A stretch of 64,000 nucleotides of DNA, from contig NZ_JARGNH010000010.1 of assembly GCF_029213205.1 (NCBI RefSeq), positions 58,118 to 122,117 of the forward strand, read 5' to 3'. A program made the translations under genes and the position numbers. Shown here piece by piece: positions 1 through 64,000 of the stretch. This DNA is from Pseudooceanicola sp. (lineage in GTDB: Bacteria > Pseudomonadota > Alphaproteobacteria > Rhodobacterales > Rhodobacteraceae). Within the stretch, counting starts at the first letter, position 1. Each line of letters opens with the position of its first letter. The notes beneath the pieces were generated by a model. That model did not search any database, had not been told where the DNA came from, and saw only the letters and a program-made list of their open reading frames with translations.

Positions 1-89
1 TCAAACCGGTCGGCATTTTCTATTGCGGATCGCGGGTAATCCCCCCAGCGCACGCAGCCTCCCCCAGCCAGACAGACGACAGACGCGGC

Positions 90-971
90 TCAGCGCAGCA
101 GGACGGGCCGCACCGGCGCGCCGGTTGCGCCTCTGATCTTGGGGGACAGCATCGCGAAACAGGCGGTGGCCAGACCGTCGCGGACAACGCCCTCGAGCGC
201 GAGGTTCTCGATCAGCCAGACGCCATGCTCGACCAACGCCAGTTGATGCACTGGCATGATCACCTCGGGGTCGGTGCCGGGCAGCACTTCGACCGCCATA
301 TTGTCGGCACCGATGGCAACCACGCCCTGTTCGATCAGCCAGGCCGCCGCTTCGACTCCGATCCCCGGTTCGCCCTGCAGATAGCGCGCATTGTCGGTCT
401 CGTAATGCCGCCCCCAACCGGTGCGGATCAAGGCAACATCGCCGGGTTCGACCTGAAAGCCACCGCGCCCCGCCGCGCGTTCCAGATCCGCAGCCGTCAC
501 CAGATCGCCGGTGTTCAGGCCTTCGGCGCCGCCCACGTCAAAGAGGATACCCCGGGTGATCATCGGCGGAATCTGTTCGGCGCCGAGGGTTTCCAACCCC
601 CAGCTGGTCACCTCGTCCTCGGCGCTTCGCCCCCCGAACATGCGTGACCCGGTCGAAACATGGCCCAGCGCATCGACATGGGTGCCGGTGTGCATGGTCA
701 TCTCGATCCGTTCCAGATTGGTGCCCATCTCGTTGCGGTGCCCGGTGGCGCGGCGGCGGCGGATGGTGTCGCGCCAATTGGCAAAGATCGACATCAGGAA
801 CGGCGACTGGTTCGGCCCCATGCAGGGGGCGCCATAATAGATCTGCTGGCTGATGTCGTGAATTTGACCCTGGCTGACCAGGGCCAGGGCCGCCAACGTC
901 TTTTCCGGTGTCAGATGGGCCGAGGCGCCCTGCCCGGCCTGAAAATCCCAATGCGAATGGTCGTGATGCAT
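90..971 (-). CDS. Cyclase / kynurenine formamidase-family metal hydrolase
   Basis: 293 residues. The cyclase-family metal-binding motif HTGTHVDALGH is at residues 94-104, where His94, His98, Asp100 and His104 are the expected metal ligands; this motif defines the family that includes kynurenine formamidase KynB and isatin hydrolase. The start at 971 is chosen because GGGAGAAG lies just upstream; the open frame extends further upstream but without a plausible ribosome site. It is the last gene of a minus-strand group with a rhodanese and a GMC oxidoreductase. The family hydrolyses cyclic amides or esters and arylformamides; the substrate here cannot be read from sequence, and no kynureninase or tryptophan dioxygenase gene is adjacent, so kynB is not assigned. 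Confidence 0.88.
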   Translation of the reverse strand: MHHDHSHWDFQAGQGASAHLTPEKTLAALALVSQGQIHDISQQIYYGAPCMGPNQSPFLMSIFANWRDTIRRRRATGHRNEMGTNLERIEMTMHTGTHVDALGHVSTGSRMFGGRSAEDEVTSWGLETLGAEQIPPMITRGILFDVGGAEGLNTGDLVTAADLERAAGRGGFQVEPGDVALIRTGWGRHYETDNARYLQGEPGIGVEAAAWLIEQGVVAIGADNMAVEVLPGTDPEVIMPVHQLALVEHGVWLIENLALEGVVRDGLATACFAMLSPKIRGATGAPVRPVLLR

Positions 972-1012
972 GTCTTCTCCCTCAACGGCAGGTGGTGGCG
1001 GGCAACCCGGTA

Positions 1013-1870
1013 CTAACTGCCCTCTGACTCCATCGGGCGCGCCGGGTCCGACGCCCAGTCGATGAGCGAGCCATCGTAAAGTGCGGCATCCCTGCGCCCG
1101 ATCAGATGCAGCGCAAAGCTGGTGCCGCTGGCAGCGATCCCGCCGCCGCAATAATTGATGATGCGCGGGCTGTTCAGCACCCCGGCGGCGTCGAATATCG
1201 TGTGCAGCGCCTCGGCGGGACGCAAGCGCGTGGTTCCCGGTTCCAGCAGATCGCGGAATGGCACGCTCACGCTTCCCGGGATCCGCCCCGGACGCCCGTA
1301 ATGCGCGCCGCCGGTTCCGGCAAATTGCTCGGCCGACAGCGCGTTGACCAGCACCGTGGCGGGATCCTGCATCGCGGCGGCAACGGCCCCGGCATCAACG
1401 CGCAGGTCAGGGCGCGGGCGGGCGACGAAATCACCGGGCTCCGGCGCGCCCTCATCCTGATCGGTGAGCGGCAGACCGGCTTCGACCCAGGCCTCAAGCC
1501 CGCCGTCGAGAAGGCGCACATCACGCGCGCCGGAGGCCAGCAGCACCCACCAGCAGCGCATCACCGGCACCGGATAGCCGCGGCCGTAGAGCACAATAAT
1601 GCTGTCCTCATTGACACCCTCTGCACGCATCAGCCGCTGCACTGTCGCCGCCGGAGGCAGACCATAGGGCACCGATCCCTCGGGCGCCGAAAGGTCATCG
1701 CCCATCGACAGGTAACGGGCGCCAGGAATATGCGCCTTTTGCCAATCTGGTCGGCCAGATATCAGCACCGATTTTCCGACCGGTTGCGGTTGCATCTCGA
1801 CACTACAATCAAAGATCCGCAGCCGCGGATCGTCGCGGTTGTCCTGCAACCATTGGCTGGTGCACAGCAT
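1013..1870 (-). CDS. Two-domain sulfurtransferase (rhodanese family)
   Basis: 285 residues, the usual length for tandem-rhodanese thiosulfate or 3-mercaptopyruvate sulfurtransferases. The N-terminal domain is the inactive copy. The C-terminal domain carries the active-site loop YCGGGIAAS with Cys241 as the likely persulfide-forming residue, and ends with the typical YDGSLIDWASDP segment. The loop CGGGIA resembles the CGSGVTA type of mercaptopyruvate sulfurtransferase more than the CRxGxR of thiosulfate enzymes, so a mercaptopyruvate-like or divergent donor preference is possible. A GGGAG ribosome site precedes the ATG. It sits 41 bases upstream of the cyclase gene and 31 bases downstream of the GMC oxidoreductase gene, suggesting co-transcription. 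Confidence 0.9.
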   Translation of the reverse strand: MLCTSQWLQDNRDDPRLRIFDCSVEMQPQPVGKSVLISGRPDWQKAHIPGARYLSMGDDLSAPEGSVPYGLPPAATVQRLMRAEGVNEDSIIVLYGRGYPVPVMRCWWVLLASGARDVRLLDGGLEAWVEAGLPLTDQDEGAPEPGDFVARPRPDLRVDAGAVAAAMQDPATVLVNALSAEQFAGTGGAHYGRPGRIPGSVSVPFRDLLEPGTTRLRPAEALHTIFDAAGVLNSPRIINYCGGGIAASGTSFALHLIGRRDAALYDGSLIDWASDPARPMESEGS

Positions 1871-1901
1871 CTCTCACTCCCTTTTGGCGGCGCCCGGCGC
1901 C

Positions 1902-3419
1902 TCAGCCCCTGGCAAGGAACCGCGCCGCCACGTTTTCGGCCCAGGCGCCGATACTCAGCGTCGGCGGTGACGCCGTCGGGCGCGGAAAGGCGGCGGCATC
2001 GACAACGTAGAGCCCTGGCACCCCATGCACCTCGCCATTCGCCGCGATGACCCCGCCCGCATCGGCCTCGCCGACACAGGCGCCGCCCATCGGATGCACG
2101 GTAGCCGGGGTCTTGCCCGCATAGATCCGCCGCCCGGACCGGCGCCCCATTTCCATCAGCGCGTCATGGATTTGCCGGTAGATCGGGCTGTTGGACGGAT
2201 CAAAATGAATGCGGAATCGCCGACCTTCGGAGGTTGCAACGCCATCCATCGCATCCTCGCCCATGCCGCTGACCACCATGCCGCGTTTCAACCGCTCGCG
2301 GATGAACTTGGGGAAAGGATAGGAATTGACGCTCGGCAGGTTGTTGCGGCCGATCCCGACCTGCGGCAACGACTCGTCGCGCAGCTTGATCGCGCCCTTG
2401 CTCGGCACCCCTTCGGAATAGTCGCGATCCTGGTCGTTCAGATCCCAGAACCCACGGATATCGCCGTTGCCGCTGAATCGTTTGCCCAGGTTCGGCATGC
2501 CCGACAGCCCGTGATAACGGTCGCGACTTTCCAGCAGCAGCCGCAGCGTGTTCATCGTGCCGGCGCCGAGAAAGACGTTATCCGCCTCGATCGTCGCCCG
2601 CACGCGTTGGTTGTGGTCGAAATAATCGACCCGAAACCGCCGCCCGCCGCCCGTTTGCGCGGAGATCGAGATCGCCTCGCAGAGTGCACGCACCTCCAGC
2701 CCCTTGCGGATGGCCGGGCCGAGATAGACGAAATCCATCGTCGATTTCGATCCCGACGGCGCACCGAGAAAGCCGTGATCGCCGGTGCTGTAATCCGTCT
2801 CCCACCTTTCGATGCCGGCCTCGGTCTGGGTCAGCTTGGGGTTCGCCGGGTCCTCGGGAAATCTGAACCCGACCCGCACCTCGTCCTTGGGGACCACCGG
2901 TGTGAATTCCGGATGGTTGGAATAGATCTCCATCGCACTATGCGGCGGGGCGTTGTCCGGACCAGGCCGGGTCGACCCGACGCGCGCGACAAATGCCGCA
3001 TAATGCGGGGCCATCGAGGCTTCGTTGAGGTCGGGGCAATGGCCGTCCCAGTAATCGGGACGCGCGGGCCGTCGGTGCAGGGCAGAATAGACATGGCTGC
3101 CGCCGCCGACGCCCGAGGAACAGACCACTTCCATCCCGCGTGAATAATAGACCTCGAACAGCCCCTTGCGGTTGATCCGTGTCCGCCCCCAGGGCAACAA
3201 CGGGTGATAGACGGAGCGCATGGCCCGGGCAAAGAGGCTGATCCCGCGCGGCAGTGGCGTGCGGTCCTTGATCCCCATCGAACGCACCGGCACCGTGTCC
3301 CACCAGGGCCCACGCTCCAACACCGTGACCTGAACCCCGCTTTCAGCAAGCCGCGCAGCGGTGACCGAGCCGCCGAACCCGCTGCCAATTACAACCGCAT
3401 CCGTCGAATCCGACCCCAT
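1902..3419 (-). CDS. GMC-family FAD oxidoreductase (cholesterol-oxidase-like)
   Basis: 505 residues. The N-terminal FAD-binding Rossmann motif GSGFGGSVTAARLAE is at about residues 12-26. The C-terminal GMC signature region contains HPMGGACVGEADAGGV followed by GLYVVDAAAFPRPTASPP, with an Asn in the final helix (WAEN). The overall pattern (VCSSGVGGGSHVYS, HPMGG) matches the GMC subfamily that includes cholesterol oxidases; sterol oxidation is therefore possible but other alcohols cannot be excluded. The ATG at 3419 is preferred over the longer frame because GAGGAGAAA lies six to eight bases upstream. No signal peptide is evident, so the protein is probably cytoplasmic. It is the second gene, by transcription, of the minus-strand group 90-3911. 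Confidence 0.88.
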   Translation of the reverse strand: MGSDSTDAVVIGSGFGGSVTAARLAESGVQVTVLERGPWWDTVPVRSMGIKDRTPLPRGISLFARAMRSVYHPLLPWGRTRINRKGLFEVYYSRGMEVVCSSGVGGGSHVYSALHRRPARPDYWDGHCPDLNEASMAPHYAAFVARVGSTRPGPDNAPPHSAMEIYSNHPEFTPVVPKDEVRVGFRFPEDPANPKLTQTEAGIERWETDYSTGDHGFLGAPSGSKSTMDFVYLGPAIRKGLEVRALCEAISISAQTGGGRRFRVDYFDHNQRVRATIEADNVFLGAGTMNTLRLLLESRDRYHGLSGMPNLGKRFSGNGDIRGFWDLNDQDRDYSEGVPSKGAIKLRDESLPQVGIGRNNLPSVNSYPFPKFIRERLKRGMVVSGMGEDAMDGVATSEGRRFRIHFDPSNSPIYRQIHDALMEMGRRSGRRIYAGKTPATVHPMGGACVGEADAGGVIAANGEVHGVPGLYVVDAAAFPRPTASPPTLSIGAWAENVAARFLARG

Positions 3420-3572
3420 GCATTTTCTCCTCAACTCACGGAGTTCGGTGGCGGGCGCAGCCCGCTGGCGCCCGGCCCCGGATGTTCCATAGTCTTCGGT
3501 CAGGCCCGCGATCGCCCGAGGGCGACGCGAGCGCTATCCGATCATGCCGGGCCGCAGGGCCGCAGCGCTGCG

Positions 3573-3911
3573 TTACTCGGCGGCTGTCGCTTTTGCCGGT
3601 TCAACCACGTCATTGATCCTGACCTCATCGGCGTCATTATCGACGACAACGTAATTGTCGTAATAGGTCAGGGTCGGACGGGCGCCAAAACGCTTTTCCA
3701 TATTCGTCGCCCAATCGGCGTCATACCAGGCCTCGGCCGCCTCACGCGATTCCCAGAGGTAGACGCCGCCGCCACCGGCTTCGCCGTTCAGGTAATATTT
3801 GCGCTTGAGTCCGGGCATGTCGACATAGGTCGGCACGGATTTCCGAGCGGCTTCGATGGCAACTTCTTCGCTGCGCAGAACACCCGGAATTTGTACGATG
3901 GCAATAAACAT
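3573..3911 (-). CDS. YdhR-like putative monooxygenase (dimeric alpha/beta barrel)
   Basis: 112 residues starting at the ATG at 3911, preceded by GGGGAGGAAAAC. The N-terminus MFIAIVQIPG, the central KYYLNGEAGGGGVYLW strand-turn-strand and the AAEAWYDADWATNMEKRFG helix match the YdhR/antibiotic-biosynthesis-monooxygenase-like dimeric ferredoxin-fold family. The frame is open further upstream, but the extra residues are low-complexity and lack a ribosome site. Proteins of this family act on quinones or hydrophobic aromatics, or have unknown roles; no cofactor site is visible. It is the first gene of the minus-strand group and is divergent from the CHAT-protease gene. Confidence 0.82.
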   Translation of the reverse strand: MFIAIVQIPGVLRSEEVAIEAARKSVPTYVDMPGLKRKYYLNGEAGGGGVYLWESREAAEAWYDADWATNMEKRFGARPTLTYYDNYVVVDNDADEVRINDVVEPAKATAAE

Positions 3912-4073
3912 AGTTTTCCTCCCCATAGTGCCGGAACAGTTTCCACATTGCGCCACGGCGGAGTCAACGCCAATCGGTTTCTTGCTGCGTGCGTGAACTC
4001 CCGGAGGGGCACCAGCCGAGGCCAGGCCAATCGTCATAACGTCTATGTTGGTTGATTCGACACGCCCGGTCAG

Positions 4074-4085
4074 TGCAATATTGCA
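4074..4085. promoter_or_regulatory. Perfect 12-bp palindrome upstream of the CHAT gene
   Basis: TGCAATATTGCA is a perfect inverted repeat lying 36 bases before the CHAT-protein start, in the 210-base divergent gap 3912-4121. It has the size and position of a dimeric regulator's operator. No matching regulator gene is adjacent, so its function is inferred only. Confidence 0.35.
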
Positions 4086-4121
4086 GCATCGATATTAGTC
4101 ATACGAAACAGGTATTTTCCG

Positions 4122-7100
4122 ATGCGTCGCGCGATTTTCTCGTTGGTTTTCTGTATGTTCCCCTGCGTTGTAACGGCGCAAACCGCGCGTGAGACCTGTT
4201 CGGACCTGGCCCGGCAATTGCAGGTTCCCGGCGTTGGGGTCTGGACATATGACATCGACACGGACGCGGCGATCGCGGCCTGTTCGGCGGCAATTGCCGC
4301 AGATCCGGAGGATGACGCCAGCCGCGCCTATCTGGCCGATGCCTATGAACAGGCGGGTCAAGATGATCTGGTCACCCAACATATGCGCCTGCTGCGCGAC
4401 AGCGACAATCCCGATGCACAGGCGATGGCGTCACGCTATTTCATCAGCGGGGCGGACAAGGATCTTGACCTGTCGCTAAGCCTCGCCCGCCGTTCGGCGG
4501 AAAGCGGCAATCTCTATGGCATCTACCGGCTGGCGCGGGTGCTGCGGGTCAAGGACAGCGGCTTTTACGACCCCGCAGAGGCGCTGCGCCTGCTGGAACA
4601 GGCGGGGGAGGCCGGCCAGCCCTATGCCTTGGCTTTGCTCGGCGATATTTACATGTATGACGACGGCCGCAGCGACGCCGACAAGGCGCGGGCGATCACC
4701 TATTACCGGCGCGCCGCCGAGATCGGCGAAGTCGGGGCGATGGCCGAAATGGGCCGTGCCTATCGCTGGGGCGTCGGGATCGAGGCCGATCCGGCCAAGG
4801 CCATCCCGTTCTGGTCTCGCGCCTCGGATCTGGGGAGTGCCTATTCCAGCCTTTACCTCGGCTACATCTATCTGAATGGCACCGGCGTGCCCGTGGACCG
4901 CAAGAAGGCCGAACTCTATTTCACCCGCGCCGCCGAAGCTGGCCGCGCCCGGGCGCATTTCGCCCTGTTCTCTCTGCTGGACAAAAACGGCGAAGGCGCG
5001 CGCGGGCTGCCGCACCTGCTGAAAGGTGTCGAAGAAGAAGACAGCTATGCGCTCGACGAATACGGCACGCTTCTGGCCGAGGGCAGGCTGGTCGAAAAGG
5101 ATCTTGAGACTGCGGTCGATATGTATCTGCGCGCCGCCAAGGCCGGGTTTGAATATTCCCTATGGCGCGCCTTTGATCTGGTGCGCAAGGAGTTGCCCGA
5201 CCGACTGCCCGAGGCCGTCGCCTGGGCGCGTGAGAGCGTCGCCCGCAATGACCCGGCGGGCTATGAACGGTTGGGCACGCTCTATGCCCTGGGCCAAGGC
5301 GTGCCGGTCGATCCCATCGAAGCCGCGCGGCTCTATGAAAAGGCCTATCGGCTGGGCGACAGCCTCGCCGCGTTCAAGCTGGCGAATAACATCGCCGAGG
5401 GGCAGCTCGGGTTCCGCGACCAGACCGTGGCCAACGGCCTGTTTGAAAAGGCCGCCGAGCTGGGCAGTTCCGCTGCCCGCGTCAAACTGGCCTGGAGCTA
5501 TTTCGAGGGCAGAGGCCTGGAAAAGGACCAGGCGCGGGCAATCGACATGGCGCGCGAGGCGATCAGCGACGGGCATAAAGCAGGCCGCTTCGATCTGGCC
5601 TATTTCCTGGTCAATGCCGACGAGCCCCTGCGCGACCGCGAAGAGGCGGCGCGACTCTATACGCTGGCCTCGGCGCATGGCTCGACAGTGGCAGCGTCCA
5701 ATCTGGCCGAGATGTTCGAGACCGGTCTTCACGGCGAACCCGATCCGGTCCAGGCACGGAAATGGTATGAAAAAGCGGCCGAGGCGGATCATGCGCGGGC
5801 GCTCTACAAGGTGGCGCTGTATCAGATTGAAGAGGGCGGCGCGGCCAAGTTGACCAAAGCGGCGCAGAACCTGGCCAAGGCCGCGGTGGACGGCTGGGAA
5901 AAGGCCGAGACCCGCCTCAACGCGGCGTTCAGCGATGCCAGCGATCCGCTGCATCCGGTGGTCATCGCCCCGGATTCCGCCCTGGCGGAGCACTATCTCG
6001 ACCTCGGGCTGTTTTACGAACGCGCCTTTGTCGATTGCGGCGTGTTCCTGGACGATTGCGGCAAGGTCGGGCGGCAACGGCTGGATCTGGCGCAGGCCGC
6101 CGAATGGTATCGCCGGGCCAGCGCCCAATTGCCGAAGGCGCAATTCTGGCTGGGTCGACTGCTGGCAGCGCATCCGGAATTCGAAGCGACGACAGGTGAA
6201 GGCCGGGCGGTGCTGGATGTGGCCGCCGCGACGGGTCAGCCAGAGGCGCAGATCCTGCTGGCGCTGCCCGCCGGGATCGATCTGGACCCGGCGCAGGCCG
6301 ACACCCGCTTTGCTGCCGCGCTGCATGATGTAACCCCTGAGAACGCCGCCTTTCTGGCGGCGCTGGCGACCATCGGGCGGTTCGGCGATGCGGCCATGGC
6401 GCCGGGCTGGCGCTGGCTTGAGGTGCGGGCCGCCGCCGGTGACGCGCAGGCCAATCTCGGGCGCTTCGTGGTGACGATGTTCCTCGGCGCCTTTGACGAG
6501 GCCGCAACGCATCTGAACAATCTGCCGGACAATGTCGATATCGAGCTTGCCGAGGTCGATTATTCCCTGCGTCAGGCGCTGCGCTTTCTGATGAACAACG
6601 TCCGCGATGACGTCACCCCGACCGAGGCGCAATTGACGGCGATGGAGCGGCTGATCACCGCCTTTGAAACCCGCGAACCCGGCAGCGCCCGCGAGCTGAA
6701 ACAGATGCTGGACGAGGTGCGCCTGCGCCTGCAGACCCGCGACAGCTATGAGCCGCTGACGATCACCCCCGGCCTGCCACTGGCCGAGCGGATCGCCGCC
6801 ACCTCGAAACGAATCGACGCCAAGCTGGCCAAAGGCGGGCTGTCGCCGCATCTGGTGCCGCTCTATCAGCATCTGGCCCAGCTTCAGGCCGAGGCGGGCG
6901 ATGCCGCCAGCGCCGAACGTTCGGTCTATCAGGCGATGCGCGCAGCGCGCGAGATGAATGATGGGGTCCGGCACCTGAACGGATCGCTTGTCTATCACAT
7001 GGAAATGGCCTGCTGGCAGCGCAAGGGCAGCGATCTGCTGTTCTCGATCGGCGCCGATGCCGCCGGGTTGACGCTGGCCAAGGCAGCGGTGAACGAATTG

Positions 7101-8678
7101 CAGGCGGCGCGTGGCACCCTTGTCGGCCTGCCGGAAAACCTGCAAAACTGCTTTCGCGATCTGCTGAGCACGCAATACCGGCGGATGGCCGATCTGCTGA
7201 TCCAACAGACCCATCTGAACGAGGCACAATGGGTGCTCGATCAGCTCAAGGATTTCGAAAGCTTCCGCTATGCCAACCGCGCCCCGGAGCGCGCCGGGCG
7301 GTCGTTTGATCAATTGCAGATGTCGGCGGCGCAGGCCGGTGTCATGGCCAGGATCCACGGCCTGCCACTGACCGAAACCATCCGCCTGGCGCAACAGGTC
7401 AAAACGCTGGAGGCCGCAGGCGATGCCGACGCGGCCGAGGCGCTGCGGCAGCGGCTGGAGGCGGCGCAGGAGGCGCTGGCGGACAGCCTCGATACGCTGG
7501 TCGCGGCGGTCGAGGATCTGGACATTGCCGGTGAGAGCGAGATCCCGCGTGAAGTGTCGGCGCGGGCGCTGCGGCGGTTGGGCGGGCGGCTGGACCGGCT
7601 GGACGGGGTCGCGATGGTCTATTCGGTGACCCTGCCTGAACGCACGCATTTCCTGATCGTCACCGGCCAGGGCACCGAACATCGCACCGTCGAAATGTCC
7701 GAGGCCGATCTGAATGGACGCATCCGCGCGCTGCGCGCGGCCTTGTCGAACCCGGCGCGTGACCCGAGGCCGCTGGCGCAGGCGTTCTATGCCGACATCT
7801 GGGCCGATGTTGAGGCGGCGTTGAGTGACATCGGCGCGCAGCAGGTGCTGCTCTCGTTCGACGGGCTGATGCGCTATGTGCCGATTGTGGCGCTGCATGA
7901 TGGCACCGACTGGCTGGTGTCGCGGCGCGATTACGTAACCTTTACCAGCGCCAGCCGCGATCTGTTGCTGGACAACGAGGCGCTGGACCGGATCGAGGTC
8001 GAGGCGCTGGGTGCGACACGCGGTGGCGGCGGCTTCAGCGCCCTGCCCTATGTGCGCAACGAGGTCACCTCGATCGTCGGCGACAAGAATGGCAAGGGGC
8101 GCGTCGCCGGGCGAAGCTGGCTCGACGATGCCTTTGACGCCGACGCGCTGAGCCGCGCCTTTGGCTCGGGCGCGCCGGTGATCCATGTCGCCACCCATTT
8201 TCGGCTGACCGATCGCGAAGACAGCTCGGCAATGCTGCTCGGTGATGGTCAGACCCTGTCGGTCGCCGATCTGAAACGGGGCGTGCGGCGCGGCAGTTAT
8301 GATCTTGCCGATGTGCATATGCTGGTGCTGTCGGCTTGTGAGACGGCCCTGTCGGAAGGCTCGGAACTGGAAAGTCTCGCCGCCGAGGTGCAATGGGAGG
8401 GGGTGCGCACGGTGCTGGCGACACTCTGGCCAGTGGCGGATCGCTCCACCGCCAGGTTCATGGAGGCGTTTTATGGGCGGCTGGAGGCCGGCGATGGTCG
8501 CGCCCAGGCGCTGCGGGCAGTGCAGGTCGCCTTTGCCGGAAACCAGGATGCCATGACCACTGGCGACACCCGTGGCGGCACCGCGCTGAAACCCGCATTT
8601 CAGGGCGGGCATGACCTTGTTGGCGTGTCGCATCCGTTTTACTGGGCCGGGTTCCAGATGATCGGACAATGGCGGTAA
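4122..8678 (+). CDS. Secreted Sel1/TPR-repeat CHAT-domain (caspase-like) protease
   Basis: 1518 residues. A Sec signal peptide is clear (MRRAIFSLVFCMFPCVVTAQ, cleavage near residue 19-20), so the protein should reach the periplasm. Residues ~60-620 hold about eleven Sel1-type repeats of ~36 residues (for example ALLGDIYMYDDG, ERLGTLYALGQGV). A helical middle region ~820-1180 follows, then a C-terminal CHAT domain ~1190-1518. The peptidase-clan CD dyad is intact: His1359 in HVATHF and Cys1406 in LSACETA. The domain closes with the typical HPFYWAGFQMIG motif. CHAT domains share the caspase/gingipain fold and usually cleave a specific partner protein. The gene is convergent with the giant-protein operon (82-base gap), which makes proteins of that operon candidate substrates; that is inference. 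Confidence 0.92.
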   Translation: MRRAIFSLVFCMFPCVVTAQTARETCSDLARQLQVPGVGVWTYDIDTDAAIAACSAAIAADPEDDASRAYLADAYEQAGQDDLVTQHMRLLRDSDNPDAQAMASRYFISGADKDLDLSLSLARRSAESGNLYGIYRLARVLRVKDSGFYDPAEALRLLEQAGEAGQPYALALLGDIYMYDDGRSDADKARAITYYRRAAEIGEVGAMAEMGRAYRWGVGIEADPAKAIPFWSRASDLGSAYSSLYLGYIYLNGTGVPVDRKKAELYFTRAAEAGRARAHFALFSLLDKNGEGARGLPHLLKGVEEEDSYALDEYGTLLAEGRLVEKDLETAVDMYLRAAKAGFEYSLWRAFDLVRKELPDRLPEAVAWARESVARNDPAGYERLGTLYALGQGVPVDPIEAARLYEKAYRLGDSLAAFKLANNIAEGQLGFRDQTVANGLFEKAAELGSSAARVKLAWSYFEGRGLEKDQARAIDMAREAISDGHKAGRFDLAYFLVNADEPLRDREEAARLYTLASAHGSTVAASNLAEMFETGLHGEPDPVQARKWYEKAAEADHARALYKVALYQIEEGGAAKLTKAAQNLAKAAVDGWEKAETRLNAAFSDASDPLHPVVIAPDSALAEHYLDLGLFYERAFVDCGVFLDDCGKVGRQRLDLAQAAEWYRRASAQLPKAQFWLGRLLAAHPEFEATTGEGRAVLDVAAATGQPEAQILLALPAGIDLDPAQADTRFAAALHDVTPENAAFLAALATIGRFGDAAMAPGWRWLEVRAAAGDAQANLGRFVVTMFLGAFDEAATHLNNLPDNVDIELAEVDYSLRQALRFLMNNVRDDVTPTEAQLTAMERLITAFETREPGSARELKQMLDEVRLRLQTRDSYEPLTITPGLPLAERIAATSKRIDAKLAKGGLSPHLVPLYQHLAQLQAEAGDAASAERSVYQAMRAAREMNDGVRHLNGSLVYHMEMACWQRKGSDLLFSIGADAAGLTLAKAAVNELQAARGTLVGLPENLQNCFRDLLSTQYRRMADLLIQQTHLNEAQWVLDQLKDFESFRYANRAPERAGRSFDQLQMSAAQAGVMARIHGLPLTETIRLAQQVKTLEAAGDADAAEALRQRLEAAQEALADSLDTLVAAVEDLDIAGESEIPREVSARALRRLGGRLDRLDGVAMVYSVTLPERTHFLIVTGQGTEHRTVEMSEADLNGRIRALRAALSNPARDPRPLAQAFYADIWADVEAALSDIGAQQVLLSFDGLMRYVPIVALHDGTDWLVSRRDYVTFTSASRDLLLDNEALDRIEVEALGATRGGGGFSALPYVRNEVTSIVGDKNGKGRVAGRSWLDDAFDADALSRAFGSGAPVIHVATHFRLTDREDSSAMLLGDGQTLSVADLKRGVRRGSYDLADVHMLVLSACETALSEGSELESLAAEVQWEGVRTVLATLWPVADRSTARFMEAFYGRLEAGDGRAQALRAVQVAFAGNQDAMTTGDTRGGTALKPAFQGGHDLVGVSHPFYWAGFQMIGQWR

Positions 8679-8692
8679 GACGCGGCTCAGCC

Positions 8693-8708
8693 GATGCCAT
8701 CCGGCATC
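8693..8708. terminator. Short hairpin between convergent genes
   Basis: GATGCC and GGCATC form a 6-bp stem with a four-base loop in the 82-base gap between the convergent CHAT and SecA-like genes. There is no T-tract, so it is at best a weak or Rho-assisted bidirectional terminator. Confidence 0.3.
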
Positions 8709-8760
8709 ACGGTTTGACTGGACCTCACCGCGCCAACACTCTGCCGAGAGCCCGCCGCTC

Positions 8761-10767
8761 TCAGATGTTGTCCGGGCGGAACCCCAGTGCCTTGTCCTGC
8801 TTGCGGGCGCGGCGCACGGTGTCGGCACGGCGTTTGCGCCCGCGCCGCTCTGACCGGGCCTGGGCGAGGTTGCGCAGAAGCTCGGCCAGCGGGCTGGGCA
8901 GACGGCCGGGCCAGCGGGCCGAGAGGGCGCGCAGCACCCGCACCATCCCCGGCGCCATATCGGCAAACAGCGGATCCTCAAGCGAAACATAGGCGGCGGC
9001 GGAGCCGCGCTGACCCTGCCGGGCGCTGCGCCCGATCAGCTGTCGGTCGATGCGCGACGAGCTGTGGAATTCGGTCAACATGACATGCAGCCCGCCCTTG
9101 GCCTCGACCGCGTCGGTCACCGGAATATCGGTGCCACGCCCAGCCATATTGGTGGCGACGGTGATCCGCCCCGGCGCCCCGGCCTCGGCCACGATCCCGG
9201 CCTCGTCCGCATCCTGGCGGGCGTTCAGCACCACCGGCGACGGCCCGGCGGCGCGCAGCCGTTCGGCAATGGCTTCAGAGGCGGCGACCGAGCGGGTGCC
9301 GATCAGCACCGGGCGCCCGCTGCCGGCGATCCTTGCGGCATCGCGCGCCACGGCGACCCAGCGGTTTTCGGCGCGGCCATAAAGCCGGGTGCGTGCCATT
9401 CGACGGCGTATGCGGCGATGCGTTGGCAGCCGCAGCACCGGGCGCCGGTGGCTGAGGCGCAGCTCACGCGCGACCTCGCGCGCGGTGCCGGTCATCCCGG
9501 CGAACCACAGATAGCGGGCAAAGAAGGTCTGATAGGTGATCTGCGCCAGCGTCTCGCGGCTGCCAGACCGCTCGACCCGTTCCTTGGCCTCGATCATCTG
9601 GTGCAACCCGCTTTGCCATTGCCGGTCGGGCATCACCCGCCCGGTGAATTCATCAACGATGGCAAGGCCGTCCTCGGTGACGATATAATCCTCGTCGCGG
9701 GCATAGAGATGCAGCGCCGAAAGCGCCTGGACCAGCGCCTCGCGCCGGGCCATTTCCGGGATCAGCGCCGGGATTGGCGGCACCAGCCCGGCCAGAACAT
9801 CAGCGGCGGGCGGCAGCAGGCGCAGGCTACGCGCCTTGCGATCCAACTGGAAATGGGTGCCCGGATCCAGCGTCGCGGCCAGCGCCAGCATCACCTCATC
9901 CGCCGCACGGGCGGCATCGCCACCGGGGCGTTCGACGGTGATGATCAGCGGCGTCTGCGCCTCGTCGATCAGGATGCTGTCGACCTCGTCGATTACCGCA
10001 AAGCCGAGGCCCCGGGTCAGGATCCGGGCGCTGTCGCGGCCGCCGTCCCCGCCCAGCATCCGCCGGGCAATTGCGGCCAGCGCGGTGCGGTCGCGGCCCA
10101 GCGCCAGCCGGTCCCGCAGATAGTCAAAGGTCACGTCGGAATTGGTGGTGAAGACGACATCAGAGCCATAGATCGCCGGGCGCAGGTGATGCTCGGTCTC
10201 TTCGGTAATGACACCATGGGTCAGCCCAAAGGCCTCCAGCACCGGGGCGAGCGTCTCGGCATCGCGGCGGGCGAGGTATTTGTTGACGGTGATGACATGC
10301 ACCGGCACCCCGGTCAGGGCCACCAGAACCGCCGGGATCAGCGTGGTGATGGTCTTGCCCTCGCCGGTGGCCATTTCGACGATCTGGCCACGGGTCAAGG
10401 CCAGCCCACCGGTGATCTGCACCGGATGATGGCGCATCTGCAACCGGCGAAAGGTCATCTCGCGCACCCCGGCGGCGACGATCCGCATCGGTCGCCCGCG
10501 CAGCCCGCGCGCCAGCAACAGCGGCGCTTGCGCCCGCACCTCGGCCACCAGAGCGACATCGTCAAGCGCCGCCAGCCGTCGCCCGATGCGGATCACCGCG
10601 CCGGTCTCGATCCGGGCTCTCAGTCCCGGCCCCCTGGTCGCCCGGCGCAGATAGGACAGGGCGGTGCGCACCAGTTCGTCGGATCGCCTTGGCGTCAGCG
10701 CTCGCCGCTCGGGCTCGGCGGTGTCGGCGCGTTCCGAGGTCTGCCAGGGCCGCGCCGCGTCAGACAT
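8761..10767 (-). CDS. SecA-like ATPase, shortened (accessory preprotein translocase motor)
   Basis: 668 residues against roughly 850-900 for housekeeping SecA. All core SecA motor motifs are present: the Q-motif region MRHHPVQITGGLALTRGQ (111-128), Walker A ATGEGKT (133-139), DEVDSILIDEAQTPLI (260-275), FTGRVMPDRQWQSGLHQ, the GMTGTA motif, ATNMAGRGTDI and RQLIGRSARQGQ. The protein ends soon after the last helicase motif, so most of the helical scaffold/wing and the C-terminal zinc-binding Cys tail used for SecB and lipids are missing. The start overlaps the upstream M50-HlyD gene by eight bases, so translation is probably coupled. It is most likely a dedicated motor for a product of this operon, namely the 11,625-residue protein; a general Sec role is unlikely given its size and location. 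Confidence 0.9.
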   Translation of the reverse strand: MSDAARPWQTSERADTAEPERRALTPRRSDELVRTALSYLRRATRGPGLRARIETGAVIRIGRRLAALDDVALVAEVRAQAPLLLARGLRGRPMRIVAAGVREMTFRRLQMRHHPVQITGGLALTRGQIVEMATGEGKTITTLIPAVLVALTGVPVHVITVNKYLARRDAETLAPVLEAFGLTHGVITEETEHHLRPAIYGSDVVFTTNSDVTFDYLRDRLALGRDRTALAAIARRMLGGDGGRDSARILTRGLGFAVIDEVDSILIDEAQTPLIITVERPGGDAARAADEVMLALAATLDPGTHFQLDRKARSLRLLPPAADVLAGLVPPIPALIPEMARREALVQALSALHLYARDEDYIVTEDGLAIVDEFTGRVMPDRQWQSGLHQMIEAKERVERSGSRETLAQITYQTFFARYLWFAGMTGTAREVARELRLSHRRPVLRLPTHRRIRRRMARTRLYGRAENRWVAVARDAARIAGSGRPVLIGTRSVAASEAIAERLRAAGPSPVVLNARQDADEAGIVAEAGAPGRITVATNMAGRGTDIPVTDAVEAKGGLHVMLTEFHSSSRIDRQLIGRSARQGQRGSAAAYVSLEDPLFADMAPGMVRVLRALSARWPGRLPSPLAELLRNLAQARSERRGRKRRADTVRRARKQDKALGFRPDNI

Positions 10768-12910
10768 CGAAGGACCGCAGGAACAGCGCCCGGACCGCGC
10801 GTGCCACCCGAACGGCCAGCGGTTTGGCGGTGAAGTTCAGCCGCACATAGGCACGCATGCCATAGGCCGGGCGGGTGCCTGCGGGCAGGCCAAGGTCGAA
10901 CTGGAACAACCGCGTCGCACTGCGCAGCGACCCGTCCTGCCCCGGCACCGTGGCAAAGGGCCCGCCACCGTCCAACGCCAGCACCGGCGAGGGCAGGATA
11001 TCGTCGCCCGCCGGCACCACCCGCCGCACCTCGGCCGGCATCACCCGGTCGGGCGCGTCGGCCAGGCGCAACTCGATCCCGCGCAATTCGCGCTGCATCA
11101 GGGCGGCCAGCGCTTGCGGCATTGCCACCCGGATCACCGGATCGTTCTGTGGCAGGATCTGCCCGATCACCGCGCCACGCGCCAGGATCCGCCCTTCGAG
11201 CCCGGTGGCGGCGGGCAGGTTCAGCCTGCCGGGCAAGGCCGCCGTGACTTCCAGCTCGGCCAACCGGGCGTTGGCATCATCGCGGGCGGCAGCGGCTTCC
11301 TCGACCCGGCTGCGCGCCTGGATCACGTTGGCGCGGCCCTCGGCCCTTGCGGCGGCATATTGCGCCTGCGCCTTTTGCAATCGCGCCGCGCGGATTCGCG
11401 CCTCGGCCTCCAGATCCGGGGCCGCAAAGCTGACGATCGGCGCGCCCGCGGCCAGGGTGGCGCCATGCGCGGCATGCAGTGATACGATCCGCGCGGTTTG
11501 TGGGGCCCGCAATATCGCCTCTTCCGGCAGCCAGACGACACCCTGCACCACGGCGTAATGCGGCAAGGGCGCGGCAAAGACCAAGGCGCCCAGCCCGAGC
11601 GCGGTCAGCGCCGCCCCCAGCACCGCCCGTTGACCGACGCGCTGGATGCGCGGATCGGTCAGCCCCTTTTGCGCGGTCTTGAGGATTGGCCAGGCCAGCA
11701 TCAGGGTGATCGACCAGATTGCCAGCAGCACCCCGACCAGCCGGTAACTGCCCGCCACGAACAGTGCGATACTGACCGAAATCATCAGCCGATAGGCGAA
11801 AGCCGCCGGCGGGTAGAGCGCAAACCAGGTCCGTTCCCAGCCGTTGATCTGCATCCGGGTGCGCGCCCGTTCGCCGGTGCCGAGGATATGGACCCGCACC
11901 ATTTCGCCCCACCAATCGTTGCCGCGTTTGGCCAGGTTCGGGATCTCGATCAGATCGCAGAGCACATGGTAGCCGTCGAATTTCAGCAGCGGATTGCCAT
12001 TGACCGCCAGCGTCGACAGGCCCGAAATGATCATGGTGTTGAACAAGACCGCGCGCACCACCCCCGGCTCGGCCCCGATCCAGAGGAAAAAGGCGCAGGC
12101 GGCGATCACCAGTTCCACCACCACCCCGGCCGCCGCCACCGCCGCGCGGTCCCACTTGCTGGGAAAGGCCAACGAGGCCGAGGCCTCGACGTAGGGGATC
12201 GGATAAAAGGCGATGAACATCAGCCCCATCTCATGCACCTCGCCGCCACGGCTGCGCACCGCGACACCATGGCCGATCTCGTGCAGGGCCTTGACCAGAG
12301 GATAGATCAGCGCGATCAGCCCGAGGTTTTCCAGATCGAGAAAGCCCTCAAGCCCGCGCGCGGTCAGCGCCGCCCAATGCAGTGGCAGAAAGGCCAGCGC
12401 CGTGGCGATGATCGCAGCGGCCAGCAGCCACCAGAGGGCGCGGGGCAGCCCCCCCAGCAGCCGCACCAGACCAATCAGGAACCGGTCCGGGTCGATCAGC
12501 GGCAGGGTGATCGACAACGGGTTCAGCAGCAGCTTTTTCCACTTCTGCGCGCGGTCCTTGTCGCGGCGCTCCAGCAGATCGTCGAGCATCGGCGTGTCGG
12601 CATTGTCCAGCAGGTCGGACTGGTGCAGCTGGCTCAGCAGGCGGACGATTTCATCCTGGGTCGGGGCGTCCTCGGCCAGCCGGGTTTGCAGGTCTTCCCA
12701 GATCGCCTGAATGGTGCGGGTGCCGTCGAGCCGCCCGGCGACCTCCTGCGCGGCGGGGGTCAGGCGGTGGACCTTGGTGCCGGTCGGGTCACTCAGCACA
12801 TACCAGGGCTGGCCAAGATAGATGTTGCGCACCACCCGCACGTCGCGGCGCAGCCGGGGCCTGGCGCTGCTGATCCGATACCAGTCGTTGGAATGATGGC
12901 TGTCGCTCAT
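10760..12910 (-). CDS. PqqD-like / M50 intramembrane metalloprotease / HlyD fusion
   Basis: 716 residues with three parts. Residues ~18-103 form a PqqD-like winged-helix domain (RPRLRRDVRVVRNIYLGQ, then HRLTPAAQEVAGRLDG), the fold used as a peptide-recognition element in RiPP pathways. Residues ~150-450 are a polytopic membrane segment with the M50 site-2-protease zinc motif HEIGH (210-214) and the distal ligand motif NPLLKFDGYH (306-315). Residues ~455-716 are a HlyD-type adaptor with lipoyl-like halves (LRAPQTARIVSLHAAHGATL), an Ala/Arg-rich coiled coil, and a beta-barrel end. The gene overlaps its upstream neighbour by ATGA and its downstream SecA-like neighbour by eight bases. Family knowledge: M50 enzymes cut transmembrane or leader segments. 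Inference: it recognises, cleaves and passes on the leader of the giant protein. Confidence 0.9.
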   Translation of the reverse strand: MSDSHHSNDWYRISSARPRLRRDVRVVRNIYLGQPWYVLSDPTGTKVHRLTPAAQEVAGRLDGTRTIQAIWEDLQTRLAEDAPTQDEIVRLLSQLHQSDLLDNADTPMLDDLLERRDKDRAQKWKKLLLNPLSITLPLIDPDRFLIGLVRLLGGLPRALWWLLAAAIIATALAFLPLHWAALTARGLEGFLDLENLGLIALIYPLVKALHEIGHGVAVRSRGGEVHEMGLMFIAFYPIPYVEASASLAFPSKWDRAAVAAAGVVVELVIAACAFFLWIGAEPGVVRAVLFNTMIISGLSTLAVNGNPLLKFDGYHVLCDLIEIPNLAKRGNDWWGEMVRVHILGTGERARTRMQINGWERTWFALYPPAAFAYRLMISVSIALFVAGSYRLVGVLLAIWSITLMLAWPILKTAQKGLTDPRIQRVGQRAVLGAALTALGLGALVFAAPLPHYAVVQGVVWLPEEAILRAPQTARIVSLHAAHGATLAAGAPIVSFAAPDLEAEARIRAARLQKAQAQYAAARAEGRANVIQARSRVEEAAAARDDANARLAELEVTAALPGRLNLPAATGLEGRILARGAVIGQILPQNDPVIRVAMPQALAALMQRELRGIELRLADAPDRVMPAEVRRVVPAGDDILPSPVLALDGGGPFATVPGQDGSLRSATRLFQFDLGLPAGTRPAYGMRAYVRLNFTAKPLAVRVARAVRALFLRSFDV

Positions 12911-14778
12911 GGCAGCCAGCGCCAGCTGAGCAGTTTGAGCCGGACCAGGGTGCCGCGCAGCCAGGCATGGGCCAGCGAGCTCCGGCCCACCTCGATCTTG
13001 GCCACCCCCTTGAGGCCGGGGCGCAGCCCGGCGGGCGGGTCGTTCACCAGCGCCTCGATACGAAACCGGTTCTCGCCGTCGCCGGGGTCAGACACCGCCG
13101 CGATCGACTGCACGGTGAACGGCACCGGCCGGTCGGGCAGTCCGGCCAGCACGGCGCGGCCCAGCTGCCCGGTGGCGACCAGCCCGAGGTCGAATTCGCT
13201 CACCTCGATGCGCAGCCGCCAGCCGTCCTGGCGCGCCACCTCGAACAAGGTATCGCCACGGCTGACCGGCGCGCCGATCCGCTGGCTCAGATCGCCCGAC
13301 ACGATCAACCCGTCAATCGGCGCGGTGATGGTCAGCCGGGCCAGCCGCGCGGCGGTCAGGTCAGCGGCGGCGCGGGCCTCGGCCAGATCGGCCGTGGCGA
13401 TGGCGGCGGCGGCCCGATCGCCCTCGGACAGCGCTGCGCGCAGGGCTTGCCGCGCCTCGTCGATCCGGGCGGCAGCGGCGGCGGCCTCAAGCGTCAGATC
13501 GCGCGAATCCAGCCGCGCCAGCCTGTCTCCCGCCCGCACCTGCTGCCCGGCCCGGGCGGGCGCTTCGGCCAGGAACCCGTCGACCGGCGCCACGGCGGCC
13601 TGTTGCTCGGCGCCCTCCAGGGTGGCCTCGGCGCGCACCCGCAACCCGGTCTGGATCAGGAATGGCAAGGTCAGCGCCAGGGCCAGGGTCAGCGTCGCCA
13701 GGCTGATCGCCGGACGTCGCCCGAACACCGCGCCCAGCCCGCGCCCGGCCCAGTCGCGCAACCGGCCCGACAGCAGCCGCCTTTCGTCATATTTGGCCTT
13801 GAGGAGTGGCGCCAGCGCCGCCGCCACCAGCTGCAATTCCTCTGCGGTGCCATCGGCGAGAGCCACTGCAGCGTCACCGGCGCGGCCGCGTTCCAGCAAC
13901 AGCACCCCGACCGGCTGACCGCGCACCAGCAGCGGCGCCGAGATCAGCGCCCCGGCACCCAGATCCCGCGCCAACAGCCGATGCGCGGCGTCGATCATCT
14001 GCCGCCCGGCCTCGGGTGCGGGCCAGGTTACCGGCACGCCCTGCGCCAGCGCTTCGTCCATCGCGGCCTCATAGGCGGCGACGGCCTGCGCCTTGCGACC
14101 AAAGGCGGCAACCCGGCTCAACGCTTCAAGCCGGACCCGGCCCCGGCGCTGCATGCCGATGGCGGCAATGTCGAACCCGGTCAGATCGGGGATCGCATTG
14201 ACCAGCGCCAGCGCCGCGCCGTCGAACCGCGCATGTGACTCACAGGCCGCCAGCAGACCGGTCAGCAATTGCGCGCTGCTGGCCTGCTTGCGCCCCAGCG
14301 CCGCCTGCCCCTGCATCAGCCGCGCCTCGATCCAACCGCATGACCAGTGCAATTCACGCATCAGAGCGCGCATCGCTGCGCCATTCGGATGCTGACCCAG
14401 CGCCAACACCAGAATCCCCTGCACCGTGCCGCCGCTGTCAATCGGGTAGCCAAGCAGGGTGTCGCTTTCGCCGCGCTGCAACAAAGGCTCGGGCTTGCGC
14501 AGCATCGCCTCGGCCAGGGTCACCAGCCGGTCGGTTTCCGCCTCCGCCACCTGCCAGCGCGCGGCCAGGCCCAGACGGCCGCCGTCACCGCGCAGGAACA
14601 GCGCCCCAGCCTGAGCGGTGGCGATCCGGTTGGCGGCGATGGCCAGCCAGCCCTGCAGGAATTCCGCCCCGTCCACCGGGTCGAGGAATGCGCGCCAGGG
14701 ATCCGCCGGAGCTGGCCGGGCGGCGGCGGTCGATGCCTCCGGTTCGGGGTTGTCTTGCGGTGTGCTCCGGCCTTCCAA
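12907..14778 (-). CDS. GAF-domain HlyD-family membrane adaptor
   Basis: 623 residues. The N-terminal ~340 residues look cytoplasmic and contain two GAF-like sensor domains (around 35-150, and 160-340 including ALISAPLLVRGQPVGVLLLERG). One transmembrane helix follows at ~355-375 (ISLATLTLALALTLPFLIQ). The periplasmic part is HlyD/MFP-like: lipoyl half AAVAPVDGFLAEAPARAGQQ, a helical hairpin rich in Ala and Arg, the second lipoyl half ITAPIDGLIVSGDLSQRIGA, and a beta-barrel ending GLRPGLKGVAKIEVGRSS. A cytosolic GAF module on an adaptor is unusual and suggests signal- or ligand-controlled export. It begins 7 bases after the DUF3467 gene and overlaps the next gene by ATGA. No ABC or RND pump gene is nearby. 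Confidence 0.88.
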   Translation of the reverse strand: MEGRSTPQDNPEPEASTAAARPAPADPWRAFLDPVDGAEFLQGWLAIAANRIATAQAGALFLRGDGGRLGLAARWQVAEAETDRLVTLAEAMLRKPEPLLQRGESDTLLGYPIDSGGTVQGILVLALGQHPNGAAMRALMRELHWSCGWIEARLMQGQAALGRKQASSAQLLTGLLAACESHARFDGAALALVNAIPDLTGFDIAAIGMQRRGRVRLEALSRVAAFGRKAQAVAAYEAAMDEALAQGVPVTWPAPEAGRQMIDAAHRLLARDLGAGALISAPLLVRGQPVGVLLLERGRAGDAAVALADGTAEELQLVAAALAPLLKAKYDERRLLSGRLRDWAGRGLGAVFGRRPAISLATLTLALALTLPFLIQTGLRVRAEATLEGAEQQAAVAPVDGFLAEAPARAGQQVRAGDRLARLDSRDLTLEAAAAAARIDEARQALRAALSEGDRAAAAIATADLAEARAAADLTAARLARLTITAPIDGLIVSGDLSQRIGAPVSRGDTLFEVARQDGWRLRIEVSEFDLGLVATGQLGRAVLAGLPDRPVPFTVQSIAAVSDPGDGENRFRIEALVNDPPAGLRPGLKGVAKIEVGRSSLAHAWLRGTLVRLKLLSWRWLP

Positions 14779-14785
14779 AGCGGAC

Positions 14786-15121
14786 TCAGTCCTTCAACGG
14801 GCCATACCGTCCCTCGTATTCACCGATGAGCTCATTCAGCACCTCGCGCAGTTTTCCGGCGGCATGCGGGCTCATGATGATGCGGTGCTGGATCTCGATC
14901 TCCAGATCGCCGTCGCTGCGGTCCCAACTCTGGTTGAGGCCAAAATTGATCACCACCTCTTCGCGGGTGCTGGTCGCGTTGCAGACGTTGCAATAGGAGC
15001 TTTTCATATGGCTGGTGTCCAGACGCACCCGGCGCTCGTCTCGGGGGGCCGGTTCCGCGACCGGACCGGTATCCTGCGCCCCCTCAGCGGCGGGTTGGGA
15101 GGTTCCGTTCTTCTTGACCAT
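14786..15121 (-). CDS. DUF3467 family protein
   Basis: 111 residues. The core matches DUF3467: a SYCNVCNATSTREEVVINFG strand pair and SPHAAGKLREVLNELIGEYE, the helix that ends the domain. The first ~30 residues are a low-complexity Pro/Glu/Ala tail. DUF3467 proteins are small and cytoplasmic with no proven biochemical role; the CxxC pair (CNVC) here could bind a metal or form a disulfide but is not a general family hallmark that I know of. It begins three bases after the stop of the giant gene and ends seven bases before the GAF-HlyD gene, so it is an integral member of the operon. A chaperone or adaptor role for the giant protein is conceivable but unsupported. Confidence 0.85.
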   Translation of the reverse strand: MVKKNGTSQPAAEGAQDTGPVAEPAPRDERRVRLDTSHMKSSYCNVCNATSTREEVVINFGLNQSWDRSDGDLEIEIQHRIIMSPHAAGKLREVLNELIGEYEGRYGPLKD

Positions 15122-15124
15122 GGT

Positions 15125-18100
15125 TCAGCCTTCACTCGATTCGTTCATGTCCGACAACAGCATAGCATGACGCGCCCGCTTGCGATCCGACGCGCCAGAG
15201 GTGGTGCCGGGGCGGGCGATAACCGTGCCGCTCATCAGCGCCAGCGCAGTGAAGGGCGACAGGTCGGTGGTCTCGGCGGGCGCGATATGCAGTGCCGCGT
15301 CGTCCTGGGTTTCGACGGCGGTCGCGGCGGCGTCGGGCAGATCGGCCTCAACCTCATCGAAACACATCCGGTGCTGCGCGGGCAGTGGCGATGAAGCTGC
15401 CGGATCTGTGCCTGCGGCCCCTTTCGGCAGCGGCGTCAGGCGATAGAGGTCACCCGCCTGCGCGTTCTCGGGCGCGGTGCCGATCAGGCAGAGCGCGCCA
15501 TCCTCGGCGCTGACCGCGATCGGCGTCGCATCGGGCGCCACCCTGGTGATCCCGTTCAGTCGCCACAGCTGATCCGGGTCGGCCAGATCAGCGGGCGAGC
15601 CGTCAAAGCAGAGCCCAGCGCGGGCCGCCCGCGCCGCCGCGCCCTGGCTGTCGGCCCCGTCCTCGACCGGCACCAGGCAAAGCGGCACCGGCAGGCTGTA
15701 GCGCAGATAGAGCAGCCCGTCGCTGCGCCCCGCGCTATCCTCCTGCGCCGCGCTGAGCAGCGATTGGGCATCACCCTGCTGGCTGTCGGACGACATCCGC
15801 AAGCTGAACAGATCCGCCGCGCTGCCGCTGCCAGCGGCGGTGATGTCGTCGCTGGCGCCATCGGTGCCACTGCCGGGCGTGCCGCCAAAGACCGGCGGAT
15901 CGACCGGGGTGACCGAGGTTCCGGGCAGCGGCCGCAACAGGTTCGGGTCGATGAAGCGCCAGGCGTCGAGACCGACAAGCTCATCCTCGGGCAAGGCGGC
16001 GAAGCGCGCCAGATCCGAGGTCGTCACCCGGCCATCACCATCGGCGTCGCCGCGCCGCGCGATCAGCGCGATCACCCGCGCTTCCGAGGCGGCGGGGTTG
16101 GTCGGCGCGGCAGCAAAGCTGGCAACAGACGGGACCGCCAGACGGCTCTCCTGTGGCGCCGGATCGGCGGTGGCCTCGCCGTTGATCTCGACCACCCGGA
16201 CCGACAGCGGCCCGCCGGAGGTGGCATAGGCGGCCCCGGCCAGCGTCCGCCCGATCAGCCGACCGAGCTCCAACATCCCGGCCTCGGGCGCGGTCTCAAA
16301 ACCGATGCGGTAGCGCGCCTGCCCGGCCAGGCCGCCGTCATCGACCCGGCTGACGCTGACGCCGGGGATCGACGACAACAGCCCGGTCACAGCCATCACC
16401 GTGCTGTCCCAGCCGATCTGCACCACCAGACTGCGCAGCCCGCCGGACTGATCCATGCTCAGGGCCAGACCGTCGCCGCGAAGGCCCAGCGCCTCACCGG
16501 CGATCTGTACAGCGCTTTGCAGGCGCAGGGTAACCGGGGTCTCGACGATGGTGATGCTGCGTTCCTCATAGCCGAGCGGCCCGGCCTCGAGCACATCCCA
16601 GCGGCTGCGCCAGCCCAGATCATCCGCCGTCAGCCGCAACCGATAGATGCCCGGCGGCAGCGCATCGGCGCTGGCCAGGAAGGTAAAGCCCATCGCATCC
16701 GCATCCGGCACCAGCGAGCCACGCACCGGGTTGCCCGCCGCATCCAGCAGGACCACATCCACCGGTTCCGCCGGGCGGCTATCCAACCGGTAGGGGTTGG
16801 GCAGGCCGGTATCGACCCGTTCGTTGAAGCGCACATTCACGCCCCAGGCGCCCGAGGTGACACGGGTGACGCGCAGGCCCGGGGTGACCACTTCGATCAC
16901 CTTGGTGGCGGTGCCGGTGGCACCGTCGTCGTCGCTGGCCGAGGCGGTGACGGTGAAACGGCCCAGCCGCTCATAGCGATGGGTCGCGCCACTGGCGCCT
17001 GCCGCCAGAGTTTCGCTGCTGCCGTCGCCCCAGTCGATGCTCACCGGGCTGATCGCATCGCCGCCCGGATCGCTGACGGCAACACTTACGCTGGCGAGGG
17101 TCTCGACCACCGAAACCTCTGGCGCGATCAGCGCGATCTCCGGCGCGGCGTTGGTGACATCGACGCTCAGGGTCTGGCGCGCGCTGCCGCCCTGCCCGTC
17201 GCTGACGAGAATCCGGAAAATGCTGTTTGCCGGGCCATCCGGCGCAACCCAGCCGAGCACGCCCTGCGGCGTCAGGCTGGCCGTCTCGGGCCCATCCTCA
17301 AGCGTGTAGGTCAGCGTGTCGCCATCGGCATCACGGGCCAGAACCTGAAGCCTCAGCGTGTCGCCCTCGGTCAGGCTGACCTGACGGGTCGCGGCCAGCG
17401 CCGGGGCATCGTTCAGCGGCGCGACACTCAGGTTCAAAACCGCCGGCAAGGGCCGGAACACCGCATCGCGGGCGGTGAAGCGCAGGCTGTCGCTGCCGCT
17501 GAAATCCGCTGCCGGGGTATAGCGCCAGAGTCCAGGTTCGACCGCGGTCAGGCTGCCGTGCTGCGGCTGGCTGTCGATCTCATAGGTCAGCGGATCGCCC
17601 TCGGCATCGCTGACCAGCAGGCGCAGGTCGATCAGCGCCGAGCTGTCTTCGTCCAGCCGCACCACCGCGCCCTGGGTCAGCACCGGCGCGGTGTTGGTGA
17701 ACCCGCCCGGCACGTCAAAGGCGAAATCGGTGATCGTAACCTGCGAGGCCTGCGCCCCGAAACCGATCAGATCAAGCGACAGCGCCAGCCGCGCCGGATT
17801 GCCCAACCCGGTGAGGTCGATGGTGATCCTGCGGGTCACGGTGCCGTCGCCATTGACGGTTTCCGCCCCCGCGGTCACCCCGGCCGCCAACCGCAGCGCG
17901 CCATTCGCCTGCAGGTTCAGCGCCGCGTCGGTGTCGGTGAGGCCCGGGATCACAGCCAGCGGCGCGCCGAGATTGTCCAGCAGCGCCATCTCAAAGGCAT
18001 CGGGCGGCGTGTCGCCGGACACCGGCAACAGGCTGCGCAGGTTAAAGCTGAGCTGGCTCGCGCCGGTGGGCGGGGTCAGGGCGCGATAGGCCGATGTCCG

Positions 18101-21100
18101 GCTGGTCAGGCCCTCGGTCAGCTCGATACCGCCCCCCGGCAAGGCCGCGACCCGGCCCAGCACATTCCAGCCGGTGTCCAGCAACGGCACCGATCCGACC
18201 GGCGGCGCCATCAGGTAGTCGCGGCCAGTGCCTTCGGTGAGGTTCAGAACCCCGCCTTCCCGCGCGATGCGCAGCATGTTCAGCACCGACAGAATGCCCG
18301 CATCCTGACCGGCATCCGGTGAATCCGAGGCGTAGCGGATCACGTCCTCCTGCGCCGTCGACAGCGTGAAATCGTTGCGCAGCCCCATCAGGCCCGCACC
18401 CGCCAGCGGCGCGCCATTGGTGAAATCATAGAGATCCGGCAGGCCCAGCGTATGCGCAATCTCATGCGCATAGGTCCAGGCGACGGTTTCGGCAAAGGCG
18501 GTGACCGGGTCAAAGCCGTCGATCTTGGCCGGCGCCCGCAGCGCGTCGAACAGCGCGCCAATGTCGATCACCACGCGATCCTCAAGGTGATCGGCGTTGA
18601 ACAGCGCGTCGAGCCGGAATTTCTGCTGCGCCTCGGTCAGCAGATCGTCAACATCGTCGCGCAGCAGCTTGTCCAGGTCGAAGGCGGGGCCGGGATTGAC
18701 CGGGGTGAAATCGAAACTGCCAAAACCAAGCCGGGTGGCCGCGTCGATCTCGGCAATCTCGTCGACGATCTCTTTCAGTGGCTCTTCGGTGTCGTCCTTG
18801 GCCTCTTCGACCTTCTGCCTGGTGGCCTCGGCCTCGGTCTTGGCGGCCTCGACCTTTTCGTCCAATCGCGCGCGCAAGGCGGCGGCACCGGCGGCATCCG
18901 CCGGGTCAAGCGCGTCGATCTGGTCGATCAGCGCCCGCACCCCGTCGAGCGCGGCGCTCATCAGCTCGCTCTGCCCGGCCAGCGCCGACAGGGTGCTGTC
19001 GATCATCACATCCAATGCGTCCAGGGCGCCACCGGCCCCGGCGCCTGCCAGGTCGGCGGCCTTGCCGGCACCTCTCAACTGCGCTTCAGTCAGGCCCAGT
19101 TCGGCATCGGTGCGCCCCCAGGCGGCGTCGACGTCGATCAGCTTGCCCGACAAGGTCCGCCGTTTGCTCGGGTCGGGCGGCGTGCCATTGGCGATCTGGT
19201 CGAGGATCGAGCTGCCGTCCTCCTGAATGCCCGACAGGAGATCGCGCATCCGACCCAGCGCGTCGTTGTTGCCCTCGAACAGCTTGCCGATGTTGGCGGT
19301 CAGATTCGACAGCGGCGTCTCGTCCTGCGGCTTGGCCCCGGGGAAGAGATCCTTGACCAACCGGCCAAGCACACCGTCAAGCCCGCCGCCCGATGTTTCG
19401 GGCTGACCCACGGCGGCTTCGGCCTCGGCGAACCAGGCCTTGCCAGAGGCCCCGGCCTCTTTCATCTCGCGCAGGGTCTCCATGATCCCGGGCGGCAGAG
19501 CGCTGTCCGGCGCGCTGCCTTTCAGCGCCTCGACCAGGCCGGAGGTGCCCTCCAGCATCTTGCTGAAGCTGCCGCGAATTTCATCCAGCGGCAGGGCAAA
19601 GGGGTTATTCGCATCGCGCGCGCCGGTCTCCGACCCCTCAAACAGATCTCTGACCTGATCGAGCAGACGCCCGGAACCGCCCAGCAAGCCACCGCCGCCA
19701 CCGGTCCGCGGCGCGGTTGGCGACTCGTCGGATTTCAGCGCGTTGAGGATGGTCGTCATCCCGGTTTTCGACAGCAGGCCGCCGCTGGCCCCTTCGGTCA
19801 TCAGCGCGCTCTGACCGGCGTTTTCAAGCAGCGCCTTGGCCATTGCCCCCAGATCGCCGATGGCCTTGCCAATACCGCCGACCCCGCCAGCGGCATTCAT
19901 CTGCACAGTGCCGGTTTCTGCCGATTCACCCAGCGCCGCGATCATCGGGTCGAAGCTGCCTTTCAGCCCCTGCATCGATTCCGAGATCCCCGACAAGATG
20001 CCGCCAATGCTGTCGGGATTGCCCACGTCCTGCAGCTGGTCCTGCAGCGTCGTGCCGGTCAGGCCGGCCAGGGAGTCGAGCAGTTTTGTCACCCCGCCCA
20101 GCATCCCACCGCCACGGGTGCGGACCTCTTGCAACTGGCCGGTGCTTTCGCCCTGCACCCGGTTAAACACCGCCTTGATCGCGGCGGCGGTTTCCGGGTC
20201 GGCGGTCACGCTGGCAACACCCTGCATCAGCTTGTGCGTCACTTCAGAGGCCGCCAGATCGGCACCGGCCCCGTCGACCTCGAAGATCAGCGCATTGCCT
20301 TTGGTCATCGCCCGGGCGCCGACCGCCTGCAATGCGGCGCTGCTCTGAGTGGTGGCGCCCAGCATGCCGAGCGAAGCGGTATCAAACTCACCGAACCCGG
20401 ATTCGAGTTGCCCCAGCAGCGTGTCGAATTCCGCCAGCCCCGCGCCGGTCGCACCGGTCATGTTGCCAGACAGTCCGGCCAGCAGATCGTCCAGATTGGC
20501 AAAGGCCCCCTGGGTTTGCCCCAGCACGCCCTTGAGACTGCTCAGGATCCCGGTGTTCTCTTGCTGAACCGTGCCCCAGGCGCTGTGCAGCGCATCCCCC
20601 GCCGGGCTGCCGCCCAGAGTATTGGCGAGGTTGTCGAGGATGCCACCAATCGAGCTGCCGCCGCTCGGTTGTTTCAGCCCGGCCATGATGCTGGCCAGCC
20701 CGCTGTTGACCGTGTCGCTGAACCCGGTTCGCGCCTCAAAGCTGCTGCCAGAGCCAAAGCCGGATTTGCGCAGCGTATTGGTCAGATTGCCGCCAAGGGT
20801 CTGCAATTGCTCCGACAGATCGCGGAACAGGTTCACCGCCTGGATCGTGTCCGGGGTGTCGGCCATGGCCTCGGCCTCAGCCAGCAGCGCGACCTGACGA
20901 TCCAGCAGATCGGTCAGGGTCGGTTCCAGCAGCGCGCCCTTGGCGTCGATCTGGCCAAAGGCCTCCTGGACCTTGGCGCCCAGCCGCCCGAAGGCCGGCG
21001 TATCGCCGCCGATTGCATCGACCATATCGGTGAAGTCATCCGCTTCCGGGACAAAGTCATCGCGGGCCGCGCGGGCCTTGGATACGGCGGAATCCGCGGA

Positions 21101-24100
21101 TGCGGCAAAATCCCCGGCCAGCGCCCCGAGGGTGGCAAGATCGTCCTCGCCCCCGACAAAGAGACCGGCGAGCAGGTCGGCGGCCTGGTCGAAATCCTTT
21201 TTCGGATCGGCGACCCGCTTGGCCTCGGCCTCGACCGCTTCGTTCAATGTATCGTTGACTTCGGCGGCCGCCTTTTCGGTGTCCGAAGGCGCCACCGGCA
21301 GGCTGGCGCCAAGGCCGCTGCCCGAGGTGAAGCTGTAGCTGAGATCGCCCTCGGCGCCGCGCAGGATGGTATAGCCCTTGGCTCCCGCCGCCGCGACCAG
21401 CGCCATCACCTGGGCCTCGATCTCGGCCGCCACGCGATCCCAATCCGCCTCGGCCAGGGTGTCGAACAGCGCGGCAAAGCTGTCGGCCTCGGGGATCTCG
21501 TCGGCAGTGTCGCGCTCTTGCAGCGCGGCGATCCGGGCCCGCACCGCGAGGCGCAGCGCGTCGATATCGAGGTTGATCACCTGCGGTGCGGTGCCACGGC
21601 CGGCAAGCTGGAAATCGCCCAGTTCGGTGCCCTGCCAGGTCAGCCGCAGGGTGGCCTCATCCTCAAGGATCGGCTGCGCCCCACCCGCTGTTGCCAGCAC
21701 CCCATGCGGCGCAAAACCAAGGGTGATGCGCCCGACCGTGCCGGTGTCGACCAGCATCCAGTCATCGCGCCGCTCGTCGGTGATGCTGGCCTCAAGCCCG
21801 GCATTATCGGCCAGAACCCCGCGCACCGGGATCACGATCTGGCGCTCGGTCCGGTCCGTGGTATCGGCAAAGCCGAAGCTGCCGTCATTGGCCAGGTCAT
21901 CGCCCCCGTCCAGCATATAGAACAGGTTGGCGCGTTGCAGCCCGGTCTGCGGCGAACCCGGGATGACATAGCTGATCGTTGCCTGCGCGGTCAGCAGTGC
22001 CAGCCCGTCCACCCCCAGCAATTCCTCCAGCCGGTCGCGGTTGACCGAGGCGGCCAGCGACAGCGCTGCTTTCTTGCCCGGTTCCAGCGACGTCGTCAGG
22101 GTCAGCGGCGCCGCGCCCGAGCGCATGTCGAGCACGCCGGAAACCGCTTCCGCGCCTGAGAACCACACCCCTTCGGCCACGTTCAGCGTCAGGAAATCAT
22201 TCTGCGGGATACGCAGGGTCACGTCGATGGCGCGGTCGTTGTTGTTCTGGATCGTCAGCTCGTGGCGATCAATGCCGGTGCCGCTGGCCTCGGCCTTCAG
22301 GAAGGTGTCGATGCCATCGGCATTCTCGAACTCCTGGCCGCTGTCATGGAACAGGATGTTCAGATCCTGCGCGTCGCCCTGGCTGTCGGTCATCGCCACC
22401 CGGCCGTCAAAGCTGATATTGTCCAGCTCGACCCGGTAGGGGCTGCGATCAACCCCGGATGCGGTGCCGTTGACGATGACGATCCGGCCGACTTCGCCCA
22501 CCACCTCGGCGGGCAATTTGAACATCACCCGCTTGGTTTCGTATTCGGTGGCATAGCCGCGCAGCACCGCGCCCGCGTTTTCGGGCGTCAGGCGATACAG
22601 CACGTCGTCAACCTCGACCGACACTTCCAATTCGTTGCCAATGACGGTGCCGGGCGACGGCGGGATGAAGGGCGGCAGCCAGGTGATGTCGATCCCGAGC
22701 AGATCCTTGTCTTTCGGGAATTTCAGCGTGTTGTGGACCAGCGACCGACCTTCCTGCAGCTCAAAGCTGTAGGTCATCAGCTCGGCCTGGATGTATTTCA
22801 TGATCGCTGGCAGGCGCTTGACCAACTCGTCGACCAGGAATTTCTTGGTCGCGTCCTTGACCGATGGCCCGGCCCGGGTCTCGGCGGTCTCGTCGCCCAG
22901 CCATTTCTTCAGCGCCGCTTCCTTGGCCAGCCGCTCACGCGCTTCGGCGGCGTTGTTCAGCTCGGTGCCGATGGCGCCGAACCCGGTCGCGGCGACCGGG
23001 CCTTTCAGGCTCAGCCTGGCGGTGTTGTTGGCGAGGTCGGACAGCGCCATTTCCTTGAGCACGTCAATGGCGCCGCCGCCAAAGGCGAGGTCAAACAGCT
23101 TGGTCCCCGACTTGGTGACGAAATTGCTCAGCAGGCCCGGCAGATCGCTGATCTTGGCCTTGGAGATCGCGTCGATGAGTGCGACGCCTTCGTCAAAGGC
23201 AAAGGCCTCGTTCATCAGGAAGTTGACGGCCTCCTGCAACTTCAGCGCGCTGGTGCCGGCGACGGCGGCCGGATCGGCCTTGGCGAGAGCCGCGAATTTC
23301 GCCTCGATCTTGTCCTCTGACAGGCTCGGCTTCAGCGAATTCAGACCCGGGAACGGGATCGACGCCGCCAGCGTCGCCGCGTCGAACCCGTCATAATCCG
23401 GGTTCGGGTTGTCCTCGGAGGCGACGCCGCCACCATGGAACGACCAGCCGGCAATCTCATAGGCGCTGCGCCCCGGCACCGGCACCCGGCCATAGAACGG
23501 GCGATAGGTGCTTTCGAAATCGCCGTTAAAGACATCCTCGATCACCTCGAGCTGGCCGCCCTGGGTGGTGTTGTCAAAGGTTTCGGGGTCGTATTTCGAC
23601 CGGTCCACGGTGGGGATGTACTTGCGCAGCCCTTCGCCGCCGCCCAGCGAGGAATAGAACCAGCCGGTGCCGACGCCTTCCCAGGCCCGTTGATCCAGCG
23701 CCGCCTTGGTATCGGTGCGGGTGTCGCTGCCCTCGAATTCGCGGGCGATGTACCAGCTTTTCAGGTTCTTGTCGTAGCCCGCGGCGGCCTTGGCGATGTC
23801 CTCGGGCACCGGCGCGGTCTTGTCGTTGTAATAGCGGGCCAGCTTGCCGAATTCCCACAGGCTGGTGTCGGGCGGAAAGGCGGTCTTGGTCTCGATGAAC
23901 CGGTCCGAGGCCTGCCGCCAGATGTTGTCAGGCGCGTCGCCGACGCCGTTGTATTCCTCGGCCCCCAGATCGGCGGTGCCCAGATACCAGCCGACCGCGC
24001 GGGCGTTGACAGTGCCGACGCCGAAGCCCAGCTGGGTCTTGTTCAGCAGCCCGAACGAGAAATCGGGAACCGCGTCATCCTCGAAAAAGCCGGGCAGCCC

Positions 24101-27100
24101 GGTCAGGTTCATGTTCACATCGGCGGTGTCCAGCGGCAGACCGCGCCAGCTGAACGACACCGCGCGGGTCGGATCGACCGCCTGCTGGTAATAATTGTCG
24201 GCGAAATCGACGCCCTTCCAGTTGATCACCTTGGGATCCTGGAAGTTGCTGAAATCCAGCGTATCAAAGCCGAGCCGGGTCACCGTGGTCTTGGCCGCGG
24301 CGACCTTTTCCGAAAACTCCTTGGCCGTCTTGGCATAGCGGAAGGCCGCCAGCGACGCCGGCACCGTCACCGGGGCCAGGGTGCCGAAGGATTGAACCGA
24401 ACCATAGGCCTGCACCAGCCCGTAGGTGAAAAAGCCGACGGCGACGAGCTTGCTCATATCCTCGATCGCACCCAGGAAATCGGCAATCGGCACTTTCATC
24501 TGCGGCTGCACGCTGCCCGGATCAATCGTGGTCACATGGATCTTGCCCAGCGCCTCGGCCCCCTCATTGACCAGCAGGCGCTGCACGATCTCGGAATTGA
24601 CCACCGCGCCCCGATCCTGACCGATGAAATGCAGCGGCGATCCCAGCATGCCGGTCAGGTGGTGCAATTCCAGATCGATCAGATCGGCATAGAAACTGTC
24701 GCCCGCCGCCTCGGCAAAACCGGTGTCATTGACCGAGGTCGCCTCGGTCCAGTCGGTGATCAGGACCAGCGAATCCGCCGTTTTCGGATCGCCGCTCAAG
24801 GTGATCCAATTGCCCAAACGTCGCCCGCCGTCCGATCCGGTGCCCGGATCGTGCAGCATCACCGCAGCGTTGGAGGCATCGGCGATGGCGCGGGCCAGGT
24901 CGAACATCGTGGTCTCGCTGACATCCGGCCCCAGCAGCGGCGCGCTGAAGCCATGGGTCAGCACGGTCACACCGGCATATCTCTCGTCCAGGGCGGGCTT
25001 GTCCGGGGCGATCACCAGGCTCGCCTCCAGGGTGGCGGCGCGCGGATGGTTGTTGGACCCCTGCAGCACGGTTTCGACGCCCCAGTAATATTGCTGGCCC
25101 CGGGTCAGCACGGTGCCTTCGGGCAGGGTGATCGCGAAATTGCCATCGGGGAATTCGGCCCGGATCCGCTCCAGCGAAATCCGCTCGGTGTAGATGCGGT
25201 TGCGGTTGCCCTCGACCGGGAGCAGCTCGCGGATGCCGGTGCCCTCAAGGCTGCCACCAACCCCGAGACTGTCGGCCAGCGCCGACACCCCCGCGCCATC
25301 CGCATAGCCCAGCGCCTCGAGCGCGGCGACATCCGTGGCGCTGGTGTCCCCGACATACAGCCCCTCACGCGGCGATGCGACGGCAAGGGTAAACACCACC
25401 TCGGTGACCTCATCGAGATTGTCGATATTGAAATGGAAGGTCGGCTGCGGGTTGGCCTTGGCGGTATAGCTTGGCAGGGTGATCAACCCCTTGCCTGCGG
25501 TCACGTCCAGCGGACCATCGAACCCTTCGGGGCTGAGGTCGATCGGCGAACGGCCTTCGGCCACCGCCCGGGTGATGCCGCCGGTATAGATCGGCGCATA
25601 ACCGGCAAAGGCCCCCCCGGCACCGCGGATCTGTTCGCCATTGCCGTCACCGAACAGGCCAAAGGCAGCGCGGGAGTCGATATCGCGGTTGAACAGGGTG
25701 CGGATCACCCCGTCCTCGACCAACTGACCGCCATCAGAGCTACGCAGGTCGTCAATCGGGTGATCGACGAACAGCGCGGGATCCTCGGCATTGTCGAGCA
25801 ATTCGTCGATGGCGTCGATGTTATAAACCAGCACCGTGCCCAGCCGACCGCCCGACATGAACAGGTATTTGCCATCCGACGACAGGCCGATGTCGGTGCC
25901 CCAGCTTTTCGGAATGCCACGGGTGGCCGCGACGACGCGCGGGGTCTTGCCGGTGCTGCTGCCCAGCAGATCCTTGAACACCGCGATATTGGTCCCGGCC
26001 TGGTTGTTGCGATAGCGCTCGACCTCGGAATTGTCGGTCAGGTTCGGGTTGCGTTCGACAAAGCGTTCGTCAAAGCGACGCTGGCCCAGGACAAAGGCGG
26101 TCTTGCCATCGGCGGAAAACACGATGTCGGTGGGGTCGGCGATGTCGAAGGGATCGCTGCCGCTGTCATGGTCGCTGCCCAGCGGGAAGTTGAAGGGCAC
26201 ATTGTCTTCGACCGTCCAGATGCCCGCACCGCCCAGATCGCCCACGGCGCTCATGCTCAGGACAACGACACTGCCGTTATAGGCGCCAGAGCCGGTGGTC
26301 TCGCCGGTCTGACGGCCACCATCCAGGACGATGATCTTGAACCGGTTATCCTCAATCGCGACGCGCGTCTGCACCCCGGTCGGGTTGCGCAGGAAGGTGC
26401 CGTTTGTGGCGCCGCGCTCGCCAAAGGCGAACAGGGCCTCGACCGGCTCGTTCTCGTCCATCAGCTTGGCGAGGTCATAGATCGCGATGCGCCCGTTGCC
26501 GGGCTGATAGGCATTGCCGTTCGCGTCCGGCGTTGACCCGGCCGAGCGGTCGGATTGGGTGACCACCAGCTGTTTGAAATCCGGGGTTAGCGTGGCGCCG
26601 GTCACCGGCCAGTCCTTGTCCAGCGTGCGGGTCAGCACCACCTTGTGATAGGTCGCGGGATCGTCCGGATCTATGCCGATGAAATAGATCACCGGCTGGG
26701 CGGTGTCGGTGGCGATCAGGAAATCGTTGTTGCGATCAAGGAACAGCTCGCCGATCCGCGCATCCGACATTTCGATGAAATTGGTGTGGGCCTCGTCCTC
26801 CGGCTTCACGTCGATCTGGCGGTAGAGCACGGTATCGACCACGGCGATCCCGCCAGCGCCGGTCAGCCCGACATAGGCACGGGTCGAATCGTTGTTCAGC
26901 ACCACCTTGTCGGGGCGGGCGCTGCCCTTTTCGGCGATCGGCTCGCCGTTCCCGTCAAGATAGCCGATCGGAATCCGCCCGATCATCACCGGCCGGGCGG
27001 TCGCATCGCCTGCCAAGGGCGGCTCGAACGGGCGTTCGCGCACCACGACGAGCTGATCCAGCACCTCGCCGGTGGCGGCGATGTCCACCCCGTCGGGCTG

Positions 27101-30100
27101 ACGCACGCCCCGTTCGACACTGATGAAGGTGTCCTCGGCCCGGCCCCGGATCTGCACCCGATCCGAGAATTCCCAAGTGACATCGCGATAGCCGCCGCTG
27201 GTGGGATCACTGGTGGCGTATTTGGTCGGGCTCGGTTTGAAACCATAGGTTTGAAAGGCGGAATCCGGGCGCACCACGATGGCGTCGCGCACCCCGATAT
27301 CATTCGGCGGGCGCACGGTCAGCACATCGTCGCCGCCGTCGCTCCGGTAATCAGCCAGCACCGCGATGCCGTTCTGCTTGCTGGCGCGCAGGACGGTATC
27401 GGCCGGGGCCGCTCCGACTTCCAGCATGGCCTGCTGCAATTCCTCGCGGTCGAATTCACCGAACACCACCCAGCTGGGCAGCGGGTTTGTCGACCCGCTG
27501 GGCGCCACCAGCCGCTTGCCCCGGATCTCAAGCCTTGGATCGACCACCGCTGAATTGCCGTTCACCGATTCCAGCAGCGTATTGGTCGAGGTGATCAGCG
27601 GCGCGGTGCCAGCGATGGCTTCGGCGGCGGCGCTGCCGACCAGCGACACCACGACATCGCCGATCCCGGCGATCAGCTCGATCGCCTTGCTGGTGATGTA
27701 TTCGAAATTGTCGGCGTTGAAGATCGTGGTGATGATATTGCTGACCCGGTTCGGCAGGGTCAGCGTCATTTTCCCGCCAGCGCTGAGCGCGCCCATAAAG
27801 GCACCGCCCGCCGTCCCGGCGACAAAGCCGCCGGTCTGCACCGCATCGGTGGCATTCTTGGCCTTGATATCGACCTCGACCTGTCTGACCTGGGTCAGCG
27901 CCGAATCCGCAGCCGCCAGGACAAATTCGCCCGCCGCCTGCACCCCGTCCCAGGGCGGCGAGGTGGTGCGCGCCATGCCATCGCTGCCGACGAGGCCGCT
28001 TTCGACCTCCTGATAGCCGCGGACCAGCCCGGTTTCGGTGACGAAATCGGTGATCCGGTAAAAGATGATCCGGGATCCGACCGGCGCATCGGTCGGAATC
28101 GCAAGCTGCGCCGGAATCCGCATCGGCGCATCGCCGGTATCAAGCCGGAAGGCCCCGGCAAAGGTCAGCCCGACACCGGTTGGCAGCGGTGGCACATCGA
28201 GATCGGCCTGGTTCAGCGTCTCGATGCTGACCGCGACATCGCGCGGCAGGGCGTCCTCGGCAATCGCAACCTGATAGCCATCGGCATTCTGCACGATGCC
28301 GCCGGCGCGCCCGACCGGCACCGCTTCGCCGACCACCGGCGCCTGCACCCGAACCGGCACCAGCAATTCGGTGGCACGATAGATGACCTGCACCAGGGTC
28401 TCGCCCACCGTCTTGCCGATGATCCGGCCATCCGCCGTTACTTCGACAATATCGCCGTTGACGACGTATTTGCGCACCTCGTCATTGCGGGTCGCGATCA
28501 CGTTTTCATCGAAGGGATCGAACAGCAGCAATTGCCGCTCGGCCCCCGGGGTGACGATCACCGCATCCGGATAAACATCGGCGCCATAGGTGATCAGCGC
28601 CTCGTCATATTCGCTGAGTTGGCCAACCCGCACCACCGTCGCCGCCGTCGCCGCGCCGCGCGTCGCGGTGAGCAGGCTGAACCCGTCGCCAAGCGCCTCA
28701 AGCTGCCCGGCCCGGATCCGCGCCACCGCCGGATCGGCGAAATTCACCGTGACATAGCCCTCGGGCAATTGCGCGCTGCCACCATCGGCAAACTGACCGG
28801 TGATGGCAAAATCGACACGCTGACCATCGGCGAGATAGGGCGCGCGGGTGGCGAAATCGATGCTGGTCAGTGCCGCGCCGGAAATGTCGATGGCCAGGCT
28901 GGTGGCCGCCGATTGGCGATAGCCATCGCTGGCGCGGAGGATCACCCGGCCCGGCGCGCTGCGTCCGGCCTCGGGGGTAAAGCGGATCGCCCGCCCGTCC
29001 GGCGTCAGGGACGCGGTGCCGCCGACCGCGCCAATCAGCTCATAGAAAATCGGATCGCCCTCGGGGTCGCTGGTCATGCTGGCCAGCGGGATTTCGATGG
29101 CGAGATCGGTATAGGTCTTTTGCGTTTCGGGGGTGATGACCGGCGCGGCATTCGCCAGCAGGCCAAAGTTTTGCATCAACAGCCCGCGATCCGCCGCAGT
29201 CGCCAGGCCGTCGCCATTCAGGTCCACCGGCGTGGTTTCCAGCGCGCCCAGATCGGTGCCGTTCACGCTGCCGTCGCCGTTCAGATCGCCCGCCGCGCCG
29301 AGGCTGATCCGATAGGCCCCCGCCGCCGCGCCGGTCAGCTGCAGGCTGAACAGGCCCGCGGTTTCGATGGCAAAGATCGCGGTGCTCACCCCGCCCGCGC
29401 GCTGCAGCGTCAGCGGCGTCATCCCGCTCAGCGTCAGGGCCGTGGGCGCAGGCCCCTCAACCGCGACCCGCAGCAGGATCCGCCCGCCCGCCGAGGCGAG
29501 CTCGGTGTCGCGGATCGCCAGGGTGCTGCCGTCCACCGCACCCGCGCTCAGCGTGACATTGCGCGGCTGCGCCTCGGCCAGGGTCCCGAAATGATGCTGC
29601 GCGGCGCTGCTGGTGACCGACCCATCTGCGGCATAGCGATACTGCGCCCCGCTCGGCCCGGTCGCGGCGATCAGCCGCCCGCCTTCGCCGGTTTCATAGC
29701 CATAGAGCATCGGCGCCGCGCCACCGCCGGCAAAGCTGAGCCGGCCCGCGTCGTCGTAAAGATAAATGCGCCGCCCGCCATCGGGCAGTTGCAGCCCGGC
29801 AATCCCGCCCAGCGGGTTGGTGACGATCTGCACCGCGCTGCCATCCGGGGCGATGATGCCGCTGTCAGCAACGATCAGCCGGGTGCCGTCCTTGGTGATC
29901 GCCTTGACCGCGCCGGACCCGTCCGCGTGCCACATGGTGCCATCCGGGCTGGTCAGGGTCAAAACCTCGCCGCCGCGCCCGAACGGGCTGTAGGGCAACC
30001 CGCTGACCACCGAATAGAGCCCGCCCTCGGCCTCGGTCAGCAGCGGGCCGTTGTGGGTCAGCGTATAGCCCGGGGTTTCCGAGACAAAGCGCAGGATCGC

Positions 30101-33100
30101 GCGATCCAGCCCGGCAATCGCCTCGGTGTCGATCTGCGCGGTGAACACCAGCCTGGTGCCGTCCGGCGCGCTCAGATGCACCCGGTCGCCAGTCTGCAGG
30201 GCACGGTTCAGGGCATTCGCCGGTCCGGCATCCAGCCGCAGATCGTTCCAGCCCGCCGCCCAGCCCGACCCGAAATCCCCGGCGCGACCGGCGTCGCGGG
30301 CGTCATAGGTCCGGGTCAGGTCGAGGCTGACACCGCCCAGATCGACACGGGCATCGACCTCGGTCCGGCGCAGGGTCGCCGAGGGCGCTGGCAGCACCTC
30401 GACCTGGCGCTCCAGAACCGAGGTCAGACCGGCGATATCGACGGCCTCAAGCCGCAGCCGGTAGAATCCCGATTGCACCAACCCCGGATCGAGATGGCCG
30501 ATCACGCCATTGGCGACCTGGGTGGTGCCGCTGCCCAGAATGATCGCGGGGCCATCGGCGGGCACCAGGATCGCGCGCCAATCGGCAATACCGGGATCGG
30601 TCACGCTGCCGATGATCGCGCCCGCCTGCAGCACCGCGCCATCGTTGATGGCAAGGCCCAGCACCGGCGCGGCGCGGTCGGCGGCATCGCGCACCGCAAT
30701 CACCTTTTCCACGCGCCCGACGCGACCGTCGACATCCGTCACCTCAAGCACGGCGGTGATCCGCCCCGGGGCCTCGGGGATAAAGCTGGCGCGGTTGAGA
30801 TCGCTCAGCGGCACCTCGGCCCCGTCGATGGTCAGCCGATAGGAGGCGACCGGCACGAACCCGGACCCCGCCGCCGACAGCGTCACCAACTGGCCCGGCC
30901 GCGCCGGGAATCCCGGGGTAACATCGAGCACCGCAATCGGCAGCTGCGGGCTGCGGCTGACCCGCAGCACCATGTTGCGCGGAACCGTGTCGGTGCCATC
31001 AAAGGCGCTGACCCGCACCACATGATCGCCCAGATCACCAACCTCGGGGCGGAAGGTCAGGACATTGCTGGCGGGATCGAAGCTGGCGGTGTCGGGCAGG
31101 TTTTCGACCGACAGGATCAGCGTGTCATCGGCGTCCGGGTCACTGGCGCCGAGGCTGAATTGCAGCGTCTCGCCCAGCACCACGGCACGGTTTTGCAGGG
31201 CCAGCTCCGGCGCCCGGTTCTGGTTGAGGATTCGGGTCACCACCGCCTGCTCGCTCGCCGCGCCCGCCGCGTCGCGCACCCGGACCTTGATCGTGTAACT
31301 GCCCGCCTGGGTATGATCCGGCGTCCAGCGGAATTCGCCGGTGCTGGCGTTCAGCCGCGCCCCGGCGGGCAGCGCCCCGACCGGTTCGAACACCATGCCG
31401 TCGCCGTCGATATCGCCCGCCAGCAGGCGGAAGCCGAATGCCACCCCTTCGCGGCCGGTCTGCGGCGGGGTCGGCACAAAGACCGGCGCGCGGTTGGTGT
31501 TGGTGACGATCAGCGCCAGAGTCTCGGTCGCGAATTTGTTGCCGTCGGTGACCCGGATGGTGATGCCCTCATAACGCCCGGCCTGATAGCTGTGCGGGGT
31601 AAAGGAGAGGGTGCCGGTCAGCGCGTCGATCCTGGCACCCGGCGGCAGGCCGGTGGCGGACCAGGTCAGCGGATCGCCATCCGGGTCGGCGGCGCCCAGG
31701 GTCAGGCTGAACTCCTGCAGCTCGGCCACAGTGATATCGCCCACCGGTTGCAGGATCGGCGCGCCATTGGCCGCGCGCACCTTGACCGGCAGGGTCAATG
31801 TATCACTCAGCGCATCCGCAGGCACCCCGGCGCCGCTGTCGGTCACCCGCAGGGTCAGGCTGTGATCGCCGATATCAGCACTGGTCGGCGTCCAGCGCAG
31901 CAGCGCCCGGCCATAGCTCGACCCGGCAGAGATCACCGCCGCCTCCGGCAGGCCCTCGATGCTAAAGGTCAGCGGATCGCGATCGGCATCCAGCGCGGTG
32001 AATTCATAGCGCAACTCTTGCCCCGGCACCGCGACAAGCCCGGCGACCGGTGCCAGCGCCGGACCCAGGTTCGCCGCTTCGACCGAAAGGATGAAGCTGC
32101 CCTGATCGCGCTGCGCATTGGCCGCGGTGCCATTGCCGTCATCCTCGACCTCAAGGTCGATCCGCCAATCGCCCCGGTCCAGATCGGCGGGGGTCAGCCG
32201 CAGCGTCGCGCCGCCGTCCGCCGCCATCACCAGCGCCCCGAAGGGTGAGGAGCCATCGAGCGGGATCGGCGTCGGATCGAGGTCGATCTGATCGGCCCCG
32301 GCGGCGCGGGTCGCGGTGGCGGTGAAGCGCAGCACATTGCCATCGGGATCGACCGAGCTCAGCGGGATCTCAAGAGTGCCGCCGCCTTCGACACTGCGGT
32401 TCGGCAGGTCCGGCAATTCCGGCGGACGGTTCAGATCCTCGACCGTGAGGGTGATGTCGATGCTGCGGGAGGCGGCAACACCGGTGCCGTCGCCATCATC
32501 GGTCGCGGTCAGCCGCATGACATAGAGCCCGGCATCGGCAAAGCCGGTCTGCCAATGGAATTGCCCGGTGCCCGGATCATAGCTGGCACCGCTCGGCAGG
32601 CCGGTCATCTCGTAACTGACCGAGCTGCGCTGTGAGCCTTCGTAGTGCATCAGGGAGCCGTCGCTGTCGCGTTCCGGCATCACGTAATCGGGGTTGTCGG
32701 GATCAAACGCCTCGGTGCGGAAGAACAGCGCCTGACCCTCGGTCGCGGTCCAGTCGTCGAGCCCGCGCAGGCTCGGCGCGCCATTGGCATTGGCGACGTT
32801 GATGCGCAGCACGATGCGGGTGGTACCAAGCCCGTCGGTGACATCGACCGGCACCGTATATTCGCCCATCTGGGTGTAGCCCGGCGTCCATTCCAGCACC
32901 CCGGTATCGGGGTTCAGCGCGGCACCTGCGGGCAACACCGGCGCCGAATAGCGCAGCACCCCACCCTCGGGATCTTCGGCGGTGATCGGGATCCGCAGCG
33001 GCTCGCCCTCGCGCACCTCCAGCGGCAGCGGCGTCGCCACAACCGGCGCGGCATTGCCGGGGCGCACCAGGATATCGAAACTCTGGGTGCTCTGCGCAGC

Positions 33101-36100
33101 GCCGTCGCTGGCCCCGATGGTGACGTCCTGATAGAGGCCGCGCTGACCGGGTTGCGGGGTCCAGACCAGCTCCTGGGTGTCCTGGTCAAGGAATGCCCCG
33201 CGCGGCAGGTTGTCGGCAAACAGCAGCAACCGGTCGAGGTCCGGATCAAAGGCCAGCAGCGGCAGGCGCATCTCTTCGCCCTCGAACAGCTCGATCACCG
33301 CGCTCGGTGCCTCGATCTGCGGCGCGGTGTTCAGCCCGGCGTCGATGGCAATGTCCCATGTCGCCTCGGAAAAGGCACCGGCCTCGTCATAGGCGCGCAC
33401 CACCACCGGGGTGGTCGCCGCCGCGTCGCGGCCCGGGGTCCAGGTCAAAACCCCGGTTTCGGGGTCGAGCACCATGCCCTCAGGCCCGCTGACCAGCACC
33501 CAGCCGATGGCGTCGCCCTCAAGGTCGGCGGCAATGAAGTCGTGACGGTAGAGCACCCCGACCTCGGCCTCACCCGGCATCGATTCCAGGATCACCGGCG
33601 CAGTATTGACCCCCGGCAGAATCCGCACGCCATGGGCAAAGGCCCCGCGCTCTTCGGGGTCAAGCAGCAGGGTCACCGCATGGGCCGTGGCGGTCTCGCC
33701 GGGGCTGAGGATATTGTCCGCGCCGAGATCATCGCTGAGGTCGATCAGCCAGATGTCATTGGCCCGCACCCCGCTCAGCGGGGTGCCGCTGCCACTCGGG
33801 TCCGAGGTGTCCAGCGTCAGTTGCAGCGGCGCCAGCAATGGCCGGGTGCCGGTATTGGTGACAATGACCTCATAGGTGGTGGTGCCGGTCTGGCGGTCAA
33901 AGCGGGTGTTCTGATATTCGATCCGCACATTGGCGGTGACATCCTGCAGCCGGGTGAATTCCACACTATAGGGCGCCCCCAGCGCCACGCCGCGGGCGCT
34001 TTGCACATCGCCCGAGACCGAGATCGCAAAGACACCGCGCGGCAACGCCGCAAAGCGCAGTGTGACCTCACGGCTGTCGGCGGCATACTCCACCGAGGTG
34101 ATCGGCAGGATTTCCCCGTGCGAGTCGATCAGCGCGAAATTCGCCGGGTTCAGCACCGATCCCGCGCCGCTCACCGCCATGTCATCGTCAAAGCGGAACG
34201 AGAAACCGGCGACCGGCTGCGCGGTGATCGCGCCATCGGCCAGGGTGCTGGCGACAACCTTGGGCGCATAAAGCGGGCGCAGCACGTCAAGGCCAAGGCC
34301 ATGCGCCACCAGAACCCGGCCATCGGCCAGCGCCGCGATGCCTTCGCCCCGGATCGGCGCGGCGGCGACGCTGACGATCTCGTGGCTGGCGACATCGACG
34401 GCAAAGATCCGTGACACCGCGCCGGTCCCGGTCCCGTCCCGGACGCTGGTCAGCAGCGCCAGCCCGGCGAATTCGCTGCCCGCAGTGCCAAAGGTGATCG
34501 AATCGAGCGGCGCCTGCACCTCGGCCACCACCCGCGCCGTGCCATCCGCATCAAAGCGCAGCACCCGGCCCCGGTCGGGCCAGCTGGTGCCCCAGAGGCT
34601 GCCGTCAGGGGCCACGGCCAGATCATCGACGCGGCGGTCGGAAAAGGCGATGAAGGTTTCGGTGACCGCGTCGAACCGCGCCACCCCGTCACCGGTCGAG
34701 ACATAGATCGCGCCATCCGCCGTCACCGCGACCGATTGGGTGATGCCATCGCCATAACGGTTCAGGATATCGCCGGTGCTGCCGCTCAATTCCAGCAGGG
34801 CGCCGCCGCCCGAGGTCGCCCAGATCCGCCCGTCCGGCGCTTGCGCCATATCGTAAATCGGCGTGTCGAGCCGGGCCAGCGGTTCCTCGCCGCCAGCGCC
34901 ATTGGCGTCGACATGGTAAAGCCAGGCCCGGTCCGGCCCGCCGGAATAGAGCACCGATCCATCCGCCAGCCCCAGCACCGCCAGCGCGCCGATGCCGCCC
35001 TGGCTGGCCGGGAGCCCGGCGATGAAGGTTTCAAAGGCAAACGGCGCGACCGCGGTGGCATAGGCACCGGGACGCAGCGGCGAGATGGTGGCCGGAATGC
35101 CGCCCAGCGCCTCGATGAACAGCGGGTTTTGCGGCTCCGGCAGGGCGGGGGTGGCGACATTCAGCGGCGCGGCCTCGGTGGTGTCGGTCACGCTGCTGCC
35201 ACCCAGATCGATCACCTCCGGCACCAGATCGCCGCTGGCGGCAAGGCCCGGCGGCGCCGCGTCGCGATTGCCCGCCAGATCGCGCGCCAACACCAGCACG
35301 TCGACAGTCGCGCCAGCCGGGGTGCCGTCGGGCGGCGAATACGTGAAATCTCCGGTGGTCTCGTCGCGGGCGACAATGCGGAAATCTCCGCCGTTCACCG
35401 AGACGTAGATATTGGCGCTTTGCACGCCCGATCCGCCCGCCTCGTCCGTCGCGGACCAGGTGATGCGGGTGTCCTCGGTGCCCGGAATGCGGCGGGCGTT
35501 GTAGGTGGTGATCGGGGCGCCCTGGTCGAGCCGGTAGCCAAACGCCTCGGTAACCTCGGGTGCGCTCACATCCAGGATCACCTGGGCTTCGGCAAGAATC
35601 TCGGCGCCGCTGACGGCCTCTTTGCTGGCCTCGACTTGATAGCGCACCGATCCGCTTTCACCGGCGCGCAGCAGCCCCTCGGGCCCGTTGCCTTCAAGCA
35701 ATTCACCGGTGGCCGGGTCAATCGCCTGCACCAGCCAGGTTGCGGTGCGGCTGGCCAGATCGACCCCCGCCGAAACCCGCAGCACAAAGCCACGGCTGGC
35801 GCTGAGGTCGATATCGGTCTGATAGAGCAGCCGCCCGGCGGGAATTTCGATATTCAGATCACCGATGCTCAGCCCGCCCAGGCGGAAGCTGCGGGCGTCC
35901 AGCCCCGGATCCAGCGTGGTGACGATGCGCAGCTCTCGCGCCGGGCGCGGGCTGGCGGCGTCAAGCTCGAACCCGATCTCATGCGGCAGCGCGGTCTGCG
36001 CCGGCACCCAGTTTTCGTCGCCAGCGCCCAGCGGGCCGCGCAGCCAGGCGGCGCCGTCGCCCTGGGCCACCCCCGCGATCTCGCGGAAGCGGTCAAGGTC

Positions 36101-39100
36101 GAGCGCGGTCAGCTCGCTTGTCGTCGCATCCGATCCGAAATCCGGCAGATCCACCGCGCCTTCGCCCAGCCAGGGCGAATAGACATTGAAGGCGGTAAAG
36201 GTGGTCGGGCGGCTGAGGCCCAGGTCGAACTCGGCGACGTCCGGCAGCGCCGCCACCGGCACATCATAGGGCAGGCCCCGCGGCGGGTTGCGGATGTCAT
36301 AGCGGGCAATCGGCGCCAGGGCTGCGGGGGTCGAGCCATACCAGCCGCGCACCGCGGCGTAGAAGTCGACCAGATCGCCACCGCTGCGGATCTCATCCCC
36401 CGCCGGGCCCATCAGCAGGCCCTGTGACAGCTGCGCCACCAGGCTGGTGACCCGGGTCTGTTCGAACACCGGCGGCGCGTCGGCCTCTTCGCGCAGCAGC
36501 CCGGCAGAGGTCAGCGCGGCGAGGAAGCCATCGGTCCAGGCCGCCTGATCCGCCGCCAGGGTTTGCAGCGCCGGCGTGGCATCGGCATCGGCCAGCACCG
36601 CCTGGCGCAGTTTTTCGGCCTCGGCGCGCTGCGCCGTGACGAATTCGTCGCGGGTCATCGGGGTGGCGGCGGCGACCACGTTGAACTGGAACGGCAGATA
36701 CCAGGGCAGATCGCCATGCACGACCTCGAAACCGGGATCGGTAAAAATCTCGTGGATCAGCGGATCGACAGCGGCCAGCGCATCGACACCACCGGCCAGC
36801 CCGTCCGCTGCGGCGAGATCCGGGAAGCGGGCATAGAGATAGGTCTTGATGCCCTCGAAATCGCGGTCGATCAGCGCCTGCAGGCCGGGATAGGTCTGCA
36901 CCGCGAAATTCATCTGCGCCTGGCCCTCGGCGGCCAGATCAAAGGCATAGCCAGGGGCCAGCAGCCGCCCGCCCAGGTTCAGGGCCGATTGCGCGCCGCT
37001 CAGCCCCTCGGCGGGCGTGTCCGAGCCATCACCGACATTGGTGGTGAATTGCAGGAACGGCAGGTTATAGGCGAAATCGTTGCTGCCGATCTCGGGCGCG
37101 CCAAAGGTGAAATGCACATAGGGCGTATCGACATTGGTGAGGCTGTCGAGCACGACGCTGTAGACCCCGGCCTGCCCCGCCGGAATGACGCGCGGCCCGC
37201 CCAAGCCCACGGTCACGTCGCGTTCGATCTGGCGCTCGACCAGATAGCGATAGGGCAGGATCGCCTCGGCGCCATCGGCATTGGTCACGATCACATCGTA
37301 AAGCCCGTGTTCGGCGCCCTCCAGGTCGAAGGTGGCGATCACCTTTGTGGCGTCGATGCGTTTCACCGACACCGGCAGGAATTCCGCCAGCCCGGGGCGG
37401 CTGAGCTTGACCACCGCGCCGGGCAGGATGCCGGCACCGTCGATGGTCATGGTCACGAACCGCGCCGATCCGCCTTGATCGGGGGTGACGTCGCGGATCT
37501 GGAACGGCAGGATCTCGGCCCGCAGCACCTGGTCGATGTCCTCTGCCCCGTCTTCACCGCCAAAGCTGCGCACCAGAATGTAATAGCTGCCCGGTTCGGT
37601 CGTGGAAATCAGTGCCTCTTGCCGGGTGCCAAAAACGCTGCCCTGGGCGGCGTCGAAATCCGACTGGCTGGGCGGTGACCCGGCCTTGAGGAAAATCTCG
37701 TTCGCGGTGTTGGGGTCGCCGCCGCTCAGTGACACAAGCAGGGTTTCGCCCGCTGGCACCTCGATCCGGTAGAGCCGTTCGCTGGCCGCCCCCAGCGACA
37801 CCACCCGGTCGATCCCCAGCGGGATCAGCGGGCTGGCCACGGTGATCGCCCCGGCGCCGACGCTGGTGTTGTTGCCCTCGAACGCGGCCTCGTTCACCTG
37901 GTCGCGCGCATCGGTGCGCAGGATCACCCGCCAGGCCCCGTCGCCGAGGATCGGCAGATCAGCGGTCAGGCTGCCGGCATAGCTGGCCCCCGCCGCCAGC
38001 CCGCCCGCATGGGTGGCCCGTCCCAGGAAGGTATCGCCGATGTCCCAGACCCCGTCGCGCGACAGATAAACTGCATCGCTCCACTCGCCCTTGGCCGGGG
38101 CTGTCGATTGGTTGGTGACGGTCCAGCTGACCTGCACCGGATCGCCCGGGGCAGAGCCACCGGACAGCGCGACGCCGGACGCGACCAGATCGGCGGGGGG
38201 TTCCTGTTCGATCAGCAGGGGCTGCGCCGAGGACCGAATGTTGTCCTCGCGCCCGTCCTCGAACACCGCCCCCACCGGAGCGCTGTTCGAGACCGGATCG
38301 CTGACCACATAGACGAAATACGACCCCGACAGCCCCTTGGGCAGTTTGGTGGCCAGATCGACCTCGCGCAGCGCGCCAGCCTCAAGCGGGGCCAGGTGAT
38401 CGTGATAGCCAAGAAAGAAATCGGTGCGGGTGTCGAGGGATTCATCACGGCTGAGATAGACCAGATCGCGCCAGCCGCCGCCGGTCGAGCGCACGCCGCT
38501 GTTGGTGATCGCATAGCTGACGGTGAACGGCTGACCGGTCACCGCCCGCTGCGGCAGGGCCAGGGCGCTGATGGTCAGATCGGCGGTTTGTGCCGCCTCG
38601 ACCGCGATCGGTGCGCTGGCGCTGTTGTTGCCCTCACCGGCGAATTCATCGACATTGTCGGCGGTGGCGCTGAGCCCATGCAGACCGATGCGGATCGTCG
38701 ATTTCTGATAGGTGCCACCGGCGCGCGAGGTGGCGTCGGTTTCCATCAGGATGGTGTAATCCCCGGCGATCCCCAGCGGCAGATCCAGGGTCACCGTCTC
38801 GGTATAGCTTTCGCCGATGCCCAGCGGCGCATCGCGGCGGAGCTCGCCAATCATATGGTCCTGCGGATCGAGCGCGCCGTCGACCGAGATATAGAACCGG
38901 TCATACCAGCGGCTTTCGCGGGTGGCGCGGCTGCCGGTGTTGGTGACGGTATAGGTGATTTCGACCGGGCCACCGCTGCTGGCCCCGGCGGGCACCTCAA
39001 AAGCGGTGACGGTCAGGTCCGGCTCGGCATAGGTGATGCGGGTGCTGCCACGGCCAAAATTGCCGGTCGGGTCATCTTCGGTTTCATAGGCGCTGGTGCG

Positions 39101-42100
39101 GTAATACTCCGCCCCCTTGTCGATTGCGCCGCTCAGGGATTCGCCCAGCGGCAGCCCGCCGTAATAGGCCACATCGGTTGCCACATGCAGGTAATAGTCG
39201 CCATCGCTGCCCGGCGGCAGCACCATCTCGGCGGTTTCGGTATAGCTCGCCCCGGCGGCCAGCCCGGCCTGGTTCTGGTGGATCACCTGGCCCAGCAGGG
39301 TGGCGCGGCTGCGCTCGAACACCGGGTCGCGCGACACCCACACGGCGTCACGCCAATACTCGGTTCCGTCCCAGACCGCTGCGGCGCCGTCATTGCGCAC
39401 GGTCCAGGTGATCTGCACCGGCTCGCCCGAGCGCGCGCCGGGTGCGGCGGCGACGGCAATCACCCTGAGGTCGGCGGCAGCACCGCTGACATCGGCGGTG
39501 CCGCTGGCCAGGTTGTTGTCCTCATCCGCCTCGACCACCGCCTGGCGACCGCGCACCGAGGCATCGGTGATCACATGGACAAATTGCCCGCGCGCCGAGG
39601 GCGGCAGGTCGAAGCTGGCGCTGGCGCGATAGCTTTCGCCGGGCTCCAGCGCGCCGCTGCGGGCCAGATCGCCGAGATGCCACAGGGTTTCGCCCGGCGC
39701 GCCGAATTCGGCACTGTCGCTGAGATAGACCCGGTCGATCCAGCTTTCCGGCGTGCCGGTCAGCCCGGAATTGGCAACCGTCCAGTTTACATTCAGCTGA
39801 TCGCGCCCGGCATAGGCCGCCGCGTCGCTGGTCACCCCTGAGACCACCAGATCGGGGCGCACCGGCACATAGCCGATGATGTCGATGCCACGGCCTTTGT
39901 AGTTGTTGTTGTCCAGCTCGTTCGGATCATCCGGGTTGATGTTGATCGCCAGCGTGTCCTCGGCCACCACGTCGTAGCTGTCCGACCAGGGGGTGATGAA
40001 ATACTGGCCCGAAGGCAGGTCCTCGGGGATCTGCACCCGCAGGGTCATCTCATAGCTTTCGCCCAGCGCCAGACCGCCGGAATGGGTGACACTGCCCAGT
40101 AGCCGGGCCGAATTGCCCTTGAGGAAATCCGCGCCATCGACATCGGCAAAGGCCGAAGTATTGGGCCGCCGCGCATCCTGCGCGATCCAGATGGTGTCGC
40201 GCCAGCTGTCATCAAGGGTCTCGCCCGCGCCCAGGTTGGTGACCCGATAGCGCACCTCGACCTCGGACCCGGCGACGGCCTGCACCGGGGCGATCACGCT
40301 GCCGGTCACCAGATCCGGGCGCGGCAGGGCGGTGACGTTGAACTTGGCTGCCGCTTGATTGTCGCTGTCGAACGGATATTCGTCGACCCGGGCATTGCTG
40401 TCCGCCGAGACGATCACATAGGCATCGCCCGACCAAAGCAGCGGCACGGTGCCGACATCCGAGGTCATGCTGTAGCTTTCGCCCGGCGCCAGGGCGAGCG
40501 GGTTGCCGGTGCGCGAGATCAGCACGTCATCGCTGCTGAGCGTGTCGTCAAGCGACAGGTAAACGCTGTCCTGCCATTCGCCCAGCGCCGCGACGCTGCC
40601 CTGGTTGATGATCTCGAAACTGGCCTGCTGGCTGCCGCCTGCGGTGACGGCGGGGGCAATCACCAGGCTCGACACCTGCAGATTGGGGCGCGGGTTCAGG
40701 GTGACAGTGAGGGGCCGGTCGTCGGCGGTGGTGTTGTTGTCGCCCGCCGCCCCCTCTTCATAGATCCCACGATTGTAATTGGTGACCACGGTCAGGGTAT
40801 AGGCGCCCTCGATCCGCGCAGGCAGGCGGAACCGTTCGGTGCGCTGATAGCTCTGCCCGATGCCCAGCGCCCGGGTGTTGGTGAAATTGCCCACGGTGAT
40901 GCTGGGTTTCGAGGTGTCCAGCGGCACCAGAACCAGCCGGTCGGTCCAGGACCCGTCCAGCGCCGCCGCACCGGCGTTGCTGACCCGCCAGGCAACGTCG
41001 ATGATTTCGCCCTCGGCCGAGGTTTCGACCGTGGCGATATCGCTGACCTGCAGATCCGCCGTCGGCGCCAGGGTGATGGTGGTCGGCACCGCCGCCGAGC
41101 GGTTGTTGTCGTTGAACACGAATTCATAGGGGCCGCCGCTGGGCGCGGTTTCGACGCTGGCATAGAGCGGCCCGGAAACACCATTGGGAATGCCGATGAC
41201 CGCGGTCCGCTGATAGCCGTCGCCAACCTCCAGCGCGCCGAGATGGGTGTAATCGACCGAGGCCACCTTGCCGCTGCCATCGGGGTTGCGCGACAGGGTG
41301 ATCCGGTCGGTCCAGCTGATCGCGTCGGTGACCCCGATGCCATCGTTGCGCACCGTCCAGGCGACGTTGAGGTCGGTGCCGGACAGGCCCCCCGCCGCCG
41401 CCTTGATCATCGTCACCTTGAGGTCGGCATAGGGTGCCCGCGCCACATCGACATAGGTCGGTGCCACGCCCCGGTTGTTGGCGGTGGCGCCATCCTCGAA
41501 CACCAGCCCGGTGGCATCGGCGACCACGTAGATCTTCAACCGCTCGGAAAAGCCCGCGGGCAGGTTGATCGCCTCGGAACGCAGATAGCTGCCGCCCGGC
41601 GCCAGCGCCCCGTCGCGCTGATAGCTGCCCAGCAGGATATCGTCGCCATCCCCCAGAATGTCATCCTTTGAGGCCCAGACCTGATCGGTCCAGCCGGTCT
41701 CGCCCCCCTTGGCGCTGGCGATATTGCTGACCCGCCAGCCGACCGAGATGACCGCCGGATCGGCCACGGTGAGCGGCGGCGCGGTGACCTCGGTGACCGT
41801 CAGATCGGCATGCGGGGCCAGGGCCACGGCAAAGGCCCGGGCAAGGGTATTGTTGTCCTCGAACTCCTGCTCTTCGGTGCGGTCGGTGGCGTCGGCGACG
41901 ACGATGATCTGCCAATCGCCGCGTGCATCTATAGGGATCCGCACATCGGCGCTGAGCATATCCTCGGCCCCCGCCGCCAGCGCGTCGCGGGCGCCGCTGG
42001 CATGCAACAGGATATCGTTGCCATCGGCGATGCCATCGCGCGACAGCAGGACCCGGTCGATCCGGCCCGCCGTGGCATTGCCGGATCCGGCGTTGCGCAC

Positions 42101-45100
42101 CGTCCAGTTGACGGTGATGACCTGATCCGAGGTGGCGCTGTCAGGGGCCGAAACATTGACCACCTGAAAATCCGGGGTGGCGAGGCCAAAGGGATCATCC
42201 GCAAGGCCGATATTGTCGTCGCGCCCGGCCTCGAACACCTGATCGTTGTAATCGGTCACCACCAGGAACCGCCAGCTGCCCGCCGCCAGCGACGGCAGGG
42301 TCACATCCAGCGCCGCATCGGTCCCGGCGCCCGGTTCCAGCCCGGCGGAATGGGTAAAGGCACCGAGGTAGCGGGCGCCGCTGAGACTGCCGGTGGCGGT
42401 CAGATAGACCCGGTCGGTGAATGGCGCGCGGGCAATCGCCTCGCCAATATTCTCGGTCCGCCAGGACACCCGGACGCTGTCGCCCGGTGAGCCGTCGGTC
42501 GGCCCCTGGACATCGCGCACCACCAGATCGGCGGCAGAGGAGGACGAGATCGACACCGGCTCAAGCGCGGCGCCGGTGTTGTTGGCCTCGTTCGCGCCTT
42601 CTTCCTGGGTGTCGGCGGCGTCGGTGACCACGATCAAACGATAGGGCCCGGACAGGTTCGGCGGGATGGTGATATTGGCCGAGGCGGTATAGCTGGCGCC
42701 GGCGGCCAGCGGCCCGGCCGGGGCCGCCACCTCGGCCAGCAGGATATCACCGGCATCAAGAACCGCATCGGAACTCAGATACACCCGGTCGAGCCAGGCG
42801 GCATCCGAGGCTGCTGCGCCGGTGTTGCCGACGCGCCAGGACAGCGGCAGAACCTGGCCCCAGGTGCCAGCGGTCGGACCGGCCACCGCCTCGACCACCA
42901 GATCGGCAATCGCGCCCGGCTGCACAGTGATCGCCACCGGCCCGGCGCTGTTGTTGGCCTCGCCATCACCCTCGATCACCTCGGCCTCGGCGTCGGTCAG
43001 CACATAGAGCTGATAGGCGCCCAGCAGATCGGCAGGCAGCAAGACATTGAGGCTGACGTTATCGACCGCCCCCGCCGCCAGACCGGCGCGGCTGACATTG
43101 GCCAGCACGATGTCATCGGCATTGCCCAGCGTGGTGTCGGTGGACAGGATCAGCCGGTCGCTGCGACTGCCCGCCGCCACGGAACCGGCGTTGCTGACCT
43201 GCCAATCGACCTGCAGCCGCTGCCCGGCGACCGGGGTGCCGGTGAGGCTTGGCGCGGTGACGGTCAGATCGGCATAGGTCTTTGCGCGCGCGGCAAAGAC
43301 CAGCTCGGCAAAGTTGTTGTCCTCGGCATCGCCAGCGGTATTGACCTCGATCACCGAGGATGAGCTGCCATTGTCGAGATAGAGCCGGAAGCGCAGGTCG
43401 CCGGTGCCGTTGGCGCCCTCGGGCAGGGCGACGGTAAAGCTGCGGCTGCGGGTCGCCCCGGCGGGCAAAAGCACCCCGGCTTCGGCGGCGAAATCAATGC
43501 GCCGATTGAGGAGAGTGGCGCGGGTGTCGAGGTTGGTGACCTGCAGCAGTGATTTGAACGGGACCGGCAGATCGGTGCTGCCGCTGTTGCGGACGGTCCA
43601 GGTAAAGGTGACCGTGTCGCCCGCCTGCGGATCGGTGTTGTCGATGCGCAACCCTTCGATCACCAGATCCGGGGCGTTGATCACGCTTTGCGTGGTCTGG
43701 TTGTTGGTCTCGCCGGTGGCCGCCGCATTGGCCTCGGGCACCGCGTTGTCCAGATCGGTGGTCACCTCGAACCCCATGGTCCCGGTGCCGTTGACTCCGG
43801 TCGGCCAGGTCAGGGTGACGCTGCGTTCCACCGTGCCGCCCGCCGCAATCGCGCCGGAGGTCGCCGGGTCATAGGCGAGGCTGCGCAGATCGAGCGTCGG
43901 GTCACCGGAGCGGCTGAGATTGCGCAGCCGCAGTTGATCGGTAAAGGCTTGGGTGATCGCCGCACCGCCGGCATTGCGCAGGGTCCAGCGCACCGTCACG
44001 GTGTCGCCCGGCAGATAGCCGGTCGCCGGTTCGACGCGGATATCCTCGACCAGCAGATCGGCCAGTTGATCGTTCAGCGCGGTGAACGCGACCGAGGCGC
44101 TGTTGTTGCGTTCCGGGTCAATGCCGCCGTTGGTTTCGTCCACCTCATTGGCGATATCCAGCTCGACCTCGGCGATCAGATCGCCCGCGCCCAGCGCCCC
44201 GGAAGGCAGCCGCAGAGTCGCCTGCCGGGTGGTGGTGCCCGCCGGGGCCAGCAGGGTCGCCCCCGGCCCAGTGACCCGGACCCCGACGATCTCACCGGTG
44301 TCGGCGCGGCGCAGGATCACCCGGTCACGGCCCGGCACCGCGGCCGCCGCGCCGCTGTTGGTCACGTTCCAGCTGACGATAATATCCTTACCCGCCTGGA
44401 CGGCCCCAGCCGCGCCGACCGCCACTGCCGAGGGCACCAGGTCGGCGGCGCTGCGCGCGTCTGAGCGGGCGGGCACCGGCGCCCGGCGCGGGGTCTCGAT
44501 CAGGTTCATCGCAACGTTCAGCGGCTCGCTGCGCCCGACCTGCCCCTCGATCAGCAAATGGTATTCGCCATCCTGATGCAGCGTCAGCACATCCTGATCC
44601 GAGATCGCGCCGGATTGCGACAGAACCAATTGCCCGTCCGGGCCAATCAGGCTGAGCCCGGCGCCGCTGATTGCCCCCTGCGTCAGCGCCAGCTTGTAGC
44701 GCTGCCCGGCAAGGCCATCGAAGCGATAGGCCTGGGTCACGTTGCCGGGGTTGAGCACCGCGTGGATCGGCGATCCCGGGGTGATCTGCACCGACTCGGC
44801 GAGGTTCAGCAGCCGGAACGGCAGTTCGGTTATCTGGTCATCGCGGCGTTCCAGCAGCAACGAATAGGTGCCAGCCGGCAGGGAAACCCGCGAATTGGCC
44901 CCGGTGTCGGAAGCAAAGGCCTGGTTGACGATCTGCCGCCCCTCGGCATCCGAGATCACCCAGCGTGCACCTGAATCGCTCAGCAGGGAATCGAAATAGA
45001 CCTCCCCCGCCGCGGCCATGGTGAAATCATAGATCAGCCGGGCGCGGGTATCGGCGGGGCTATCGCGATAGCGCTTGCCGAATTCGAGGCTCTGGCGCTG

Positions 45101-48100
45101 AACCTGGCGTTCCGCCAGCCGGAAGCTGTAGTCGAGCGGCCCTTCGCGCCCGTCATAGCCCAGCAGCAGCAACGTCCATGTCCCGCTCTGGCCCAGCCGG
45201 GTCACCGACAGGTCATCAACCGCCCGTTGCGGCAACTCGCGCCCGTCCGGCGCGATCAGGCGGTAATTCGACAGATAGGTCGATTGCGAGAACGACGTGA
45301 TGTCGAACACCACATCCTGCCCGGCCACCGCATCAAAGTGGAACACCTGCGCATCCGCCATGGCTTCGGCGGTTCCGCTGACCGTCTCGCCCAAGGCGAT
45401 GGTCCGACCGACGCCGAGGTCGAGCAGGCGGAACTGGAACGGGTCAAAGGCGCCGCCACTGGACAAGCTCAGCTCATACGTGCCCGGTGGCAGGCGGAAA
45501 TCGCGGGCTTCGACAGTGTCGATCCGGCCCCCGGCCACCTCGACGCCCGCCGCATCCCGCACCGCCCAGTGGATTCGCTTGGAGGTGGTGAACCGGCTGT
45601 CGAACATCAGCGATGTCGCCTCGGTCAGGCTGAAACCGAACCGGTCGACGGCGCCCGCGATGGGCAGGTTGATCGTGGTGAGCGCGCCCAGCGCAATCGC
45701 CTCGGGGTCGGAATTGCGGCGGGTGACATGGGCGTTGCTCGGGATCGATTCGTCGGCATCACCGTCGATGACCAGCAGATAACGCCCGGCCATCCGGGCG
45801 CGGAATTCGACCCCGGTCAGATAATTCTGCTGCACCACCTTGCTGCCGTCCGGGGCGATGACATGCCAGCGCTTGTCGGCCCCGTCATTGACCATATCGA
45901 GCGAGACATATTCGCCGAGGCTCGCGTCAAACCCGAAGAGGACCGTGCTGTTGGCCGGATCGCTCAGCACGGTCTTGGTCACGTTCAGCGGCAGGTCGGC
46001 ACCGCTGTCGGCATCAAGGAAGGCGAAAGCATAGGCGTCGCTGGCGTTGCTCGATTGCACGTCGATCTGATAGCGCCCGGCGGCCAGATCCAGCGTCATC
46101 GTATCGTTCTGGCGATCGCCGCGCGCATAGAGGTCATAGCTCGACGTGTAGATCTGGCGCGGCGCCATGATCTGGCCAAATGCGTTGCCAAGGCTCACCT
46201 TGATCGCCGAGGAATTGGTCAGCCCGTCCATGATCACCCGGGTCGGCCGGGTCAGGGTCAGGACATAGCTGTCGGGGGTGTCGGCGGCGGTCAGGGTGCC
46301 GCTCGCCAATTGGCCCAGCGCCAGCGCGGTGCCGGTCAGCGCATCGGGCACCTTGGTGCCGGTTTCGCGCATCGCGAAGGCAAAGCTGATCTCATCCGCG
46401 GTGTTGGTCGTATAGCCGTAGACCAGGATGTGATAGGTGCCGGTCTGGCGCAGGGTGATATCGCTGACGTCGCGCAGGCTGTTGAATTCAAAGACCCGCC
46501 CGCCCTCCGGGTCATACATCGCAAAGCTCATGTTGCCGCTGGCGGCAAGCTTGTCGAACTCGACGATCTGGCCAGCGGTGCCGGCCCAGCTGAAGACCCG
46601 CCCGGCGGTCGAGGGCGCGACGATGACAAGACCGGTGGCGACATTGTCGGCCAGCGGCATTGCATCGGCGAAATTCAGCAGCTCGAACCGATAATCACCG
46701 GTAAAGCCGCCGTTGGATTCGATCACCAGCGCATAATCGCCCGGCCCCAGATCCATCTGCGCCTGATCGAAACTATAGCGCCTCAGGCTGACCGCATCGC
46801 TGACCGGCACGCCGTTCTTTTCCAGCCGGAAGGTCAGGTTGTCGGTCGATGTCTCGCCCTTGAAGGCCAGCCGCTGGGCGCTGGCGAGGGTGAAGCTGTG
46901 GCGAATCACGTCGCCCGGACGTTCGATCTGGCCGGTCACTGGCGTACCGGGGGCAATGGCGCGGGTCAGCGATTGCGCCTGGGTCACCCGAAAGGTGATC
47001 TCGGATCCAAGCGCCGCCGAGGGCCGTTCATCCAGCACCAGCGTATAGCGCCCTGGACCGGCGGCATAAAAGCTCAGGTCATTGGCAAAGCCCGCAGCGG
47101 TAACGACAACCGCGCCGGAGGCGTCCAGCACCTGCCAATAGCTGTCACCACTGCGGGCAAGGCTGTCGATATAGACCTGTCCGGCACCGGTGACGTCGAA
47201 ATGGCGAAAGACGGCGGTCTTGTCCAAGACCTGGGTCACATCGCTGTCCAGCGCCAGCGCCGTCGACAGCGCCATGTCGCGCAGGGCAAAGGCAAAATCG
47301 GGGGTGGTTATCCCGTCCGGCGTGATCCGCAGCAGATAGTCACCCGGCGGCAATCGGAACTCGCGCCCGGCGCCATTGTAATAATCGAAATCCGCATAGG
47401 GCAGGTCTGCGGCCGGCTTTCCGTCGGCATCCAGAACCGTGACCTGCGCCGTCGCTTCGTTGAGGGCGTCGAAATAGAGCTGGGTTTCCTCGGTCAGGGT
47501 AAAGCGGTGATCGACTCGGCCAAACGGCACCGGGATAGACCCGTCGACGCGGGTATCCAGGGCGATGTCGACATCCTGAAACACCGCCGTATTGGCGGTG
47601 AAGGCATAGCTCAGCGGCGCGGTCTGGCCGGGCTGGGCATCAATCAGGATGGTATAGCGCCCGTCGCGTGGCGGATCGAAGGCAAAGGCCCCGGGGGTCG
47701 CCCCGACATCCAAAATCTGGCTGCCATCCGGGGCAAAGACCCGCAGGCGCGGGTTGTAATAGGTGTCCCGGCCGGTGAAGTCGGAGAAGGCCAGCGTCAC
47801 CCGCTCGCCACCTGTGGCGTCAATCGACCACAGCCGCATCGCCTCGCCCGGATCGAGGGTGCCGCTCTGTTCGATGCCACGGACAATCAGCGGCGCGTTG
47901 CGGTCGTCATGCAGCACGATCTCGGCGCTGCCGACCTCGTCCTGATAGGCGCTCATCCGCAAGGTATAGCGCCCGGCATGGACCTGCAGGCGCATCGCAT
48001 CGGCGCCCGAATTGACATAGCGGGTCAGCACGGTGTTGCCGTCCGGGTCAATCAGCTGCGCGTGGATATTGTTGATGTTCTCGACCGAGCGGCGCAGGTC

Positions 48101-50002: not shown

Positions 50003-50073
50003 AGGCCGACGGGAAAAAAGGACTTCGATCAGGCCGAAAAGACGCTGGCGTCCCCCAAGTCGATCCTGTGAAA

Positions 50074-50102
50074 TTCTTGTAATAACTGATTCTAAGTATC
50101 AT
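50074..50102 (+). promoter_or_regulatory. Sigma70-like promoter for the divergent HlyD adaptor
   Basis: TTCTTG (50074-50079) and TATCAT (50097-50102) are separated by 17 bases in the only AT-rich stretch of the 140-base divergent gap, 41 bases before the adaptor's ATG. On the other strand a TTGCCT-16-GATACT candidate for the giant operon overlaps the same site, so the two promoters may be co-regulated. Confidence 0.45.
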
Positions 50103-50142
50103 GATCTGGCCCATTCAGGCAATCAGTTGAAGACATCCATAG

Positions 50143-50979
50143 ATGAAACAATGTGTTCCGATTCTATCACTTTTTCTATCACTTTGGCTTGCTTTTGCGC
50201 TGTCCCTGGCAATCGCGGCGCTGCCTGATCGGACAATTGCACAAACCATCACCGAATGCCTGATCCAGGCCAAGGAGGTCGCCCGGATCGGCGCGGCGGA
50301 TCGGGGCGTCCTTGCCCGGGTTCACGTTGAACGCGCCGACAAGGTCGGCCGCGATCAGATCCTGGCGGAACTGGAGGCGACCGAAGAGGATGCGCAGGTC
50401 GCGCTGGCCCGGCTCAGGGTCGGGTCGGATATCGCGGTGCGGCTGGCCCGCGCCAAGGTCGCGGCGGCCGAATTGAACGCCGAGCGCCTGACGACGCTGG
50501 TCGAGCGCAATCTGGTGCCAAAATCGGATCAGGAGGCGGCGATCCTGGCCGCCCAATCCGCCCGGCTGGAAGAAGAAGAAGCCATTTACCAACTGGAAGT
50601 CGCCAAGCTGCAGCTGGCCGCCGCCCTTTCCGCCCGTGAACGCAAACGCATCCGCGCACCCTTTGACGGGGTGGTGACCGACACGCTGTTGTCGGCGGGC
50701 GAGCTTTATAACGAACAGGGGCCAATCATGGTGCTGGCCCGGATCGACCCGCTGAACGTCGAGGCCTACCTGCCCGCCGCCCGCCGCCGCGATGTCGCGG
50801 TTGGCCAGATTGCCGAGGTCACGCTCGAAACCGGTGGCGTTGCATCTGCCACGCTTGAGGTCATCGACCCGGTGCTCGACGCGGCAACCGGCACCTTCGG
50901 TGTCCGGCTCGCGCTGCCGAACCCCGAGGGCAGGATCCTGGCCGGGCAAAGCTGCGGCTTGCGCCTGACTCCGGGATAG
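50143..50979 (+). CDS. HlyD/MFP-family periplasmic adaptor
   Basis: 278 residues with a signal peptide (MKQCVPILSLFLSLWLAFAL, cleavage probably near residue 34). The remainder is a compact membrane-fusion protein: first lipoyl half GAADRGVLARVHVERADKVG, a helical hairpin ~80-160 rich in Ala/Arg/Glu, second lipoyl half RIRAPFDGVVTDTLLSAGEL, then a beta-barrel ending AGQSCGLRL. It resembles RND-type adaptors. It is divergent from the giant-protein gene with only 140 bases between them and no pump gene next to it, so it most likely works with that operon, giving three HlyD-type proteins in the locus. Confidence 0.87.
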   Translation: MKQCVPILSLFLSLWLAFALSLAIAALPDRTIAQTITECLIQAKEVARIGAADRGVLARVHVERADKVGRDQILAELEATEEDAQVALARLRVGSDIAVRLARAKVAAAELNAERLTTLVERNLVPKSDQEAAILAAQSARLEEEEAIYQLEVAKLQLAAALSARERKRIRAPFDGVVTDTLLSAGELYNEQGPIMVLARIDPLNVEAYLPAARRRDVAVGQIAEVTLETGGVASATLEVIDPVLDAATGTFGVRLALPNPEGRILAGQSCGLRLTPG

Positions 50980-51012
50980 GGATTTTCAGAGGTCGCGCTT
51001 TCCACGCGGCGC

Positions 51013-51046
51013 GGCACCGACCAGGCGCAACCGAATGGTCGGTGCC
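51013..51046. terminator. Bidirectional hairpin between convergent genes
   Basis: GGCACCGACCA and TGGTCGGTGCC form a perfect 11-bp stem with a 12-base loop, placed exactly in the gap between the convergent HlyD adaptor and Sco1 genes. A T-tract is lacking, but stem strength and position support termination for both genes. Confidence 0.6.
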
Positions 51047-51052
51047 AGTTCC

Positions 51053-51649
51053 TCAGCTGGCGTTCAGGCGCCGAATCTTGTCCAGCGCCCGGTCATAGTC
51101 TTCCTGATAGCCGATCGGCTCAAAAAACCGGCCCTTGTCGTCAAACAACAACACGTTGGCGGAATGATCCATCGTGTAATCGCCATCCTCAAGCGGCACT
51201 TTGCGCGCGTAGATCCGAAAGGCCTTGATCGCCTTGTCGATCTCTTCGCGTGGGCCTGAGACGCCCTGCACATCCGGCACCCAGGACACATAGTCACGCA
51301 ACTGATCCACGGTGTCGCGTTCGGGGTCGACAGTGACAAAGAAGACCCGCAGCGGAACGGTGTCGCCCAGCTCTTCTTTCCAGGTGGCAATGTCGCCGAG
51401 GGTGGTCGGACAGACCTCGGGGCAATGGGTAAAGCCAAAGAAGACCGCCGAGGGCTGGCCCCTGAGCGTTGCCTCGGTAAAGGCGGTGCCCTTGGTCGTG
51501 GTCAGGTGATACTCGCCCGGCCCGATTGTATCGCTCAGGCTCTGGGCAAACATCGGCCCGATCAGCCGAACCCAGGCGACCAGGATGAGGGCCAGCACTG
51601 CCAGCCCCCAGAGTGTGATGAACGCGACGTGCTTGCGGGACAAGGTCAT
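51053..51649 (-). CDS. Sco1/SenC/PrrC copper metallochaperone
   Basis: 198 residues. One N-terminal membrane anchor (VAFITLWGLAVLALILVAWV) is followed by a periplasmic thioredoxin fold with the copper motif CPEVC (Cys76, Cys80) in FTHCPEVCPTT and the distal ligand His162 in MDHSANVLL. Sco proteins deliver copper to the CuA site of cytochrome oxidase or act as thiol reductases. A TTG codon at 51661 would give four more residues, but the ATG at 51649 is preferred. It begins eight bases after the stop of the YcnI-PCuAC gene, so the two are co-transcribed; together they form a copper-delivery module. Confidence 0.93.
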   Translation of the reverse strand: MTLSRKHVAFITLWGLAVLALILVAWVRLIGPMFAQSLSDTIGPGEYHLTTTKGTAFTEATLRGQPSAVFFGFTHCPEVCPTTLGDIATWKEELGDTVPLRVFFVTVDPERDTVDQLRDYVSWVPDVQGVSGPREEIDKAIKAFRIYARKVPLEDGDYTMDHSANVLLFDDKGRFFEPIGYQEDYDRALDKIRRLNAS

Positions 51650-51657
51650 GGCGCGGC

Positions 51658-52752
51658 TCAATCAGACCGGCCCATGTTGCCATGGCCGCCATGGCCTTTC
51701 ATCTTGCCGTGATCCCCCATCTTCATGTCGCCGTGCTTCATGCCACCCTGGTCGTGCCCGGTATGACCCGCCCCGGATTTCGCATTCGGCGCCCCGATCG
51801 ACATCGGGATTTCCACCTGTCCGGCCATTTCGAACATCAACGTGACGGGGATCCTGGTGCCTTCGACCAACGGTTCTTTCAGCTTCATCAGCATCAGGTG
51901 ATAGCCGCCGGGCTTCAGAACCACAGTCGCGCCAGCGGGGATGGCCAGACCGTCGGGCAATTGCCGCATCTTCATCACGTCGCCCTCCATCGCCATTTCA
52001 TGGACCTCGACATGACCGGCAACCGCCGTCGACGCGCCGATCAGCCGATCGTCCGTCGTCCCGGTGTTGGTGACGCTGAGAAAGCCGCCGCCGACAGGGG
52101 CATTCGGCAGGGTGGCCCGCGCGAAGGCGCCAGAGATTTCGAGATCACCAACCTTGATCGGCGCGGCCATGGCGTGATCGGCGGCCGCCTTGTTGGCGCC
52201 ATGTCCACCATGCCCGCCATGTCCACCATGCCCGTGGTGCCCTGAGGTTCCGGCCACTATCACCAGTTTCGGCGCGGGATTCGGCACGCCCTTCGCCCCC
52301 GAGGTGTCGGTCCAGTCGGCGACGCCATTGGCGCATTCCTGCAGGGCCGGAAAATACATCACCGTATCGGCGGCGATATCGGCGCCAAAGGTGCCGCGCA
52401 CCGAAAACTCGTCATACCAATCGTCTTCGAGATGGCCACCGGACCAGGTCACCTCGCGCAGGCCCTCGGTCATCTTGGTGCCGTGATTGTCATAGGGCGT
52501 GGCGTAGTTGCCGGTGTCGAGGCTCAGGGTCCAGCCGGGTTTGGGCATCGGCTTGGCGGCGTAAAAGCCATCCGGCAGGGTCAGGCGAACGGTGTGGGTC
52601 GCCTCGCCATTGCACCCATGCGGCACCCGCAGGGTGATCTTGACCGTGGACCCGGCAGCGGCCTCTTTCTGATCGAGGGTGGCATGGGCGAAGGCGGAGC
52701 CGGCGAGCGTCAGCAAGGCACCGGCAAAAAGGAAGGGTTTGAACATTTTCAT
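51658..52752 (-). CDS. YcnI (DUF1775)-PCuAC fusion, periplasmic copper chaperone
   Basis: 364 residues. The signal peptide is MKMFKPFLFAGALLTLAGSAFA with mature N-terminal His23, the ligand expected in DUF1775/YcnI proteins. Residues ~23-170 are the YcnI domain (HATLDQKEAAAGSTVKITLR, VTWSGGHLEDDWYDEF). A His/Gly-rich linker (~172-190, HHGHGGHGGHGGHG) leads to a PCuAC domain (~200-320) with HVEVHEMAMEGDVMKMRQL and GGYHLMLMKLK, whose His/Met residues bind Cu(I). The tail is again His/Met-rich (GGMKHGDMKMGDHGKM). YcnI and PCuAC are usually separate proteins. The gene stands upstream of sco1, consistent with copper transfer to cytochrome oxidase. Confidence 0.93.
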   Translation of the reverse strand: MKMFKPFLFAGALLTLAGSAFAHATLDQKEAAAGSTVKITLRVPHGCNGEATHTVRLTLPDGFYAAKPMPKPGWTLSLDTGNYATPYDNHGTKMTEGLREVTWSGGHLEDDWYDEFSVRGTFGADIAADTVMYFPALQECANGVADWTDTSGAKGVPNPAPKLVIVAGTSGHHGHGGHGGHGGHGANKAAADHAMAAPIKVGDLEISGAFARATLPNAPVGGGFLSVTNTGTTDDRLIGASTAVAGHVEVHEMAMEGDVMKMRQLPDGLAIPAGATVVLKPGGYHLMLMKLKEPLVEGTRIPVTLMFEMAGQVEIPMSIGAPNAKSGAGHTGHDQGGMKHGDMKMGDHGKMKGHGGHGNMGRSD

Positions 52753-52846
52753 TCTCCATCAAGGAACGCATGCGGACGCACCGCGACTTGCGAAACTGGC
52801 GGCCAGAGGGCCGCGCCTGTCTTTGAAAACCCGTTTCCGGGCGCGA

Positions 52847-53194
52847 TCAGGCGATGAAGGGAGGCGCGCGTGGCGCGTGGTTGCGATTCCGGGCCTGCGC
52901 CGCCCGCAACAGCCCGGCAGACTGCCGCCAGGCATCGAAGGGGCGAAAGAGCGCGGCAAAACCGGCGGGTTCCGGCGCCACTGTGTCGGAGAGCAAACGA
53001 CAGAAGGGGCAGTGATGGTCAGGGTCTATGCCATCGCCACAGAAGTCATCCACCGACCCCGTCAGCAGCGAGATCTGAAGCGCTGCCGGGTCGCCGCGGT
53101 CGGGTGCCATCGCGGAAGCCGAAAACACGCTGACCGCCGTGATCAACACGATGGCAAGCCATGATATGAAGATCTGTGGGGCTCCGCGGATCAT
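52847..53194 (-). CDS. Small exported protein of the copper cluster (DUF2946-like)
   Basis: 115 residues. An N-terminal hydrophobic helix (FISWLAIVLITAVSVFSASAMA) could be a signal peptide or anchor. The short exported part has a CGDGIDPDHHCPFC cluster, whose Cys/His content resembles DUF2946-type proteins that often sit next to copper-resistance or PCuAC genes. Metal binding is likely but unproven. It is 94 bases upstream of the YcnI-PCuAC gene on the same strand. Confidence 0.7.
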   Translation of the reverse strand: MIRGAPQIFISWLAIVLITAVSVFSASAMAPDRGDPAALQISLLTGSVDDFCGDGIDPDHHCPFCRLLSDTVAPEPAGFAALFRPFDAWRQSAGLLRAAQARNRNHAPRAPPFIA

Positions 53195-53203
53195 GCCGGC
53201 AGT

Positions 53204-53611
53204 CTATCCCTCAAAGGTCCGGCCCCGCCACTCCGAAAAAGTGTCGCAGTCGTCAATTTCTTTGGGCCGCCAGTCTGATTTCGGATGTCGCGAAGGCACT
53301 CGGGCCGGGCCCGGAGGCAGGTCGGCGCGGGCGAATTCGGTGTCATCCCGCACCGCAAGAATGCGACGCCGTGGAAGATTGTCACTGCCGGTGCCGTGGC
53401 CAGAAACGAAGCACTGCGGGCCCCGAAACACCTCGACCGCGCGATCTGGCAGAACTGGAGCGGAGACCACCGACGAAGCCGCGTCGAAACGAACCCTCTC
53501 GTGATTTGCATGCAAACCACTGCCGGGCCGTGGATGCACTGTATGAAACGGCGGGGCCAGCGGCTCATGGCGCGGGACTTCGACAGACAGGTCGCTGAGG
53601 TCCAGGTTCAT
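53204..53611 (-). CDS. Hypothetical protein upstream of the copper cluster
   Basis: 135 residues from the ATG at 53611 (MNLDLSDLSVEVPRHEPLAP); the frame is open further upstream without a better start and no clear ribosome site is seen. No known domain is recognised. It is rich in Arg, Asp and Pro, with no signal peptide, no membrane helix and no Cys cluster. The stop is nine bases before the small CxxC gene, which favours a real co-transcribed gene, but frames on both strands are open here and I cannot exclude non-coding DNA. Confidence 0.4.
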   Translation of the reverse strand: MNLDLSDLSVEVPRHEPLAPPFHTVHPRPGSGLHANHERVRFDAASSVVSAPVLPDRAVEVFRGPQCFVSGHGTGSDNLPRRRILAVRDDTEFARADLPPGPARVPSRHPKSDWRPKEIDDCDTFSEWRGRTFEG

Positions 53612-53844
53612 ATCGTCATCATGAATGGCTATATCGCCCTTGGCATCCCTGTCATAGCAGCCGTGAGGTGAATCCGTCCGGGGTAAGGGCAGCGTTGGGC
53701 GGCAGAGACCCGCCAGGCAACAATAACAATGACCTGCGCACACTTGCCCTTACGTCATACTTTGCCTTACACAACCGCACCGGGCGCCGTAGCGCCGACG
53801 GACGACACCCGTTGCGGTTTGAAATAACCTGAGGAATCCTCACC

Positions 53845-54897
53845 TTGCTCGACCAAATCGCGCTGCGCGCCGAACTCGCCGATCACTATGATCTCGCCCC
53901 CTCCATGGAAATCGCCGAAGCCAACGCCCATCTCTACGACAACATGAGCCGGGTGGTCTCGCCCCCGGACTGGGCGATCTTTGCGCCCTATGTCGCGGCG
54001 ATCAACAAGCTGAAGAAAGAGCGCAACGCGGTCATTCTGGCGCACAATTACATGACCCCCGAAATCTATCACGGCATCGCGGATGTCGTGGGCGACAGCC
54101 TGCAACTGGCGATCGAGGCGACCAAGGTCGAAGCGGATGTGATTGTGCAATGCGGCGTGCATTTCATGGCCGAGACCTCAAAGATCCTCAGCCCCTCCAA
54201 GACCGTGCTGATGCCCGACATGGAGGCTGGCTGTTCGCTCGCCGAAAGCATCACGGCCGAGGGGGTTGCAGAAATGCGCGCCAAATACCCCGGCGCGCCG
54301 GTGGTGACCTATGTGAATACCACGGCGGCAGTAAAGGCGGTGTCGGACATCTGCTGCACATCGTCCAACGCGGCGCAGATCGTGCGCGGGCTCGATAGCG
54401 ACACCGTCATCATGACGCCCGACAAATACCTGGCGCAGAACATTGCCAACCAGGTGCCGGAAAAGCGGATCGTCTGGTGGGATGGCGCCTGCATCGTGCA
54501 TGAACAATACACCGCGCAGGACCTGAAGGACTTCCGCGAGTGGAACCACGGCACCCGCATCATCGCCCATCCCGAATGCCCCCCCGACGTGGTGGCAGAG
54601 GCCGACTTTTCGGGCTCCACCAGCGATATCATCGACTACGTGACGCAGCAGCGCCCCGAAAAAGCGATGCTGGTGACCGAATGCTCCATGGCCTCGAACA
54701 TCTCGGACGCGTTGCCGGATGTGGATTTCGTCGGGCCCTGCAACATGTGCCCCTTCATGAAGAAGATCACGCTGGAGAAGGTCCTCTGGTCGTTGCACTC
54801 CATGGAGGGCGCGGTAGAGGTCGATCCAGCCGTCGCGGACAAGGCGCGCGTTGCCGTGCAGCGGATGATCGACCTGTCTGCCAAGATGTCTGACTGA
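53845..54897 (+). CDS. nadA: Quinolinate synthase
   Basis: 350 residues. Conserved NadA features: ILAHNYMTPEIYHGIADVVGDSLQLA, QCGVHFMAETSKIL, MPDMEAGCSLAESI, YVNTTAAVKAVSDICCTSSNA, and the C-terminal GPCNMCPFMKKI. Three of these Cys ligate the [4Fe-4S] cluster that condenses iminoaspartate with dihydroxyacetone phosphate. The start is a TTG at 53845, supported by GAGGA nine bases upstream. It is followed by nadB after a four-base gap and is the first gene of the de novo NAD operon. Confidence 0.97.
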   Translation: MLDQIALRAELADHYDLAPSMEIAEANAHLYDNMSRVVSPPDWAIFAPYVAAINKLKKERNAVILAHNYMTPEIYHGIADVVGDSLQLAIEATKVEADVIVQCGVHFMAETSKILSPSKTVLMPDMEAGCSLAESITAEGVAEMRAKYPGAPVVTYVNTTAAVKAVSDICCTSSNAAQIVRGLDSDTVIMTPDKYLAQNIANQVPEKRIVWWDGACIVHEQYTAQDLKDFREWNHGTRIIAHPECPPDVVAEADFSGSTSDIIDYVTQQRPEKAMLVTECSMASNISDALPDVDFVGPCNMCPFMKKITLEKVLWSLHSMEGAVEVDPAVADKARVAVQRMIDLSAKMSD

Positions 54898-54901
54898 GGC
54901 G

Positions 54902-56476
54902 ATGACCCCGATCGAAACGTCCCGCGTCATCATCGTCGGGGCGGGGCTTGCGGCGCAATATGCCGCGCTGAAACTGGCCCCGCGCCCGGTGTTGATGCTC
55001 TCTCCCGAAGCCCTGGGCGAAGGGGCCTCCTCAAGCTGGGCGCAGGGCGGCGTGGCGGCGGCGATGGACCCGGCCGACAGCGCCGAGGCCCATGCACGCG
55101 ACACGGTCTTGGCCGGCGCGGGCACGGTGGATCACCGCGTCGCGCAGTCGGTCACGGCGGACGCGCGCGCGCACATCCTCGATCTGACCGGTCTGGGCGC
55201 GCCCTTCGACCGGATCGCCAGCGGGGCCTATGTCCTGTCACGCGAGGCCGCGCATTCCTTTGCCCGCGTGGTCCGTGTGCGCGGCGACCAGGCTGGCGCC
55301 GAGATCATGAGCGCCCTGACCCGACAGGTGCAGGAGGCCGCTCATATCCAGGTCCTCGAAGGGGTGATGGCCACCCGGCTCGAGGTCTCGAAGGGGCGCA
55401 TCACCGGCGTCGCCGTCGCCCGCTGCGCAGATGATGAACAAAGCGAGAGTGTCATCCTCCGCAGCGCCGCCGTGCTGCTGGCGGGTGGCGGCTCCGGCGG
55501 GCTCTTTGCCCTGACCACGAATCCGCCGCGCATCCGGGGTCAGGTCATCGGCATGGCTGCCCGCGCGGGCGCCGAGATTGCCGATGCGGAGTTCGTCCAG
55601 TTCCACCCGACCGCCATGGCCTGCGGCCTCGACCCCGCGCCGCTGGCGACCGAAGCGCTGCGCGGCGAAGGGGCCACGCTGATCAACCGCAACGGCGAGC
55701 GGTTCATGCTGGCGGCGCATCCCGATGCCGAGCTTGCCCCACGCGACATCGTGGCCCGCGCCGTCTACGCGCAGACCAAGGCCGGGTTGGCTCCCGCCCT
55801 CGACACCCGCACAGCCCTTGGTGCGAAGATCCTGACCGACTTCCCCGCCGTTGCCGACGCCTGCCGCCTGGCGGGACTCGATCCCGTGACACAGCCGATC
55901 CCGGTGGCCGCCGCCGCGCACTATCACATGGGCGGTGTGGCCACGGATGCGGCCGGGCAAAGCTCTCTCCCCGGGCTCTGGGCCTGCGGCGAGGTCGCCT
56001 CGACCGGGCTGCACGGGGCCAACCGGCTGGCTTCCAACGGGCTGCTGGAGGCGCTGGTTTACGGGCGTCGCTGCGCCTTGGCCATCGACGCGGCACTGCC
56101 CGCACCGAAAGACGCGCCGATGGTGAACCTGCCCGATCTTCCCATGGCCGAGGCTCCCAACCCGACCTTGGTCAGGCAACTGCGCCAGTCCATGACCGAG
56201 GGCGTCGGCGTGATCCGCGACGCGCAGAGCCTGTCCGGCACGCTGGCGCAGATTGCCCGGATCGAAACCGCCCAGCCGGATTGCGAAACGCTCTGCAACA
56301 TGACCGCCACCGCGACATTGATCGCCGCCGCCGCGCTGATGCGCCGCGAAAGCCGGGGTGCGCATTTTCGCTCGGACTACCCCGATGCGGCGGGTGACAT
56401 CGGCACGCGATCACGGCTCACCCTCGCCGACGCCCTGACCCTCCGCGCCGCCACCATCCAAGAGGAACCGGCATGA
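54902..56476 (+). CDS. nadB: L-aspartate oxidase
   Basis: 524 residues. The FAD-binding GAGLAAQYAALKLA motif is near the N-terminus. Family motifs follow: SSSWAQGGVAAA, SREAAHSFARVV with RGDQAG, EFVQFHPTAM, and the C-terminal GEVASTGLHGANRLASNGLLEALVYG. It oxidises L-aspartate to iminoaspartate for NadA. The gene starts four bases after nadA and ends overlapping nadC by ATGA (56473-56476). Confidence 0.97.
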   Translation: MTPIETSRVIIVGAGLAAQYAALKLAPRPVLMLSPEALGEGASSSWAQGGVAAAMDPADSAEAHARDTVLAGAGTVDHRVAQSVTADARAHILDLTGLGAPFDRIASGAYVLSREAAHSFARVVRVRGDQAGAEIMSALTRQVQEAAHIQVLEGVMATRLEVSKGRITGVAVARCADDEQSESVILRSAAVLLAGGGSGGLFALTTNPPRIRGQVIGMAARAGAEIADAEFVQFHPTAMACGLDPAPLATEALRGEGATLINRNGERFMLAAHPDAELAPRDIVARAVYAQTKAGLAPALDTRTALGAKILTDFPAVADACRLAGLDPVTQPIPVAAAAHYHMGGVATDAAGQSSLPGLWACGEVASTGLHGANRLASNGLLEALVYGRRCALAIDAALPAPKDAPMVNLPDLPMAEAPNPTLVRQLRQSMTEGVGVIRDAQSLSGTLAQIARIETAQPDCETLCNMTATATLIAAAALMRRESRGAHFRSDYPDAAGDIGTRSRLTLADALTLRAATIQEEPA

Positions 56477-57321
56477 CCCGAAACCCCCTGCCCGACCTGA
56501 TCCTTGAACCGCTGGTCCGCGCCGCGCTGATGGAGGATCTGGGCACCTACGGCGATATCACCACCCGCACCGTCATCCCCGCCGGCACGACCTACGCCGC
56601 GCGGCTGAACGCGCGCGAGGCGGGCGTCGTCTCTGGCCTTCAGATCGCCGCGATGGCCTTCCGGCTGGTCGATCCCAGGCTCGAGGCCACCGCGCACAAG
56701 CTGGACGGCGATGCGATCGCTCCGGGCGATCTGCTGATGCAGATCACCGGCAACGCCGCATCGATCCTCTCCGCCGAACGGGTGGCGTTGAACTTCGCCG
56801 GGCGGCTGTCTGGCATCGCCACCCTGACCGCCGCTTTCGTGGCCCGGACCGAGGGGACGAAGACCCGGATCACTTGCACCCGCAAGACCACGCCGGGCCT
56901 GCGACTGGTCGAGAAGCAGGCGGTGCTGCACGGCGGCGGCTTCAACCACCGCTTCAGCCTGTCCGACGCGATCCTGATCAAGGACAACCACATCGCCGCC
57001 GCCGGGGGCATCCGCCCTGTGCTGAGAGCGGTTAAAGCGCAGGCCTCGCACATGGTTCGCTGCGAGATCGAGGTCGACCGGCTGGACCAGCTGGCCGAGG
57101 TGCTGGACGAAGGCGGCGCGGATGTCGTTCTGCTGGACAACATGGACAGCCAGACCCTCGTGAAAGCTGTGGAAATGACCGCCGGACGGGTGATCCTCGA
57201 AGCCTCCGGCAACATGCGGCTGGACCGAATCGCCGAAGTCTCAGCGACGGGGGTGGATTACATCTCATCCGGGGCGCTGACCCACTCGGCGCAGACACTC
57301 GATCTCGGGTTGGATTTCTGA
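56473..57321 (+). CDS. nadC: Quinolinate phosphoribosyltransferase (decarboxylating)
   Basis: 282 residues. Characteristic motifs: CTRKTTPGLRLVEKQAVLHGG, HRFSLSDAILIKDNHIAAAG, and LEASGNMRLDRIAEVSATGVDYISSGALTHS. It converts quinolinate and PRPP to nicotinate mononucleotide, finishing the pathway started by NadB and NadA. Its ATG overlaps the nadB stop, so translation is coupled. Confidence 0.97.
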   Translation: MTRNPLPDLILEPLVRAALMEDLGTYGDITTRTVIPAGTTYAARLNAREAGVVSGLQIAAMAFRLVDPRLEATAHKLDGDAIAPGDLLMQITGNAASILSAERVALNFAGRLSGIATLTAAFVARTEGTKTRITCTRKTTPGLRLVEKQAVLHGGGFNHRFSLSDAILIKDNHIAAAGGIRPVLRAVKAQASHMVRCEIEVDRLDQLAEVLDEGGADVVLLDNMDSQTLVKAVEMTAGRVILEASGNMRLDRIAEVSATGVDYISSGALTHSAQTLDLGLDF

Positions 57322-57429
57322 GCGGACACAAAATTACCAATTGATGCCGATAATCATAATGAAATTACGCCACACTTGCACAGGCCCGCGCAGGGCGATA
57401 TCGATCCCCTGCCCTGCCGGAGGACCAGA
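57322..57429 (+). promoter_or_regulatory. AT-rich leader upstream of panBC
   Basis: 108 bases between nadC and panB, with a clearly AT-rich stretch (57331-57366) in an otherwise GC-rich window. That suggests a separate promoter for panBC, though no convincing -35/-10 pair is visible. GGAGGACC precedes the panB ATG. Confidence 0.35.
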
Positions 57430-58257
57430 ATGAGCCAATCCGCCCCACAGAAAACCCTCACCGCATCGGACATCCGCGCGCGGAAAGGGCAGGACCCGCT
57501 GGTCTGCCTCACCGCCTACACCACCCCCGTCGCGCAGCTGGTCGACGCCGAATGTGACCTCGTCCTGGTCGGTGACAGCGTCGGCATGGTGTTGCACGGC
57601 CTGCCCTCGACCCTTGGCGTCACGATGGAGATGATGATCCTGCACGGCCGCGCTGTGGCGCGCGGGATCGAACGGGCGATGCTGGTCATCGACATGCCCT
57701 TCGGCAGCTACGAGGAAAGCCCCGCACAGGCCTTCCGCAACGCCGCCCGGCTGATGGCCGAAACCGGCGCCGCAGCCGTCAAGCTGGAGGGTGGCGCGCA
57801 TATGGCCGACACCATCCGTTTCATCGTCGAGCGTGGCATCCCGGTGATGGCCCATATCGGCCTCACGCCGCAGGCCGTGAACGCGCTTGGCGGCTACAAG
57901 GTGCAGGGGCGCGCCGAGGACGCAGAACGGATCCACGCCGACGCCCGCGCCGTGACCGAGGCCGGCGCCTTCTCCGTCGTTCTGGAGAAAGTGCCCGCGA
58001 CGCTGGCCGACCAGATCACCGACGAGATTGCCATCCCGACCGTCGGCATCGGTGCTTCGGCCGGATGCGACGGTCAGATCCTGGTGATCGACGACATGCT
58101 GGGCCTCTTCGACGCCTTCAAGCCCAAGTTCGTCAAGCGCTACGCCGACCTCGCCAAGGATGCGCGCGACGCGATCCGAGCCTACGCTGCGGAGGTCCGC
58201 TCCCGCAGTTTCCCCGCCCCTGAGCACGTCTTTAGCGACGAAGGAAAAGGCGCATGA
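57430..58257 (+). CDS. panB: 3-methyl-2-oxobutanoate hydroxymethyltransferase
   Basis: 275 residues from the ATG at 57430, six bases after GGAGGA. Conserved segments: [32 protein letters not shown] (metal and ketoisovalerate site), [43 protein letters not shown] and [15 protein letters not shown] (catalytic Glu). It makes ketopantoate using methylene-tetrahydrofolate. It overlaps panC by ATGA (58254-58257). Confidence 0.97.
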
Positions 58258-59132
58258 AAATCATCCGCTCCAAGGCCGAGTTACGGGCCATGACCGAAGA
58301 CTGGCGCCGCGCCGGAGACAGCATCGGCGTCGTGCCCACCATGGGCGCATTGCATGCCGGGCACCTCAGCCTGGTCGAAGCCGCCTGCGCCGCAACCGAC
58401 CGCGTGATCGTCACCCTCTTCGTGAACCCGAAGCAGTTCAACAACCCCGAGGACCTGGCGAAATACCCCCGGACGGAGGAAAGCGACGCGGAAAAGCTCA
58501 CGCCCTATGGCGCTGACGTTCTCTATGTCCCCGACGGCGCGCAGATGTATCCCGAGGGCTTTGCCACCACGATTTCGGTGAGTGGTGTCAGCGACGGCCT
58601 CTGCGGTGCGACCCGGCCAGGGCATTTCGACGGCGTGGCGACGGTGGTGACAAAGCTGCTCTTGCAGACGGATGCGGATCAGGCGTTCTTCGGCGAAAAG
58701 GATTACCAGCAATTGCAGGTGGTGCGCCGCATTGCCGAAGACCTTGACCTGAAGACCAGGATCATCGGCTGCCCGACAATCCGTGAAAGCGACGGTCTGG
58801 CCATGTCTTCGCGCAATCTCCGACTGGACGATCGGGCCCGTGCAACCGCACCGGTTATCCGCGAAGCCCTGTCCCGTGCCGCGATCGAGATCCGCGAAGG
58901 GGTATCAGTCGAGACCGCGCTGCAAAGCGCCCGGTCCCGCCTGACCGACGCGGGCATGGGCGAGATCGACTATCTCGAGTTCCGGGGCGATCCCGACCTT
59001 GCGATCCTGTCCACCGCCGACCGGCCCGGACGGATTTTCGTAGCCGCGTGGCTTGACGGGGTCCGGCTGATCGACAACGTGCCGGTTCACGAGGCCAGCC
59101 AGCATGAGCGGCGCCTGGAACCGGCGGATTGA
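58254..59132 (+). CDS. panC: Pantothenate synthetase
   Basis: 292 residues. The nucleotidyl-transferase HIGH-type motif is in [46 protein letters not shown] and the KMSKS-like equivalent AMSSRNLRL follow. It joins pantoate and beta-alanine with ATP. No panD is adjacent. Translation is coupled to panB through the four-base overlap. Confidence 0.97.
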
Positions 59133-59163
59133 CCCCGCTGTAAAGTCACGTCCCCCATTTCCG

Positions 59164-59316
59164 TCAGCAGATCACATCGGCGGCGGCATGAAGAACCAGT
59201 GTCAGTACGGCCAGAACAATCAGCGCGGCGCAAATCAGGTCGATCTTCGTGCAGCCGTCCGGCGCAACCTCGCCTGGATGGAGGCGCGGAGCCTTATTCG
59301 CGAAGTGACCGAGCAT
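59164..59316 (-). CDS. Possible small membrane protein (weak)
   Basis: 50 residues from an ATG at 59316, with one hydrophobic helix at the end (IDLICAALIVLAVLTLVLHA). It lies downstream of znuB on the same strand. No ribosome site is evident, and the opposite strand also has a plausible fragment, so only one of the two is likely real. Confidence 0.22.
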   Translation of the reverse strand: MLGHFANKAPRLHPGEVAPDGCTKIDLICAALIVLAVLTLVLHAAADVIC

Positions 59317-59349
59317 GGGTGGTATCGGCTGTGCCGCGTGCAGAATTAA
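59218..59349 (+). pseudogene. Possible 3' remnant of a winged-helix (Fic/HTH-type) gene
   Basis: The frame reads RRNLAWMEARSLIREVTEHGWYRL before its stop. This looks like the final winged-helix turn found at the C-terminus of Fic-family or DUF1612-type HTH proteins. Nothing upstream completes a gene; panC ends 85 bases before. Recognition is by eye only. Confidence 0.35.
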
Positions 59350-59433
59350 CCGACCTGGCCCTTCGCCGCAGATACCGCCTACCAAGAGTTTTCAGAATGT
59401 AGATGGTGGTTGGTCAGGGCGGGTCCGAAACGC

Positions 59434-60225
59434 TCAGGCCCGAAGCCCCCTGAGAACGCTAGTCACGAGAAATATTAGGGCCGCAACGCAGACGATCGAG
59501 GGTCCGGCGGGCGTATCCAGGGCATAGGCGGCCCGCAATCCGACAATTGCCGCCCCGCCACCGATCACGGCGGCGATCACGGTCATCTCTTCTGGCGTGC
59601 GCGACAGCGGACGCGCGGCGGCGGCCGGAATAATCAGCATCGCCGCGATCAGAAGCACCCCGACAACCTTGATCGCGACGGCGACAGTGACGGCAAGCGC
59701 CAGGGTCAGGACCAGCTGCTCGCGCCGGGGATCAATGCCGTCGGCATAGGCAAGCTCTTCGCTGAGCGTCGATGTCAGCAGCGCGGACCAGCGCCAGGTG
59801 ATCAGCCCGACGACCAGCGCGGCGCCGCCCCAGATCACCACCAGGTCGCCGCGCGACACAGCCAAAATGTCACCGAACAGGTAGGCCATCAGGTCAATCC
59901 GGATGCCCGAAAGAAACGAGACGGCCACCAGCCCAAACGCAAGGGCCGAATGCGCGAGAACACCCAGGAGCGTGTCCATCGCGTAGCCGCGACCGGTCAA
60001 CAGCGTCACAGTGAGGGCCATCGCCAAAGCAATCGCCACGGCCCCGGCAAAGACCGAGATATTCAGCGCCAGCGCTAGCGCCACGCCAAGGATCGCAGCA
60101 TGGGCCGTCGCATCACCGAAATAGGCCATGCGCCGCCAGACCACGAAACTGCCCAAGGGCGCTGCGGCACAGGCAACACCGACACCCGCCAGTGTCGCAC
60201 GGATCATGAAGTCGTCCAGCATCAT
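59434..60225 (-). CDS. znuB: Zinc ABC transporter permease
   Basis: 263 residues, strongly hydrophobic with about eight transmembrane helices. MAYFGDATAHAAILGVALAL and the cytoplasmic coupling region YLFGDILAVS match ABC-3 family metal permeases, with GVLLIAAMLIIPAAAARPLS typical of ZnuB. Its ATG overlaps the znuC stop (60222-60225). It forms the membrane channel for zinc delivered by ZnuA. Confidence 0.95.
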   Translation of the reverse strand: MMLDDFMIRATLAGVGVACAAAPLGSFVVWRRMAYFGDATAHAAILGVALALALNISVFAGAVAIALAMALTVTLLTGRGYAMDTLLGVLAHSALAFGLVAVSFLSGIRIDLMAYLFGDILAVSRGDLVVIWGGAALVVGLITWRWSALLTSTLSEELAYADGIDPRREQLVLTLALAVTVAVAIKVVGVLLIAAMLIIPAAAARPLSRTPEEMTVIAAVIGGGAAIVGLRAAYALDTPAGPSIVCVAALIFLVTSVLRGLRA

Positions 60226-60995
60226 TCAGCAGCCCTGGTTTTGGTCAGTTGTAGGTGGTCGTGCCCGGGTTCAGAGCTGCCGGTGTCATCATGCCCGTGA
60301 TCATGGTCGTGGCGGTAAAGTGCAAGTGCGCCGCCGGTGCCGGTTCCGAACAATGCCCGATATTCCGGCGCGGCCGAGACGGTTTCGGGCGTCCCATGGC
60401 AGCAGACATGCCCGTTCAGACAAATCACCCGGTCAGACGCGCTCATCACCACATGCAATTCGTGGCTGATCATCAGGACAGCGCAGCCGGTGTCTTTGCG
60501 CACCTCTTCGATCTGACGGTAAAAGGCGGCGGAACCGGGCTGATCGAGGCCCTGGGTCGCCTCGTCCAGAAGCAGGATTTCGGGATCATGGATCAACGCG
60601 CGCGCCAGCAGGACGCGCTGCGTCTGGCCGCCGGACAAAGCGGACATCTGCCGCCCTGACAGTTCCGGCACACCCGCGCGCTCCAGCGCCCGCGCGCATG
60701 CGTCGCGGGGTGTCCTGTCCGGCAGGCGCAGGAATCGCTCTACGTTGATTGGCAAGGTCGGGTCGATGTGCAGTCTCTGCGGAACGTATCCGATACGCAG
60801 ACCGGGCTTGTGGGTGATCTGTCCGGAGGAGGGGCGCACCGCCCCGATCAAGGCACGCAGCAGCGTGGTCTTTCCGGATCCGTTCGGTCCAACAATGGTT
60901 ACGATTTCCCCGGGCTCGATGGCCAGTGAAACATGCGACAACACCGTGTCAGTGCCGAAGCTGACGCCTATGTCATCGACGGTGACAAGGCTCAT
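60222..60995 (-). CDS. znuC: Zinc ABC transporter ATP-binding protein
   Basis: 257 residues from the ATG at 60995, which overlaps the zur stop as ATGA. Walker A is GPNGSGKTT (~36-44), the signature is LSGGQTQRV, Walker B is ILLLDEATQGLD and the switch His is in MISHELH. The C-terminus is His/Asp-rich (HDHDHGHDDTG, EPGHDH), as in many ZnuC proteins, and may sense or buffer zinc. It energises ZnuB. Confidence 0.95.
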   Translation of the reverse strand: MSLVTVDDIGVSFGTDTVLSHVSLAIEPGEIVTIVGPNGSGKTTLLRALIGAVRPSSGQITHKPGLRIGYVPQRLHIDPTLPINVERFLRLPDRTPRDACARALERAGVPELSGRQMSALSGGQTQRVLLARALIHDPEILLLDEATQGLDQPGSAAFYRQIEEVRKDTGCAVLMISHELHVVMSASDRVICLNGHVCCHGTPETVSAAPEYRALFGTGTGGALALYRHDHDHGHDDTGSSEPGHDHLQLTKTRAAE

Positions 60996-61525
60996 GCTGA
61001 GGCCCCCTCTGCGCAGGTCGGACATAAACCGATCGCCTCCACCATTGTCCATTCAATCTGGAATCCAGCCGCGCGCGCAGCATCTCCGAGGGTGTCGCGC
61101 ACAGGCAGAGATTGTGCTTCTGCGACCGAATCGCAGGCTCTACAGATCATGAATGCAGGAGAATGGTTGATCCCGGGATGGGCGCAGGCAACAAAGGCGT
61201 TTAACCGCTCGATCTTGTGTGCGAATCCGTTGGAAACAAGGAATTCAAGCGCACGATAGGCAACCGGCGGCTGCGACCCGAAGCCGGCTTCGTGCAGCCG
61301 GTCAAGCATCTCGTAGGCGCCAAGCGCACGATGTTCGCGTAGCAGAATTCCCAACGCCTTGCGCCGGACTGGCGTGAAGCGCAGCCCTTCGCTTGCACAA
61401 TGCACCTCGGCTGCCGCCACGGCGGCATCGATACAACCTGCATGGTCGTGCTTGTCGAACCCGACTGTCTCAGACCGCGAGTCATGACCCATCTTTGGCC
61501 GACCTGTTCCTGACCCACTTGTCAT
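60992..61525 (-). CDS. zur: Zinc uptake regulator (Fur family)
   Basis: 177 residues. The winged-helix region contains FTPVRRKALGILLREHRALGAYEML and PVAYRALEFLVSNGFAHKIERLNAFVACAH. Two CxxC pairs (ICRAC, LCPTC) provide the structural zinc site. A start at 61525 is supported by AGGAA ten bases upstream; a shorter start at 61492 is possible. It is co-transcribed with znuC and znuB and divergent from znuA, the usual autoregulated layout. Confidence 0.93.
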   Translation of the reverse strand: MTSGSGTGRPKMGHDSRSETVGFDKHDHAGCIDAAVAAAEVHCASEGLRFTPVRRKALGILLREHRALGAYEMLDRLHEAGFGSQPPVAYRALEFLVSNGFAHKIERLNAFVACAHPGINHSPAFMICRACDSVAEAQSLPVRDTLGDAARAAGFQIEWTMVEAIGLCPTCAEGASA

Positions 61526-61535
61526 GTTATTACAT
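61524..61535. promoter_or_regulatory. Zur-box-like operator 1
   Basis: ATGTTATTACAT is a near-perfect palindrome in the zur-znuA divergent gap, similar to the known TGTTATAACA core of Zur sites. It overlaps the zur start region, so Zur binding would repress both directions. Confidence 0.6.
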
Positions 61536-61553
61536 TTCCTGTAAGCGACACAT

Positions 61554-61565
61554 AATGTTATACAA
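61554..61565. promoter_or_regulatory. Zur-box-like operator 2
   Basis: ATGTTATACAAT shares the TGTTATA core with operator 1 and lies 16 bases before the znuA start. It is less symmetric and may be a second Zur site or part of the znuA promoter. Confidence 0.5.
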
Positions 61566-61581
61566 TCACATGGAGTCGGAC

Positions 61582-62571
61582 ATGTCCAGAAACCTTGCGC
61601 CGTTATCGCTTGCGGCCTCTCTGCTGGCCGGGGCGGCCTTTGCGGATGCTCCGAATGTGGCCGTCGATATCACACCGGTGCATTCGTTGGTCGCACGCGT
61701 CATGGAGGGCGTTGGCGAGCCGTCGCTTATCGTGGCATCCGGTGCCAGCCCGCATGAATACAGCCTGCGCCCCTCGGAGGCGGGCGCCTTGCAAGACGCC
61801 GATCTGGTGTTCTGGGTCGGCCCCGATCTGACCCCCTGGCTGCACGACGCCATCGAAACGCTGGCCAATGACGCGACGGTTGTCGAGCTGATCGAGACCG
61901 ACGGCACCACGGAACTGCCCTCGCGCGAAAACGCCCTGTTAGAAGCACATGATCACGGCGACGAGGGCCATGATGCTGACCACGAAGACGAAGACCACGG
62001 AGATCATGCCGAAGAGCATGCAGACGACGACCACGCAGGGCACGAAGGTCATGATCATGGTGGCCACGATCCGCATGCCTGGCTGTCGCTGGACAATGGC
62101 GCGGTCTGGCTGAACGCAATCGCCGCCGCGCTGTCGACCGCCGATCCGGACAATGCCGGCACCTATTACGCCAACGCAGCCGCCGGGCGCGCGGATCTGG
62201 CGAACCTGCGCACTGAGATCAACAGCATCCTTGATCCGGTACGAGGGGGCCATTTCGTCGTTTTCCACGACGCCTATCAGTATTTCGAGGTGACTTTCGA
62301 TTTTCCCGCGTCCGGCGCGATCACGGTCTCGGACGCCACCGATCCCAGCCCGGCCCGCATCGCTGAAATCCAGGCGCGTGTCGCGGATCAGAACGTGACT
62401 TGCATCATGGCCGAACCGCAATTCAGTCCGGGGATCGTGGCCGCGATCATGGATGGCACCGAAGCGCACACCGGCGTGCTGGACCCGCTTGGCTCTGACC
62501 TCGAACCGGGGCCGAACCTCTATCCCCAACTCCTCCGCAATCTTGCGAAGTCGCTGGCAGATTGCCTCTGA
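61582..62571 (+). CDS. znuA: Zinc ABC transporter substrate-binding protein
   Basis: 329 residues from the ATG at 61582, six bases after GGAG. A signal peptide (MSRNLAPLSLAASLLAGAAFA) leads to the mature protein. Zinc ligands are expected at His in TPVHSLV, ASPHEYSLRPS, DPHAWLSLD and the C-terminal region. A long His/Asp/Glu-rich loop (about residues 113-155, HDHGDEGHDADHEDEDHGDH) sits before the second His ligand, as is typical of ZnuA. It captures periplasmic zinc for ZnuB. Confidence 0.95.
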   Translation: MSRNLAPLSLAASLLAGAAFADAPNVAVDITPVHSLVARVMEGVGEPSLIVASGASPHEYSLRPSEAGALQDADLVFWVGPDLTPWLHDAIETLANDATVVELIETDGTTELPSRENALLEAHDHGDEGHDADHEDEDHGDHAEEHADDDHAGHEGHDHGGHDPHAWLSLDNGAVWLNAIAAALSTADPDNAGTYYANAAAGRADLANLRTEINSILDPVRGGHFVVFHDAYQYFEVTFDFPASGAITVSDATDPSPARIAEIQARVADQNVTCIMAEPQFSPGIVAAIMDGTEAHTGVLDPLGSDLEPGPNLYPQLLRNLAKSLADCL

Positions 62572-62581
62572 GCCTCTGTCC

Positions 62582-62617
62582 TTCCCCGCCGTGGTCATCC
62601 TGGGTCGCGGCGGGGAA
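62582..62617 (+). terminator. Hairpin after znuA
   Basis: TTCCCCGCCG and CGGCGGGGAA form a perfect 10-bp GC-rich stem with a 16-base loop, starting 10 bases after the znuA stop. A T-tract is absent, so it is a probable but atypical terminator. Confidence 0.5.
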
Positions 62618-62639
62618 TGCAAACAAATGCGACCCAGGC

Positions 62640-63110
62640 AGGAATGGCTGCAAACTTCTGTAATGTTCGTATCCGCCGGAACCGCTGCATCGCCCGTTCC
62701 CGACTTCGGATTGACTGGTGCGAAGTCTCCGCGCCCTTATGATCGACCGCTCGCCAGAGGCCGTGCCCCTCGCCGTTGATCTTCACAAAGACCTCATCCA
62801 AATGCCAGCGTCAGCGGCTCTCCCGCTTCCCCGAAACCCGGCGCTTTCGGATCTCGGCTGCGAACAGCGGTCCAAATCTGTCCCACCAGAACCGCACCGC
62901 CTCGTGGCTGATCTCGATGCTGCGCTCATGCAGCAGGCCGCGACGTTGCGCCGATAGAACGGGAGCCAAATGTACATCATCACGGCAAGGCGGATGATCT
63001 CAGGCGCGGTTTTGAAGTGCCGGAACGAGGATCGCTGGGTCATGGCCAAATGCTGCGCGACCACCCTCCCCGCCTTAAGGATTTTGCTCTGACAGCGCCG
63101 ATGGACCAGA
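62640..63110 (-). pseudogene. Decayed IS6-family transposase
   Basis: Pieces of an IS6/IS26-type transposase can be read on the minus strand: SSFRHFKTAPEIIRLAVMMY, then after a frameshift LLHERSIEISHEAVRFWWDR and GPLFAAEIRKRRVSGKR, an in-frame TGA at 62811-62813 where a Trp is expected, and LDEVFVKINGEGHGLWRAVDH. After that the sequence jumps to the 3' part (RERAMQRFRRIRTLQKF), implying an internal deletion of most of the catalytic core, and the C-terminus is missing. It is a dead copy. No intact terminal inverted repeats are visible. Confidence 0.8.
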
Positions 63111-63130
63111 GACCAACCATGCATCAACAT

Positions 63131-63457
63131 TCAAACCGGACCACCCGATGGGGCCACTCCATGTGACACTGCTTTCAACACAGCGTGGTCCTCTGGCCGC
63201 TGGTCGTAGGGCTTCATGCCAGGACCGGGCCATTTAAGTCACGAAAGCGCCAACCCGCCGATATCTGCCCGTCGGGATTGACGCATGCGACGGCAATACC
63301 TAGCTTCATAAAGATGATGGAACACGTAGATCATTTTCGATTTCTACTGCTGAACCGCCTCCGTCCCCGGGCGGTCTAGGCGCGTCTGCGCCTGCCGAAC
63401 CCCCGGGGTCTCCTCACTTACCTGAAACGTGAACGCGGGCTTTCGCCCCGAGGAGAG
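63131..63457. other. Intergenic region without recognised gene
   Basis: 327 bases between the IS6 remnant and the GreA/GreB-like gene. I see no convincing coding frame, RNA gene or clear hairpin. Given the neighbouring decay it may contain further mobile-element debris. The last bases hold the ribosome site GAGGAGAG of the next gene. Confidence 0.5.
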
Positions 63458-63913
63458 ATGATGTTCAATTTCAACCATCCTGATCAGCAAACCTTCCAAA
63501 CGCTATCTCTTGTCAGAGCGTTACGGAAAACGCCGGTGACTTTGCCATCGTCGGACTATCAAAAGCTGCAAGAGCATCTTGAAAATTGCGAAGGCGCCAG
63601 GCGTCCCAGCTCAAAGCTGCTGGCGCATGTGCTGGCCAACAAACTGATGAATACCCGGCCCGTAGATGATGTGCGTCACAGCGACGTGGTGATTGGCGGA
63701 TCCTGCGTCACCTACGTCGTTGATGGCGAGGCCCCCCAGACGGGCCTGCTTGTTCACCGCGCCAGATCAGGACTGAGCGGCGGCGTCATCCCGGTTGCAT
63801 CGCTGCTTGGGGCTACGTTGATCGGCATGAGGACCGGGCAACGTGCCCCGCTCCTGTTTGAGGACGGCACTATCGGCAGGCTTTGCGTGATCGAGACCTC
63901 GAACGCGATCTAA
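63458..63913 (+). CDS. GreA/GreB C-domain protein (Rnk-like)
   Basis: 151 residues; GAGGAGAG precedes two adjacent ATGs (63458 and 63461), either of which could be used. The C-terminal half matches the GreA/GreB FKBP-like domain (VTYVVDGEAPQTGLLVH, GGVIPVASLLGATLIGMRTG, LFEDGTIGRLCVIE), while the N-terminal part is short and lacks the long coiled coil of Gre factors, as in Rnk-type regulators. It probably binds RNA polymerase in the secondary channel region. It stands alone, 544 bases before an IS remnant's 5' side. Confidence 0.75.
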   Translation: MMFNFNHPDQQTFQTLSLVRALRKTPVTLPSSDYQKLQEHLENCEGARRPSSKLLAHVLANKLMNTRPVDDVRHSDVVIGGSCVTYVVDGEAPQTGLLVHRARSGLSGGVIPVASLLGATLIGMRTGQRAPLLFEDGTIGRLCVIETSNAI

Positions 63914-64000
63914 GCCGTTTTGGTTCCCCGTACGTCTCTGACAATAAACGTAACTCCCAAGTACTCCAGAGGATATCGGGTTTTGGGTTACTCTGGCGCC

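Follow-up and report, generated by a model that had tools for sequence, protein, structure and literature searches.

As listed below, the window (the whole stretch of Pseudooceanicola sp. DNA that was analysed, 64,000 nucleotides) contains a single minus-strand run of genes encoding an 11,625-aa LEPR-XLL protein, a DUF3467 protein, a GAF-HlyD adaptor, a PqqD-M50-HlyD fusion and a truncated SecA; the gene for a third HlyD adaptor diverges from this run. The initial annotation had described this run as a tightly coupled operon, and the ORF coordinates bore out every ORF and junction, including the gaps of 3 and 7 nt, the 4-nt ATGA overlap and the 8-nt overlap. Its family assignments (LEPR-XLL giant, DUF3467, GAF with HlyD, PqqD with M50 and HlyD, SecA_DEAD with PPXD, and the divergent HlyD) were confirmed by profile matches.

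15125..50002, minus strand: giant LEPR-XLL protein, 11,625 aa (ORF with GTG start and no internal stop)
49730..49798, minus strand: LEPR-XLL segment, aa 69-91 of the giant, MMETFEPRLLLSADLFPIAG..., predicted leader/recognition signal (NF012209 match)
14786..15121, minus strand: DUF3467 protein, 111 aa (67 bits)
12907..14778, minus strand: GAF-HlyD adaptor, 623 aa, TTG start (profile matches)
10760..12910, minus strand: 716-aa PqqD-M50-HlyD fusion, predicted to be a leader-binding site-2 protease joined to a membrane-fusion adaptor (profile matches, alignments, model)
12608..12838, minus strand: PqqD/RRE-like N-terminal domain of the fusion, aa 25-101 (profile match)
12269..12283, minus strand: HEIGH zinc motif of the fusion, aa 210-214 (alignments of 31 and 65 sequences)
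10814..11584, minus strand: HlyD/MexA/MacA-like adaptor domain of the fusion, aa 443-699 (structure comparison of the model)
8761..10767, minus strand: truncated SecA-like ATPase, 668 aa, DEAD motor and PPXD clamp (profile matches, structure comparison)
10351..10368, minus strand: Walker A sequence TGEGKT at aa 134-139 of the SecA-like protein (motif)
50143..50979, plus strand: third HlyD adaptor, 278 aa, signal-peptide-like N terminus (profile matches)
50003..50142, no strand: 140-bp intergenic stretch from which the genes for the giant and the third HlyD diverge (ORF coordinates)

No match to a sigma-70-like consensus was found in the 140-bp region 50003..50142. The giant protein carries PPC and CARDB repeats together with He_PIG, Big_9/cadherin-like and PKD domains, a metalloprotease-like motif HEIAHTLG at aa 10513, and four Cys in total, every one past aa 11441. 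Near its N terminus, the LEPR-XLL profile NF012209 scored 27.4 bits at aa 69-91 (cut-off 17), and the segment scored 33.6 bits in the genome-sample search (G000:C10:107847-107915). No Sec-type hydrophobic core was seen near the start of the giant, and a strong hydrophobic core was missing from 45 of 46 leaders. The window giant showed no RTX motif (GGxGxD), and no conserved C-terminal signal was found in 58 giant C termini gathered from clusters. Subsets of these 58 look alike, and a few may be chance or antisense frames.

The alignments of 31 and 65 M50 sequences showed that H210, E211 and H214 as well as N304, P307 and D312 of the fusion are invariant, corresponding to an HExxH motif and a second zinc motif with Asp. 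The Pfam M50 profile scored 25.8 on the window fusion, just below its cut-off of 27.2, and was matched in 62 of 65 sequences at E values up to 0.01; PqqD was matched in 50/65. The daptide RRE-site-2-protease model NF041824 matched all 65 M50 sequences scanned, and the window fusion reached 139.5 of the 300 bits needed for an equivalog, making it a relative and not a member of that family. When the model of the M50 protein was compared by VIA-align, the matches listed for its HlyD part, one of three HlyD domains encoded at the locus, were mostly folds of adaptors and biotin carriers; this comparison hardly reached the PqqD and site-2-protease parts, so their absence among the matches tells nothing. 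This RRE-like/site-2-protease/HlyD fusion is the invariant core of the proposed machine.

According to the available text of the daptide study, daptide precursors carry ELExMEAP and have as a neighbour a site-2 protease with an RRE in the same chain; the leader contacts tested there involved MpaB's RRE and not the one in the protease (PMC10036551). As far as the accessible parts of the two reports go, the window fusion resembles the daptide protease MpaP/DapP in joining an RRE-like domain and an M50 site-2 protease in one chain (PMC10036551, PMC12338566), and the core L-E-x-M-E of daptide leaders resembles the phi-E-x-[LM]-E of the LEPR region (PMC10036551). Unlike MpaP/DapP, the window protease bears an extra HlyD adaptor and has a substrate thousands of residues long, and unlike daptide systems, no daptide-modifying enzyme was present among the proteins scanned here.

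The SecA-like protein had been annotated as a SecA without its C-terminal tail. It is indeed shortened, but the loss goes further, since the scaffold/wing part is gone as well: the protein aligns to solved SecA only until the second motor domain ends (the best matches span query 99-601 to 99-612), and nothing in it matches the scaffold/wing part, which bears the two-helix finger, or the C-terminal linker. In SecA, the two-helix finger of the scaffold/wing part engages SecY. Among the 52 aligned SecA-like members, SecA_SW was found in one (E 0.00093) and the PPXD clamp in all. The window protein resembles SecA/SecA2 in its DEAD motor and preprotein-clamp domain, with motifs intact, and its predicted model fits substrate-engaged SecA, 6itc giving the top listed TM-score (0.80). 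It is unlike them in its unmatched scaffold/wing and linker and in the genetic tie of its gene to HlyD and M50 genes. In contrast to the SecA2/SecY2 accessory system, a second SecY was not found in the source genome (95.6% complete), which gave one SecY match.

Two genome samples were surveyed for the tag and the protease, three or four M50 candidates being scored per genome at most. The order sample (292 genomes) contained LEPR in 27, M50 in 29 and both in 23 genomes (odds ratio 248, p 9.5e-25, kinship ignored), and the phylum sample (249 genomes) contained LEPR in 70, M50 in 79 among the matches listed and both in 62 (odds ratio 74, p 1.2e-33, kinship ignored). The association of LEPR tag and M50 fusion is far beyond chance in both samples by these statistics, which ignore kinship, and M50 clusters were not mostly without the giant, LEPR being present in 23/29 and 62/79 M50 genomes. 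The two genes were also adjacent: in the order sample, 22 of the 29 LEPR genes had an M50 gene no more than 10 kb away, in cluster types A, B and C. All 26 genomes of the 249 with a SecA-like protein by the strict threshold have LEPR and M50. LEPR was present in 44 of the 49 genomes of named clusters, and in 35/49 LEPR and M50 lay within 12 kb, as matched by coordinates without contig names, so that single rows may err and the adjacency in L180 and L184 is doubtful. Among the named M50 loci (the best 80 of a longer list), GAF-HlyD was found in 76 and a SecA-family gene in 75.

LEPR genomes without a detected M50 numbered 4/27 in the order sample (G137, G182, G236 and G280) and 8/70 in the phylum sample. 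The LEPR frame was shorter than 1,200 aa in three of these four order-sample genomes, and their LEPR matches may be due to chance. Conversely, 6/29 and 17/79 M50 genomes had no LEPR match; LEER/LEPR-FDAA-type variants were seen on the giants of two of the six order-sample cases (G035 and G138), and likewise on the giant beside the second G031 cluster.

To compare leader and protease, pairs were taken from the phylum sample in which LEPR and M50 were linked on one contig and the sequence of the LEPR stretch was obtained (the furthest about 11 kb apart), with the M50 type given by the model start position (up to 7, or 13 and above) among the matches listed. The residue after LEPRxLL was S or N in 20/20 type A pairs and D in 24/24 type C pairs, and residue -3 was acidic in 20/20 versus 2/24, a covariation that could stem from shared descent because clusters are co-inherited as units. 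A strict SecA-like match lay beside M50 in 17/20 type A and 0/24 type C pairs. The leaders of L086, L094 and L099 were read by exact coordinates. L223, L227, L228 and L232 were left out as unlinked, L229 and L230 because they belong to class B of the order sample, L109 for its distance of about 36 kb, and L098 because it coincides in position with L231; LEPR loci that were unlinked or without the motif by pattern, such as L087, L097 and L101, were uncounted.

The SecA-like gene was less constant than the protease. At least four of five ATPase motif groups were present in 67 of 75 SecA-family genes (named set, best 80 loci), and contig ends cut three of the remaining eight. No SecA match was found in 15/33 M50 loci examined, nor in any of the 12 type C loci examined, and recognisable ATPase motifs were lost in the SecA of L061, L062, L147, L175 and L184 (L184 and L062 are perhaps one cluster). 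The SecA-less loci and motif-less SecA together indicate that SecA is not an obligatory motor for the whole family. The earlier claim that SecA replaces the ABC ATPase is plausible for this subtype but not universal, and the SecA-like protein is likely the motor of this subtype. P0053 (908 aa, with M50 and SecA parts) was considered as a Rosetta-stone fusion and rejected; its draft record was taken to contain a frameshift, because the M50 agreement ends near residue 580 and the SecA match from 716 has its own start.

The proposal of a dedicated system for LEPR giants was strongly supported by co-occurrence, adjacency and the leader/protease covariation. We estimate a probability of about two in three that the products of locus 8761-50979 form a dedicated route of export: the fusion binds and cuts the LEPR leader, and the SecA-like motor drives the unfolded chain outward. 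The PqqD/RRE-like domain would bind the phi-E-x-[LM]-E-P-R leader, as RREs read RiPP leaders, and by analogy with daptides the M50 site might take off the leader at or just past the Arg of LEPR. The SecA-like DEAD motor and polypeptide clamp would then feed the chain to an inner-membrane M50/HlyD assembly, and the three HlyD modules would bridge to a TolC-type channel encoded elsewhere. Judged from sequence, the LEPR system as a whole reads as leader-guided giant-protein export with the protease-adaptor as core. A more far-reaching version, which we hold only tentatively, takes LEPR-XLL as a RiPP-style leader on proteins thousands of residues long and the RRE-type/site-2-protease/HlyD protein as what admits, cuts and exports its bearer, with one subtype using a SecA that has lost its SecY-engaging parts to thread the chain through a SecY-independent HlyD/TolC-type conduit. 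If true, this would be a secretion pathway apart from Sec, Tat and the numbered systems, with maturation parts of peptide natural products scaled to giants.

A different account is that the giant leaves through the housekeeping Sec route or a conventional type 1 system with an ABC transporter, and that the M50, HlyD and SecA-like genes serve its maturation, sensing or quality control at the envelope. The source genome does encode a full-length housekeeping SecA, its one SecY and one OEP-family protein on a different contig. By Pfam, an ABC exporter gene lies near the cluster of one relative (L079), and ORFs of L052, L062, L065 and L069 were grouped with that gene by single linkage (grouping only). 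The available text of PMC10868602 mentions a Vibrio giant of ~8,000 aa that combines LEPR-XLL with RTX and serralysin domains at its C terminus, so some LEPR proteins may be ordinary substrates of type 1 secretion. The window giant, however, has neither a Sec-type core near its start nor RTX, and the cluster C termini are unconserved. The initial annotation had reported no ABC transporter in the window, and no ABC exporter was found among the scanned window proteins, but an ABC-3 permease and ATPase lie at 59434-61052, a pair that resembles metal importers more than exporters. Taken with these points, export by Sec or type 1 seems improbable.

It is less improbable, though still unlikely, that the machine stands as proposed but its SecA-like protein acts in the cytosol as an unfoldase or chaperone, keeping the giant unfolded, with the push coming from proton-motive force or extracellular folding. 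Such a role would suit a protein missing the part that bears the SecY-engaging finger, the persistence of a pseudo-SecA without recognisable ATPase motifs in the same gene slot, and the retention of protease, adaptors and giant in SecA-less sister clusters; the ATPase motifs kept in 67/75 SecA-family genes and the PPXD clamp of all 52 aligned members speak against it. Far less credible than either is that the M50-HlyD/GAF-HlyD cluster exports a small modified RiPP-like peptide and the giant is merely a frequent neighbour. The daptide protease model and the PqqD matches fit that idea, but the giant itself bears the tag, LEPR genes of the order sample mostly lie within 10 kb of M50 in all three cluster types, and no RiPP-modifying enzyme was identified among the scanned window and neighbouring proteins (part of all neighbours).

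The proposed export route shares features with known systems. Like type 1 (HlyBD-TolC), it has HlyD-type adaptors (three HlyD domains in the window), and one-step export is plausible; a TolC-family channel may be shared too, OEP genes adjoining five SecA-less sister clusters by Pfam. Unlike type 1, the window has no ABC exporter, RTX or conserved C-terminal signal, the candidate signal is N-terminal, and leader cleavage is predicted. Kamneva, Poudel and Ward (2015) described, in the available text, a "secondary SecA_DEAD / type 1 secretion-like" locus of SecA_DEAD, M50, GAF-HlyD and HlyD, with SecA_DEAD lacking SecA_SW or having a fragment only (PMC4452313). The window locus agrees with that definition, combining SecA_DEAD without SecA_SW with M50, GAF-HlyD and HlyD genes. 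These authors proposed that SecA gives the ATPase activity and M50 the membrane part, and called the biological role completely unknown; the legend of their Fig. 3 allowed for neighbours >1,000 aa, as interrupted lines, and the main text, as far as available, does not mention LEPR, a giant, DUF3467, PqqD or cadherin (PMC4452313). The transporter module and the SecA-as-ATPase idea are thus already known from the accessible text of that paper, and what is new is the probable cargo, the leader signal, the daptide-type protease link and the pseudo-SecA variants. Within the available text of the open-licence literature, no link of LEPR-XLL or giant cargo to the SecA/M50/HlyD module was found, and none of the LEPR-XLL mentions concerned that module. 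Our reading gives that module a probable cargo and the LEPR-XLL tag on giant proteins a probable machine and meaning. It would tie the leader recognition of peptide natural products to the way in which some of the largest proteins of bacteria are secreted, and the exit of >10,000-residue proteins from the cell can now be probed by deleting single genes and by using short leader peptides.

Cargo length in the order sample was 6,147-15,884 aa with intact SecA (n=14) versus 3,334-4,570 aa in SecA-less clusters (n=6; p 6e-4), leaving out two pseudo-SecA clusters (5,359 and 7,919 aa), G104, G050 and G140. It was dropped as evidence on SecA, since lineage confounds it and the intact-SecA loci L151 (2,548 aa) and L182 (3,588 aa) of the named set have shorter cargo frames. 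As for the other adaptors, the GAF-HlyD protein has a TM-like segment near aa 356-374 and a weaker one at 277-295, and the third HlyD gene, divergent in the window, is often found downstream of SecA in relatives.

The cluster is best read as a dedicated system of leader-guided export and maturation for giant proteins carrying LEPR, a short N-terminal segment predicted to be a leader. In the window genome (3.69 Mb, 60 contigs, 95.6% complete), the genes for the giant, DUF3467, GAF-HlyD, the PqqD-M50-HlyD fusion (M50 fusion) and a SecA-like protein follow each other in an uninterrupted run, with a further adaptor gene divergent from it.

15125-50002, minus strand: giant, first gene of the run
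8761-10767, minus strand: SecA-like gene, last gene of the run
start at 50143, divergent from the run: third HlyD gene

The ORF coordinates gave gaps of 3 and 7 nt and overlaps of 4 and 8 nt at the junctions, bearing out the gap-free, tightly coupled minus-strand operon of the initial annotation. Among named relatives, the Roseovarius spongiae counterparts were 81% (M50) and 85% (SecA-like) identical to the window proteins. The LEPR-XLL segment of the window giant occupies aa 69-91, and beyond it lie PPC and CARDB repeats, He_PIG, Big_9/cadherin-like and PKD domains, as well as a metalloprotease-like motif, HEIAHTLG, at aa 10513. Neither an RTX GGxGxD motif in this giant nor a Sec-type hydrophobic core near its start was found. 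It contains just four cysteines (aa 11442-11547; window 15362-15679), all within the last 190 residues; cysteines near giant C termini were also seen in relatives L114, L115, L116 and L118. HExxHxxG-like metalloprotease motifs near giant C termini recurred at L061, L123, L139, L156, L164, L171, L175, L179 and L192, some of them incomplete in the C-terminal stretch read.

The survey of surrounding genes suggested by the initial annotation, for LEPR-XLL with SecA-like, PqqD-M50-HlyD and GAF-HlyD proteins, returned repeated co-occurrence and adjacency. LEPR was present in 27/292 genomes of the order sample and the M50 fusion in 29/292, with both in 23 (odds ratio 248), and M50 was not detected in four LEPR genomes of this sample; in the phylum sample, LEPR was found in 70/249 genomes, the M50 fusion in at least 79/249 and both in at least 62 (odds ratio 74). 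For 22 of 29 order-sample LEPR genes, an M50 gene was no more than 10 kb away; among the others, the distance was 14.6 kb in genome G104, and in G050 and G140 the two genes were on separate contigs. At the strict threshold, SecA-like matched 11/292 order-sample genomes, 10 of them with LEPR, and 26/249 phylum-sample genomes, all 26 with LEPR and M50; 30 of 32 strict matches in the phylum sample (window genome excluded) were within 6 kb of a checked M50 gene. We also examined named records of Alpha-, Beta- and Gammaproteobacteria and of desulfobacterial, nitrospiral and myxococcal origin. The best 80 loci of a longer list included GAF-HlyD in 76, a SecA-family gene in 75, DUF3467 in 34, the third HlyD in 51 and an unassigned frame of >1,500 aa, on either strand, in 56; LEPR was present in 44 of the 49 genomes of named loci examined.

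Leader and protease also covaried. M50 genes of the phylum sample were typed by model start position (type A, ≤7; type C, ≥13), and among linked leader/M50 pairs, which are non-independent by descent, the residue after LEPRxLL was S or N in 20/20 type A and D in 24/24 type C (Fisher p 6e-13). Residue -3 was acidic in 20/20 type A versus 2/24 type C pairs, and a strict SecA-like match stood beside M50 in 17/20 versus 0/24. The same split occurred within a single genome, G393, with SGE in its type A cluster and FDAA and FDGA in its two type C clusters. Three giants beside M50 genes had no family match and read LEERILFDAA, LEERIMFDGA and LEPRTMFDAA. A leader core, phi-[ED]-x-[LMF]-E, was found in 16/20 linked type A and 2/24 type C leaders, and in 18/18 order-sample leaders of genomes with SecA-type clusters. 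The 46 leaders measured were positive in net charge upstream and negative downstream; their median hydrophobicity was 1.40, compared with 2.24 for 62 third-HlyD N termini, and 1/46 versus 28/62 reached 2.3.

The M50 protein joins a PqqD domain, of winged-helix-like strand/helix order in the predicted structure, to a site-2-protease core (M50) and an adaptor resembling MexA/MacA. HExxH and the N/P/D of the second motif were invariant across alignments of 31 and 65 M50 sequences, including those of SecA-less clusters; the NCBIfam daptide protease model matched 65/65 (E ≤ 1e-5) and PqqD 50/65. The leader core resembles that of the daptide motif ELExMEAP (L-E-x-M-E), in which, as reported, changing L or M abolished a modification dependent on an RRE protein, and the authors held an RRE-dependent intramembrane peptidase responsible for removing the leader (PMC10036551), with cleavage described as occurring after the motif (PMC12338566). 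We infer that the giants' leaders would likewise be bound and cleaved.

The SecA-like protein retains Walker A, DEVD, the C-terminal motor motifs and the PPXD clamp. Aligned with solved SecA, it matches in the best cases up to query residues 601-612, and SecA_SW, the scaffold/wing family, was matched in 1/52 aligned members. The predicted structure (pLDDT 87) reached a top TM-score of 0.80 among the matches listed, to substrate-engaged SecA (6itc). The window genome also encodes one full-length SecA and one SecY match. An ARAGORN tRNA-Asn call at 10464-10555 (minus strand), within the stretch that encodes the N-terminal portion of the SecA-like protein, is probably a false positive.

The SecA-like protein is predicted to act as a motor in a putative translocation of the giant. 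Of 33 M50 loci read, 18 had a SecA-family gene, accompanied by different combinations and arrangements of the giant, DUF3467, GAF-HlyD and HlyD genes; the other 15 had no SecA match. Type B and C clusters without a match retain protease, adaptors and giant, and TolC-family OEP genes adjoin five of the SecA-less clusters tested. Alpha- and gammaproteobacterial loci L061 (10682-12484, still 45 bits to SecA_DEAD), L062 (7096-8817), L147, L175 and L184 carry in the same operon slot a SecA-family frame with unrecognisable ATPase motifs (pseudo-SecA); L062 and L184 (573 aa each) may represent a single cluster. Among the 75 SecA-family genes of the named loci, 67 kept at least four of five ATPase motif groups, and the other eight comprise three pseudo-SecA, three cut by contig ends and the shorter frames of L172 and L178, of unclear state. 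Four of the five named loci without SecA stop at a contig end, but L183 (Thiodiazotropha MAG) does not. Because SecA is missing or broken in some clusters, the SecA-family motor initially proposed is likely for this subtype but does not define the system. Ser/Thr kinase, PP2C phosphatase and dynamin-like genes follow the SecA-less type B cluster of L074. A BLAST-linked gene family neighbours clusters with and without SecA (L053, L054, L055, L066, L081, L082, L083, L084), its L053 and L081 members being SapC (PF07277) by Pfam.

A SecA_DEAD/M50/GAF/HlyD locus was already described by Kamneva et al. 2015, who reported SecA_SW as missing or fragmentary, proposed ATPase and pore roles and termed the role of the locus completely unknown (PMC4452313). 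The terms LEPR, giant, DUF3467, PqqD and cadherin are absent from the main text of that paper, and a figure legend allows for neighbours >1,000 aa. Our search of open-licence papers found none tying the module to cargo.

Other window genes were also recorded.

4122-8678, plus strand: Sel1-repeat and CHAT-domain protein (1,518 aa), convergent with and directly adjoining the SecA-like gene
51658-52752, minus strand: DUF1775 and PCuAC copper-chaperone fusion, near the cluster
59434-61052, minus strand: ABC-3 permease and ATPase

The last pair, probably a metal importer, contradicts the earlier statement that the window holds no ABC transporter.
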